From: Pseudo-nitzschia pungens | Lineage: Eukaryota > Bacillariophyta > Bacillariophyceae > Bacillariales > Bacillariaceae | DNA length: 64,000 nucleotides | Reading direction: 5' to 3' | Assembly (NCBI GenBank): GCA_037355855.1 | Contig: CM074765.1 | Location: 62,001-126,000, forward strand | In this document: positions 1 through 64,000 of the stretch, one piece after another | How the letters are laid out: each line of letters starts with the position of its first letter | How positions within the stretch are numbered: position 1 is the first letter of the stretch | The notes under the pieces: model-generated | What the model was told of the DNA's origin: nothing | What the model saw: only the letters and a program-made list of their open reading frames with translations | The model's database searches: none | Position numbers and translations under genes: made by a program

Positions 1-338
1 TCAAGCTCCTTCGACGTCTCAGAGCTAGCTTTGTCAAAGACTGTATCCTTCCTTTCGCTTTGGTCTGTACGTTCCCTTGTTTTTGAAATTTCAATCGTGG
101 TTGTTTCACCAGGTAGCAACGTGAATGTGTTGATAGTTCTACCAAGCCCATACCTTCCGTAGAACAGAGACAAATTGTAAACCTCTATCGCAAAGAAGTT
201 CATGTCTTTGATGTCAATACGCGGGGGCTCGCTGAAGTTGACTTCGAAAGACAAGGAAATTTTCTCGTTCTTGTATTCTACCACCGGAGGAGCATAGTAA
301 ACAGCTCCAATTTCAAAAGAATTCACCTTTCTCTTCAT
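1..338 (-). CDS. Unknown protein, N-terminal part, runs off the window
   Basis: The reading frame opens with ATG at 338 and stays open to base 1, giving at least 112 residues starting MKRKVNSFEIGAVYYAPP. The segment reads as alternating beta strands with a motif LLPGETTTIEIS followed by a polar, Lys/Arg/Ser/Thr-rich stretch. I have the impression of bacterial hypothetical proteins with a similar 'LLPGE-T-TI' segment, but I cannot name a family. The ATG overlaps the TGA stop of the frame upstream (ATGA), and the purine run AAAGGAGGGA lies just 5' of the ATG, an arrangement typical of bacterial operons and not of diatom genes. Base composition is more AT-rich than the LRR gene at 5.2 kb. It may be transferred DNA, a fragment of a multi-exon gene, or an assembly join. 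Confidence 0.5.
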   Translation of the reverse strand, partial: MKRKVNSFEIGAVYYAPPVVEYKNEKISLSFEVNFSEPPRIDIKDMNFFAIEVYNLSLFYGRYGLGRTINTFTLLPGETTTIEISKTRERTDQSERKDTVFDKASSETSKEL

Positions 339-360
339 ATTGGTTCCCTCCTTTCCGTTA
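322..360 (-). promoter_or_regulatory. Shine-Dalgarno-like AAAGGAGG before ATG at 338
   Basis: On the minus strand the sequence AAAGGAGGGAACCAAT immediately precedes ATG (338-336). A GGAGG core about eight bases from the start is what a bacterial ribosome-binding site looks like. In a diatom nuclear gene it would have no known role, so it supports a bacterial or phage origin for this block, or is coincidence. Confidence 0.35.
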
Positions 361-946
361 TACCGTCATCATTTTCATCCACTTTAGATGAAAAGTCCGT
401 TCTTCCTATCAATCTGTCATTGAAATAACCGCTAATAACCCTGTTTTCTAGCGAAATTCGAAGGACATCAGTGCTTTGGATAGATCTCCCGGATGGTAGC
501 TTGACCCCGTTTTCCCTCTCTCCAAAGTCCGTACTCGTGTAGACGCTGTAAGAGTTTTCGTCCAATAATTTTGCTGTTTCAAAAAAGAGAGAGAAGCTTT
601 TGGGATTTTGGGAAGCAGCTTCAGAAACAACCTCCCTTACCATCAATCCGAACTTAGGAGGTACTACTCGTTTCCGCCCATCACCAGTTTGGATATTAAA
701 TCCTTTGAAGGTAGCTTCAAAGTTTGAAGAAGCGTAGGTCTTTTGATAGAATCCATATTGATCATTGGGGCTTCCTTTGTTTTCTAGTGGTTCAACCAGA
801 CCGAGAATCCCCTCCCTCGACACATCATCTGGTACTAACACCTGCAATCCATCATCACCGAAGTTCTCGGCAATATCAGCGACCTTCCTTTCAACAAATA
901 ATGTTGTAGTCCCTGCAGCGGATTCATCGGGTGCATTATTGACAGT
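335..946 (-). CDS. Unknown beta-rich protein fragment, 5' end broken
   Basis: The frame is open from 946 down to a TGA at 335-337, about 203 residues. It has no ATG at its 5' end, and an in-frame TAA at 947-949 lies next to an A run. The only usable starts would be alternative codons such as TTG at 847, or the coding sequence enters through a splice site or a frameshift. The protein is soluble-looking and beta-rich. The C-terminal half, with segments such as SVYTSTDFGERENG and RVISGYFNDRLIGR, has the feel of a lectin/LamG-like sandwich, but this is only an impression. Its stop overlaps the next frame's ATG by four bases, so the two would be co-transcribed if the arrangement is real. Confidence 0.45.
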   Translation of the reverse strand, partial: TVNNAPDESAAGTTTLFVERKVADIAENFGDDGLQVLVPDDVSREGILGLVEPLENKGSPNDQYGFYQKTYASSNFEATFKGFNIQTGDGRKRVVPPKFGLMVREVVSEAASQNPKSFSLFFETAKLLDENSYSVYTSTDFGERENGVKLPSGRSIQSTDVLRISLENRVISGYFNDRLIGRTDFSSKVDENDDGITERREPI

Positions 947-2047
947 TTATTTTTTAATAACCGACCTCCAACAAGAGTCGACGGTCAAGGATCTAACATT
1001 GTTGCTTATGCCCTCATGGAAGCTACCATCCGAGGACAACTGATTGGTTCTACTCTTGTACCGGAAAAAGGCACAAAAGGTGCTGTCATCCTCCGACCCG
1101 AAGAGGGTAAACCGGACGCCATAGAAGGCCTTGAGAGAATTCGGGATGCTCCGGAAAATCTGCCCCCATCAGTTGATGTGAAGAAGGAGCAACATATCAT
1201 GAGAACGAACGGTTACAAAAGATAAAATCAAGACTCTTTTGGACAGTTTGAAGCCAATCAGAAATGAAGTTATCACTCTTGGATCGAACAGTAACCAGCA
1301 ACCAGCTGTCAAATCGCAAATTCGGAAGAAGCTTTCTCTTCTGAGACAAGGCCTAAATATTGTTGCCGAGGATATCATAAGATTGTGGAATAAACGTGAC
1401 ACTGCAGTTTATCCCTCTGCCGGTACTACACTACTAAAACCCGTTCAAATCTACGGGTCGGGTATAGATAACCTTGAAAGCACAGCCGTTGGAGCAATAG
1501 AGTCCAACTCGAATCAGCAGGCTTAGAACTTGGAACTTACGAAGTTGAAGGTACCAGAGAAGATGAAGCACAGGAAAAAATTGGATCGAGTCAAACTCTA
1601 GACAAAGTTGAAATCGCTAAAGAACTTTCTCGTTTGATTGACATAAGAAGTAAAGAGGAGATGACGTGCGAAAGCCTCAGGGCGCAGTTCCCTGAACCTG
1701 GCAAAGACGAGAAAGACAAGAAAGACCCACTCAGTGATATTATCGAAAAAGGGGAAGATGGAAAATCTTTTGAGCTGCAGTCCGATATAAAAGAAGAGCA
1801 CAAGAAATACCTCAATCAGGCAGCAAAGGAGGCGGCTGTATTGGGAAAGTTGGCCTTCAGGAGCGTCCGTGATGGGGAAATTCAAGTCGATGAGCTCGCA
1901 AAAGCAATCATAACCAATACGGCCGAGGCTACAATAGAGACTTTTGCGAAAAGACTTGAGCCTGGTAGTAAATCCAAGAGGAAAGATGAATATGCAAGAA
2001 GGAAGACGGTGCCGGAAAAGGCATTGAAATCGAAAAATAAAAAATAG
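902..2047 (+). pseudogene. Frameshifted or multi-exon unknown gene
   Basis: Three adjoining plus-strand segments read like one protein in alternating frames: frame A from 902 (first ATG 1016) to a stop at 1225; frame B, open from 1203 to 1526; and frame A again from about 1507 to a TAA at 2045-2047. At the second switch the text continues smoothly (SAGLELGTYEVEGTRE). The last part is Lys/Glu-rich and helical, with a basic C-terminus ending SKNKK. I recognise no family. Two one-base shifts in an old insertion, or two very short introns, would both explain it. It diverges from the minus-strand pair; the 902-946 stretch is open on both strands. Confidence 0.4.
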
Positions 2048-5000
2048 TTTGCAGAACTGTGGATATTTCGCACTGGATTGATTCATTCTCCGATCGGCTT
2101 CTTCTTCGCCAAAACCAGCATGAGGTCTACTCATTTCGGTTGCAAGTAAGTGCCGGTACGAATGATGGCACCCACAAGTATTCATTTTAATTTTTACAGT
2201 ACACGTACATAATAATATACAATCCATGTTTCTGCTTCGATGCCAGCAATTAACGGATCCCGTCCATATTCCTTACCTGTCTTCTATTCTTCCGAATCCT
2301 TTGAATAATGAATGCTCTTCCGTCTCGATTCTCATCGAAAAGCCGGCTATTACGTCAGTACAGGTCATAGTACAGGTCATCTATTGTGACCACCGATAAG
2401 GCACCATCAATAAGTCATGCACCCTCGCACTGTATCATACATGTCTTGTCCGGGCTCATTCCACCTCGTGCCTCGATGCGCAGATTCCGATCAGAGCTTT
2501 TCCGAGCGCAGGATTCCTTTCAGTTGGAACGAATGATCGGTTGGTTGGTTTGATCCACGACTGCGTGCGGCATGCCCGACAACTGACGGCCCAATTGGTA
2601 TGCAATGCATAAGACGAGCTGGGATGATTCCATGGAGTATGGTATGGATTGTGGGATAGTTTCGTCTTGATCGCTCGTTCCGCATTTTGATTTGACGAAA
2701 GGTTTCATCGTTCCACAGTATGGCGGTGGTAGTGTCATTGTCATGGATGGATGGGGTGGATGTGGATGTGGATGTGGCAGGGTTGGTGGAGAGGACGGTG
2801 CGCGCGGTTTGAATGGCTTTCAGGCGTGAGGTGAGGTGAGGTGAGTCGAGAGGGAATGAGCATGTTTCAATCGTTGCATTTTCACAGTCCGATTCTGGAC
2901 CATGAGCCCTTCAGTTCCCCCGATGATTTGCGTTGGCATGTGAGTTGGCATGTGAGTTGGCATGTGAGTTGGCATGTGAGTTGGAAGTTTCAAAAGCGAG
3001 GAGGTCGACTATGGTATGACCGGCAGATCTTCCGTTTGTGCGCAGCTTATGGTGTGATCTCTTCCATCCTTGTCCTTGTCCTTGTGGATGATACCGGTGG
3101 TGATTGGGGTTGCATTCCTGAGAATCCATCAATATGGGTTGCATGATTTGTAATCGACGAGGATGATGATGATGATGATGATGATGACGACGACGAGGAT
3201 GCCGATGAAGGGGTGCTAGTTCTTTGGGGCAGCATCATCGCACCGTTACGCCCCAGCGACAAGCCCCAACCGATCGCATCCGATTCGATTGCATTTTGCT
3301 GAATCCGTAACCTTGCTAACTGTCATCCAGTCTGAGTCAGTGAGATGAATGCCGAGAGATCTTTGATTCTGGTTGTTCTCATTGTCGTTGTCATTGTCGT
3401 TGTTTCTATCGTTGTCGTTGTTTCTGTCGTTGCTGTTGCTGCTTTGTCTGGCGTGCGATGCTCGTTGAATTGGATAGCTTTCATAATATCTAGTTCTGCG
3501 AGAGCCACTGCAGTGTTTCCGACCGTTGTACCGCACCGGACCGGATTCCGAACCTCAAAACTCGGTTTCCCAATCCCCCTTCCGAGCAGGGCAGGAACCT
3601 AATGAACGACGCAATCAATCAACAAAATAAATCAATCTCGCAATCGATCTGATACTGCGAGTAACTTACTCGTAACCATACTTATTATTGACTGGTTAGG
3701 CTGCCACAGACTGCAAGCTGTGGCTGTCGCAGTTTCATCCATCAGCAACCGAGCTCGTATCCTATTCAACGAAATTCGTTTGTCAAAAGAAAAAGTACAA
3801 GTAGGTACGTACGTAGAATACTATTACAAGTATTTGTACCGGTACGGTAATCTTGCAGTCGCTTTTCAGTTGCAGTCTCGAAGAGTAAGATCTTACCGGT
3901 ATTGCCGTTCACATACGGTACCGGAAACGATGAAACTTAACTTACTCACTTCTCCTCAGTAAATACGGTAATTAGTCGTACCTCGCGCCAACAAGGAGCG
4001 ACAAAAGTTTTTGGCACGATTCATGTGAAAGATCGCTGAAAGGAAGTAATGGAGTACCAACTATCTCGCTTATTGATTATATTTGGCGTACTAGTGCTGT
4101 GAAAGGGATACTCCTTCATGTGTCACGACCACTTACTATGGAAAAGTGTTCTCTATTCCACCTGGGTACTTAAGTTCAAGGAACGATATTCGAAGGAGCT
4201 TAATTCATGTATGTCATTCGCTTTTAGGATGACACCTTGCATACCACGCCCAATCGTACTGTTTGACTTCGAAATCGAACCGCGGGAAGGCATGTTTATT
4301 TGCAGTCATTTGTGTTTTGTGTTTAGTGGATGTTCTGTCACACGATGAGGCACAGCACGAACGAAAAATCGTTGAATCCGTACGGTACGCAACAGAAACC
4401 AGATTTTCTTTTTTCAAAACAGCCCGTCGTTCTTTTTGTCGCTCGCTACGCCATGCGCACATTCCAGGAATGGAACCGGGAACGTCGAACGGAACCAAAT
4501 AATAATAATAATAGTCGTTCATACAAGTACGGTACAAGTAAGATTACAAGTACAAGTACAGTACAAGAAGTACCAGTACTGCACCATAAGAAGGTTACTT
4601 GCACAACCTTTCGAACACAACATATGCAGTAAGGGATGATCGTGCTGGTAGCATAATATCATGATTACCCCATTCCCATACCAAACAAAGAAAGAGAAAT
4701 CAAAGCAAAAGCAAAAGCAAAGCAAAGAACAACCAAGACGGCTCTCGCCACCACCTCGTTGCCGCGTTATTTATTGTGCACACCGCACACCTCGATAAGT
4801 TCGCTTTAGTGTCTCACCTTTCTTTTTGGCAAGGTGTGTGTGAGTGTGAGTGTGAGTGTGACAGCCAGTGCCAGAGCCTGTGTCAGTACAAGCACACGCG
4901 ACGACTCCTTGTTTCAGGGTCTACCGAATAGAAGCAATAAATGGTAGATCTACGAACGCATTCTTTTATATCCGTACACACATACATACATACATACCCT

Positions 5001-5258
5001 CGACGACGAAATATTGCATCGGTAGGCCGGGCTTCAGAAGCAGCTTCAAGACGATACCAAGAGCATCCGAAACAACTGCGAAGAGTTTCGGTCCCGATAG
5101 ATCAAAAGAACTGATCTTCTTTGATTTCGAATTCGAATTGATACCTTTCCGGTGCCATTCGTCCGCAACAAAAACAGTTTGAAGCAGAAACAACTGAGGC
5201 AACGAGGGTAGCACACCTCGCATCTCATCCCATCCCATCAAATCAAATCGCATCCACA
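2048..5258. other. Intergenic, repeats only
   Basis: I see no convincing gene. The stretch contains a 12-bp tandem repeat (GTTGGCATGTGA, about 4.4 units, 2932-2983), a GAT run (3161-3200), GTT/GTC-rich runs (3370-3440), AAT and GTGTGA runs (4497-4512, 4843-4860), and many short palindromic words of the type GTAC, TACCGGTA and GTAAGGTTAC. The last 300 bp before 5259 presumably hold the LRR gene promoter and 5' UTR. Confidence 0.6.
2932..2983. repeat. 12-bp tandem repeat
   Basis: GTTGGCATGTGA is repeated about 4.4 times without obvious mismatch. The apparent coding frame across it (HVSWHVSW) is a by-product of the unit being a multiple of three. Confidence 0.85.
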
Positions 5259-8200
5259 ATGAACGCCACTGGAACCACCCAAATTGGCCAACGCAGCGGC
5301 GAACGCTCCACGACCCCACGAACGACGACAAGAACGTCGATGAGGAGTCCCGTCACGCTCCCCAGCGAGGAGGTCCTCCGGTTGACGCGATCCTCCTTTG
5401 CGACGGAGAACAGCGAGTACCTCGGCGAAGACTCGTCGCGATCTATTCACCGGGATCCCTGTACCAACAACCTGCAACTCATCCCGAATCATCCCACCAG
5501 CCCATCTCTCCGAACAAACCCACCAGATGCAAACCCACCAGATGCAAACCCAAACGCAAATGCATCCTCCCGTCCCCGCCCAACCGTGAAAAAGAAACAA
5601 AAGAAGCGATCGCCGCCACGAACCAGCAGCACGTCTCCCACGATACGCGACGCCAGCGACGGGAGCTCCTCCAACAACAGCAACAATCATCGCGATTGTT
5701 CCGTGGCAACTCCCGTGACGCTCGGCAGCGAGGAGGTCCTCTTGCTGACCCAACGATCGACGGGCAGTCTCCAACCGGGAGGCACGGACGGAACGCCTTC
5801 CCGGAGTGGCCTTCCGCGCAGTCCTGAAAACGAAGGCGATGCCAGCCCCTCGTCGTCGAGTCCCGGCACCGGCAGTCGCAATAGATCGAGCAGACGGAGC
5901 AAAAGCCGAAGCAAAAGCCGAAGCAAAAGCCGCGGCCGAACCCCTCCCTCCAACTCCAAGAAACAACGAAAACCCCGCAAGTCCCTCAAGAAGGCCGTCA
6001 AAAAAGAGAAAGAATCGGTCGACGCTGTGGTGGCAGCCGCCATTCGCAACTACCAGCACGTGGGAGCGGGAGGAGAGACGCAAAACGATCAAGAGGCGAT
6101 GGAGATTGATCCCGAGGAACAGTCTCCGAGCGAAACTCCCTCCCCCAACGACAGGAAGAGCAAGAAACGCCGGGGCAGGCGCAGCAGCGCCGCCAGCCGG
6201 AGCGGGGTGTCTCCCCGCCGCCGCACGATTTCGGTGGAGCAAGAACGCGAGCGCGAGCACGGGTCGCCAACTCTGCGAGCCTCGAGTTCCCGGGATTCCG
6301 CGACGGAGGCGGCGACGACAACGACAAAGACAACGACGAGCCAACCGGAAGATCCCGGACGCACCCCGAGTCCCCCCCGTGTCCGGGCCCGTTCCATCGA
6401 TCGCGCGGGAGCCGTGGCGGTCTTTCCCTCGAACTCGGTGCATTCCACCCAGCTCCGATCCCGCTCCGATCCCCAGCGGATCCCCGACGACAATTATGTC
6501 TACGAGGAATATTTGATAGAGGCCGTTCCGGAACCCTCCGAGTCTCAGCGCTTTGACGCTTCCGTTGTAGCACTCGTGCCCCCGGAAACTGTCCTCTGGC
6601 CGCAACGGACCGGAACGGGAGGGGCCTCGCTTTCGGCCTCGACTTCGAATCCTTCCGCCGTGCTCAACAACAACAGCAACAATAGCAGCAACACCCCGCG
6701 CCAGACGGAGGACGAGATCTTTGGTGAAGTCGTCCAAGATCCCGGCAGCGGAACCGTCCGGGCCCAGGCCATCTCCAGCGAGGACTACTACGCTGAGGTC
6801 CGCCGACGGGTGCAGGAGGAGGAACTCCGCCGGTTGCGCGAGCAGGCGGTGGTTGCCCTGGACGTGGTGCCGATTCCCATTGGCAGCAACGGCGCCGAGA
6901 CGAACGGAACCCCCACGAAATACAACCCCACCGGCATCTTTCCGGCTTCCATGGCCCGGGAACGAAAGCGGCGCTGGATCTGGTGCGGGATTCTGGGCGT
7001 TTGTGGCGTCGTTGCGGTCGTGGCGATTGGGGTTACGGTGTTCCTGACCCAAACCAAAAACAACAACAACGACAACAACAACAATTCGGAACCACCGCGT
7101 CCTCCCCACAAGGATCCTTCTCCCCATGGGGGTCCTCCCCCCCCGGATGACTCTTCTCACAACACCCCGCCAGAAATCAAGGATCCCATCGACGGAATGA
7201 ACGACATGATGAACGACATGTTTGGGGAGTCGATGATGGAAAGCAACGCCGGCAAGACCATGGCCGGGATCCTGCCCCATTTCGCCCTCACCAACATTGT
7301 CTCTGACGCCGATGGTCCGCAATCCAAGGCCTTTAAGTACGTTATCGAATACGAACAGGAAGCCCTCAAGAGTTTGGAGAGCAGCACAGACCCGCTGACG
7401 GATCCCGACCAACGCACCTGGGGCAAAAACCGGTTAAAGACCATCTTTGCACTGGTGACGATCTATTATTCCCTCGGCGGAAAGGATTGGTTCGCAAACG
7501 GGAATTGGTTGGATCCGACTTTCGAAGTCTGCCAGTGGCACGGTGTGACCTGCCAGGACGAGCTGGCAGCCAAGTACTTTCCGAAGACCGATCCAAACGA
7601 TACGGCAACGTCGGCGCCAATGGAAACCTTTGGAATGGGGAACCGACGGCTGCACCTGCGGCAAGCAGCGATCCAAACACAGAGGCCATGGCGGGGCCTC
7701 GAAAGCGATAACAGCGAGGGGATGCAGGGAGACGAAGAGGAAGAAGAAAGCGAGGATACGACGACCGTTGACTTGAACCGGCACGACAGCGAGACGCTCC
7801 TGTTGAACACCATTCCCATCCGGAGGCTGGACCTAAACGCCAACAACCTCGAGGGAACACTCCCGGACGAGCTGGGATTGCTGACCAACGTTTATCAGTC
7901 GATCGATCTCGACATGAACGCCATAAAAGGAAGCATTCCGTCCCACCTGGGACTCCTGTCCGGCCTGGAGGGCCTGGTGCTGTCCAGCAACATGCTGACC
8001 TCCACTCTTCCCTCCGAGATCGGGCAGATGGTGTCCCTTAAAAACTTCACGGTCTCGAACAACCCGGGTCTCACCGGCGTGCTGCCGGTGGAGATGATTT
8101 ACTGGGACGAAATCGGTGCGTAACACACGTCATCGTTTTGAGTGGAGTCGACGCAAAACAAAGAATTGGAACGGAACGGAACATTAACGCAGTGTGTATG

Positions 8201-8495
8201 CATTCACGGGACATGCCCTTGTCTATTGCTGTCTTATTTTTTGTCGTGAAGCTGAGATTCATTTTTCTCACATTTTTGTTTCTGCATTGTCACACATACA
8301 TACACAGAACAACTGGATATTTTCGGCACGCGATTCTCCGGAAAAGTTCCCGCCGAATTCTGCTGGAAAATCAAAAATAAAATGGGGCCGCACGATCTGG
8401 TGGTTCGCGCCTCGTGCCCAGAACCGATTGTCTGCACGTGCTGCACCGCGTGTTGCACGGACGGCCGGGAGGAGTCCTGCATACCACAGTTGTAA
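5259..8495 (+). CDS. LRR receptor-like membrane protein (two exons)
   Basis: Exon 1 is 5259-8115 and exon 2 is 8308-8495, giving 1014 residues. Residues 1-560 are low-complexity, Ser/Arg/Pro-rich, with an SKSR-type repeat near 220. A transmembrane helix lies at about 571-594, preceded by RKRR. After a Pro/Asn linker comes the plant-type LRR cap: IFALVTIYYSLGGKDWF near 725 and CQWHGVTCQ near 757. Leucine-rich repeats start near 850 with RLDLNANNLEGTLPDELGL and continue to LDIFGTRFSGKVPAEFC. The tail is Cys-rich (CTCCTACC), as in many diatom LRR proteins. Cytoplasmic disordered N-terminus plus extracellular LRRs suggests a type II surface protein in recognition or adhesion; the ligand is unknown. 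The ATG at 5259 is the first in a long open frame. GC is high compared with the flanks. Confidence 0.85.
8116..8307 (+). other. Intron of the LRR gene
   Basis: Without splicing the frame would stop at 8123 after EIGA, in mid-repeat. A GT donor at 8116 (GTGCGT) and an AG acceptor at 8306-8307 after CATACACAG remove 192 bp, and the split codon (phase 1) is completed exactly. The joined text IYWDEIEQLDIFGTRFSGKV restores the repeat spacing. Confidence 0.85.
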
Positions 8496-9039
8496 TTCGA
8501 CGAGAGCAAGGAACCGTGACGGGGGGAACGTGAGGCGAGGCACGTCGAAGCGGAGACAACTGCCCCGGCTGGTGGTTGCTCTCCTTTCCTCTCCTCTGCT
8601 CTTCGCTCATTCATTCATGAATTGAGAGAATCCGTTCCAATCCGATTCGAAAGATGCAACCATGCATCGCAGAAGAAAGCAAGCACGGACGGTTAATTCA
8701 TTCATAACTCAATCTGTTGCATATACCTATGAACATGCATTGCATACTAAACACGTGGATCATGAGTGTACTGTTATACTTCGTTTTGAGGAAGACTTTA
8801 CTTTTAATAACTGTTAACATTGTAATAGCAAAATGAAGATAATGTTGCGAACCACCCCAGTGGTAAGGTGTGGTTCGTTGTTGACAAAACAAAGATGGCA
8901 AGAACTTGTACTCATACGTGCAGAAAGAAATGAACAAAAGTATTGATCATTGCACGCTTGGTGTGTTAAGCGTGCATTGCATTCCAATGGCAGGAGCATC
9001 GTGTGTTGCTCGCCATGTCCCCGTGGTTCCTAGAGTCAA
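8496..9039. other. Intergenic, nothing recognised
   Basis: This is the 3' flank between the convergent LRR gene and the minus-strand gene at 9040. I see no gene, RNA or strong repeat. Confidence 0.5.
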
Positions 9040-9885
9040 TCACATGCTGTGGACGTCATCCCCTTCCAGAAAGGGCCCAAAGAGCTCCTCAACCTCCCGG
9101 TTCAATCGCTCGTCGTGATCCAGGATGGCGGAGTGCAGCATCTCCATTGGGAGGCCCCGGTGCTCCTCGAGGAGATGGCTGTGGTAATCGTCGTCGTGCT
9201 CAAGCTCCTGCTCGCCCTGTCCCAGGATCCGAGCGGTTTGCTCGAGCCAAAGCGTGGGCGAATGAGAATGCGAACGTAAGTGCAAGTTCGGGTGGGTGGA
9301 AAGCGAGGGAGACGAGTAGGAGCGCTGAGTGGTACTTGGTGTCGTAGCGGTGACACGATGATCGCGATGGTGGTCGTGATTGTGGGACTCAGGAGCCACC
9401 GAGCACTCGTGTTCCGACCGGCGGCTCCCGGGCATCTTAGATTCTTCCATCATGCTGCGGATCGAGGTGGCTGACAGGTTGGCCACGGAGGCCGAGGTCC
9501 CAGCCAGTGTCATGTACTGCGCAAACCGTTGCTCGACCCCTGCGAGAGAGGTTGGCTGCTGCTGTTGCTGCTCTCTGGTCGCGTTGGCAGTGGGAATGGC
9601 GTTCGTAGCGGTAGTAGTGGCTCTACCAGTAGTGGTTCCCAATGGTGCGGATGCTACTGTGGTTTCTAGCAGGGCGTCCACATTCACATTGACAATGGGT
9701 CCCGGGGGAGATGCCCGTCGCCTCCGGCCGATCCGGGATATCTCGTACGGATCGGAAGAACCATCGTCATTGGAAGAGTTTTCTACGGGCATGTCGGAAG
9801 AAGAGGAGGAGCTGGATATCACTTCGAGCTCTTGGCTCTCCATGTTCATCGTTGTGAGGATTTCGCTGTACCGGTATTGTGTCAT
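9040..9885 (-). CDS. Hypothetical low-complexity protein
   Basis: ATG at 9885 gives 281 residues (MTQYRYSEILTTMNMES...); a second ATG at 9849 is also possible. The open frame extends upstream to 9978 but without an ATG. The protein has a Ser run near residue 25, an RRRR basic patch, a Gln run (QQQQQ) in the middle, a His/Asp-rich region, and an ordered, acidic C-terminus ending NREVEELFGPFLEGDDVHSM, which may be the conserved part. No signal peptide or membrane helix is visible. The layout resembles nuclear or regulatory diatom proteins with disordered regions, but no domain is recognised. It converges on the LRR gene. High GC supports coding. Confidence 0.6.
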   Translation of the reverse strand: MTQYRYSEILTTMNMESQELEVISSSSSSSDMPVENSSNDDGSSDPYEISRIGRRRRASPPGPIVNVNVDALLETTVASAPLGTTTGRATTTATNAIPTANATREQQQQQPTSLAGVEQRFAQYMTLAGTSASVANLSATSIRSMMEESKMPGSRRSEHECSVAPESHNHDHHRDHRVTATTPSTTQRSYSSPSLSTHPNLHLRSHSHSPTLWLEQTARILGQGEQELEHDDDYHSHLLEEHRGLPMEMLHSAILDHDERLNREVEELFGPFLEGDDVHSM

Positions 9886-10623
9886 GATACCGTTTACGAT
9901 ACAATGAATAATATATGGATGGTTGGGAGCAATATTGTGAAGGCACGGTGGCGGTTCGGGAAGGGATCTTGTTGACAAAGATAATCACACCGAAACAACT
10001 GTCAATGATAATAAAAGAAACGTCCCGAGTGAAAAGAGAACCGGCTGCGAAAACGAGCGATTGGTTTCATACCATTTTCAGACCATGTGTAACACTGTCG
10101 TCGTGACTTCCAGATGTGAAGCAATTGTTGGCTAGTGGTAGTCATCGCGTTAGATTTTTCTGCTTCGGTGAAAATACTTTATAGCCCTTCCCAATCACAA
10201 AGCGATAGTTCCATATTGACAATTTTAAGTTCTACAGTAAAAGCCAAGATTTGCAATATTAACCCGACAATCCAAGTGTTCCATTGAGAACTTCAAGATT
10301 CCGAAATACCTCTCAAATGAACATAGTCAGTAAAATACCACCGTAGTACATTGTATATGCCCTTCGGGCGAAAACGATACAGGTTAATAAGCAACGCTTA
10401 GCCATAGTAGTTTCGATTGAGCAGGATCAAGAATATGCTCAGTGATACTTCTTACTGACGTAATGATATTCATGTTCTTCCTAGTCGCTAGAGAATGTCC
10501 GTACCCAAATTTACGGGATGCTGAGTAAGGTTTACACATTTTAACATTAATTCACGAAAAAGTTGCGGAGTTAAGTAAGAATATGCAATTACCGGTATTG
10601 AATTGTAAACGGTGTGAATAGTA
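9886..10623. other. Intergenic, nothing recognised
   Basis: AT-rich, mostly unique sequence. No gene seen. Confidence 0.45.
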
Positions 10624-11025
10624 CTAGTCGAAACCAATTTTAATCTCTTTCTCCGCAAACAGCATATCCACTTGTAGCTGAAAAGACATATGGGTCAGGT
10701 ATGCGACACAAAATGGCCAGACAAATGTCAACGGCATGAAGCCACACGTACAAGGGATGAGATTTAAAGCGCTCGTCCATAGCAACAACACGCACCATAA
10801 TAATTTAAAATAAGAATTTATAGTTCTTCTTAGCCTGCGTAACAGAGAATAACAGATAGAGACAAATTCCTGTGATATTCCATCCCAATCTCTCATGGTA
10901 TCGTTCTTTGAAAGAATGAATTGAAAGTGTTCGAAATTTGATGCCCTGCAATCTTCCTCATAGCCGACGCTCGCACAACGGACCGAGAATAGAACTAGTA
11001 AGAACGAATGGACGACAACCCTCAT
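10624..11025 (-). CDS. Small membrane or secreted protein candidate
   Basis: ATG at 11025 gives 133 residues. The start MRVVVHSFLLVLFSVRCASVG looks like a signal peptide with a small-residue cleavage site. A second hydrophobic region at about residues 73-113 (LLWCVLLLWTSALNLIPCTC, then PLTFVWPFCVAYLTHM) could form one or two membrane helices. No family is recognised. Base composition does not stand out from the flanks, which weakens the call. It may be a short lineage-specific gene or a chance frame. Confidence 0.35.
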   Translation of the reverse strand: MRVVVHSFLLVLFSVRCASVGYEEDCRASNFEHFQFILSKNDTMRDWDGISQEFVSICYSLLRRLRRTINSYFKLLWCVLLLWTSALNLIPCTCGFMPLTFVWPFCVAYLTHMSFQLQVDMLFAEKEIKIGFD

Positions 11026-12488
11026 CCGCAAACTGGTAGTAGGTTGATTTTGTTGTTACGAATTGACCAAGATATCGTTGGTCCCGAAAACGGACATCAG
11101 TTACTACTAAACACGGCACGTACGTTCGGTTGCGCGTACCTGGGCACCGTCCAGGACTTGGTGGGATAGCCTTCTGTACCTTGCCGTCCGACAAGAACGC
11201 GGCCTGGAATGGTATGGATTCGTGAGTCTTTCGTTCGGGATTGAAATCGGAGGTCATCCTTCCTTCGGAGACGCGACGATGCGCAAATCGTTTGGCACAC
11301 AACGTTTGTTCGGTTCGCGTCGTTCGTTTCGGAAGAGGAAATCCTCGCACACGAAATCGTCATGCGTGGAATCTGTTCTTGCTATCTGAATGACTACACG
11401 TACGAGTACGTGAACGTGTATTCTACGATGATCACAACTATTTACGAAGTACGAAGTAGATGTTAGCAATTCGGGTCTACTAGCTGCGGTCCGGGTCGAG
11501 AAGGCGTACCAGGGATTCAAACCAACATTCCGCCGTCGCTATTTCGTAGAGTTGCATTCCGGGAGAAGAACGGAAGTTTCGTGTGATCGTCCGATACTGG
11601 TAAGTAAGATCTTAATCTGCCAGGAAAGGCCAGAAATCAAACAGAATGAATCATCAATCAGACTCGAAATAGTTCAGTCCCGTGTTCCCAATAACTTCCA
11701 ACTTTTTCCATGTTGAAACCTTAACCTTAATCTTTCTTAGCCCTTAATGGCCCACCAGCAGTACCGGTACAGTAAACCTTGTAAGGTTACGTACCGTGAC
11801 CTTACGGTATTACGAAGTGTCAATTTACTAGAACAACAGTGGCTCAATGGTATGAATCGGTGAATCTCAAATCAACAAATCAAATACGAGCACCATGATG
11901 GTGAGGATGACAGCTGGAAGACTTGTACGGTAAGCTTACTTTGGCATCTTCACCAAATAGTCCTAATACTACTAGTACTACTACTAGCTAGCTAGCTAGC
12001 TAGTATCAAAGAGGATTTGACTGGCAGACGATATTCGTTCTTCAGTTCGTTGTTTTGGTTTGAAATTGGTTTTTTAAACTAGTAGTACTACTACTACAAA
12101 GACATTATCGTATAACTTTTTCGTCTTTTCTGTATTTATTTTGAAATGCTTTTTGTAGTAGCCAATGGAAAATGAAACAAAGTCGCCCACCATGATACAT
12201 AAAACGACGCAAAATTGGCATGTGGAGAGAACACAGGCAGTCGAGGCAAAACGAAATGCCTCCCTCCTATTACTAACAGTGGAAAGGTGGTGAGCGAGTT
12301 TTCCTTGCGTGCTGTGCGTATTGAGCGGACGCGTAGGTGTCTCGCGGTACTACGAGGAGTACTAGCTGGATGGAGCGGATAGAGGATGGAGAACGGAGGG
12401 ACGGACCGAACGGCAGCAGCACGAGCAGCACGAGCAGCACGAACGGCAGCAGTCCGGAGCAGACTCCACTCCCCTAGTAGTAGAACTA
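11026..12488. other. Intergenic with ACTAGT-type motif clusters
   Basis: No supported gene. The right part contains a CTAG run (11990-12003) and ACTAGTAGTACTACTAC clusters (11964-11990 and 12079-12098), the first of a series that continues to about 24.3 kb. Confidence 0.5.
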
Positions 12489-13295
12489 CTAGGGTTCTTC
12501 GACTTCGACCGTGACGGTGAGGTCGTTCTTCTCAACCACCACGGCAGCCTCGGCTTCCGCGGTGGCAACGGCTCCGGGGCCGTTCTGGCAGACCCAGAGC
12601 AGCTCGTCCTTGCGACAGGTGCAGATGGAATCGGCACTGTATTCGTAGTAGACGCAGTACTTGTAGTCGAATTGCTCCCCCATTTCGCAGGTAGTTCCGC
12701 TGTAGGGCCACAGAGCGGGGCAATTGATGACGTCGTACACCACCTCGGGTTTTCCGACCGTCGGGGGATCCGTGGGGGGCGGGGGTTGAACGGGCGGCAG
12801 GGGGTTTTCGTTGGGGTCGAGAACGATACCGTAAAAGTCGGCGTCGACCTCGAGCCCGCAGGTGAAAAAGGGAGCCAGTGCTTCCTTCGAGCATCTTTCT
12901 CCGCACGTGAGGCTTCGGGAGCAAGAGCTGGCGGCACCCTGGGAGGTCGCCCCGCTCAGAGTCGAGAACCCCTTGAGGCAGCCCATGCAGTTGCGGGGAG
13001 TCGAGATGCTGGTGGTGGGAAAAACGCAGACCTCGATCGATGCGGCTTCCTTGGGACAGCCCAAAATCCAGTCGTTGAGGTCGGTGCTGCTCTTGACGGG
13101 AGCCGGGGTGGGAGGGAGCAAGTCGTTTGGGTTCACATCGATGATTTCTCCCTTGCTTTTCTTGAGGCGGCGTTCACTCCCGACATCGGCCATGTCGGCG
13201 TCCTCGTTTTCGGAACGGCGAAGGAACTTCTTTTGGTTCGAGGCAGCGGATGCCGAGAGGGCGAGGGTGAGAAAGATAGCGTGCTTGAAGATCAT
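12489..13295 (-). CDS. Secreted cysteine-rich protein
   Basis: ATG at 13295, 268 residues. The N-terminus MIFKHAIFLTLALSASAAS is a clear signal peptide with an Ala-rich cleavage site; a FLRR motif follows within ten residues. The mature part has 14 cysteines in two blocks (about residues 78-147 and 190-237), separated by a proline-rich hinge (PPVQPPPPTDPPT). The C-terminal tail is Ala/Val/Glu-rich and acidic. It is probably an extracellular or wall-associated disulfide-bonded protein. No enzyme motif is recognised. GC is clearly higher than in the flanks, which supports coding. The stop lies next to an ACTAGTAG cluster. Confidence 0.8.
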   Translation of the reverse strand: MIFKHAIFLTLALSASAASNQKKFLRRSENEDADMADVGSERRLKKSKGEIIDVNPNDLLPPTPAPVKSSTDLNDWILGCPKEAASIEVCVFPTTSISTPRNCMGCLKGFSTLSGATSQGAASSCSRSLTCGERCSKEALAPFFTCGLEVDADFYGIVLDPNENPLPPVQPPPPTDPPTVGKPEVVYDVINCPALWPYSGTTCEMGEQFDYKYCVYYEYSADSICTCRKDELLWVCQNGPGAVATAEAEAAVVVEKNDLTVTVEVEEP

Positions 13296-16200
13296 TGTGT
13301 TGTTGTTCTTAGTCTGATTTATTTTTTAGTATTTGATGTGATGTGATGTGATGTGATGTGATTTAATGTGATCGAGATATATATTATGGAGATGGGCGAG
13401 ATTATCGTACGAATACGGTATGTTGACAATATTATAGTGCTTTTTCGTGTTTTATGAAGACAGCCAGTGATGAAAGAGGTACGTGTCCTCTTGTGCAATA
13501 CCGGTAGCGCAGAACTTCGGTGCCAAGAACGACTGCTTGCACCGATCTGTTTGGAATCATCGGTCTTCTTCTGCGTGAAAACTCGGTCGAAGAAGAAATT
13601 CGAAATTCAGTCTTGAACAACGAGCCTCTCAAATCGTAAAAGTGTGTTCTTTCCATTCTTGTCGGCCGAAGAAAAATTTTTGATAAAAATTTGGCTAGCC
13701 GTTTCAAAGGCGGGATTCCAGTCATCGGCACATTTGATTTGACGAATTACATAAGCTTCGGCATGCCAGATATTCAAATTTATGCCCGCGGCATACCGAC
13801 GGGCGTGCAAAAAAATGGCGGAGTCTCACTAACGGATCGATCCGTGCGTGTGCCACATAGTGACAGTGACATGCCGATGACACACTTGGTGGAAAATCGA
13901 GATTCTTTTTCCTGCATGTGTTTGACGCCTTCCGTTCAAAACAATATTTCAGTGGGATATCATCTGTTGGCGTCGAGAAATTTGGCCCCAAACCGAATGT
14001 CGCGAAAGGCCTCCGCTTCGAGTTGTTGACACCCATGAGCCATGGTACTGCAAGTGCCGTAGAACGTGCTTTCGTTCGAACGAAAATTGGCGGCTCTCGT
14101 TCGACTTCGCTTTCCTCGAAAAATTTGGTCGTTGCAAAAGCAGTCCCAAAGAATTCGGCGGTCTAACTACGTTACTAGTGCACGCTTCCATGTGCTTGTA
14201 GCATGCGATGGCTCATTCTTCGTTTGGTAATTAAATTTCAGTTTCCTTCGAACGATTTTGAGAATTCGTCATGGTATGCTTGCGTTCGGATATCGAAATA
14301 GGTCGTACGAACTTCGGAGCACGTGGATGACGTGTCTCTCGGCGCGGGATATGACCTCCGGTGCAATTTTTCTCGCTTCGACGGAGCCATCGTACGAGTA
14401 AGGTTAACATTATCTGTACACGAATCCCTTCGATTACGAGAGACTTCTCTCCTATGTGAATACCTACCGTTTGGTAAGGTTACGGTACCGTACGGTATGT
14501 TCCGGGAAAGTCCTTACCGTCACGTACGAGCAAGGTTACGAGTACCAATAAGTTACACACAAAACGGGCACAAAGTGCCCATTCGGAACCAAACGATTCA
14601 CGTCCTGCATGTTCTGCATCGGTCTTGTTCCCACTTCACCAATGGATCCTTTGGAGAAATGACTTCTTCCAGTCGCAGTCGCTTCCCACGGGATTATCGA
14701 ATGAAATTGAGAACAGTTTGGAATACCGTGCGGTTCGTGTCAGAGAAATTCTTTCGACCGGTCTTGTTCCCGTTTCCATTGATTGATCACTTCGGCCGAC
14801 ACTTTCCGATCGTGTGGTACCGCACCCTAGTCGTACTATGTGCGAAGTAAGTTACTCGTATTCAATAGTAACCTTACCGATTCGTGACCATCTCAAATAA
14901 TGGAATTGCATCCATGAATGTACGAGTACGAATGAACGAATCAACCAAGTCGTGCATCCCTTCGGAACAAATCGCTCGGTCGAATCGAATGGTCTGCAAG
15001 GATTTTCGAGGAATCGACGGCAGAACCAACAAGAATCATGACGGCACTCGGAACCAGAATTACCGTTTCGATCTCTTTCTCGCGATGCATTCTTCGGAAT
15101 GAATCGATCGAACAAGAACACCGTCGATTACCGTTTGTTCCTACTACTACTAGTACTAGTACTTACCGATTCCATCTGTCTCTCAATCTCTTTCCGATTT
15201 TTGATGATTCGTTCCAATCGTGATAGCTACTACCGTAGCTACACTACTTGTATGCGGTGTGTTCTTGTTTTCGTGTACCTCCACCAGTACTACTAGTAGT
15301 AGTAGCATCCGAAAGCTCTTTGGGCGAAGGCTTCCGTTGCTGCAGAGTCACCACCACCAGCAATCCTTGTTTGGGTGAAAGAAGAATTCCCCATGGTGGG
15401 CATTGCGATGCTGCTGGACCGTCTAAGACGAGACCAAGACCCATAATTATTCGCGTGGCTCTACTACTACTAGTAGTACTAGTAGTAACAACAACTACTC
15501 CTAGTAGTACCTTGTAGTAGTTCGTGTGATAAAGAAATTACACCACCACCAGCAGCACACAAGTACCTAGTAGTACTAGTACTACTAGCCTGTTCGACAG
15601 AAAGAGCTATGAATATCCACCAGTAGGGTTTTCATCATTGAACCAAGATCGTTCTTGTTACTGGTGGTGCTGCCATTCCAAACTGTAAAACAAATAATTC
15701 AATTTCAAGTAATTTGTCAGATGTGACCCTCCACCAAGAAAGCAATGGGCTACTATGGCACTATAGATTCTTGTAATTGATTCCATCATGTGTGGGGGGA
15801 TTAGTAGTAGTCCTAGTTGTAAGCCTGATATTGTTGCCGGTGCTGTAATGAGCTGAACCCACTCACTAGTTCATCCATAGTACTAGTACTACCTAGTAGT
15901 ACAGCATGTACCATGCTTCCAGCATCATGCTTCAATATTGATAATGATAGCGTCATGCATCAATCCTTAAAGTTTGACTATCATACTAGGAGTCTTATTA
16001 GTAGCAGTAGTACTACTACTAGTATACTAGTTCACATTTTCAATACCAAACTCCATCGTCCTCTGCCGTAACGTAACCTTGTTGTTCTACTAAGTTTCAG
16101 CCTACAAGAAGCAGTATTTGTACTTGTATTCTTGTGTTGTTTCTCATAGGCTTACTCTAGGCGAGGAGATGGACTTCTTACTTCACATAACCCAAGAAAC

Positions 16201-17348
16201 GCTTTCATCACCACTTATGCTGGAGTGGCTGCTACTACTAGTAGTAATACTAGTACTTCTTGTACTACTAGTAATACTAATAGTAGTACTAGTAGTACTA
16301 CTATGTAGAAGAGTAGTGGCGCACGAACGACGATTATCGATGGATCGTGGTACACAACGTTTCAGTCATAATATCGCATGATAATTGATTGTAATTCTTT
16401 GTCGTAGTGTCCCATGATTCAATACGATCACCATGAGAGGACGATCGATTCTTCTTGTTCTTTGTTGTGATAGTACGATTCATTCTCAAGATAAAAAAAA
16501 TGTCATGATTTTTGCAATTGATAGGGGGCAAACTACTTGTGATGCAACTGACACCACTGAGGATGACATGCCAACGGAATCCAATACAGTATGGATTCAA
16601 CTGCGATGTGGTACGGTAGTCGGGCATACCCAAATACTCTTACAATATATCGTGGGTGCTGAACAGAACAAGAATTTGGCGCCTCTTGAATACCAGTACC
16701 GTAGTATCAGTACTTCTTGTAGTAATTAAGATTACTATTACTAGGGATAAGCTATGTTTGTCTTTCTGCTTTCCGTTGTGTGAACGAAACTATGATTAAT
16801 TATGGCATTGTCTGCCAGAAATTTCGTCCGCACATCAAATCATAACAATTATTGTAAGAAGCGCAGTTTATGTGTCGTGACTGGGTACGTGAAAGATATT
16901 TTCTAATATTGAGATCGAAGTAAATCATGGATGCTCGTAACCTTACTGTAACCAGTTTTCTACGGAAACAGATAATCTTACTCCGCTTTACTATCTAACT
17001 TTTATCCTAAAGTTCAACCAATCGGAATAGAAACAGAAAAAATAGTATTATGAAAGCTCTCTGAAAAGTGGCGATGGGTGGATTTGGGAAGTTTTTCCAA
17101 GCTATCGAACGTTCGATGGTCACTGAAAGTTAAAGGAATTTTCCTGAAAATAAATAACCCCCAATTTTGTGCACCGGTCGGTGGCATATGTGTTGAAAAC
17201 TGAGACGTGCGGAATCACGAATGGGAAAATGAATTCCCAGGTAAAGGATGCTGCCACGGGCGGAATGAACCAAACAATCTGTTCCAAAAAAAAATCCGAT
17301 TAGCATCGGTATTTTTTCATAATATATCCCGTTCCATCTTTCTCGAAC
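13296..17348. other. Intergenic, rich in ACTAGT/AGTACT clusters
   Basis: About 4 kb without a convincing gene. It holds a GTGAT run in the putative promoter of the secreted protein (13334-13372), GTACGAGTA and GTAAGGTTAC words (14390-14560), and dense CTAGTAGTACTAGT clusters at 15137-15165, 15287-15305, 15460-15510, 15570-15590, 15880-15902, 16000-16030 and 16219-16302. Open frames across them are repetitive Leu/Val translations. Confidence 0.5.
15135..16305. repeat. Clusters of ACTAGT / AGTACT words
   Basis: Separate 15-85 bp runs consist almost only of TAC, TAG, ACT and AGT triplets, giving overlapping SpeI-like (ACTAGT) and ScaI-like (AGTACT) palindromes. They are interspersed with ordinary sequence and do not form a regular-period tandem array. 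Confidence 0.7.
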
Positions 17349-18236
17349 ATGACAACGACAGCTGTAACGAGAGGGAATTCCCCTCGTCATTCAATGATTG
17401 CTACAGCACTCGTCGTAAACGTCCTCACAACCCTTGCTTTTTTTGTCCTCTTGAATTTCAGCGGCTACGCGATCGTTGTGAGACAGGAGCCATCCTTTAG
17501 CACTCCCGACTCTGCTTGGGCGGAAGGTAGGTTGCAAGAAACCCCCGAGCAATGGAGTCGAGATGAAGAAAGAGAACTGTCGGGAATGAATGATGATGAG
17601 CTTACCTGGAAAGAGAAAATGATACTGAAACAAAAAGAGAGAAGGGAACAGTTGAGAAAAGAACGAGAAAAGTTGACTAAACGCGAATCCTACAAAGTCG
17701 TTTTACCCGAGGAAGAGATCACATACCTGCCACAACCAGCGAACGCAGATCCCGGAGGAGTGACGGGAAGCCAAATCATGATGAACGGCAATGTCTACCC
17801 CTTTGACGACATCAACGTCAAGGACAACAAGATCATTGGAAAAATCCCGACTCCCGTGCCCGGATCGATGTTCACGCAGAGGTGCATGGCCACAAAGGGA
17901 GAGGAGTCGTCGCCGTCCAATGTGCTTATCGAGGAAGCAATGTGCGAGTACACCATTTGCATCAAGAAGGGCGATCGGGGCTGCTTGTTTCTGAGAATGG
18001 GCGGTCTCTATGAGTTCAGCCCCTTTTCGACCAATCCCAAAGGTGCTCCGACGGTGTTTGCGGCCATTGTGGGCGGGACTGAAGGGTCCGCCGGTTTTCG
18101 TGGCGGGGCACGCGTCAAGACACTGGTTCGTTCCAATGGCAAGGGCAATGGAATTGCCGTCTACCAGGTGGATTTGTATTACCAAAAAGATGGGATGAAG
18201 CATGTCCCGATATTCAAGCCGCCTTCCAAGTCTTAG
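17349..18236 (+). CDS. Type II membrane protein, possible dirigent/AOC-like barrel
   Basis: ATG at 17349, 295 residues. A short cytoplasmic N-terminus precedes one membrane helix at about residues 16-44 (MIATALVVNVLTTLAFFVLL). A charged coiled-coil-like segment follows at about 87-113. From about 150 to the end the protein is ordered and beta-rich, with four cysteines (RCMATK, MCEYTICIKKGDRGC) and the text FAAIVGGTEGSAGFRGGARV...GNGIAVYQVDLYY. A GGTGxFxGARG-type turn followed by a long strand is characteristic of the dirigent / allene oxide cyclase barrel, so I suggest that fold; it is inference from one motif. The domain would face the Golgi lumen or outside. High GC supports coding. Confidence 0.75.
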   Translation: MTTTAVTRGNSPRHSMIATALVVNVLTTLAFFVLLNFSGYAIVVRQEPSFSTPDSAWAEGRLQETPEQWSRDEERELSGMNDDELTWKEKMILKQKERREQLRKEREKLTKRESYKVVLPEEEITYLPQPANADPGGVTGSQIMMNGNVYPFDDINVKDNKIIGKIPTPVPGSMFTQRCMATKGEESSPSNVLIEEAMCEYTICIKKGDRGCLFLRMGGLYEFSPFSTNPKGAPTVFAAIVGGTEGSAGFRGGARVKTLVRSNGKGNGIAVYQVDLYYQKDGMKHVPIFKPPSKS

Positions 18237-20494
18237 GAGGCGGCCACCGACGAGGACTTCTAGACTCAGTGCCAATTATTATTATTTGTACTCTGGGACA
18301 AACGTCTGCCTTTGCGTATCGCGGAAAGGATTGTGCCTGACTCGAGTCCCAGGGTCTAGATATGATACAGTCTCGTGGGTACCCGCAAAACTATACTACT
18401 GCGTGCATGAATAATCTGGTGGTTTTAGTGGTTTCCCGCAAGCGATGTTCACGATTGAAATTTTAGTGTCGTGCCGTTCCATACCGCACGTCGCAAGCAA
18501 CTTTGTTTGTATTAGTTTCTTCCGGTTACCGTATGGTTTGGGAGAGACAGAGGGGGGTTGGGGTTTAGGACGAGGGTTGGAGAGCTTGTTCCCGGTTGGT
18601 TCGAGGTTGGGCAAAAAGGATGCAAAGCAGATGCTCTCAATCATCCTCTGGTGCCGCTAGTATTACTATGTGATATTGGAAGACTAATCAACGCTATCTA
18701 GAGAGTTGCCTTTACATATTTTTATTTTCCCTTGACTATTTCTTGCTTAGGTTGAACCCATTCTAAACTTTGGATGGTTGGCTACTAACTTTGAGACACA
18801 AATAGTGCACAAGTGCTCGAGTGGTACTAGTACTAGTACTAGTACTACTAGTACTAGTACTAGGGTAGTACTAGTATGATCGAACCAGCATCACGTATTA
18901 GTGGGGGCTGATTGCGCAATGGGTTTGTGCTTGAATAGCAAGCAATTTGGAATCCAGTCATACTACCTTCCTTGGTTGATAATATTCTTGGAGTAAGATT
19001 ACTACCTATTATTTTTTCAATGGCTTTCATTACGAACTGATTTCAACAAGTACTACTACTAGTACTACTACTACTACTAGTAATTATAGTACGGTAGTAT
19101 TACTCTTACTACTAGTAGTAATGCTTGCGTAGGAATCATCAGCCATCCCGGTTGTCAACGTTCTTACGAGTACATATTGCAACATGTTATTGTACGGTTC
19201 TAGTTTCCGTTCGCGGAGCAAAGTATGTACCTTTCTGACACCATCGGTTGCGGCCAGAGATAAAATCGCATCGAAGGAGCGTTCGCGATTTTGTTATCCA
19301 CTATCCGTCACTGTGTGCTGGTCACTAAATTTGTGGCTACGTCGCGACGACCGGCGCGTTGCCGACGAACTCCCAAGAAAATTCATTCCACCATCCCGGT
19401 AAGGCTACGGTAAGATTTATGTTTCCTCTACCAAATTCACGTCCTTTACGATTCGGTTCGAATTCATTCATCAGTAAGGTTTTTATTGCCTCTCTAGAGG
19501 TAAGGTTACAAGTACCTTTTTGATTAAGGTATTTAGCCGTACCAGTCAAAAATACTGGTTTGAATGGTATGGAAAGCACTTCAAATCCGATGGTAATGTT
19601 TGTGTTTGTGTTTGTGTTTACTTAAAATGTGAAACATTCAACATACCAGTAAACGGTACCAGTACGTACGTTGGTTGTTATCTCACAAATCGTCGTGTCC
19701 CCTACGAGTAATTACCGGTAACTAAGGCTTACCAGGTACCTTACTTGTACGAGTACAAGTAAGCCTTACCGATAACCTTACTCGTACACACCCATCTCAT
19801 TCGTTGCAGTTCCGAGGCCGACAACGCGGAGCGTCCGGAATTGTGGAACAATTTTGAGATTCATGTTCAAGACTTCGCCTTCCAAAGAAGGCCCTCGAGC
19901 CTGTTGGAGTACGTACGAGTAAGGTTAACTGACCATAAAGAAGATAATTCTTTCTGAAAAATTATGCACTATTGTACTCATTCCGTACCAACACGGTATG
20001 TCAGGAGTAATTATTGTGCGAAGGCAACGCGGTGGATATCTCGGGAGCCACATCCGTTCTCGAAAAGAGCGCATGTGCCGTCCGGCACTGTGATGGTACC
20101 ATGATTCGAAGAATGTTCCTCCTGTCGATCACTATCACTATCCATCTCCGTTTCCTGCCCACTGCGCCACCGAATCACAAACATCGGTTCTTTTGGGTTG
20201 GGCAATTGATTCACAAAAAACCCTTCGAAACTTGATCCACGAAATCGTCAATACGTGGTAACAATCACATTCCTTTACCTTCTAACGGTGCAAGTACCAG
20301 TACCAGTACCAGTACCAATACTAGTACCTACCGACCTTCTGTATCATCAGGGATCATCGATACGCGGTATCACATTGTTGAGATCCATCTCCCTACCGAC
20401 CTACCTACCGGCTGGGATCGTTAATACCCGGTATCACAGTTCTCTTCGATACCTACGGTAACCTTACCTACATATCTGCAGAGATCGTCAGCAA
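18237..20494. other. Intergenic with motif clusters
   Basis: No gene supported. ACTAGTACTAGTACTACTAG clusters lie at 18823-18868 and 19050-19112. GTAAGGTTAC, TACCGGTA and GTACGAGTAC words are frequent from 19400 to 19930. A run of ACCAGT units lies at 20293-20318. Confidence 0.5.
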
Positions 20495-20896
20495 TGAGCG
20501 ATTCCCGAAACTAATATGTGTAATATCATATCCTAAATTCAATGTCCACATTGTTTTTGGCGCACCCAACGGACAGGCATTAAAAACGAATGACAGACAG
20601 GCGTGCAGAAGGCCTATTTGGGAATTTGGAATCTTGTTTCGAAAAACAAAAAATGCTCTCTTTATTCCCTAACTGCGCGTCTATCGACAATTTTTAGCGC
20701 GCGATTATTGTTTTCAAGATTCCTTGAAAATATGAATTGGTGCTTAAAATCTGGAGGAGGCAGATATGTGTCCTCCAGATTCTGAGAAATCGGTTAATAG
20801 ATTCTTATTTTTCTATGTGTGAGCACATAGATCTGTGTGTGCCACGTCAGAAATAATGTGATATGGCACGTGCATATTAGTTTCGGGAATCGCTCA
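20495..20896. mobile_element. Short TIR element (MITE-like), 402 bp
   Basis: The ends are inverted repeats of about 23 bp beginning TGAGCGATTCCCGAAACT; the right end at about 20874-20896 reads the complement. The interior has no coding frame of note. About 280 bp of its left part recurs inverted at 63603-63875, so it belongs to a dispersed family. No clear target duplication is visible. Superfamily unknown. Confidence 0.65.
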
Positions 20897-21933
20897 ATAC
20901 GGGGCATCACATACATATTTTTATCTACGGTACCTACCGGCAGGAACACCGTGCTTTGGATGTGGGATGGGGATACAGCAATGCACTACCTGCATTTAGT
21001 ACAGTACGTGTACTGCCCGCACCTTCAGCGGATCAAAAAAGTGAATCGTCACCTTTTACATTGAAGCTACAAATGTGTAGGTCACAAGCACCAATCCCCT
21101 CCCTGAGAAACAAACCCCGAAGCATCATCAAAATCAATCTCAATCAATCCAATCATTTCATCATCAACAATCTCAATCAATCATCACACGGTTCTCTGGA
21201 TGTGGGATGGGGATACCTACTGCTACTTGTGCCCGCGCCACCACTGGATCCCAAAATCGGTCATCGTGTATGATCGGTCACAAAACACCCCCGTGGAACA
21301 TCTAAGTATCATCATGACACATCATGGCACATCATGACACATCATCCTCACGCCACGGTATCGCAACTAAAGCGTCCCTGCTGGAACCCAGAAAGCCGAA
21401 ATTGTGTCTCCGAGACTGTTTTTCTCTGGCTGTTTTGCGTGGGAACCGATGACAAAAAAACCTCCCAAGCAAGACGGAAGAAAGGAATGAATGAATGAAT
21501 CAATCAATTAATGGATCTGTCGATCCACTGTACGGTATATATATTATCTATGTTCTTTCGAGATCCACCGGGGTTGGTTTTCGGCGCTGTCTTTTGGTCA
21601 CAATAGAATACCGCAGTCCAAGCAACCAGAAAATTCCAGTGTTGCACAATTTTGCACAATCATCTACCATCTCCACGTACAAACCAGCAACAACAACAGC
21701 AGCAACAATTGTAATTGTAATTGTAATTGTAATTATAATTGCAATACACGCATATCCAAATTCTTTGCATTCTTGTGAGTCTCCAAACCAAACCTCACAT
21801 AAAATTTCCGAATCCAACACTTGGATTGCTTCCAGAAACTTAAACATACTTCCCTGTGCATTCGATCATCGTCACCTGATCACATCATCCCTCCACATTC
21901 CCATCTACATTCCCATCTACATTCCCATCCACC
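20897..21933. other. Intergenic with local duplications
   Basis: A segment starting GGATGTGGGATGGGGATAC occurs twice (20956 and 21198). AATCAATC and CATCATGACA runs occur at 21140-21185 and 21311-21345, and a TGTAAT run at 21712-21740. The 3' 400 bp should contain the promoter of the gene at 21934. The CATTCCCATCTA unit is repeated just before its ATG. Confidence 0.5.
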
Positions 21934-22765
21934 ATGACCGCAACCCAACTTACCTTCCCACCGTGCCCTCCATTTGGAAACATTAGCAGCAGCAGCAGCA
22001 GCAGCGGTAGCGGTAGCGGTAGCTGCCTCTTTCCGCCTCCCCCACCCTTTCTCACCGCCGACAAGGATCCCTCCGCCCAGAGCCCGTCGTCGGTCCGAAA
22101 GTTTCCCGGCGACGCCGATGTCGATGCTGCTGCTGCTGCTATCGATGCTTCGATCAGAGCAAAAGCGACAGCAACAGCAAAAGCAAAAGCACCACCACCA
22201 CTCACAACACCACTCGTAGCAGCAGCGTCTGCCAAGAGTCGCAAAAACAACCGCAAAAACAACCGCAGTAACAACCGCAATTCCAACGCGGGCAAGAAAT
22301 CCAAAAAATCCGTCGCCTTTTGCGAGCTGGTCAAGGTCCGGGACACGCTGTCCCACCGCGATTTGACGCCGCAGGAACGAAAGGATTACTGGTTGCAGGA
22401 CCGGGATTTCATCGCCATTCGACAGCGCAACCAAGCGTGTCTCAAAGCCCTGAAATCCCTGGCGGCCATGGCGAAACCCAGGAGCACTACTGCTTCCGGT
22501 GCCGCTCCTCCTTCCTTTGCTCGGCACTGCAGCGGCAGCGGCAACGACAATACTAACAATAACAACAATACTAACAACAACAACAACAACAACAACAACA
22601 ATAATGGCAATGGCAAAGACTACGATTGCTTTCGAGGGCTCGAGCCCTGCCTTCCCCAGGAATCGATCCGACGACGATTCTACCGGCAAACGGCGGTGGA
22701 CGAGGTCCTCTTCGAACAACACGATCAACAGTGCCTGTTGTTTGGTGGTGGTGGTGGTGGTGGCT

Positions 22766-22802
<37 letters not shown>

Positions 22803-23265
22803 GAGCAATGAGTACTACTGCATCGTCGACCAGGAGGCCATCGCGATTGCCTATTCCCGGGTGGTGTCCGATTGCACGGCCTACGCCCTGGAGGTTGCCT
22901 ACCGGGACCGACAGGCCGTCGAGCGGTACCTGCGACAAGGAGACAGCAACAACGAGGAGCAGCAACAACAAGCAGCAGGAAGGAACGATCGGTGTTCGAA
23001 AGAAGAACAAGAAGGCGAAGAAGAAGAAGAAGTCCTCGTCTCGCGCCTCGAGGTGCTCGTCATCGGCGACGACGGGCTCGATGATTCCCATCATTACCAT
23101 CACCACCACCACCACCACCACCACCATCAATGGCATCACCGCCGCCAACGCAGCAATACCAATTCTTCTAGTACTAGTACTAGTACTATTACTACTACTA
23201 TAACCAGCAAGAGCTTCCACACCAGTACCGTGTTGGTAACGGGCGTCCCCGAGGAGTACTACTAG
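21934..23265 (+). CDS. Diatom-type hypothetical protein with homopolymer tracts
   Basis: ATG at 21934, 443 residues. Homopolymers dominate: Ser and Gly/Ser runs near 20, Ala near 65, Asn runs (about 208-224 and 280-291), Gly near 270, Gln near 345, Glu near 360, His near 388. Between them sit two ordered blocks. Block 1, about residues 125-175, reads VAFCELVKVRDTLSHRDLTP then YWLQDRDFIAIRQRN, a pattern (V-F...V-V-...H-DLT-EE...W) that I associate with many diatom hypothetical proteins. Block 2 (about 295-337) contains IAIAYSRVVSDCTAYALEVAYRDRQAVERYL and is helical. A nuclear or cytoplasmic regulatory role is possible but unproven. The final codons and stop lie within an ACTAGT-type cluster. 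Confidence 0.7.
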
Positions 23266-25552
23266 TCGTAGTAGTACTAATAGAAAGAGCATCCAGCACC
23301 CACTCTCCTTTCGTTCCTTTTGTTCGAATCCAGTCAAATCCACAACCGCCACGAGTACACCATCACAGCACTACATCACAATGCACTACTACGTAGTACT
23401 TCACTACAAAGAAGCATTACAAAAACATGAAAAAAAACAATGACAAAACGCAACGTCACAAAACATCACAGATCATCACAAAACATCACACCACGACGAC
23501 CATTTCGTCGTCCTTTCATTCCCTTTCATTCCCTCCCTTCCAATCAACCACACGAATTCACCGAAATAGATCTAGAGGAATCACTACTCCAAAACTACAA
23601 CAATGTACATACTAATGAAAAACTAGTAGTAAAATAGATCAACAATAACAAGAATCCCAATACTACTAGTAGCTAGTACTACTAGTAGTACTAATACAAT
23701 TCAGATGACGACGATGTCGACTTTAGTAGTAGTAGTACTACTAGTAGCATATGATAGAAGTATTAGTACTACTTTGTACAATACTACGAGGAGCAGGATA
23801 CAACAATTATAAGAAAGGACTCTTTTCTTGCGCTGTGGTCTTGCAAATGAGATGGAGGAGGGGCGAGTCTCAAACAGCGCGGGCGAGGTACATTGTTTTC
23901 TTTCGAGTACCAGTAGTAGTAGTAGTACTAGGACGAGTAACTTTGTGAAAGAAGAGCACATTACTCCGAATTCTTTGGTGATTTATATGGCAGCATGAAT
24001 GACAGCCATTGCCACGCATGGTACTACTACTACTACTACTACCACTAGTAGAAGTAGTAGTGTAGCAGCACCAGTGCCAAGAACAGTTCACCATGATGAT
24101 AGCAGAGGAAGCAGTACTAGCCAGTAGTAGTAGTAAATTATTAGCTAGTAGTGACTACTAGCTAGTAGTACTAGTAGTAGTGACTAGCTAGCTAGTAGTG
24201 GCTAGTAGCTAGTAGCTAGTAGCCAGTAGTAGGACTACTATCAGGCAGCACTTTGCATGCTACCGTAGTACGAAGTAGTAGTTTTGGAAATTTCATCCAT
24301 CACCATTCTGACCAAAAATTAAAAAATGAATAAGGAGATACGAAGTAAACCTTAAGATACCGTACAGGTACGTTATTCATTCGAGTAGTAGCTCCTCTAG
24401 TAGTAGCTGAATACGACTCATCGGATTCCATTCCTTGACACGTGGCATTGTTGTGAATGAATCATCGATTATGATACATTCATTCGGTAAGGTTATATCA
24501 TAGTCCCGTACCGTACGGACAAGATCATTCCGGAATGAATGAATGAATGAATCATCTCAATCAATCATCACGGTAAACCTTAACCTTACTTGTAAGGTTA
24601 CCCGGTAATTACAGTTGGTCACCATGTAATTACCGGTAACTTACGTACCGGTAAGTCTTAGGTGCGGTATGATTGATCTAAGCACACGTAATTAATTACG
24701 GTAACCTTACTATGACTGTTCCTGTGCGTTACGTTCGCGTAAGGTACAAAAGGTACGGTAGTGCAGAGCCAATCCCATTTTGAGTCGTACGAGTATCACG
24801 GGAATGATCCGAATCATACCTCGCACATTGTAATTATGGTTTCTTCGCTCGCGGCTTTCAACTTCAATGAATTTGTCGGAGATTGTGACACAAAATGATG
24901 TCACAAAACGTCAGGGAATCATCCTTCACAACAGCCCCGCAACCAAGCATGTTCTCTCGCGTGCGGGAAGTTTGAAGCCGAGATATCACACTGTCACCTC
25001 AATCAATGGAGGACGATGCGTGAAAGGGAAACTTCTCAAAAAAGAGATCTCGACAAGCTTCACGTGATCTCGCCAACGCACGATAATATCAAGGTGTCAA
25101 CCAACGGATAAATCATGCGAACAGGTGTAAATAATCTCTGGGCGGGAAGGAGGCTCGTGCATACCGATAGAATGCTTTTTTCTTTGGAAATTGCACATGA
25201 CTACAACATATCAGTAAGGTTACCCGTACTACCGTGCGTGCATACGGTACCGTATTGGATGGAGGATGAGAATCATGTTCACACACATCACATCACATCA
25301 CATCACTTTTGATAAAGAAAACAGCAGGAATACCGTATGCAAACAAACACCATTCAACACATCATCCTACGTGTAACCTGAGCGAAACGAGAAAGAAGAA
25401 TTCAACATTCAACATCGAAGAAACATCGAAGAAACAGTCCAGTGTCGTCTAGACCACTCCCCTCCCCTAACCTAACGTATTGACTCATTCCCACACTCCG
25501 ACCAAAGCATCCACCTGCCTTCCTCCCTCCCTACTTACCTACCTCTCAAAGC
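23266..25552. other. Intergenic with dense CTAGTAG clusters
   Basis: No supported gene. Dense ACTAGT/CTAGTAG runs lie at 23655-23760, 23910-23935, 24020-24062 and 24115-24240; these are the last of the series. From 24360 to 24720, GTAAGGTTAC/TACCGGTA words and an AATG run follow. ACATC repeats lie near 25280-25310. Confidence 0.5.
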
Positions 25553-26086
25553 ATGACCCATTTCGCTTCGATCCCCGCCTCGCGCCTAGCTCCCCTGCTG
25601 TTGCCACTGTGGATATGGATGGTGTTGTTGTTTTCTTGTTCCGGTACATCCCATCCGTGGAACGCGGAAGCACCCCTCCCTGGACACGATTGGGAGTCCC
25701 GGCAATCATCGCAATCCGATTCCTTCCATTTTCCGCCGTGGCGGTCGGGGAGCAACCACCGGCGGCGGGCGTTTCACCGCGAGAGCAGCCTCGAGACGAT
25801 CCATGCCCTCCGCACGCGGCGATGGAGGGAGCACGACATGAACAACGACGACTCCTGCTGCTACCACCACGAATTCGGGGCTGCTGCTGCTCCTCCTGCG
25901 TCTTGTTTTCGTGGCGATCCCTGGACACCAAAACATCGGTTTGCGGTGGAGGGCCACCACGAGCGCCATCGTGTGAGGGCTGCCGACTTGGCGGCGGGCA
26001 CTTGCCAAGGCCTCCCAAGGGAATTCGGATCCGAATCCGAATCCAAATTCGAGACGGCACCCGCCGGGGGAGGACTCTTTGTGTGA
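25553..26086 (+). CDS. Possible secreted protein, unknown
   Basis: ATG at 25553, 177 residues. The start MTHFASIPASRLAPLLLPLW then IWMVLLFSCSGTS looks like a signal peptide. The rest is rich in Arg, His, Ser and Gly, with SSLETIHALRTRRWREHD as the only block that looks conserved. The stretch is a GC-rich island in AT-rich DNA, and a pyrimidine-rich leader ending ACCTCTCAAAGC precedes the ATG, as often seen upstream of diatom genes. A longer plus-strand frame (25480-26289) and a minus-strand frame (25539-26117) overlap it, so the frame choice is uncertain. Confidence 0.45.
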   Translation: MTHFASIPASRLAPLLLPLWIWMVLLFSCSGTSHPWNAEAPLPGHDWESRQSSQSDSFHFPPWRSGSNHRRRAFHRESSLETIHALRTRRWREHDMNNDDSCCYHHEFGAAAAPPASCFRGDPWTPKHRFAVEGHHERHRVRAADLAAGTCQGLPREFGSESESKFETAPAGGGLFV

Positions 26087-26302
26087 TGGGAAGGGATAGA
26101 ATGGAATGCGACCGCATCGATCCGTCACACGGACAACACGTGCATAGTGTTTCGCCGAGCTATCGCATTTTACTGCTTTGCATTACACTGCAGTACACCG
26201 CACAACAAAGAGCGGAACCCAGTCTTCATCGTTGCCTTTTTGCCGTTGTGCAGCGCCATGCCGCAAACCAAACACCGTATCTTACGTGACTACCGGCCGA
26301 AA

Positions 26303-26472
26303 ATGACGGCAGCAGCAGCAACAGCAGCAGCAACAGCAGCAGCAACAGCAGCACCAGCACCACCACCACCAGCACCAACACCACCACCAACACCAACACC
26401 AGCAGCACCAGCACCAGCACCACCAACACCACCACCACCACCAACACCAACACCAACACCAACACCAACAAT
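26303..26472. repeat. CAG/CAC/CAA triplet-rich low-complexity tract
   Basis: About 170 bp is made of CAGCAGCAACAG and then CACCACCAACAC units. It is purely trinucleotide-based, so all frames stay open; translated runs of Ala/Pro/Thr or Leu/Val are by-products. Confidence 0.85.
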
Positions 26473-27226
26473 CAATGCACCTCGTTCCGTTCCGATCAGA
26501 GCCTCGGGCTGCGTTGTCGATTGCTCCGCGAACCGGTCGAGCAGGCATTGAGCAACAAATCAATGAACAAGACTGAGATTCGAACTAGTACTGTGAGACG
26601 AGACGAGAGCGAAGAAGACATTTTTTTGTCACACCATGGGATCCCTATCATATCTCTCCGCCATTCGTGTCCCTGAACGGATGCTCGCTTGCTCTCTTCC
26701 GTGGATAGGACACCCACCCAAAACCAAAAAAGAACCGGAGGCTTTTGATGCCCTCCATCAACAAGCCAAAGAAAACTCCGCAAACTACCAAATGAATTCA
26801 TGAAAGCACTATTGTTGTCTTTGAGTATTATTGCATGATGAATATGATATTAATATTATAAATAGTATTTCTCTTTATCATTAGACAACTCGATGACAGA
26901 GGATTGAATACTTTTTGGATATTCCTAGTTTCTATCGTAAACCCATGGGCTCTGTTTCGAGAGCACCATCATTGGATCGATTTGCTTTTGCTTCCGACCT
27001 CACTGATCGCTGCGTGTTCAAAGAATCGATCGATCGATCGATCGATCCCCCTCATGTCTACGTGCGAGACGTTGCTGATTGGGCCCGTGGCTGCACACCC
27101 AAACGAGTAGGGGTCAGAATGAATCAATTCTCACTGTATCGGCAACTTGACTCTCGCAGAGAACCTATGGTGGGTTCTGTTCTGTTCTGTTCTGACCAGT
27201 ACGCAGTTTCGTTTCGTTTTGTGGGT
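26473..27226. other. Intergenic
   Basis: No gene seen. An ATCG run (27027-27047) is the only notable feature. The 3' flank of the gene at 27227 is here. Confidence 0.45.
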
Positions 27227-27862
27227 TCACTTCCGCACCGGCAGGATGGGAAACGCGTGGTTCTGGTTTGTCAGCGAGCGGCAGTGGTTACTTCGGTGCT
27301 TGCAGCTGTTCCTCGGCTTGGAAATGTCGGTTGCGTTCCACGAAGCATTGCTGCTGCCATTGTGGTAGCTGCTGGCCATGTTTCCCATGCCCGAAGACCA
27401 CCGCATCTCGCACTGGTGGGGATCGATCGGAAACGATCGCACCCTCCTCATCATTCCGTTGCCGTTGCCGTTGCAGTTGCTATTGGCAATGTAATGGGCA
27501 ATGATGTTGCCGTCAGCGTTGCTTCGCTGCCGCTTTTGCACCTGGGCCTGCGATCGCCTCCGGCGGGAATCTTGAAAGCTTTCGTAGTCGTCCGTGGAGT
27601 ACCACGTCCGGGAGCGTTCCTCGGTGGAGTACTCGCGATGTGTCGAGATGCACAAGACGGAAATCGAATCGCGAAAGCGGACGCTCTTGGAAATGATGTG
27701 ATGGCTCTGATTGTTGGATTCGCTGGGTTGCGACCCGTTGTGCCATTCCATCGTTGATGTCGATGTCGATGTCGATGTCGCGCGATTTCCAGGAACGCTG
27801 TGGAAACGTTTCGGAGCGGTACCAGCATCTGCTGTCTTACTGGAAGTGGTTGGTTTGCACAT
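27227..27862 (-). CDS. Diatom-type hypothetical protein sharing the 21.9-kb motif
   Basis: ATG at 27862, 211 residues. A short Ser/Thr-rich N-terminus contains STSTSTST. At about residues 60-93 it reads SVRFRDSISVLCISTHREYS then TWYSTDDYESF. This is the same layout as block 1 of the protein at 21934 (V-F...V-V...H-x-T-EE...W-x-x-D). The remainder is Arg/Ser/Asn-rich with an NGNGNG tract. No membrane segment. The two proteins share no other visible similarity, so this is a small shared motif rather than a full duplicate. The CDS is a high-GC island and has its own AT-rich promoter side. Confidence 0.65.
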   Translation of the reverse strand: MCKPTTSSKTADAGTAPKRFHSVPGNRATSTSTSTSTMEWHNGSQPSESNNQSHHIISKSVRFRDSISVLCISTHREYSTEERSRTWYSTDDYESFQDSRRRRSQAQVQKRQRSNADGNIIAHYIANSNCNGNGNGMMRRVRSFPIDPHQCEMRWSSGMGNMASSYHNGSSNASWNATDISKPRNSCKHRSNHCRSLTNQNHAFPILPVRK

Positions 27863-28501
27863 GATGTGTCTGTATGATTGAAGTGAGTAAGTGGAGTTGC
27901 CGGTTGTGGGAATGAAGGAAGGAGATGAGATCGCCGGGATTTATGCTCTTGTTAGTGCCACCAACGATGGGAGTTTCGATTGGTTTTGTCCAATGGATCG
28001 GACCATTGCGTAGAATGATGGGTACCGTACTCGTATGAATAGTAGCATAGAATGTTGTATCCTATCCTATCCTATCCTATGCGATCTTTGGGGTTCGAAA
28101 GTGACTGGAATAGTCGATCGGTCCTACTAGTGGCACTAGTTGTAATATTCGCACGAGTACAAGTACTAGTACTCGTATACAGTATTATGTGTACAGTGAT
28201 TGGTTGGAAAAGAATTCTTGTGAAGTAAGGCTTAGTATTTTTTGTGTCGCGCTAAATTTTGTCTCTATCCCACTTCCGTTGGCCTTCTTGCCTCTAGAGA
28301 ACAAAAATACTACCGGGGGAGTTTCCGTGACTGAAGAGAACCATGTGCTTCAAGTGTCACAAGACCATAAACGGATGGAACTAAGGTTACGATCAAAGGA
28401 ATGAAAAAGAGAAGATGACAACGACGATAAAAAATGAGTGATTCCCGAAATGGTCGCTACATAAATCAATTACTGAAGTAACCTTACTACGTACGTAGTT
28501 A
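27863..28501. other. Intergenic up to the retroelement
   Basis: Contains a CCTAT run (28060-28079) and AGTAC/ACTAGT words near 28130-28180. A TGAGTGATTCCCGAAATGG sequence at 28436 resembles the inverted-repeat end of the 20.5-kb element but stands alone. No gene. Confidence 0.45.
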
Positions 28502-29403
28502 TGAAGATATTCAAGGTGGTGCTATGATCTGTGCTAAGGCTCCTGTGTAGGAGAGTGTACTGGGGCTACAGGCAGCAGCCTCCAGTAACTGACTAACAGG
28601 TGCTGGGCTGAGTGCTAGAGCTGTGTGCTAAATGGTTAGCAACAGGGTTAGCAACAGGCTTAGCAACAGGCTTAGCAACAGGCTTAGCAACAGGCTTAGC
28701 AGCAGACCTATATCCTGTCTAGTATTGCTAGCAGAGTTTACTAGGGTCGCCGCGTACAATTTGTACCAATCGTACGTACCCCGAGTAAAGCACCTCCTGT
28801 CGTGGTGTAGCTAAATGCTACAGGGTTAGGGTTGCTAAGGCTGCGAGATACTGAAAGATGCTAGCCTACCATGATACCATGCTAAGATACGATGCTACCG
28901 CCGGGGTCGGGTCATTGGTGTATAATGTGTACCATGACCGGATACCCGGCCCAGACAGTTACCCAACGCGCTAGCACACGTTTCGATCTAATTAATCGGA
29001 GATACCTACGATACTCTGATACGGTACGCTACTCGTAGAATACAGTACCAGAGCTACAGGAGTTCTGTTATTATACGAGTTAGCGAGTTAGCGAATCGAT
29101 GTCACGATACGAGAGCTGAGCGCTTTGGCTCAGCTCCCTTTTATTCACTCTTTCTTTTATGCTCTAAAATAAACACACCTATCATGCCCTCCCTTTCGAT
29201 CGATTCCGATGTACCTCTAGGGAAGTGCCTTGTATTGCCTAAGTGTATGCAATAGACCTTGAACGGTCCACTGTAGACTCACCCTTTGCCAGGGATGTAC
29301 GTGTTGTTATTGTTAAGGCTTTCCCCTATTTTTCTAGTACGCAGTACAAGATGTTTATCTACGATTAGACCCTGAAGACCGCTGACGAGCGGATATCAAC
29401 ACA
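28502..29403 (+). repeat. 5' LTR, 902 bp
   Basis: Starts TGAAGATATTC and ends ATATCAACACA, so the ends are imperfectly inverted (TG...CA). It matches the 3' LTR apart from one extra 12-bp unit in the internal GGCTTAGCAACA minisatellite (about 28635-28700). A candidate primer-binding site, GTTTATCAGACCCACC, follows directly at 29404. Confidence 0.85.
28635..28700 (+). repeat. 12-bp minisatellite inside the 5' LTR
   Basis: Units of GGCTTAGCAACA with small variants. This copy has one more unit than the one in the 3' LTR (about 36593-36646), and this accounts for the whole length difference between the LTRs. Confidence 0.85.
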
Positions 29404-30310
29404 GTTTATCAGACCCACCGCTCGACCCACTTCTACGAGCCGGGACGCCGGCTAGAGCGCGTGATGAAACCCAGCTGGCTGATCACCACTGGCATCCATG
29501 CCTACACTTGGATGTAAAACCTCAGCTGAAACTGGACCAGCAGCTGACATCGCGAGATCCCTGATGTTAATGGGGAGCCCTTCCCCAGCAAACGCGCAAT
29601 ACGACTGGAGTCCGCACATCCACCTCTGCGGACCTATTGGTATTCAAATCCAGTAGCTGAGCGTCATGGTGGCTCCATGGAGGCTCAGTCCGGTGGGGAA
29701 GGAGCATGATGGACGTGGAGAAAGCAGCGTCCATGATTCCCTGTTATTTCTTTACAGGATTCAAGGGGACGTTTGCCGGGGATGGGACAACGCTGGAAAA
29801 AGAATTTTCGTGGAGACAGACCACCACGAACTTTCCAGTGAAGGCAGTGTCCAGCAGACCAAGGACATGACGTCAGTCCCATCCGAAACAACGAGGCGCA
29901 GACAACCTCGAACCTGCTATACCATCGATTTTGATTTTAGCCAAGGGAATTTGGAATCAGACAAGCCAAGAACCCTGAGATCTGTCATATCTCAGAATCA
30001 AATCGATTGGTCCAGAGCAGAGCAGAAAGACCGAATAGAATTCTTCTCTTTTTGGTCGTAACCAACCATCGAATCGGAACCATCGATGTGGATACATTTT
30101 TAGCCAACCATTGAATCGAAACCATCGATGTGGATACCTTTTTTAGACGTCGGCACGAAACAGTTGACATGGAAACGCTGACACGATACCTTTTCTTTTG
30201 GTCGTCATCGATACAGACCTTCGATCGACAACTTGGATGGAAACAGTCCCCACCACAAAAGAATTTGGTTTAGAAACTGAAGCAAGTTAGTTAATCAGAA
30301 CAAGACAATC
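29404..30310 (+). other. Retroelement leader region
   Basis: Lies between the 5' LTR and the first long frame. An open frame of 131 residues (29666-30061, ATG start) has no recognisable domain. Two 41-bp direct repeats containing ACCATCGATGTGGATAC lie at about 30062-30145. Confidence 0.5.
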
Positions 30311-31363
30311 ATGGCCAAGCAAGCTAGAAGTCAAGCCGCCGCAGCTGCTGCTGCAGCCGACACTCCCCCAACTGGAGTCGCCGCTGGAGCCGGCGCTCCT
30401 GTCTCTGGAGCCGGCGCTCCTCCGCCTGGAGCTGCCCCTGCGGCCGGAGCCGGCGCTGCTGAAGATGCCCCTGGAGGCGACGCTCCTCCACCTGGAGTCG
30501 CCGCTGGAGCCGGTGCCCCTCCGCCTGGAGCTGTCCCTGTCCCTGAAGCTGTCCCTGTCCCTGGAGGCGGCGCTGTCCCTGGAGTCGCCGGCGCCGCCGT
30601 TGTTGGAGCGCTGCCCCCCGCCGGAGCGCCTGGAGTCCCTCCTGTTGCGCCTGCTGCGTTTGGAGTCTCCAAGACCCAACAAGAACCCAACCTCGACATC
30701 CAACCACGTTCTGAGATGATCCTGCTTGCTGTTGCTGAAGAACTGAGAGCAGTGCGCAACGAAAATGCAGCTCGGATTGCTGCTGAGGCTGATGCCGCTG
30801 CTGCCGCCGCTCGTGCTCCTGATGCCGCTCCTGCACCTGCAGGAGCTACTCCTGATACCCTCCAAGCTGAGAGTATGTACAGCGAAATCGACGACGACGG
30901 ACGCATGTTTTCTCTACTGGACGAGATTATCGATCATGAGAAGGATGGATCCGCCGTCAGGAAGCAAGATGCCACGACCACAAACAAGTACGGTCGTAAA
31001 GTTCCCAAGCCTACTACGAGAGGATGGCGATTGCTCGTTAGTTGGAAAGACGGAACTAAATCCTGGTGTAAGTTGAGTGATCTGAAAGAATCCTTCCCTG
31101 TACATACCGCCGAGTACGCTGTATCCGCCAAGATTTCAGAACAGCCAGCGTTCCGATGGTGGATCCATCACGTACTACGAAGGAAGAAGCGAATTCTCAA
31201 GGCCACCAAACGAAACAAGTACTGGGATAGGACGCACACGAAGACGACGGCAACAACAGCAGAAACCAGGTTGCGAGCAGAGGGTGATTCCATCATCCAG
31301 CCATTGCAATTTTCCCGATTGGATATGTTATCCGGTAACATCGAAAGAATTGAAGATATGTAA
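30311..31363 (+). CDS. Gag-like Ala/Pro-rich protein fused to copia pre-RT linker
   Basis: ATG at 30311, 350 residues. Residues 1-115 are a degenerate Ala/Pro/Gly repeat (GVAAGAGAP, PPPGA). Residues about 190-300 contain MYSEIDDDGRMFSLLDEIID, then GWRLLVSWKDGTKSWCKLSD and LKESFPVHTAEYA...PAFRWWIHHVLRRKKRI. In diatom copia polyproteins this linker sits after integrase and just before reverse transcriptase. Here it is in the first frame, upstream of the integrase remnants, and ends without any RT. The product may act as a structural protein for a parasitic element, or be a chance fusion. The frame is intact, which argues for selection or youth. Confidence 0.65.
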   Translation: MAKQARSQAAAAAAAADTPPTGVAAGAGAPVSGAGAPPPGAAPAAGAGAAEDAPGGDAPPPGVAAGAGAPPPGAVPVPEAVPVPGGGAVPGVAGAAVVGALPPAGAPGVPPVAPAAFGVSKTQQEPNLDIQPRSEMILLAVAEELRAVRNENAARIAAEADAAAAAARAPDAAPAPAGATPDTLQAESMYSEIDDDGRMFSLLDEIIDHEKDGSAVRKQDATTTNKYGRKVPKPTTRGWRLLVSWKDGTKSWCKLSDLKESFPVHTAEYAVSAKISEQPAFRWWIHHVLRRKKRILKATKRNKYWDRTHTKTTATTAETRLRAEGDSIIQPLQFSRLDMLSGNIERIEDM

Positions 31364-32195
31364 CGGAATGAATCCGGAGGAACCGAAGGCTGCAAGGCCT
31401 GTATGTCTTCTAGACATCGAATCTGAATGCCTATGACGATTGACGGCCGAAAGGCCTGTACGTTTGCAAGTATTGTATTTGCAAAAAGTATCCCTGAAAC
31501 CACCAGTATCCTCAACAAGAAGCCCATCTTTGCTCGTAACAGAAGAAAAGGTGTCATCGGTAGTACCCGACGACTGGTCTACGAGAAAGAAGACTGCCTT
31601 ACAAGCGCAAACGATGTGCTGTATCACAGAACACCATTAACGAAGCATTGTATCCTTGCACTGAAAGAACTCGATCGATTGCTGTATTCCGGAACGACGG
31701 ATCGATAGCCAATCCATAGCAACGGATCGATAGCAGCGGACGCTAAACGCGAGGATTCACAGCAAACGTTAGACGCTAGTAGACACGATTCGAAGCCGAC
31801 CGAGTCTCTATACCTGAAGAACAGCGGGAACGATGTTTTAAATGTCCTTGCAGCGAAAGAGCAGTAGCAGCAACAAGAGAACAACATCGATGCCCTGACA
31901 GGAGAGAAGCCTACAGCAGTCTGGACGCGTAGCGCTAGAACAAGCGCAGCTCGGACCCGCAGCGCATTGTTAGTAGACAGGGCACGCTGAATTGAACATG
32001 ATCTAACGTAAGGAGCGATGTGACGTCACAGCGCTCGTGACTTACAAGAATAGAGGATACAAATTGGTAAATATGAGGATGACTGATACAAGATATGACC
32101 AAAGGCATGTGCGCCTAGTACAGCAACGACGCTCGTTGATAGACCTGCTACGACGGGCTCTGTTACGAGTGTAACACTGTCGATCTGTCTCAGCA
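31364..32195 (+). other. Retroelement interior, no clear domain
   Basis: Short frames only. No copia motif recognised. Confidence 0.4.
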
Positions 32196-32516
32196 TTGAT
32201 GTATCAAATCAATGCACCAGCAGCAAGATCAGCAAGGTCTGCAGAGAGCAACTGCGAGTTGGGTAGTCGTGCAGATACGACAGCTGCTAGTTGCAACATG
32301 ATTTTATTGGAAGACCAAGTTACCTCCCATGTGGATGTTCATCCGGCATGCGTCACTGCCTACACATTGGGCAAGGTTTGGTTGATTTATTTCCATGAGG
32401 CTTTATATTTCGGGGACAGGCTACAGCACAGCCTGATATGTCCCAACCAAATTAGGGATTGTGGTGGTCAAAATCGTGTGGACGAGCGCCAAGACAGTAT
32501 GATTCCAAGTTATTAG
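32196..32516 (+). pseudogene. Copia pol fragment, protease/integrase linker (copy 1)
   Basis: The text VWLIYFHEALYFGDRLQHSL followed by ICPNQIRDCGG matches the 'EALYFGDxxxHSLINPNQIR' signature that lies between protease and integrase in diatom copia polyproteins. The surrounding frame is short and has no other domain. A diverged second copy lies 680 bp downstream. Confidence 0.6.
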
Positions 32517-32873
32517 ATGAAGATGAAGGGAAAGGAACCCCCGAACACTGGATATTAAGCTGTTACTTAATAGTGTTGTCTCCTACTTCCACTCCAGGCG
32601 CCCACGAAAGAAGAAATGCGGACGTGTGATCATGTAATTGCTACAAGGGATGCCCCCTGGAATCTAGCAAGCACGAAAAATGAGCGAGCTGAATCAGCAA
32701 TTGACCAATCACACCCCTATTTACCCGACCACGATTGTTTCTGCCGTACACCAGCAACAGCAGCAACAACAGACCAAGGTTGATACCACGACAGGCAATG
32801 TGCCTACAGCAGGAATCGGACCTACACCGATTGAGAACTCTGCCCCGACACGATCGAATATTCCCATGTCCGA

Positions 32874-33440
32874 TTGCACAAATCTGCAGTCACCTGTGTT
32901 ACAGCCCACACAGCGCCCTACGGGAAAGTTTGGTTAGTTTATTTACACGAGGCCCTGTCTTTTGGCGACAGGTTGTTCCACAGCTTGATTTGCCCGAATC
33001 AGATACGACCCCAAGCCATCGACGCCTTTCATCCATTGAATCCTACGGTGCCTGCCCTTCGCGCGGAGACGCCCATTGCGTCCGCGCCGACCACGAAGCA
33101 GTCCAAAAGTCGGTCCAACCTCAGTCCCCATCTGTACGACAAGCCTCTTCGGAGCGACGAGCTGATCCTGCCACAGCATGATTGCTATGAGAAGTACAAG
33201 CTGCGGAGCCTCCAGCAACTCTGTACCCGCCGTGATCTGACCCCATGTGCGATCGCATCCGACTCTCGCACGGCTTTCTTCTCTCTTTTCGGGCGATTCC
33301 TTGAAGACTTGCGGGGACGATGTAGACGAGGATTTAGACGCGGATACAGTTCCAAGTCTTACAATCAACGCCCTGAATACCCCTCTGTACGAGCGCGCCT
33401 ACACCGACGGCCGCGAGCGATTCGAATTGGATCCCCGTAG
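32874..33440 (+). pseudogene. Copia pol fragment, protease/integrase linker (copy 2)
   Basis: VWLVYLHEALSFGDRLFHSL then ICPNQIR repeats the signature of the fragment at 32196, showing an internal duplication followed by divergence. Downstream the frame becomes Arg-rich and overlaps the integrase-side frame at 33247 in another phase, so the polyprotein frame is broken here. Confidence 0.6.
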
Positions 33441-33837
33441 CAGTTCCCCCGTCTGCCTGTCATCAGTCTACAAGCATGTTCGATGGGACGATGCAGTCAA
33501 ACCAGTCGACCCCGAGCTCGACACTATCGCCAGACGAGCCAAGTGGGGCCCGACGATCGACACCGAACGATACTGCAAGATTGATTCCGACCGTCTGCCC
33601 AAGATTTGGGATGTGTCCCCGAGAAAGGCTGCAGATACTCTTCGAGTCACGACGAAGAAGGGATTTCGGAATCCACTCCATCCCCTCGTTCGCCGACTGC
33701 CAACGCAGAGCTTCAGAAACAAGCGCATTGCCGCTGGCAAATGGTATACCGACATTTGGATGGCAAAGGTCCCAAGCATCATGCGACAAGATTCAGCCGC
33801 CCAAGTCTTCAGCAAAGGCAAGGGCTATGATGAGTAA
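33247..33837 (+). pseudogene. Copia integrase N-terminal fragment
   Basis: The end of this 196-residue frame, RNPLHPLVRRLPTQSFRNKR then WYTDIWMAKVPSIMRQDSAA and QVFSKGKG, matches the region leading into the integrase core ('HPLxRRxRxD...FYxD...S...N..AQVFTNGK'). The first catalytic Asp region is present (WYTD) but the rest of the core is missing. Confidence 0.6.
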
Positions 33838-33914
33838 CAAACGTATGAGGGACTTAAGATTTTCATCCACGATGTTGGGATCCCCTGTTGGGATCCCCTA
33901 GCATTTGATATCCG

Positions 33915-34340
33915 ATGGTGCCCGAGAGCAAGGAGCTCCTGGGACTTACTAGACGCCATGGAATAAGGTTGTCAGCGAAAACCATACCCACCAGACTTTC
34001 ATCCAGTCACGATGTCCCTTCCAGAACGCCGGTCGAGACGGTACATGGGTACGTGCCAGACATATCTCTGTACCAAGCCCATGAATGGTATGATTTCGCC
34101 TATTGGGTTGACCTCTCTCATGGGACCGAGAAGCTGGGACGGTGGTTTGGCCCGTGCGGTGATAGATTCGGAGGCGTAGACTGCCACTGGATTTTGGACG
34201 AGACGGCCATGCCAGTAAGCACTAACACAGTCCGCGCTGTCACTGAAGAAGAATGGCGTACGATGTCAAGCGCTATATGGACTCATCTGACCAAGCAGTG
34301 GAATCCAAGATCGGGGACAAGGTTGAAGATACTGACGTGA
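33915..34340 (+). pseudogene. Copia integrase C-terminal fragment
   Basis: The segment VHGYVPDISLYQAHEWYDFA and then KLGRWFGPCGDRFGGVDCHW, ILDETAMPVSTNTVRAVTEE corresponds to the region after the integrase core ('G.TPDIS.Y..FEWY...Y.LD...LGRW.GP...G.....IL......I...TV..VT..E'). The catalytic core between this and the previous fragment is deleted. A 14-bp tandem duplication (TGTTGGGATCCCCT) lies just upstream at about 33873-33900. Confidence 0.6.
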
Positions 34341-35553
34341 CGTGAAGTTCCAAGCCATCTACCCTGATCCCCCTGCGGAGTTATTTGAAGAACACCAAGA
34401 AATGTGTGAAGCACGACGAGTAACAGCATATGATCGCTCCGGCTACAGGGACGTGTGGTCTCTGTTAGAGGTGGAGCGCTGACGCTACAGCAAAGCATGC
34501 GTACGCTCATATGGCTGGAGCCGCCGCAAGTGAACAAAGTTGATGTTATCCGAGAATCAAGCCTGTATATATGGAATGATGCTGATACGGGGACATGCTG
34601 TCCCTGTTACAGGTTGAATACCAGCAGGCTGAACAATAAAAGCGCAACAGTGTTGCATGGAACAGACGACTGCAAACAGCATCGAAGATTGACACGAGAC
34701 AGGCAGCTAGGCGAGCGCATGGTAAATCTGCCCGTATTAACTTTGAGCGGCGTTGCGCAGAGCACAAGATTCGCCTCGTGTAGCACTACAGGCAATGCCT
34801 AGCCAAGTGGTGATAGGCGATCCTCCAGTTACGAGGACACACTGTACGGAATCGCGACGGAGTTGCGTGTAACAGAAGACTACGAACATCAACAGCGACG
34901 GCGCGTATCCCTCGTATATACGTTGAACTGTACGAAGACCTAGCAGTTGGTGCTACAACGTTGACGCTGATTGCCACGGCCGATTGAATGTATCGATCGA
35001 AGACTATCCAATTCAGTCCAACGCAAGGACAGAACGGTTCAGTCCAGAGACCAGTACTGAAATTGTGGCATCGAAATTGTTATGTTCGATACTATGGATA
35101 CAGAACTGCTGTTCCGGGGACAACCAAACGATTGAACCGGTTGTCCTGTTACAGGAGCAGCGTGGTTTTGAATATATGATCTACGAATCAGGAGCTCTGC
35201 TGTTCGAAAGACAGTATGACAGGACAAGCAGCATGATTCGAATTGTCGCACGATTTAGATTAATGCCAAGAAGTGACAGGCGACACCATTCAGACTATTG
35301 GAATAGTTCCGTGTTGGAGAGCTTGCTCATGACTGAACGGATGAGCGGGTTGCAGGAGCAGCGCGTTCTATCTCGGACCTATGATAACGATTGGAGAAGC
35401 GTTCCTACGAATAAACCGAGTGGGACAGTTGCAGTTATACTGTTCCGGGGACAGCTTACTCATGAACCATGTCCAAGGCGGACAGACTCGAGCAGCAGAA
35501 ATAACCACGACGAATGAGCTGTATGATAGACAGCGACCAGTTCGGGGACCGAT
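34341..35553 (+). other. Retroelement interior where reverse transcriptase should be
   Basis: No frame with RT motifs (no YVDD-like core). Short blocks such as CCGGGGACA and CAACAGTGTTGCAT recur, suggesting repeated partial duplications of the RNase H end. Confidence 0.45.
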
Positions 35554-35823
35554 GTGGTCCAACTGAAACAAGCAGAACGGATACGAGGTGATCTACTGTA
35601 TGATCCATGCGAAGTACCAAGTCCCTTCGATCGAGTTGTTGAACCGGAGAGTCCATGCAACAAGAAGCACAACAGTGTTGCATACCACAAGGCGCGCGAG
35701 TCTATTGCTGCTGGGACAATTCGCATTGCAAAAGAGCCTGGCGAGACCAATATTGCTGATTTATTCACTAAGTTGCTGAATGGTCCGGCTCTGAAAGACC
35801 ATTGCGCTCGATGCATGTGGTAA
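35554..35823 (+). pseudogene. Copia RNase H C-terminal fragment
   Basis: NKKHNSVAYHKARESIAAGT then IRIAKEPGETNIADLFTKLL matches the end of copia RNase H ('H.I.Y H..RE.....I.......N.AD..TK.L'). The catalytic DEDD part is absent. The stop at 35821-35823 probably marks the original end of pol. Confidence 0.7.
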
Positions 35824-36457
35824 AAATTGCTCCAGCTGCATTATTTGAGGTACTTTTATCTCTGGCAAGCAGTGTGGACGCGATCTGTTATTTCGACATC
35901 CCAGGGACGATGGTCCCGGGGACCACGATTTCGATTTCGGTTCGAACGCAGTCGACAGCGGATTACGGATTTCGATTACGAGTTTATCGACCGCTTCGAT
36001 CCTTGACCCTGATTTGGATTCCTATTTCGAACGCAACCCTCTCCTCGGATGCAGCGGAATTTGATCCGATCTTACGATATTATGATTGTATGTTATATGT
36101 TGGGAGTCTCCGGTACACCGGTTCCGGAGACTATAAACTTGAAGTACAATAGGCCGATTGATATGTCCTTATATGTGTTAAGGAATCGGACCAAGGGCAA
36201 AATGCCCTCCGGTCCAACCCCTTTTTTTTTTCTACCATAAATCGGCCGGGCCTCTGATAGAAGAACTGCAATATTTGGTGCAGTTTGACCTCTGACAAGT
36301 TATATGGACACATCCCTGAATTCTGTTATGATCCATCCAAGTATCCTGGTACAACAAGCAAGAGTATTGGTGTTCCCCTGGAAGTATCTGTTTCCGGGGA
36401 CTGGTATAGTTGCTCAGCTGCTCATTACAGGACTACTGGCATGAATCACGGGGACTA

Positions 36458-37347
36458 TGAAGATATTCAAGGTGGTGCTATGATCTGTGCTAAGGCTCCT
36501 GTGTAGGAGAGTGTACTGGGGCTACAGGCAGCAGCCTCCAGTAACTGACTAACAGGTGCTGGGCTGAGTGCTAGAGCTGTGTGCTAAATGGTTAGCAACA
36601 GGCTTAGCAACAGGCTTAGCAACAGGCTTAGCAACAGGCTTAGCAGCAGACCTATATCCTGTCTAGTATTGCTAGCAGAGTTTACTAGGGTCGCCGCGTA
36701 CAATTTGTACCAATCGTACGTACCCCGAGTAAAGCACCTCCTGTCGTGGTGTAGCTAAATGCTACAGGGTTAGGGTTGCTAAGGCTGCGAGATACTGAAA
36801 GATGCTAGCCTACCATGATACCATGCTAAGATACGATGCTACCGCCGGGGTCGGGTCATTGGTGTATAATGTGTACCATGACCGGATACCCGGCCCAGAC
36901 AGTTACCCAACGCGCTAGCACACGTTTCGATCTAATTAATCGGAGATACCTACGATACTCTGATACGGTACGCTACTCGTAGAATACAGTACCAGAGCTA
37001 CAGGAGTTCTGTTATTATACGAGTTAGCGAGTTAGCGAATCGATGTCACGATACGAGAGCTGAGCGCTTTGGCTCAGCTCCCTTTTATTCACTCTTTCTT
37101 TTATGCTCTAAAATAAACACACCTATCATGCCCTCCCTTTCGATCGATTCCGATGTACCTCTAGGGAAGTGCCTTGTATTGCCTAAGTGTATGCAATAGA
37201 CCTTGAACGGTCCACTGTAGACTCACCCTTTGCCAGGGATGTACGTGTTGTTATTGTTAAGGCTTTCCCCTATTTTTCTAGTACGCAGTACAAGATGTTT
37301 ATCTACGATTAGACCCTGAAGACCGCTGACGAGCGGATATCAACACA
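36458..37347 (+). repeat. 3' LTR, 890 bp
   Basis: Matches the 5' LTR throughout, minus one 12-bp minisatellite unit. It starts TGAAGATATTC directly after CACGGGGACTA, a possible polypurine tract, and ends at CAACACA followed by host TAGTAAC. Confidence 0.85.
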
Positions 37348-37982
37348 TAGTAACATTCAGTTGCAAAAAAAAATGGTGCGTAAGTTAAACCTTACTACGT
37401 AAGGTTACTACAAAGTTCCTATCAGCTGTCCCCCGGTTCTACATCCTCAACTACTAATTTCTACGGAAACCGGGGGACAGCTGATAGGAATTCCGTAGTA
37501 CTTCGTACAGTAAGTGGTTACTCAAATGACCGTTTTATACAATGTGTTCCCGAAATGCAAAGTTTTCTGTGTGTACCTATTTGAAAATTCCATTTCTGGA
37601 ATGACTCAAATGATGACCAGGGTGAACGGCAAACGACGGGGGCTCCAGACCATTCGTGGTTCGCCAAACAGTTTGCGTTTTGCATTGATTGTGAAGACAA
37701 TTAATACTTGTACGTAAGGTTACGGTACGTACTGGTAGTAGTTTTTTTCGAAATTCCAAGAATTTTTTTTTTTTTTTTACAAAACGAAGAGCCCGAGAAG
37801 GTTCGAAGACGGGTCTCAAAAGTGTACTCGCACGGACTAACTAGTAGTAGTAGAACAAAAAGAATACGTGGTACGTAGTATTCATACAGTAAGATCTTAC
37901 GTTTAAAAATCATCCTTCACTTATTATTACGAAGTATTAATATTTACCAAAAAACGTTCGTGGGTCAGATACTTTCGTGCTG
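37348..37982. other. Spacer between the retroelement and the Crypton
   Basis: Contains the hairpin at 37416-37490 and poly-A/T runs. No gene. Confidence 0.45.
37416..37490. repeat. Long inverted repeat (hairpin), 24-bp arms
   Basis: The left arm 37416-37439 and right arm 37466-37490 are complementary except for a one-base bulge (TTCCTATCAGCTGTCCCCCG and its complement), with a loop of about 26 bases. It could be a MITE remnant or a structured transcript. Note the C5/G5 tract. Confidence 0.75.
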
Positions 37983-38264
37983 TGTCAGATACATGCGCGT
38001 GCGCGCTTTAAAAAAGCAGTATTTAATAATATCTGATCAATACTCCTTTAATTAATAAGTACACTTATTAATTACTGTATCAGCGTACAAGCAGTACGAA
38101 AGTTGTAATCTTCTTAGTCACTTCTTACTTCGAGTATTTTATTGAAGAACCATCGCTTGCGACGCACAAGAAATAAACAATTCTGCGACACACAAGAAAT
38201 AAACAATTCACTGCTATGTATTTTAAGAAACAAACACTATTTCTAGCCCCGGTGTGACTGTGAG

Positions 38265-38460
38265 ACAAACACACAAACAACGAAACAAACGAAACAAACG
38301 AAACAAACGAAACAAACGAAACAAACGAAACAAACGAAACAAACGAAACAAACGAAACAAACGAAACAAACAAAACAAACAAAACAAACGAAACGAAACA
38401 CACGAAACACATGAAACAAACGAAACGAAACACACGGAAAGACACGAAACACACGAAACT
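38265..38460. repeat. GAAACAAAC minisatellite
   Basis: A 9-bp unit GAAACAAAC is repeated a dozen times with minor drift, beside the 3' end of the recombinase gene. The complementary word GTTTGTTTC occurs four times near 61530-61615 at the other end of the Crypton. Confidence 0.8.
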
Positions 38461-38535
38461 AAACTAAACAAATGAAACAACAGAACAAACAAAAAACACA
38501 CGTATGTAAACCGTCAGATTAATTATCGTAGTACA

Positions 38536-38764
38536 TTAAATTGTTTGAAGAATTTGGTTGTTGTCTTGTACGGAGCCTCGTGGTTGTCGTTGTTGTCGTG
38601 GTTGTGCCGCTGCCGGCGTTTCCATCGTAAACGACTTAGCCTTTATGAGATGTTTGTGGAGCGTTGAAAGAGTCTTCTTATTGGTGGTTGCCATGAACTG
38701 ATCTCCTTCTTTCAGCACTGCATCCAATGATTCCCCGGCAGCAACTCGACCCTTCACAAACTCC
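38536..38764 (-). pseudogene. Crypton recombinase, C-terminal part displaced by copia
   Basis: This 76-residue piece (MEFVKGRVAAGESLDAVLKE... ending NNQILQTI) is the real end of the recombinase at 59112-61129. The 7-bp duplication ATTATAT flanks the copia (38765-38771 and 59112-59118). Keeping one copy joins the reading frames exactly to 749 codons including the stop, with SRLKYIMEFVKGRV across the seam. The piece completes the GCR1_C-like domain and adds a polar Gln/Arg-rich tail. Confidence 0.8.
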
Positions 38765-38771
38765 ATTATAT

Positions 38772-39211
38772 AACAAGTTGTTTAACTGGAATTATGAGCT
38801 TAGTGTTCTATCTAGCGAATCATGTGTTTCTTGTGTTAACTCGCGATCACTCTGTTGTGAACTCTGTGTTTAGCGAGTGTGCTCAATAGCGATGATCGCT
38901 TAACACTTTGTTGATAACACTTGCTCGCAGATTCAGTGCGCGCGCTTGTATGTGTTTGTTCTGTTATTATTCAGTGACATATACTTTGCAATCCGTACTT
39001 AGCATGGTCGCGGCTAGTATGTGCGAGTCCATGCGCGTGGTTGGAGCAACTGCTCAATACAACTCCACGTGTAGTATGCTGATTGGGCGTGGTCGGAGCA
39101 TATCTATCGCTCAATACGATTCCACGTGTAGTATGATATAATGTTCGCGTTCGCGCGGTTTTATGCGCGGTTTCTGTTTCTTGTACTTAACAACCCTGTT
39201 ACTGCGTTGTT
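38772..39211 (-). repeat. Copia 3' LTR, 440 bp
   Basis: Matches the copy at 58672-59111. It carries two 26-bp direct repeats with a CCACGTGTAG core (39053-39078 and 39110-39135) followed by a TATA-like ATTATATC on the minus strand, a plausible U3 enhancer plus promoter. Confidence 0.9.
39053..39135 (-). promoter_or_regulatory. Duplicated G-box-like element in the LTR
   Basis: Two 26-bp copies (two mismatches) each contain ACACGTGG on the minus strand, a G-box/E-box type core. They lie just upstream of CATTATATCAT. The same pair exists in the 5' LTR at 58953-58978 and 59010-59035, where it would drive the element. Confidence 0.5.
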
Positions 39212-39220
39212 CCCTCCTTA
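39212..39220 (-). other. Polypurine tract of the copia
   Basis: On the minus strand AAGGAGGGA directly precedes the 3' LTR, in the position of the plus-strand primer of an LTR retrotransposon. Confidence 0.7.
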
Positions 39221-39318
39221 ATGTGTGGCGGAATGGGAAATAAACAGGATAACTGAGGTACACATTATTGCTCTGGTTTTCAATTGAACTCTATAAAATA
39301 TTTTAGTGGTTACTTAAC

Positions 39319-42300
39319 TTATTTGGTCATAAATTCGTTGATAAGGCTATGGAAGGCTGTTTGGGGGAGAGCCTTTGTGAGAATGTCTGCATAGTTGTCT
39401 TCAGATCGGATATGGTTGACGGAGATCACTTTGCCTGCTTGATGTTGTCTCACGAAATGGTAGGCCAATGCAATGGACTTCTTGTTCAAGGAACTTGCGG
39501 GGTTAGTCGAGTTTAGAACCACGCTCTTGTTATCCACATAGATATCAGCCGGTTTAGTTACAGCAACTCCCATGGATCTCAAATGGTACCTCAATCTGAT
39601 GGCGAGGGCCACTGCGTCCTTCAAGGCTGTGAACTCTGCACCAAAAGTACTGGTATGGACTGAAGTTTGTCTTTTAGATTTCCAATATACTGGAGTGGAA
39701 CCAACAAACGCGAGGAGCCCTGTAATACTCCTTCCAGTTACCAAATCGTGTGCATGATCACTGTCACAAAAGATGGTGATCTGTAGTTCTTTGACTTTTG
39801 GAATAGGAAACATCGGATCCAGCTCTTCCTTGTAGTATTTATATTGATGGGTAAAGTCTTCCATTCTCGTAGGTTCTTCGTCTATGGTAGTTCTTGGAGG
39901 CCTTGCGTCAATCACCAATCCTTTGTGCTTGTATTTCTTCAGGTAACCCAATATATATCTTGCCATTTCAAGATGATTCTTCCTTGGACTTGCTGAGAAC
40001 CTCGAAAGTGATGACACCGCATACCCTATATCAATCCTACCGGTCAAAATCACCCATTGGCACAAGCCAATGATATGCTGGAATTCCTTGTGTCCTGCCG
40101 GATCTAAAAACTCTGAGGTATCTTCTTCAGGTCTGCATTTTGTTGGCATAGGAATTGGATTCTTATGAAGTGTGAGTCCATGCTTGATTTCGTACTTCCG
40201 AAGAACTTCTGTAATGTATGAGCCGGAATTCAGGAGAATCCTTCCATCCTTGATTTTTCTCACACTGGTACCAAGGTAGTATTTTGGCTCCTTCTCAATA
40301 TTTCTCAGGGCAAACTCCTGTTCGATGAGGGAAATCCAATCTTGGGGTTTCTTTGCAACCACAATCAAATCATCCACGTGGGTTGCAATATAACAGTATC
40401 CTTCACCTTCTGGCTCTTGTCTCATCCATAGATCAGGGTCAGCACGGGAGGGTCTGAATCCTAGGCCTGCAAGTGTATCAGCAAAGAAATCCATGTAGGC
40501 TCTGCTGCTTCCAGCCAGTCCGTATAGGGCTCGTTGTATCTCTACTTTGCTTCCTTTATTCTCACCAAATACATCGTCTGCCCAACACCACACCTTCTCT
40601 TGGTTGGGAGCAGTAGGAAAGGCATTCCCTACGTCAGCTGTCATGAGATCCAACTTCTGGTGCTGTGCAATAAGGAATAACAGGAACACTGAAAGACTGT
40701 CCACCTGGCTTGAATATGTATTGACGTTGCTTGAATCAACCAAATGCCCTCCTGCAACTAGACGGGATTTGTATCTTCTATCTTCGCTTTTGACATCCCA
40801 TATCATTTTCAGCTTGGCTTCTTGCCAACCTTCAGATGCAGGAAACTCAGTATCCGGATCGTGGAATTTGAAACACTTTAGTCTTTCCAGGTTCTGCATC
40901 TCTTTTTCAATGCTTTCTTGCCACTTTCTGTTGCCTGCTTCCAAATCGAACTGGACACATTGTTGGTAGGTGCTTGGAATCTTGATACCAAATTTCTCCC
41001 TTTGTTTCTTTGCTGCAATTCTTTGGTTCCGGGATAACAGCCTTTTCTTCTTTTTGCTCGGGTTCTGAATGGCTCTTCGGAGTTTCTTTGAAAGTTTAAC
41101 TTGTGTACGAGGCGGATGAGATGGCGCTGACTTGATTCGTCTCAATCTTCTCACAATATTGCTGTTTTCTTTTAGGACGGAATCTGCCCATGTCCCCAAT
41201 GGACCACTCGCTCTTCTGCTGCTGTTCTCCACAATGTACATCTTGATATATTTGGCACAAGCAACTGGTTGGTCCTTTTGCAGAACAGTGAGTGGAATAT
41301 CCATAACAACTGTTCCAACATCTGTGACAAACTGAGCCTTGAAAATCAACATTCCTTCCTTCCAATGATGATTCAAGATCTTTCTGAATTCACTAGTCAA
41401 GTTCTGGTCGGTGCTTTCCAGGATGTCCAGGTGGGATTCTGCATTGTTGGTGCAATCGAGGTCTTTTGGTAGGGCTTCCTCTTCATCTTGTTCAGCGGTT
41501 GCTTCCTCCTCTTCGTCAGCGCCAGTATCTAGCTCATCTGAATCCTCCACATCGGTTGTACCTCCTGCATCCATGTCATCATCCTTGGTTTCGTAACTCT
41601 GTTTCAAGAAGGTTTCCAAATTGCTCGTAGAGTGTTCCATGCCTGTTGAATCAGCTGCAAATTCCTCCCCCGAAACTAAGATGGGGACTTCATCGGTGCT
41701 TTCGATAAGGGTTCTTTCCTTCTCGGCCACAGTCAATTCGAACTTACTTGGGTCATCAGTGAATACCTCCTTGCTGGTGCCAATATTCTCACGTCTGGTT
41801 CTGACAACTGAGCGCATGAGGATCTGTCGCTTGGTCTTCTTAGTATCTGGTTCTGTCAGGATATAATACGTCATGGCATCCCCACAGGAATCTGCAAAGG
41901 CAAGGAATCTCCCCTTCAACATGCTTTCTTTTGGCGTCTTGTTCTGGGGTTGATAGTACCAAATAGGCTCATAGAAATGGAAGCGCAGGTGTGAGATATC
42001 AGGAGTCCATCCATGTGCGACTTCGGAGGGGGTTTTCCAATTCAAGGATGCACGAGAACAAACATTATTCACTTGGCAAACCCATTTTGCACACCAATGA
42101 GCCAAGGATTTAGGAGCTTTGAACATTGCCAAACAGTTGGAGATCATCTTGCTAAGTCTCCCCCATTCTGGCTCAGCCGGATTTTGGTGTTTGTAGTGTG
42201 GTTGGCTTGTCCTGGATCTAGTGGCAACTCTGGCTTCCCGCAACACTTCACTCCACTTCACCCCTGTCTCTGCTTGCGCATTGTCACTGATCATGGTATC

Positions 42301-42338
42301 TGGAGCACCATGCTCTCTGAGGTAATCCTTCAAGGCAG
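39319..42338 (-). CDS. Copia pol, part 3: integrase C-part, RT, RNase H
   Basis: About 1006 residues, gag-pol residues about 923-1928. It opens inside the integrase core with KDYLREHGAPDTMISDNAQA (second catalytic Asp) and NPAEPEW (catalytic Glu, about 36 residues later). The TPDIS motif (GWTPDISHLRFHFYEPIWYY) follows. Reverse transcriptase covers about 1430-1680, with TADVGNAFPT and YCYIATHVDDLIVV (HVDDL instead of YVDDL). RNase H starts near IFCDSDHAHD and ends DNYADILTKALPQTAFHSL. All key residues are present and no stop interrupts. The reading frame continues from 48793 once the TIR element and one TA are ignored. Confidence 0.9.
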
Positions 42339-42829
42339 TACGTCCGAAAACTGGTTCGCGACCCCTCCCAAGAATTTATTTAGGGGGGTCGCGATTTATT
42401 CCTGGCTCATTTTGACGTAGCTCGATTCCTAGCTCTCTCGCGATTCGCAACCCCAATCGCGACCCAGTAACTACCTCAATTACGAGAAAAAAAAATAAAG
42501 ACCCAAATTTTTTTTCAATCTGACTCATTATTACTGACCCTACCATCATTATATATTATGAGACTGTTGCAGAAATTCACTCCCAAAAATTGATTTCTCA
42601 TCCCGACACAAAGTATTTCCCATCACACCCCTCAAGAAATTCATCACAAAAATCACAATTATTACCCGAAGCCCAGGAATCGCGACCCCCATGAAAAAAA
42701 ATTTTGAAACACTATGATGCAAAATATAAGTCTTTCTTTTGATAAATATTGATATTACTCTAATAATTGTTTATTCTCTGTTCAATTTTCTCACACACGC
42801 ACACACAAATTTTGGTTTGTTAAAAGAAG

Positions 42830-43140
42830 TCGTCGTCCTTGAAATCGTCGTCGCTCTTCGTTTCGATCGTCCTTGTCTTCGTCGTCCTTGAAGTTGTCGT
42901 TGCTTCTCGCTTCGATCGTCTTCGTCCTCCCTGAAGTCGCCGTTGCTCTTCGCTCCAAATTGCCTTCCTCTTCGTCGTCCTCCCTGAAATCGTCGTCCTC
43001 TCTGAAATTGTTGTTGCTCTTCGCTTCGATTGGCTTCGTCGTCCTCTCTGAAATCGTCGTTGCGCTTCGCTTCGATCGTCTTCGTCGTCCTTGAAATCGT
43101 CGTTGCTCTTTGCTCCGATCGTCTTCGTCCTCATGCACAC
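42830..43140. repeat. Degenerate repeat of GAAATCGTCGTTGCTCTTCG type
   Basis: Imperfect 30-70 bp units rich in CGTCGT and CTTCG. The minus strand reads as charged Arg/Glu/Asp repeats (SERTT, FREDD), also seen in copy 2 at 49855-50160 with small changes. Confidence 0.7.
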
Positions 43141-44029
43141 CACACAAATTTTGGTTCAAACGATTTTTAAATAATGGTCATCGTGATAATTTCATCCATA
43201 CCGGTATCTGTACTGCCAGTAAAGGTCTCCTCACATCGCACCATCATATTTCATCAGTTGCAATCGCATCATTTTGTCAGTTGCGATCCCATCATATTTG
43301 TCTTGCGATCGCAATATGTGTCAGTTGCCCCGTCGCATCATTTTTCGCATCATTTTTCAGTTGCCCCGTCGAATTAAAGTTGATTCTTCCCTATCAGTAG
43401 CAAGCAGGCAACTCAATGCAGAATTAGAACAATTGAAATCCATTATCAATACCCCAGATCTTGATGTGCTTCACTCACCGTTGCATTATATTTCATTTTC
43501 CGTTGCATCCTATTTCATCAGCAGTTGCGGTCGCCTCCCTATCAGGAGCAAGCAGGCAAGTCAATGATGCACAGTTAGACGAATCAAAATCCATTATTAA
43601 TACCTCCTCCAACCTTGATGTGGTTCACTTACCATTTCCATCTCATTATATTTCAGTTGCCGTCTTTCTTGTTCCGTTCCGACCCAAAATTATGTGAAGT
43701 AAGATTTACGACACATGCATTTTCTGTCATGCATGTGTTTGCCGAGAATTGATTTCTTCTACATGATAGCAGTAGAGTTACTACTAGTAGTAGTATGTAC
43801 CGTACTGAAGTAATAGTAGAAACCACCAGTAGAAAGCTGATGATGGTGATATCGCGCGCCACCTAAACCACAGAGAGCCAGCCCCGCTGCGCCATAATTT
43901 TGGACTACCTCTTATGTACTACTACCTACGCACTGCAGTAGTATGTAGCAGCAGTGTATAACTGTACTACTACTACAAGCAGCAAGAATAGTACTACCTC
44001 AGTGAATATACCATCAAATCAAATATCTG

Positions 44030-45232
44030 AATGAATCTGGCCATTCTTTGTGTGATTCCAGTGTGAATATTTCTCATCCTATGCATGGGCAAGACTATTC
44101 AAAAAGAAGTATTCAAAAATCACCAATAATTTGGATGTCACCACTGAATAATTAGTAGTTGGCCCAGTACTGCGGAATTTACTAGAAAATACTGTAAAAT
44201 CACATATCTGAATGAATCTGGCCAATCTTTGTGTGATTCCAGTGTGAATATTTCTCATCCTATCCATGGGCAAGAGTATGCAAAAAGAAGTATTCAAAAA
44301 TCGCCAATGGTATGGGTGTCACCACTGAATAATTAATATTTGGTCAACGACTGCGGAATTCACTAGAAAAAAGTAGCAAATCACATATCGGAATGAATCT
44401 GGCCAATAGTTGTGTGATTCCAGTGTGAATATTCCTCATACTGTGCATGGGCAAGAGTATGCAAAAAGAAGTATTCAAAAATCACCAATAATTTGGGTGT
44501 CACCACTGAATAATTAATATTTGTTCCACTACTGCGGAATTTACTAGAAAAAAGTAGCAAATCACATATCGGAATGAATGCGGCCAATAGTTGTGTGATT
44601 CCAGTGTGAATATTTCTCATCCTGTGCATGGGCAAGACTATTCAAAAAGAAGTATTCAAAAATCACCTATAATTTGGGTGTCACCACTGAATAATTAATA
44701 TTTGGCCCACTACTGCGGAATTTGCTAGAAAAAAGTACCAAATCACATATCAGAATGAATCTGGCCAATATTTGTGTGATTCCAGTGTGAATATTTCTCA
44801 TCCTGTGCATGGGCAAGACTATTCAAACAGAAGTATTCAAAAATCACCAATAATTTGGGTGTCACCACAGAATAATTAATATTTGGCCAACTACTGGAGA
44901 ATTTACTAGAAAAAAGTACCAAATCACATATCAGAATGAATCTGGCCAATATTTGTGTGATTCCAGTGTGAATATTTCTCATCCTATGCATGGGCAAGAG
45001 TATGCAAAAAGAAGTATTCAAAAATCACCAATAATTTGGATGTCACCACTGAATAATTAATATTTGGCCCAGTACCGCAGCATTTACTAGTAGAAACTGC
45101 TGTAAAATCAAATATGTGAATGAATCTAGTCAATATTTTGTGATTCCAGTGTGAATATTTCTCATCCTATGCATGGGCAAGAGTATGCAAAAAGAAGTAT
45201 TCAAAAATCACCAATGGTATGGATGTCACCAT
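44030..45232. repeat. 181-bp satellite, 7 units (copy 1)
   Basis: The word TGTGATTCCAGTGTGAATAT recurs at 44051, 44232, 44413, 44594, 44775, 44956 and about 45139: six steps, five of exactly 181 bp. Units differ by a few substitutions. The short minus-strand frames they contain (MNTSFCILLPM...) are by-products. Confidence 0.9.
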
Positions 45233-45323
45233 TGAATAACTGAATAGATCACCTGGTGACAAATGCTTCGCAGCAAAAATATTTCTATTGCATCGTGATG
45301 TAGCAAAAGACATTCCCGTGACG

Positions 45324-45392
45324 GGACTCGAACCAACAATACCAACTGCATACAATCCAGTAGTGCCACTATTACTGTCTACTACTGCTAAA
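45324..45392 (-). ncRNA. tRNA-like Pol III promoter remnant (A/B box)
   Basis: On the minus strand GGTTCGAGTCC (45324-45334) is a perfect B-box, and TAGCAGTAGTAG (45380-45391) is an A-box-like word about 50 bases upstream. The T-stem and acceptor stem do not pair properly, so this is not a functional tRNA; it resembles the head of a tRNA-derived SINE. The copy-2 counterpart is at 52522-52532 and keeps the B-box. Confidence 0.4.
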
Positions 45393-46059
45393 CAGGTGTT
45401 CTCTCCATCTTTTAATGCTACCACCATCTCGGGGAAGGCTCATCCTGTATAATATGTACCAACACTAAGTTACCGTACCTCCACCACTTCGCGCCAAAAG
45501 ATTTGTACCAGTACCATACGTACAGTTTATACGTACCGTTTACACCGTACTGGAAACCTACACATCCCCAGCCTGTACGTACTGTCGGTACCTACTAGGA
45601 ACGGGTATGCACAGACCTGTCATTTTTTTTCTCAGCCTGTACACTTAGTACTGTAAAGTACGTACATTGCTGTCATTTTTTCCACTCAGCCTGTACACAC
45701 AGTACCATAAAGCACGTAATAAAGCACTAAAGCACTACGTCACAGTGGCAGATCGATTTTCCGCCCCACATCTCCCTCGTACCGGATGTGTCATAATTTT
45801 CATTTTCATTTTCATTTTCGTTTCATCTCATGCATCGGAATATTCTGGCCGGTCCAGTTTAACCTAGCCATCAGGCACCGGGACCATCTCTTTTGAAAAA
45901 GACACACATGCTGTGGGGAGCTTGAGAACGGCCGCTCTTGCTTTCTGCTCTGTTGTCTGATTCATATCACGGAGGTTGGGTGTGTTGAAGTCCTGGAACT
46001 ACCTGGCTTACCCAGATATACGACGTACTGATATTGAAAAGAACGAAGACGAAAATCAC

Positions 46060-46420
46060 AACCGATCGGTGCGGAGAGGGACGACGAGGACGACGGAGGT
46101 ACGATCGCTCCAGAGAGGGACGACGGGGGTTTGGTCGCTTCGATCGCTTCTAACAGGATGTTTCTTGTTGTTGTTTTTACTTTCGTCTTTCCATAGGGGA
46201 ACGGCAACGACCGGGTACGACGACGAACGACGACGACGAATGGTACGATCGCTCCATACAGGGTCGACGGGGGTACGATCGCTACGATCGCTTCTTACAG
46301 GATCTTGTTGTTGTTTTCACTTTCCTCTTTCCATAGGGGAACGACGGCAACGATCGGGTACGACGACGAATGACAATGACGAACGGTACGATCGCTCCAT
46401 ACAGGGCCGACGACAAACGG
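46060..46420. repeat. GTACGATCGCT-type diverged repeats
   Basis: Repeated words GGTACGATCGCTCCA, GATCGCTTCTAACAGGAT and CTTTCCATAGGGGAACG recur at about 100-170 bp spacing. The equivalent block in copy 2 is 53290-53720 and has been expanded. Confidence 0.65.
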
Positions 46421-46736
46421 GACGGACGGCACAAGGTATGCCTCATAGTTTAATAAAAATACTCTCTTCTTTTTTCTTTTATCAAGTAGTGTCTGTTTCC
46501 TCTAGAATCATAACTAACACAAATATTTTTTCATTCTTGGTTGTTGCAGAAAGGAGCGACTGATCGACGGATTCGGTGAAGGGAGCGACGGATCGATCGA
46601 TTTCCGGTTGTTGCGAAAAGGAGCGACGGACCGAAATAACCAGGTTGTTGCAGAAGGGAGCAACAATTTCTGGTTGTTGCAGAAGGGAGCGACAATTTTC
46701 GGTTGTTGCGAACAGGAGCGACAGATCGTTTCTGCT

Positions 46737-48068
46737 TGCTGTCCCCCCCCCTTTATTATCGACGCGTTGCTGCTGTTTTGCTGCTTGCTGTCCCCCCCCT
46801 GTATTATCGACGCGTTGATGCTTGCTGTCCCCCCCCTGTATTATCGACGCGTTGCTGCTGCTTGCTGCTTGCTGTCCCCCCTGTATTATTGACGCGTGCT
46901 TGCTGCTTGCTGTCCCCCCCTGTATTATCGACGCGTTGCTGCTTGCTGCTGCTTGATGCCCCCCCCTGTATTATCGACGCGTTGCTGCTGCTTGCTGTCC
47001 CCCCTGTATTATCGACGCGTTGCTGCTTGCTGCTTGCTGTCCCCCCCTGTATTATCGACGCGTTGCTGCTTGCTGTCCCCCCTGGTGTATTATCGACGCG
47101 ATAGTTCTTTAAAAAATATTCTCGTGTATTATCCCCCCTGTATTATCGACGCGTTGCTGCTTGCTGTCCCCCCTGTATTGTCGACGCGTTCGTTGCTGCT
47201 TGCTGCTTGCTGTCCCCCCCTGTATTATCGACGCGTTGCTGCTTGCTGCTGCTTGCTGTCCCCCTGTATAAATTTCTTTTTCGACATAAATCCCTCTACA
47301 ATTTGTACTGGAAAATCGAATTTTTTGATTGCCTCGTTCACTCATCACCTCTATCTGCTTGCTGCTTCTTGCTGTCCCCCCTGTATTATCGACGCGTTGC
47401 TGCTGCTTGCTGTCCCCCCTGTATTATCGACGCGTTGCTGCTGCTTGCTGTCCCCCCTGTATTATCGACGCGTTGCTGCTGCTTGTTGCTGCTTGCTGTC
47501 CCCCCTGTATTATCGACGCGTTGCTGCTTGCTGTCCCCCCTCGTACTATCGACGCGTTGCTGCTGCTTGCTGTCCCCCCCTGGATTATCGACGCGTTTGT
47601 ATTATCGACGCGTTGCTGTTTGTATTATCGACGCGTTGCTGCTGCTTGCTGTCCCCCCCCTTGTATTATCGACGCGTTGCTGCTGCTTGCTGTCCCCCCC
47701 CTGTATTATTGACGCGTTGCTGCTGCTTGCTGTCCCCCCCTGTATTATCGACGCGTTTGTATTATCGACGCATTGCTGCTTGCTGCTTGCTGTCCCCCCC
47801 TTTATAATCGACGCGTTTCTGCTGCTTGCTGTCCCCCCTGTATTATCGATGTGTTGCTGCTTGCTGCTTGCTGTCCCCCCCTGTATTATCGACGCGTTGC
47901 TGCTGCTTGCTGTCCCCCCTGTATTATCGACGCGTTGCTGCTTGCTGCTTGCTGTCCCCCCTGTATTATCGACGCGTTGCTGCTGCTTGCTGTCCCCCCC
48001 CTGTATTATCGACGCGTTGCTGCTGCTTGCTGTCCCCCCTGTATTATCGACGTGTTGCTGCTTGCTGC
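46737..48068. repeat. C-rich minisatellite, units near 35 bp (copy 1)
   Basis: Units combine TTGCTGCTGCTTGCTG, a run of 5-9 C, TGTATTATCGACGCG. Some units carry an extra CTTGCTG. About 37 units are interrupted at 47101-47135 and by unique sequence at 47268-47357. Cys/Leu-rich plus-strand and Gln/Ser-rich minus-strand frames are translations of the repeat. Confidence 0.9.
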
Positions 48069-48074
48069 CTAGTG

Positions 48075-48480
48075 TCATTGTCAGTCCATACTGTGATGGT
48101 GTGTGTCGGACCAAAGGGAGGGTGACTTCTGCTTTCGCAGAAGAAATAAAATCCATAAGATCGTTCTTAACATAATAAGTTCGGCAATCACTGTTGGAAT
48201 AGAGATGCCTGGAGAGGCCTTGAGATACATATCGGTAGGTGTGAAAGTGGCTCGATTCTTGTTTGTATCCCTTGAAGGATTTTGATTTTCTTCTTCTTCC
48301 GGAGGCAATGCAGTTGCGACATTGGAATGTCTTGGGTATTCTGGGCTCATTGGCAAAGTGCCTTGGGTCCGAGGAAGCTTTCGGCATGGTGGTGTGTGTT
48401 TTTGTGATGGTGCGATGTCCCGGTATGTGATGTGACACCACTGAAAAAAAAAGTTCACAAAGGTGCGTGACGAAACACTT
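48075..48480. other. Copy-specific segment of TIR element copy 1
   Basis: This stretch between the minisatellite and the shared right end has no counterpart in copy 2. A minus-strand frame opens near 48441 and runs into the minisatellite; its first 105 residues (KSKSFKGYKQESSHFHTYRY...) are non-repetitive but match no family I know. Confidence 0.5.
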
Positions 48481-48791
48481 TGGTGTGATTGAAGTAAATT
48501 GGATTAAAAATTATTTGTTGTGTTGAGTCAAGTGTGTCAAATGTGTAAAAATGGAATGAAAATGTGAAGAGGGACTGAATGTCAGGGTCTAGAACAGAAC
48601 ATTTCCGTCGACACGTTGGGGGAGTTGAGAAAAGGGAGAAATGTGGTTGAGAATAATGGAAAAAAGTGGAGAATAATGGAAAAAAGGTTGTGAAATAAAA
48701 AATTGGGGTCGAATTTTTTTTAGACAAGTCGCGATTGGGTCGCGATCCGGTCGCGATTGGTCGCGATGGGTCGCGAACCAGTTTTCGGACG

Positions 48792-49339
48792 TAGTACATT
48801 GGGACACTTGTTTTAGTGGGTGGAAAGACCACTTCTTGGACTTCACTCCAGAGAAAAACTGACCACCATTATGGCCTTGGCTGGTCTTTTCGGAGAAAAA
48901 AGTATAGTCAGTGGCAACTGGTTCATTCTGTCTGGGGTAATGAAATGCTCTGAAACGCTTCCTGTAGTGCTGCCTGGGAATATCTCTGTTCTCTTCTTCA
49001 ATCTCCGTATAGAATTGCGTTGTATTTTCCAAGGTCTTCTTCACCACCCTCTCGGGGAGCATTGCCATTCTCTTCCTTAGTTCTAACATGGGCAGCTGAG
49101 CAAAACTGAACTTCTGAAAATTCCGCTTGCGTCTGAGCATGGGGTATTCCCTGAGGTCTGGCGGGGCAGGAGAGTTCAACTCAAATAACTCTAGTGACTC
49201 CATGTCGCCCTCTGTCGGTTTGGACAACTTAAAAAACACTTTCTCTTCATCATGCCAAAAAGGTAGGAACGTATTGCCAATCGTAATTCCGCAATCTGGG
49301 TACTGGGGTTGAACTCCAACTCGGACGCCGTGGTCTCCC
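48792..49339 (-). CDS. Copia pol, part 2: protease-integrase linker and integrase start
   Basis: Gag-pol residues about 740-922. It contains MGDHGVRVGVQPQYPDCGIT, then FKLSKPTEGDMESLELFELN, the linker after protease. The integrase start reads EPVATDYTFFSEKT (first catalytic Asp in ATDY) and ends KQVSQCT at the right insertion. It lies between the two TIR elements, and the frame joins both ways without loss. Confidence 0.9.
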
Positions 49340-51049
49340 ATCGTCCGAAAACTGGTTCGCGACCCCTCCCAAGAATTTATTTAGGGGGGTCGCGATTTAT
49401 TCCTGGCTCATTTTGACGTAGCTTGATTCCTAGCTCTCTCGCGATTCGCAACCCCAATCGCGACCCAGTAACTACCTCAATTACGAAAATTACGAAAAAA
49501 AAAAAAAATAAAATTCATACTCGACCCGATTTTTTTTTCAATCTGACTCATTATTACCGACCCTACCATCATTATATATTATGAGACTGTTGCAGAAATT
49601 CACTCCCAAAAATTGATTTCTCATCCCGACACAAAGTATTTCCCATCACACCCCTCAAGAAATTCATCACAAAAATCACAATTATTACCCGAAGCCCAGG
49701 AATCGCGACCCCCATGAAAAAAAATTTTGAAACACTATGATGCAAAATATAAGTCTTTCTTTTGATAAATATTGATATTACTCTAATAATTGTTTATTCT
49801 CTGTTCAATTTTCTCACACACGCACACACAAATTTTGGTTCGTTAGAAGAAGTGGTCGTCCTTGAAATCGTCGTCGCTCTTCGTTTCGATCGTCCTTGTC
49901 TGCGTCGTCCTTGAAGTCGTCGTTGCTTCTCGCTTCGATCGTCTTCATCCTCCCTGAAGTCGTCATTGCTCTTCGCTCCAAATTGCCTTCCTCGTCGTCG
50001 TCCTCCCTGAAATCGTCGTCCTCTCTGAAATTGTCGTTGCTCTTTGCTTCGATTGGCTTCGTCGTCCTCTCTGAAATCGTTGTTGCTCTTCGCTTCGATC
50101 GTCATCGTCGTCCTTGAAATTGTCGTTGCTCTTTGCTCCGATCGTCTTCGTCCTCATGCACACCACACAAATTTTGGTTCAAACGATTTTTAAATAATGG
50201 TCATCGTGATAATTTCATCCATACCGGTATCTGTACTGCCAGTAAAGGTCTCCTCACATCGCATCATATTTCATCAGTTGCAATCGCATCATTTTGTCAG
50301 TTGCGATCACATTATATTTGTCTTGCGATCGCAATATGATGTGTCAGTTGCCCCGTCGCATCATTTTTCGCATCATTTTTCAGTTGCCCCGTCGCATTAA
50401 AGTTGATTCTTCCCTATCAGTAGCAAGCAGGAGGCAACTCAATGCAGAATTAGAACAATTGAAATCCATTATCAATACCCCAGATCTTGATGTGCTTCAC
50501 TCACCGTTGCATTATATTTCATTTGCCGTTGCATCCTATTTCATCAGCAGTTGCGGTCGCCTCCCTATCAGGAGCAAGCAGGCAAGTCAATGATGCACAG
50601 TTAGACGAATCAAAATCCATTATTAATACCTCCTCCAACCTTGATGTGGTTCACTTACCATTTCCATCTCATTATATTTCAGTTGCCGTCTTTCTTGTTC
50701 CGTTCCGACCCAAAATTATGTGAAGTAAGATTTACGACACATGCATTTTCTGTCATGCATGTGTTTGCCGAGAATTGATTTCTTCTACATGATAGCAGTA
50801 GAGTTACTACTAGTAGTATGTACCGTACTGAAGTAATAGTAGAAACCAGTAGAAAGCTGATGATGGTGATATCGCGCGCCACCTAAACCACAGAGAGCCA
50901 GCCCCGCTGCGCCATAATTTTGGACTACCTCTTATGTACTACTACCTACGCACTGCAGTAGTATGTAGCAGCAGTGTATAACTGTACTACTACTACAAGC
51001 AGCAAGAATAGTACTACCTCAGTGAATATACCATCAAATCAAATATCTG

Positions 51050-52435
51050 AATGAATCTGGCCATTCTTTGTGTGATTCCAGTGTGAATATTTCTCATCCT
51101 ATGCATGGGCAAGACTATTCAAAAAGAAGTATTCAAAAATCACCAATAATTTGGATGTCACCACTGAATAATTAGTAGTTGGCCCACTACTGCGGAATTT
51201 ACTAGAAAATACTGTAAAATCACATATCTGAATGAATCTGGCCAATCTTTGTGTGATTCCAGTTTGAATATTTCTCATCCTATCCATGGGCAAGAGTATG
51301 CAAAAAGAAGTATTCAAAAATCACAAATGGTATGGGTGTCACCACTGAATAATTAATATTTGGTCAACTACTGCGGAATTTACTAGAAAAAAGTAGCAAA
51401 TCACATATCGGAATGAATCTGGCCAATAGTTGTGTGATTCCAGTGTGAATATTCCTCATACTGTGCATGGGCAAGAGTATGCAAAAAGAAGTATTCAAAA
51501 ATCACCAATAATTTGGGTGTCACCACTGAATAATTAATATTTGTTCCACTACTGCGGAATTTACTAGAAAAAAGTACCAAATCACATATCTGAATGAATG
51601 CGGCCAATAGTTGTGTGATTCCAGTGTGAATATTCCTCATACTGTGCATGGGCAAGAGTATGCAAAAAGAAGTATTCAAAAATCACCAATAATTTGGGTG
51701 TCACCACTGAATAATTAATATTTGTTCCACTACTGCGGAATTTACTAGAAAAAAGTACCAAATCACATATCTGAATGAATGCGGCCAATAGTTGTGTGAT
51801 TCCAGTGTGAATATTTCTCATCCTGTGCATGGGCAAGACTATTCAAAAAGAAGTATTCAAAAATCACCTATAATTTGGGTGTCACCACTGAATAATTAAT
51901 ATTTGGCCCACTACTGCGGAATTTGCTAGAAAAAAGTACCAAATCACATATCAGAATGAATCTGGCCAATATTTGTGTGATTCCAGTGTGAATATTTCTC
52001 ATCCTGTGCATGGGCAAGACTATTCAAAAAGAAGTATTCAAAAATCACCAATAATTTGGGTGTCACCACAGAATAATTAATATTTGGCCAACTACTCGAG
52101 AATTTACTAGAAAAAAGTACCAAATCACATATCAGAATGAATCTGGCCAATATTTGTGTGATTCCAGTGTGAATATTTCTCATCCTATGTATGGGCAAGA
52201 GTATGCAAAAAGAAGTATTCAAAAATCACCAATAATTTGGATGTCACCACTGAATAATTAATATTTGGCCCAGTACCGCAGCATTTAGTAGAAACTGCTG
52301 TAAAATCAAATATGTGAATGAATCTAGTCAATATTTTGTGATTCCAGTGTGAATATTTCTCATCCTATGCATGGGCAAGAGTATGCAAAAAGAAGTATTC
52401 AAAAATCACCAATGGTATGGATGTCACCATTGAAT
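51050..52435. repeat. 181-bp satellite, 8 units (copy 2)
   Basis: The marker word TGTGATTCCAGT recurs at steps of 181 bp from about 51071 to about 52339. There is one unit more than in copy 1; the extra unit seems to duplicate the third/fourth unit type (GCGGCCAATAGTTG). Confidence 0.9.
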
Positions 52436-53289
52436 AACTGAATAGATCACCTGGTGACAAATGCTTCGCAGCAAAAATATTTCTATTGCATCGTGATGTA
52501 GCAAAAGACATTCCCGTGATGGGACTCGAACCAACAATACCAACTGCATACAATCCAGTAGTGCCACTATTACTGTCTACTGCTGCTAAACAGGTGTTCT
52601 CTCCATGTTTTAATGCTACCACCATCTCGGGGAAGGCTCATCCTGTATAATATGTACCAACACTAAGTTACCGTACCTCCACCACTTCGCGCCAAAAGAT
52701 TTGTACCAGTACCATACGTACAGTTTATACGTACCGTTTCCGTTTACAAAAAACCTACATATCCCCAGCCTGTACGTACTGTCGGTACCTACTAGGAACG
52801 GGTATGCACAGACCTGTCATTTTTTCTTTTTCTCAGCCTGTACACTTAGTACTGTAAAGTACGTACATTGCTGTCATTTTTTCCACTCAGCCTGTACACA
52901 CAGTACCGTAAAGCACATAATAAAGCACTAAAGCACTACGTCACAGTGGCAGATCGATTTTCCGCCCCACATCTCCCTCGTACAGGATGTGTCATAATTT
53001 TCATTTCCATTTCCATTTTCATTTTCGTTTCAATTCTTGCATCGGAATATTCTGGCCGGTCCAGTTTAACCTAGCCATCAGGCACCGGGACCATCTCTTT
53101 TGAAAAAGACACACATGCTGTGGGGAGCTTGAGAACGGCCGCTCTTGCTTTCTGCTCTGTTGTCTGATTCATATCACGGAGGTTGGGTGTGTTGAAGTCC
53201 TGGAACTACCTGGCTTACCCAGATATACGACGTACTGATATTGGAAACAACGAAGACGAAACTCACAACCGATTGGTGCGGAGACGGAC

Positions 53290-53720
53290 GACGACGACGA
53301 CGACGACGAAGGTACGATCGCTCCAGAGGGGGACGACGGTGGTACGGTCGCTACGATCGCTTCTAACAGGGTGTTTGTTGTTGTTTTTACTTTCGTCTTT
53401 CCATAGGGGAACGACGGCAACAACAAAGAGGAAGGTACGATCGCTTCGGACAGGGACGACGGCGGGTACGATCGCTTCGGACTGGGACGATCGGGTACGA
53501 TCGCTCCAGAGAGGGCCGACGGGGGTACGATCGCTACGATCGCTTCTAACAGGATGTTTGTTGTTATTTTTACTTTCGTCTTTCCATAGGGGAACGACCG
53601 ACGACGACGACGACGAAGGTACGGGCCGACGGGGGTACGATCGGAAGAGGACGATGTCGAAAGTACGGTCGCTCCAGAGAGGGTCGACAACGACGAAGGT
53701 ACGATCGGATCGAACGAAAC
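53290..53720. repeat. GTACGATCGCT-type repeats (copy 2)
   Basis: Counterpart of 46060-46420, with an additional unit and more GACGACGAC runs. Confidence 0.6.
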
Positions 53721-53880
53721 ACCCCTACGATTTTCGGTTGTTGAGAACAGGAGCGACGGATTGAACGAAATACTCCTACGATTTTTAGTTGTTGACAATG
53801 AGAGCAACGGATCGATCGGTTTTCCGTTGTTGCAGAAAGGAGCGGATCGATCGGTTTTCGTTATTTGAAGAAAGGAGCGT

Positions 53881-55362
53881 TCCCCCCTGTATTATCGACC
53901 CGTTGCTGCTTGCTGCTTGCTGTCGACGCGATAGTTCTTTAAAAAATATTCTCGTGTATTATCCCCCCTGTATTATCGACGCGTTGCTGCTGCTTGCTGT
54001 CCCCTGCATTATCGACGCGTTGGTTGCTGCTTGTTGCTGCTTGCTGTTCCCCCCCCCCCTGTATTATCGACGCGTTGCTGCTTGCTGTCCCCCCTGTAGT
54101 ATCGACGCGTTGCTTGTATTATCGACGCGTTGCTGCTGCAATCGTATCCTTCCGTATCGATTGTATCGTATACGGAAGATAGATCGGCAATCGTATCCTC
54201 CGTGTCGATTGGAAGATAGATCTATAAGCCTTAACCTTACTGCCTGGTACTCCGTCTAACGATCTTACAAAGCGCTCCGTAATACTTCGAAGTATGTTTG
54301 GAGGTCACGTCCCAACAGCTGCTTGCTGCTTGCTGTCCCCCCTGTATTGTCGACGCGTTCGTTGCTGCTTGCTGTCCCCCCTGTATTTTCGACGCGTTCG
54401 TTGCTGCTTGCTGTCCCCCCTGTATTTTCAACGCGTTCGTTGCTGCTTGCTGTCCCCCCCCCCCTGTATTATCGACGCGTTGCTGCTGCTTGCTGCTCGC
54501 TGTCCCACCCCTGTATTTTCGACGTGTTGCTCCTGCTTGCTGTCAGCCCCTGTATTATTGACGCGTTGCTGCTGCTTGCTGCTTGCTGCTCGCTGTCCCA
54601 CCCCTGTATTATCGACGCGTTGCTGCTGCTTGCTGCTCGCTGTCCCACCCCCGTATTATCGACGCGTTGCTGCTGCTTGCTGTTGTTTGCTGTTTGCTGC
54701 TTACGTAAAGTACGTGACGGCACGTACGAATAAGTGGCTGTCAGCGCCACTTTAAATGGCGCCTGGTTACCCCCATCGACGCGTTGTCCCCCCCTGTACT
54801 ATCGACGCGTTGCTGCTTGCTCCCCTATATTATCGACGCGTCGCTGCTTGCTGTCCCCCCTGTAATATCGACGCGTTGCTGCTGCTTGCTGTCCCCCCTG
54901 TATTATCGACGCGTTGCTCCTGCTTGCTGTCCCCTCCTGTATTATCGACGCGTTGCTGCTGTTTGCTGTCCCCCCTGTATTATCGACGCGTTCGTTGCTG
55001 CTTGCTGCTTGCTGTCCCCCCTGTAGTATTATCGACGCCTTGCTGCTGCTTGCTGCTGCTTGTTGTCCCCCCCTGTATTATCGACGCGTTGCTGTTTGCT
55101 GCTTGCTGTCCCCCCTGTATCATCGACGCGTTGCTGTTTGCTGTTTGCTGTCCCCCCTGCTGTATTATCGACGCGTTGCTGCTTGCTGTCCCCCCTGCTG
55201 TATTATCGACGCGTTGCTGCTTGCTGTCCCCCCTGCTGTATTATCGAAGCGCTGCTGCTGCTTGCTGTCCCCCCCTGTATTATCGACGCGTTTGTATTAT
55301 CGACGCGTTGCTGTTGCTTGCTGTCCCCCCTGTATTATCGACGCGTTGGTTGCTGCATGCTG
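53881..55362. repeat. C-rich minisatellite, units near 35 bp (copy 2)
   Basis: Three blocks (53881-54142, 54316-54701, 54776-55362) of the same unit as in copy 1, separated by unique sequences. Units show more variants (TATTTTCGACGCG, TGTATCATCGACG). Confidence 0.85.
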
Positions 55363-55369
55363 TCACTTT

Positions 55370-56060
55370 TGTGTGATTGATGATTGAAGTAAGGGGTTGG
55401 GGTTGGACCGGTTTTTGCTTGTACTTCTTCAGGGGAGTGTACTCAGTCTACAGTTCGATTCTCGACAACGACTCCTCCAATCGATCCGCAAATTGCAGGC
55501 CTTGTCTATCTTGATATAATAGAGGTCTCCGAAGTGGTCCGGTTGCAATCGGTGGTCCGGGGATAGAGATATTAATTTTCGCCGTTATTTGGACCGGGTA
55601 GTTTTTCGATCGCAAAAAAAGACGCGATTTTTGCTGCTGCTTGGAGCCTTCGATTCTCGTAAACTCAACGCCCAATCGATCCGCAACTTGCAGGTCTCCT
55701 TCCTCTAATAGTGTAGATGGTGCAGCTACAAGGGGATAATTTACTCGGGCTTGGTTAAGGAGTTAGGGGGGGGCTGACAGGTCCTTGTTGCTGTGGTTGT
55801 TGAAATGGAGTTTTTTTCAAATTTTTGACCTTATTTTGTGGCCCGGTGTAAGAAAAGGCTCGGCGCGCAATACAAGTCATGTTGGGTACCTATCGAAAGC
55901 TCGTGACCTTGCCATTTCTCTCATCGGGTATAAATTAGTGTCCAAGCTAAGGTCTAAGAGTTATCTTAGTTAGCAGAAACAGGGGACCTTTCGATGTTGC
56001 TCTGGCTCATAACCAGTCCGTAAAAACCAGACTGAATTACTTACTAAACCCTTACATCTG
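55370..56060. other. Copy-specific segment of TIR element copy 2
   Basis: This segment replaces 48075-48480 of copy 1. It contains an imperfect direct repeat (TTCGATTCTCG...CCAATCGATCCGCAA) at about 55455-55500 and 55648-55695. A short minus-strand frame of 75 residues matches nothing known. Confidence 0.5.
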
Positions 56061-56330
56061 ATTAAAAATTATTTGTTATGTTGAGTCAAATGTGTCAAAT
56101 GTGTAAAATGGAATGAAAGGGTGACGAGGGACTGAATATCAGGGTCTAGATCAGAACATTTTCCTGAAAACGATGCGGGGATCGAGAAAAAGGAGAAATA
56201 AGGTTGAGAATAATGGAAAAAAGGTTGTGAAATAAAAAATTGGGGTCGCATTTTTCTGAGACAAGTCGCGATTGGGTCGCGATCCGGTCGCGATTGGTCG
56301 CGATGGGTCGCGAACCAGTTTTCGGACGAT

Positions 56331-58547
56331 GTCGATGGAGGTTAACAGAGACTCGCCTTCAGTGCTGTCCCGGTCTTCAGCAATGTAAGTGGCATAATGC
56401 ACCAACAGGAGGACCGGGTCTTCTCTCCCAGGAATTATGGCCTTCGTTACTGCACTCACCACTGGGTGTCCATCCATCACATCACTTGACATGAAAGGCT
56501 TTACGGCTGAGGTCAATCCTGTCTCTCCTCCAACTTTGATCCAAGCCTTTTCTGTCACAGTAGGTCGGTTTCCACCTCCACTATCCATAATTGCAATATT
56601 TTCTCCCTTGGAAATTTTCATGGGGAAGCGTCTGGTTGTCTTTAGGAGGGTACGTTCTTGTAGTCTTCTACTTCTGCGTGGGCCGGCAGCTGGAGTATGG
56701 GTTGAAACCTCTGGTGGAGATGCTGGAGCATGCTCCTCTTGCTGCTGTTGCGTCTGCATCTCTTCGTGCTCTTTCCCCTTTTCAACCATATGAAATCGAA
56801 TGGCCTTTAAAGGAAGGGATCCGGGGGGAAACAGTTCGGAGTCATCGATAGATCCAAGACTGTGGTCATCGGTAGGATCCTCGGGAACACTATCCTCGGG
56901 CCCAGGGGGCGCCGGGGGACCACTCGGTGGGGGAGGCAGGAGCATCTCCGTAGGCGTCTCCATCAGGTCCGGTGTCTTCCCTGTATCTTCAAAAGTATCT
57001 AACATGATTCGTCGGACCCGGCGTTGACGTCCCGGATCACGGGATCGAACGCGCCGGGGGACATCGGTGTTCCCCATCCCATCATCTTTGGGCTCACCAA
57101 TGTTGACTCCCACAAGAGGCTTGGGGTATTCTCCCGGGGACATCTTGTGGCGCACGGCAGTATTGTATTCAAGGACATATTTTTGGTGGTCGGATTTCAG
57201 GCTTCTCCAAAGATCTGGGGGGATACGAAGGATTCCAATAAGATTAGGGTGTAACGTACTGGGAAGAGAAGCGGATTCTGATTCCAATGTTCCTTCTACC
57301 CGACGGCGCTTCCCGGAATGATACACCAGTTCTTGTCGGCGTTTAGCTTCCCCTTGTCTGAGTATCCTATTGCGGAGCGCCACTTTCTCCTCGTTTCGGA
57401 GCTCCATAACAAGATCTTGGATCTTGAGCCTGGATTTGTTTTGTTCCATGTAGCGTTTGATATAATCCAGGGATTGGTCGTGTATATTCCGAATAAATAA
57501 ACCTTTCCCTTCTGATTCGTGCATTCCGAATGTCGGGATACGGTTGAGTTCATAATAGATCAACTCGAACCGATTGATGTAGTCAGAGATATTGCCGCCT
57601 TCGTAGAGTTTGACGTTTTGCAGCTTGATACGTAGAGTGTCTGCGTGGGTCTCTAGCTGTGATTCGTCGTCGTACCAATCAAGGAGTTTCTGCCATGCGC
57701 CGTGTCCATCTGTTCGGTGTTGATTGATTTTTGAGTATGCGCTTCCGTTGCAGGTTGCTGATGCTAGCGTGGAAAACAGAACGTTGTTCCTGTTTGGATC
57801 CTTATCTGCTTCAATTCTGCTATCCATAACTTTCTGGAACCCTGTCCCATATAGGATACTTTCCGCCTCTGCCTTCCATTTCACCCAGTGTAATTCGTTG
57901 CCGTCAAATGGTTTCACATCTCCTACACGTAGCGACTGGAAACCGTCTCTCTCTTCCTTCTTTTCCAGGGCTTCTTCCTTCTTTTCTAGGGCCTTCTTAA
58001 GTTCCTTTATCTCATTGTCTCTTTCTTCTTTCTCTTTCTTCTCGAGGGCCTCTTTTTCTTCCTTTTCTTTCTTCTCGAGTGCTTCTTTTTCTTCTTTTTC
58101 TTTCTTCTCAAGTGCCCTCTTTAATTCCTTTATCTCCTTGTCTCTTTCTTCTTTTTCTCTCGTCTCGAGGGCCTTCCTAAGTTCAGCAATCTGGTCGTCG
58201 CGCTCTTCTTTCTTTTCGAGCGCCTTCTTCAGCTCTTTAATTTGTTCATCAAGGTGATTGTTGGTTTTAATCTGTTCTTCAAGGTGATTGTTGTTTTTAA
58301 TCCGTTGTAGTGCGAACGTCGGGGTGAACATCCACTTAATCCCCTTCAGCAGAAGAGATCGGTCCCAATAGGAATCGCTTTGGTCTGAGTCGGTGTTGTT
58401 GAATACCTTCAGCGTTGTATTCGTATTCGTATTGGATGTTTCTTCGTTCGTATGGTCATTGGATATTTCTTCATTGGTATTGGCTGGGGGTGTTTCGACG
58501 ACGGGTGTTTCTTCGTTCGGTCTTTCTTCTGACGTGACGGTCGTCAT
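56331..58547 (-). CDS. Copia gag and protease, gag-pol part 1
   Basis: ATG at 58547 (MTTVTSEERPNEETPV) is chosen as the first ATG; the open frame extends to 58676 without need. About 739 residues before the insertion. Residues 100-200 form a long Lys/Glu coiled coil (EIKELKKALEKKEE repeats). Residues about 212-395 are a copia-type gag (HWVKWKAEAESILYGTGFQK ... WQKLLDWYDDES). A Pro-rich linker follows. The aspartic protease motif AIMDSGGG is near 654. No CCHC zinc knuckle is visible. The frame resumes at 49339 after the TIR element. Confidence 0.9.
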
Positions 58548-58671
58548 AATTGTTTTAGGTATGTGAGTGTAATAACGTAGTTTTCCAGTAAAAACTAAAA
58601 TCGCGTGTTTCGAATCGTTGAGTATCGAACAACGCGAATGGTAGAGTATTGTCAAACTGCGACTGTTAATC

Positions 58672-59111
58672 AACAAGTTGTTTAACTGGAATTATGAGCT
58701 TAGTGTTCTATCTAGCGAATCATGTGTTTCTTGTGTTAACTCGCGATCACTCTGTTGTGAACTCTGTGTTTAGCGAGTGTGCTCAATAGCGATGATCGCT
58801 TAACACTTTGTTGATAACACTTGCTCGCAGATTCAGTGCGCGCGCTTGTATGTGTTTGTTCTGTTATTATTCAGTGACATATACTTTGCAATCCGTACTT
58901 AGCATGGTCGCGGCTAGTATGTGCGAGTCCATGCGCGTGGTTGGAGCAACTGCTCAATACAACTCCACGTGTAGTATGCTGATTGGGCGTGGTCGGAGCA
59001 TATCTATCGCTCAATACGATTCCACGTGTAGTATGATATAATGTTCGCGTTCGCGCGGTTTTATGCGCGGTTTCTGTTTCTTGTACTTAACAACCCTGTT
59101 ACTGCGTTGTT
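58672..59111 (-). repeat. Copia 5' LTR, 440 bp
   Basis: Matches 38772-39211. Downstream (minus strand) GATTAACAGTCGCAG at 58671-58657 is in primer-binding-site position; the cognate tRNA is not recognised. The outer end of the LTR supplies the last codons and a false stop to the truncated recombinase frame. Confidence 0.9.
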
Positions 59112-61129
59112 ATTATATATTTGAGTCTTGAGAATTGCTTCTGGTCAGCAGCGTTGTAATGCTTTCGCCATTTATTGCGACTCTTCTTCTCAAGCTCTTC
59201 AATCCCACCAGGGAAATTGTCGTTGTCTTCGAACTCGCCAAGCCCAAACCACTCGTTCCACATCGACGAAACGGACGTATGTTTTCGAAACAATGTTTTT
59301 CGGACGACGAGGGATCGATTACCCGCCGCGCCATTTGCTGCTGTTGCTGTTGCTGCTGTTGGTGCTGCGACTTGTTGTATGAGTGGGTGACTAAACACGT
59401 GCTGCATAAAATCGATGATTTGATTGGTCCTCATATCCTGCTGATCTCTGAATTCAGTAACTGAATGCTCTAAACGTTGAAAGCCTCGTTCATAGTCCCG
59501 TGACAAATTACAGATTTCGGAATGAATGTTGTGCAACCGGTCACGAAATCCTGGAAGAGCAACATCCATACTCCGTTCGATCGACGTAGTTTCTGAAGTT
59601 GTTTCAACGACCATCACCTTGGCAATGAGTGCCTCCTGATAATCCTTGAACAACTGTGTTCTGAAAACGGGCAAGGAGAAGACCTTATGATTCCTACCCT
59701 TGTGGAGTAACATGGCAGCATCCTGCAGTACGACACACTGTAAATTGAGTAGAAGGTCAAAGAATGCTCTGGCTGTTGTTCGCTCCGGTTTCCCGTCGAC
59801 TGTCTTGATTGCGTTCTCGAAGAATGGAAAAACTTGATCTCGAAGCTCTTGCGGTGGGTCCAGGGTATTTCGTGGCAAGTAGTAACCACGTCTATCTTGC
59901 GAATGCCCTGCCATCGCTCGCATTGCCTTCAACGGTAGCTTCGCCGAATATCGATCCTCTCGTACATTAAGATTCCAATTTCCGAGCATCTTGATAAACT
60001 CTGGATCAACCTCTTTCAACTCTAAATCAACCGCACCTGTGCCACGGCCGAAGTGGACAAAATGCTTGGACGCGATTTGCAACGTGTTGCATGCATTTTT
60101 CATGGTTTTCGCATAAGCTTGATCCGTGATGGATTTCGTGCTCATGGGTTTGGTACAGTCGGTGAGTAATTTGACGTCAAACCAGGATTCGTTCACTCCA
60201 AAGTCGTATACAGCAAGCTCCCCTGTCAAATGGAACCGTGCCATCAAGTAGAAACCCAACGCACCAATGGGACACATGGCAACGTTTTTGTTTCTTATCA
60301 CCCGTCCATACAATGTTTTGTTACCGTTTGTTTTCCCCGTGGCGATTTTCATGATCAAGATTTGGCACGGATGGACGCCTTCGTCAAGTTTAAGAATATT
60401 GCACAGATCAGACAGCTCGCATTTGAATAAGGATTCGCCCCGCAACACACCACCATGCGTCATAAGGAAACAGTATCGATCCCTCAACGCAGCAATGTGG
60501 TAATAGTCTCTGTTACGATTCTTTGCAAACAAGAAATCTTCGATGCGCTCGATGTTCTGAACGTTCATGTACGGTGACAACATGTGGTCTATCTTCTCAT
60601 CGTATCGTGCCTTTTTGACTCGTTGTTTCCTTTCACTCACGACCTTCATCAACTGATTAACTCTATCCGATCGAACCTGTTCTGACGTAAGATTATTGGC
60701 GTTTTGACTTTGCTGGTGTTTCAACAATCTGAGACACGCGCACAAGGTGTGATTCACTACGTCGAGTCCTACAGGATCTTCGGCGCTTTCGTGGTAGAGT
60801 TTGGCCTCGCAATCGTCGTTGCGGTTGTTGTACCTGTCCATGACGGCGTTGAAATCGTCGACGTCGAAGATCGGTTGTACTGCGTCGGTTTTCTTCTTGC
60901 GCCCTCTTTTTCTTCTTGCACGATACGCATGGTAGAAAACAAAGCCAAACACCTTTTCCTCTGTCACTGTTTCGGGATAATCCAGGAAACCAAATACAGT
61001 TCTACAGTACTCTTTGAATTCTGCTTGTTTCCTCGCATAGGCAAGTCTTGTATTCTCTGGAACACCATCAACGTCATCCTGTTGGACCTGCCTTGCTGCT
61101 TGGGCAAATAAACCACTTGTGTAAGACAT
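59112..61129 (-). CDS. Crypton tyrosine recombinase, N-terminal 672 residues
   Basis: ATG at 61129. Residues 1-60 are a SAM-like N-terminal region (NTRLAYARKQAEFKEYC). A basic RRKRGRKKK patch is near 75-83. The catalytic core resembles the fungal Crypton/Ndc10 type: RYCFLMTHGGVLRGES near 226 (first Arg), HFGRGTG near 363 (H-x-x-R), and AMAGHSQDRRGYYLPRNTL near 405-420 (Tyr). A coiled-coil region follows near 540-590, and a GCR1_C-like DNA-binding domain starts at about 625 (SMWNEWFGLGEF ... WRKHY). The copia insertion cuts this last domain; the rest is at 38536-38764. Nothing else disrupts the frame and no intron is needed. Confidence 0.85.
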
Positions 61130-61149
61130 TGCGCTGGAGATTTCGTGTT

Positions 61150-61290
61150 TCGGTGTTTTGGCGTTTTGGCGTTGTGGCGTTGTGGCGTTTTGGCGTTTTG
61201 TTTAGTCGTTCGTCGTTGTGTTTTGCTGGTGTTGTTTCGGCGTTTCGGCGTTTCTGCGTTGCGGCGTTTCGGCGTTTCGCTTGTTTTGGC
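61150..61290. repeat. GGCGTTTT minisatellite upstream of the recombinase
   Basis: Short units GCGTTTTG / GCGTTGTG / GCGTTTCG are repeated about 14 times just before the recombinase ATG. A GTT run follows at 61387-61405. Confidence 0.8.
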
Positions 61291-62113
61291 GCTTGTTTCC
61301 TTCTTGTTTGTTGGAGGTTTGCTTGCTGGAGACAAAGGGGAGTGTTTTTGTTGAGGGTAATGGGTGTTTTTAGCTGCTGTACTTGTTGTTGTTGTTGTTG
61401 TTGTTGTCGTTGTTGTCGTCGTTGCGAAATTTAAATTTATGTGTTTGTTCTTTTTGTTGCTGTGTGTTCGTTGTCTTGTTGTCTTTGCGTTTCGGCATTT
61501 CGAATCGAAATTTATGTGTTTCTTTTTAAAAAGTGTTTGTTTCTTACTACATATGGAGTTGTTTGTTTCTTAATACATAAGGAGTTTGTTTCTGTGTCAG
61601 AAAGTTTGTTTCTTTGAAAGTATTCTTCTCACAAGCACCTCAAGGGCTTGCGATTGCGCGTATTATGGTTGAATTTGATTGGTTAATAATTAGTCCCAAG
61701 CACTTACGATATTGTGTCAGAGAAAGGGATCGTAAGGATTAAAACTGCACGCAAATCGTTAAGAGAGGTGTCAGATACTGTTTATATATACTAATAATAA
61801 TCTCTTATTATTTTTTACTCCCATGTATCTGGGCTCAAAGTAGTAGCCTATCGGAGCAGATCTATGAAAAAGTGAATCCCGTACCGTACGGTATTCATAA
61901 ACAATACGAAGTAATACGAAGCACAAAGTAATACAAAAATGAGTCTCCAATTCCCGAACATGATCATGTTGGTAGTCAAGGCGTACTCTAGTACTACTAC
62001 TATGCATTTCCATAATCCAATCATTCATATCTTTCCAAATACGGGAATGACCCAATACTGTAAAATTTAAGAAGATATTTGTACGACAAATAGCTTCAGC
62101 ACCATCTTCTTGT
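61291..62113. other. Crypton right end and spacer
   Basis: GTTTGTTTC words (61530-61615), the candidate border TGTCAGATAC (61769-61778), then AT-rich host spacer. No gene. Confidence 0.45.
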
Positions 62114-62623
62114 TTATTTGATGTGTTGGCCACGAGGACACGCCCAGCAGGTGTAGATGGTAACATCGAGAGCCTCGACCTCATATACAGTCCCTACTGG
62201 CATTGCAAACATATCTCCTTGACCATAAATAAATTCCTTGCCTTCGGCAGTGGTAACTTTCAGCTTTCCTTCCTTGACGATGTTTGGAACCAAAAAGTCG
62301 TGACTATGAGGCTTGATCTTGTGTCCCTTTGGTACTGTCCAACGATGCATTGAGAGCTGCCCAAATTCACCGTGATCGATAACCAATTCTTCGTGCATCA
62401 CTGGATCCAGATTAATCGCAATTGCGGCTTCTTTTTGTGGGTCTCCATCTTTGTAACCTTGTTCCATTTCGACGGTCCAGAAATCAATGGGTACCGGACC
62501 TTCTGAAGCACCAATTGCGGTTGAGAACGAGGAGACAGCCTTTGGAGCAAACGCATGAGTTGGATCTGACAACAGCACGGCGGTTGAAATAACAGCAGCT
62601 GCTGTAGATTTGAAGATGGCCAT
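62114..62623 (-). CDS. Plastid-targeted cupin-domain protein
   Basis: ATG at 62623, 169 residues. The N-terminus MAIFKSTAAAVISTAVLL is a signal peptide; THAFAPKAVSS gives the AFAP-type motif whose Phe follows the cleavage site in diatom bipartite plastid presequences. The mature part is a small beta barrel: WTVPKGHKIKPHSHDF (the G-x-x-x-x-H-x-H part of cupin motif 1, metal ligands H-x-H), then EGKLKVTTAEGKEFIYGQGD and MFAMPVGTVYEVEA (motif 2 without the final His). Length fits a single-domain cupin_2 protein. It would bind a metal or small ligand in the plastid; the substrate is unknown. It is the only clear host gene right of the nest. Confidence 0.8.
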   Translation of the reverse strand: MAIFKSTAAAVISTAVLLSDPTHAFAPKAVSSFSTAIGASEGPVPIDFWTVEMEQGYKDGDPQKEAAIAINLDPVMHEELVIDHGEFGQLSMHRWTVPKGHKIKPHSHDFLVPNIVKEGKLKVTTAEGKEFIYGQGDMFAMPVGTVYEVEALDVTIYTCWACPRGQHIK

Positions 62624-63602
62624 TTTCCTTGAACTATTAGAAAGACAGTGTGAGACAACGTTCGTTGTGCCAATAACTCAAGAATAAAATTCAATTGATC
62701 CTTCACCAAACGGTGGTTTGCAAGAGGACGACATTCTTTAGTGACTCACGTTTCTTTGTGGAGTTCGATCGTTACTGCTTTCGATTTCCAATTTTGTGCG
62801 AAAATAACCTGGAAAAGAAAAGTGGTTGATATCCTCTGTGTATTCTGTTTGCGGAAGTCTCAGTTTTGTAGATGACTAGGAATGATTATTTCTGTCGAAA
62901 AGTTCACATTGAAGAACTTCTTGCAGCTGTCGAGAATTCGCTAGAGCAAAGATTCGATGAAAATCGATCACTACAGCAAATGAGCCAGGAACAAGAGAGA
63001 AGATTCAAACAACTGGGTCAACAAGTGGTGGCGAAATCATCTTCCTAGAGAGTGTTAAGCAAGGATGAAACACATGCAAGTGTCGACAGCAGGCAAGCAA
63101 TCAACACCATTTTTTTCTCCGAAATTACTCCGTGTTGAGTGGAGTCTAAACAAAATTGATGTTGGATATTCTTTTCTTCCAATGAGCCACCGCTAATGTT
63201 CCTCGGCAATCTGTGATTTGTCATTATGGGCTTATTCATTTGATACTTTGATAATCGATGAATTCGCATTCTTATTATACTGTACTTCGTAATGAAGTAC
63301 TACGTATATATAATGTAAGAAGTATGGCGCACCATAATTGGATCACGATTGCTCAAACTTTTTTCCAGTCATATGACTTTTTTTAAGCCGTATTCGCACC
63401 ACAACAATCACTAGATATAATCGCGATTCGGGTCATATGTCTCTAGCGAAGTAAGGTTTACGTAGTACTCAGGCACCGATCTATTACTTTCGATCAAATT
63501 GATTCACAGCAAAAGGCTTCTAGCAGGGGTCATAATAAGGGCTTCTAGAAACCCAATTTTTTCTCACTGATTGTCCCAGCGCTTTTACGGCGAAATAGTC
63601 CC
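62624..63602. other. Intergenic with one short frame
   Basis: Upstream side of the cupin gene. The only candidate is the 58-residue frame at 62872-63048. The rest has TACTTCGTA/GTAAGGTTTAC words. Confidence 0.45.
62872..63048 (+). CDS. Short coiled-coil-like ORF, 58 residues
   Basis: ATG directly follows TTTTGTAG, which could be a splice acceptor or an in-frame stop. The protein VHIEELLAAVENSLEQRFDE then QQMSQEQERRFKQLG is amphipathic and charged, unlike random AT-rich translation. It may be a small gene or a leftover exon. Divergent from the cupin gene. Confidence 0.3.
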   Translation: MTRNDYFCRKVHIEELLAAVENSLEQRFDENRSLQQMSQEQERRFKQLGQQVVAKSSS

Positions 63603-63875
63603 GTGCCTCCTCCAGATTTCAAACACCAATTCATATTTTAACGGAATCTTGAAAACAAGAATCGCGCGCTAAAAATTGTTGATAGATACGCAGTTAGGGA
63701 ATAAAGAGAGCATTTTTTGTTTTTCGAAACAAGATTCCAAATTCCAAAATAGGCCTTCTGCATGCCTGTCTGTCATCCGTTTTTAATGGGTGGCTGTCCA
63801 TTGGGTGCACCAAAAACAAGGAAGGCATATAATCTAGGATATGATATTACACATATTAGTTTCGGGAATCGCTCA
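63603..63875 (-). mobile_element. Inverted partial copy of the 20.5-kb TIR element
   Basis: The reverse complement matches 20495-about 20770 with few differences, including the inverted-repeat end (GTTTCGGGAATCGCTCA at 63859-63875) and the internal block around GCGCGCTAAAAATTG. The other end of the element is missing: left of 63603 the sequence is unrelated, so it is truncated or a shorter family member. Confidence 0.7.
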
Positions 63876-64000
63876 ATACAAAGTAGAGGTTACATATATC
63901 GTCAATGTAACCCCCAGTTATGGCGCGCAACAACAGAAAATTTATAACTTTTTATTAACAATCGGGGGTTCTTTATTAGAATTTGGAATCCCGTTGAATA
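63876..64000. other. Window end, nothing recognised
   Basis: AT-rich sequence without a feature. Confidence 0.4.

Follow-up and report, generated by a model that had tools for sequence, protein, structure and literature searches.

Nested mobile-element insertions are ordinary, and the nest described here is a well-documented one, composed of elements of already known kinds. CryptonF elements encode a tyrosine recombinase followed by GCR1_C in one protein and have short direct repeats, without TIRs, at their ends; the sections of the 2011 survey drawn on here report them from fungi (nine species) and oomycetes (four species), and give for the diatom Phaeodactylum tricornutum only CryptonS, which is without GCR1_C (Kojima and Jurka 2011, PMC3212892). 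The account of the Cyclotella cryptica genome names the Crypton and EnSpm superfamilies, in the passage cited without subgroup (PMC7466962). Diatoms also contain Copia-like CoDi elements, and the passage concerned gives a TTCC duplication for one Blackbeard insertion (Maumus 2009, PMC2806351). Plavaka elements are divided, in the part of the source cited, into PlavakaA, with a 2-bp target duplication and termini TGT..ACA, and PlavakaB, with termini CATCA..TGATG (PMC12730594); a passage of another study names Plavaka in a green alga (PMC12633428).

The window, i.e., the whole stretch of DNA that was analysed, comprises 64,000 nt of the diatom Pseudo-nitzschia pungens (GCA_037355855.1, contig CM074765.1, positions 62,001-126,000 of the forward strand), and positions are counted from its first letter as 1. 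In this window, a copia retrotransposon interrupts the recombinase frame of a Crypton, and the pol frame of the copia is itself interrupted by two TIR elements that lie 550 bp from each other. The nest is genuine and its order of arrival, Crypton, then copia, then TIR elements, is supported, because the same genome holds uninterrupted counterparts of both split layers. Both the three levels and their order had been proposed in a preliminary description of this DNA, which did not pick up how the Crypton body is oriented, which kind of transposase the TIR family has, or the probable 5-bp copia duplication. As a result of the successive insertions, the Crypton and copia genes of the window are interrupted; uninterrupted Crypton frames are present elsewhere in the P. 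pungens genome. The literature covered (titles and abstract openings) contained no description of these elements in this genome. Separately, a second nest of mobile elements was observed in the analysis. The parts of the Crypton are as follows.

37935..61812, minus strand: whole Crypton copy including all insertions, from end probes and blastn to other copies; outer ends approximate
61463..61812, minus strand: Crypton end segment E5; of 18 scorable copies, 15 have it turned the other way with respect to the ORF
59112..61129, minus strand: recombinase frame, N-terminal 672 codons, with NDC10_II (tyrosine recombinase; 7.6e-34) and the start of GCR1_C
38536..38764, minus strand: C-terminal remainder of the recombinase frame with its stop, contiguous with the rest in L009
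37935..38240, minus strand: Crypton end segment E3, which some of the other copies carry in reverse with respect to the ORF

The recombinase is, as judged from its predicted domains, of CryptonF architecture (NDC10_II plus the DNA-binding domain GCR1_C). The likeness to CryptonF is set by this domain architecture, and the presence of GCR1_C distinguishes the protein from CryptonS. It differs from the CryptonF elements in the cited sections of PMC3212892 in its diatom host and in the inversion of the coding body in some copies. All 16 Crypton bodies have the motifs GVLRGESL and HFGR, and the pattern used for R-x-YYL matched 7 of 16; we take these to be the candidate catalytic residues of the tyrosine recombinase. 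The Crypton protein had weak PDB matches, to a coiled stretch (E 0.09 and 0.13) and to CBF3 subunit A (E 3.5), that were left unused. Both outer ends are AT-rich and ATAATA-like. CryptonF elements have terminal direct repeats of 6 bp; here, terminal ATAATA is found at both ends in L009, is imperfect in the window copy, and is absent on the E3 side of another copy, L010. The limits had been placed at 37983 and 61778; the end probes move them outwards, to near 37935 and 61812.

The minus-strand frame at 59112-61129 is open over 2,018 nt and goes on at 38536-38764 (minus strand) beyond the copia, in phase to the stop (2018 + 229 = 2247 nt), just as had been claimed. A length that is a multiple of three is weak evidence by itself, because chance gives one in three. 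The decisive evidence for the nest is the uninterrupted counterparts. A search for such empty copies, suggested in the preliminary description, returned the unsplit Crypton L009, on contig C9, and the copia relatives L049 and L050 in the same genome. L009 has a body 99.9% identical to the window copy and a frame of 748 aa, and it is contiguous across the copia site with a single ATATAAT. Its unsplit protein scores 116.9 bits for NDC10_II (cut-off 26.3) and 30.4 bits for GCR1_C (cut-off 23); in the split window piece GCR1_C reaches 20.2 bits, below the cut-off.

The copia and its flanks are organized as follows.

38772..59111, minus strand: copia LTR retrotransposon including both TIR elements, 20,340 bp
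59112..59118, no strand: ATTATAT, right flank (extra outer A plus TTATA), from LTR-pair comparison
58672..59111, minus strand: 5' LTR, from LTR comparison
58658..58671, minus strand: primer-binding site, 14 nt complementary to the tRNA-Asn anticodon arm, from complementarity
56329..58547, minus strand: gag-pol frame, first piece, 2219 nt without stop; gag and protease motif DSG by eye
48792..49339, minus strand: gag-pol frame, middle piece, 548 nt without stop; integrase start by eye; joins both neighbours in L049 and L050
39319..42338, minus strand: gag-pol frame, last piece, 3020 nt with the terminal stop only; rest of integrase and RNase H by eye, reverse transcriptase RVT_2
38772..39211, minus strand: 3' LTR, identical to the 5' LTR
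38765..38771, no strand: ATTATAT, left flank (TTATA duplication plus extra outer T), from LTR-pair comparison

The element is of the Ty1/copia type by its RVT_2 reverse transcriptase (9.7e-15) together with an LTR pair with a short target duplication. Its frame runs on in phase through the three pieces, and the integrase ahead of the reverse transcriptase is recognised by eye alone, with no Pfam match for integrase in the frame. The preliminary size of 20,340 bp agrees with 38772-59111, and the preliminary frame length without insertions is likewise borne out (2219 + 548 + 3020 = 5787 nt), the sole stop being the terminal one in the third piece. L049 and L050 are 87-88% identical to the copia and read straight through at both TIR sites, where they have a single TA and a single AT. 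Since the LTRs are identical at 440 of 440 positions, the copia is young, and so are the TIR elements inside it. The preliminary description had called all layers young; this holds for these two, and for the Crypton the corresponding figure is the 99.9% identity of its body to the copy on the other contig.

A 7-bp target duplication, ATTATAT, was also considered. The repeat is there; however, among eight copia LTR pairs, the window included, the 5-bp form appears in seven, and seven identical bases in just two. The 7-bp reading was therefore dropped: most probably 5 bp, TTATA, were duplicated, and each LTR edge bears one extra base. Priming was probably by a fragment of tRNA-Asn, as the complementary site suggests. 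The element resembles CoDi as a diatom LTR retrotransposon with a copia-type reverse transcriptase, and differs from what the cited CoDi passage gives (PMC2806351) in the 5-bp duplication with its extra outer base and in the primer site for the tRNA-Asn anticodon arm.

Two insertions, one with a short open piece, interrupt the copia frame.

42341..48791, no strand: TIR element 1, non-autonomous, 6,451 bp, with duplicated target TA
48100..48480, minus strand: 127-codon open piece that also occurs, in the N-terminal part, in long-ORF members of the TIR family
49342..56328, no strand: TIR element 2, non-autonomous, same TIR family, 6,987 bp, with duplicated target AT

Both have 27-nt TIRs, CGTCCGAAAACTGG..., with termini CGTCC..GGACG. 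They had been taken for the same TIR element inserted twice; they do belong to one family, but they are two distinct members that differ in length and sequence (96% identity across the ~2.9 kb on the left, 85% across the 290 bp on the right). Their shared family and orientation, at a spacing of 550 bp, could also reflect one insertion duplicated by recombination. This is hardly credible in view of the unequal lengths and identities, the different duplicated bases (TA vs AT), and the 550 bp in between, which consists of copia sequence that aligns in register to L049 and L050; moreover, an end pair 5.9 kb apart on contig C3 is a closer match (100%, rounded) to both ends of element 1. Plavaka elements have 2-bp (or 3-bp) target duplications, and in the TIR family at large eight of ten other pairs of ends carry 2-bp duplications; one has unequal flanking dinucleotides, and one lacks a right end in the fetched stretch.

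The junctions of the nest are those of the genome assembly, and each of the three families is repetitive in this genome, so that repeats could have been wrongly joined. Such an artefact is very improbable, since every insertion has matching duplicated bases on its two sides, both split frames remain in phase, and the uninterrupted counterparts align across the copia site and both TIR sites.

The transposase that moved the TIR elements probably came in trans from long-ORF relatives, which have a putative Plavaka-type transposase. Element 1 shares its right end and the 127-aa piece with a locus encoding a transposase of ~1,100 aa that appears to be of Plavaka type, and it is 98.8% identical to L073 over 723 bp. 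Of 150 matches listed for the 127-aa piece, 32 lie in frames of at least 1,000 aa, eight of these with a stop inside the matched stretch; element 2 has no match to the piece among the matches listed. The Plavaka model PF18759 exceeds its cut-off in 56 of 61 genome matches, the L073 locus among them, and one of 14 control genomes gave a match, under the cut-off. These scores lie near the cut-off: the L073 piece alone reaches 28.9 bits (cut-off 26.3), and hmmscan of the whole 1,082-aa ORF (E up to 1) did not list Plavaka, which was found with the cut-out piece alone. No match to the Plavaka transposase domain was listed within the two window elements, and NCBIfam had none for two proteins. Transposase_21 had none in the genome or in its control genomes, so that this negative does not establish absence. 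The family resembles Plavaka in PF18759 and, as in PlavakaA, in the 2-bp duplications. Its CGTCC..GGACG termini differ from those given for both subgroups in the cited part of PMC12730594, and it is thus filed in neither.

Taken as a whole, the nest almost certainly records transposition of three kinds in succession, that of the Crypton, the copia and the TIR family, each by an enzyme unrelated to the other two. A Crypton of CryptonF architecture would have integrated first, near 37935/61812, in AT-rich sequence, presumably by the action of its recombinase; copies with different flanks are seen. The copia would then have entered at recombinase codon 673, a step that duplicated TTATA and left the GCR1_C domain in two parts. 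Finally, two distinct non-autonomous members of the TIR family would have entered copia pol at sites 550 bp from each other, with duplication of TA at one and of AT at the other, and with the putative Plavaka-type transposase of long-ORF relatives acting in trans.

The coding body of the Crypton is inverted between its ends in 3 of 18 scorable copies, the window copy included, relative to the other 15. One junction is common to the window copy and the C9 copy (2,704 bp gapless, 99.7%), so the inverted form has moved at least once. Inverted repeats lie near both ends in a C3 copy (25-65 bp at 81-96%), the C9 copy (49 bp at 78%) and the C6 copy (76 bp at 82%, 266 bp at 68%). The orientation switch falls among them, with breakpoints approximate and not to the base. 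It is therefore likely that the inverted body arose by recombination at these repeats, homologous or by the element's own recombinase, possibly in a circular form, in which the repeats would lie close together. The 5' leaders complicate a single event: that of the C9 copy is like the C5 copy and that of the C6 copy like a C3 copy, which fits two inversions, or one plus an exchange. A bolder and improbable idea is that the body is an invertible segment: recombination at the internal inverted repeats, catalysed perhaps by the element's tyrosine recombinase while circular, would turn the gene around with respect to the mobile ends, and both forms would transpose. No inverted Crypton body was described in the titles and abstract openings covered. 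PAT-group tyrosine-recombinase retrotransposons, e.g., Kangaroo, have an inverted YR domain according to the passage cited, and are similar in that the recombinase gene is reversed in some lineages; they are, however, retrotransposons with RT, in which the YR domain alone is inverted, between element types, whereas in the Crypton the whole body is inverted, between near-identical copies of one family (PMC4157794).

The two body orientations suggest that the Crypton ends function irrespective of gene direction. The presence in a diatom of a Crypton with GCR1_C extends the hosts given for CryptonF in the cited sections of the 2011 survey (PMC3212892), and the CGTCC..GGACG family brings a further kind of terminus beside those of the two Plavaka subgroups described in the part of the source cited. 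Both bear on how widely such elements spread. The nest itself clearly dates three types of transposon relative to one another within a single diatom genome, where uninterrupted counterparts are also at hand.

The preliminary description had the Crypton arriving first, then copia and last the TIR elements, and this order stands because the Crypton frame is interrupted by copia and the copia frame in turn by the TIR elements, with target bases duplicated each time. The Crypton gene itself is found in two pieces:

59112-61129, minus strand: Crypton recombinase frame, first piece, with a match to NDC10_II and a match to GCR1_C below cut-off
38536-38764, minus strand: continuation of the recombinase frame, in phase

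Joined, the pieces give the 2,247 nt in phase that had been proposed across copia, and the same gene occurs unsplit in the genome, in locus L009 on contig C9. The L009 gene encodes 748 aa, its body (the coding part) is 99.9% identical to the window copy, and it is unbroken across the copia site, with a single ATATAAT versus two in the window. The unsplit protein gives a GCR1_C score of 30.4 bits, where the cut-off is 23. A search of the genome with the Crypton body listed 42 matches, many of them partial (40 of 42 candidates scored). Fourteen of the 16 bodies compared lack a stop, and the other two have one each. Crypton copies also stand in tandem, head-to-tail, two of them on C5 and another three on C3 (L011; L021 and L022). 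At the C5 tandem junction, GGTAAATATAATACGAGATT, one end segment overlaps the other by ~10 bp.

The two copia LTRs in the window are 440 bp long and have no differences. The nearest other LTRs are 88% identical (47 matches; best 40 of 103 candidates scored), and thus no second close copia copy was found among the matches scored. The copia frame pieces are in phase and sum to the expected 5,787 nt; uninterrupted copia exists in the form of two relatives, L049 and L050 (87–88% identical to the window copia), which are continuous through both TIR sites with a single TA and a single AT. Target duplications were compared in the eight LTR pairs with both members at hand (window plus L029-L048). Seven of the eight, window included, have a 5-bp duplication set off from the LTR by one base. 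In six of the eight pairs this extra base is a T on the left side and an A on the right (window positions 38771 and 59112), and the inner LTR edges carry other bases. ATTATAT looks like a 7-bp duplication, but seven identical flanking bases occur in only two of the eight pairs, window included, and the 5-bp form in seven. The extra bases would be accounted for if each 3' end of the cDNA received an untemplated A.

58658-58671: copia primer site, with 14 nt of complementarity to the tRNA-Asn anticodon arm

This complementarity suggests that the copia primer may be a tRNA fragment; Drosophila copia is primed by one. An extended primer-site pattern occurs at 13 genomic places, and all three that were fetched are tRNA-Asn genes.

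TIR element 1 (6,451 bp) and TIR element 2 (6,987 bp) lie 550 bp apart in copia pol, one of them, by eye, apparently inside the integrase part. Both contain long tandem repeats, with 181-bp and ~38-bp units:

44004-45208: 181-bp tandem repeats, 6 copies, in one TIR element
51024-52409: 181-bp tandem repeats, 7 copies, in the other TIR element

Among ten other pairs of family ends fetched, eight have 2-bp duplications, one is flanked by GA/TG, and in one the right end is absent from the fetched stretch. The left-end query gave 167 matches, short ones included (40 of 366 candidates scored), and all 40 right-end candidates scored, of 232, matched. A 127-aa piece of TIR element 1 has at least 150 matches in the genome (150 of 268 candidates scored); 32 of the 150 listed fall in frames that reach 1,000 aa or more, eight of these with a stop within the match. 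No transposase domain was listed in either window element. The long-ORF locus L073 matches TIR element 1 over 723 bp at 98.8%, extending to the outer TIR end. For the Plavaka model PF18759 there are 61 matches in the genome, 56 above cut-off, L073 included; a piece of L073 scores 28.9 bits (cut-off 26.3), though hmmscan with the complete ORF did not return the model. A large family with Plavaka-type transposase frames of ~1,100 aa and CGTCC termini is present in this diatom (L073). These termini, CGTCC..GGACG, match neither of the two Plavaka subgroups in the available part of PMC12730594. Plavaka outside fungi is not new, since EnSpm-Plavaka transposons are named in the accessible text on the green alga Auxenochlorella (PMC12633428).

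A similar arrangement is found elsewhere:

C5:5710400-5719760: second nest (L074, L075)

Here a Crypton relative (77–79% identity) is interrupted at about C5:5710471-5719701. At the insert edges ~22 bp are repeated (by eye, 20 of the 22 agree), and the insert contains a copia with LTRs starting at 5712566 and 5718920. The genome therefore holds at least two such nests.

The outer Crypton end segments E5 (61463-61812) and E3 (37935-38240) and the body were mapped in 22 further copies (L009-L028) plus the window. In 15 of the 18 scorable copies, several scored from E5 alone, the ends run the other way with respect to the gene; only the window, C9 and C6 copies have the window orientation. Five copies were left unscored: L023, whose sole end match, of 33 bp, favours the majority form, and L024, L025, L027 and L028, with no match to E5 or E3. 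As distant copies (~78% identity) have the majority form, the window-type orientation is read as derived. The switch is located among inverted repeats close to the Crypton ends. The window and C9 copies have the whole 5' junction in common, so the window-type form has moved at least once. The C9 and C6 leaders each resemble a different majority-form copy, so one or two inversions of the body are possible; a tree of 16 bodies is compatible with either count (support 0.84 and 0.91 at the relevant nodes). A precedent of a kind comes from two retrotransposons, Kangaroo and a Daphnia PAT element, in which the YR domain is inverted (available portion of PMC4157794).

In the assembly (66.9 Mb, 28 contigs; window at C8:62001-126000) the chlorophyll a/b-binding family has 72 matches. 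The best hit for one of them is FCPI-7 in the diatom structure 6ly5 of the PDB, aligned over 167 of 168 residues (304 bits), followed by further fucoxanthin chlorophyll proteins. Judged by these protein matches, the host is a diatom. None of the titles and abstract openings found in literature searches dealt with these elements in this form in a diatom; as evidence this is weak. For the Cyclotella cryptica genome, the available text names the Crypton and EnSpm superfamilies and gives no subgroup (PMC7466962). The accessible part of PMC3212892 gives fungi and oomycetes as the hosts of CryptonF; for CryptonS, which lacks GCR1_C, it names oomycetes and a diatom, Phaeodactylum tricornutum. A diatom Crypton with GCR1_C thus goes beyond the hosts given there.
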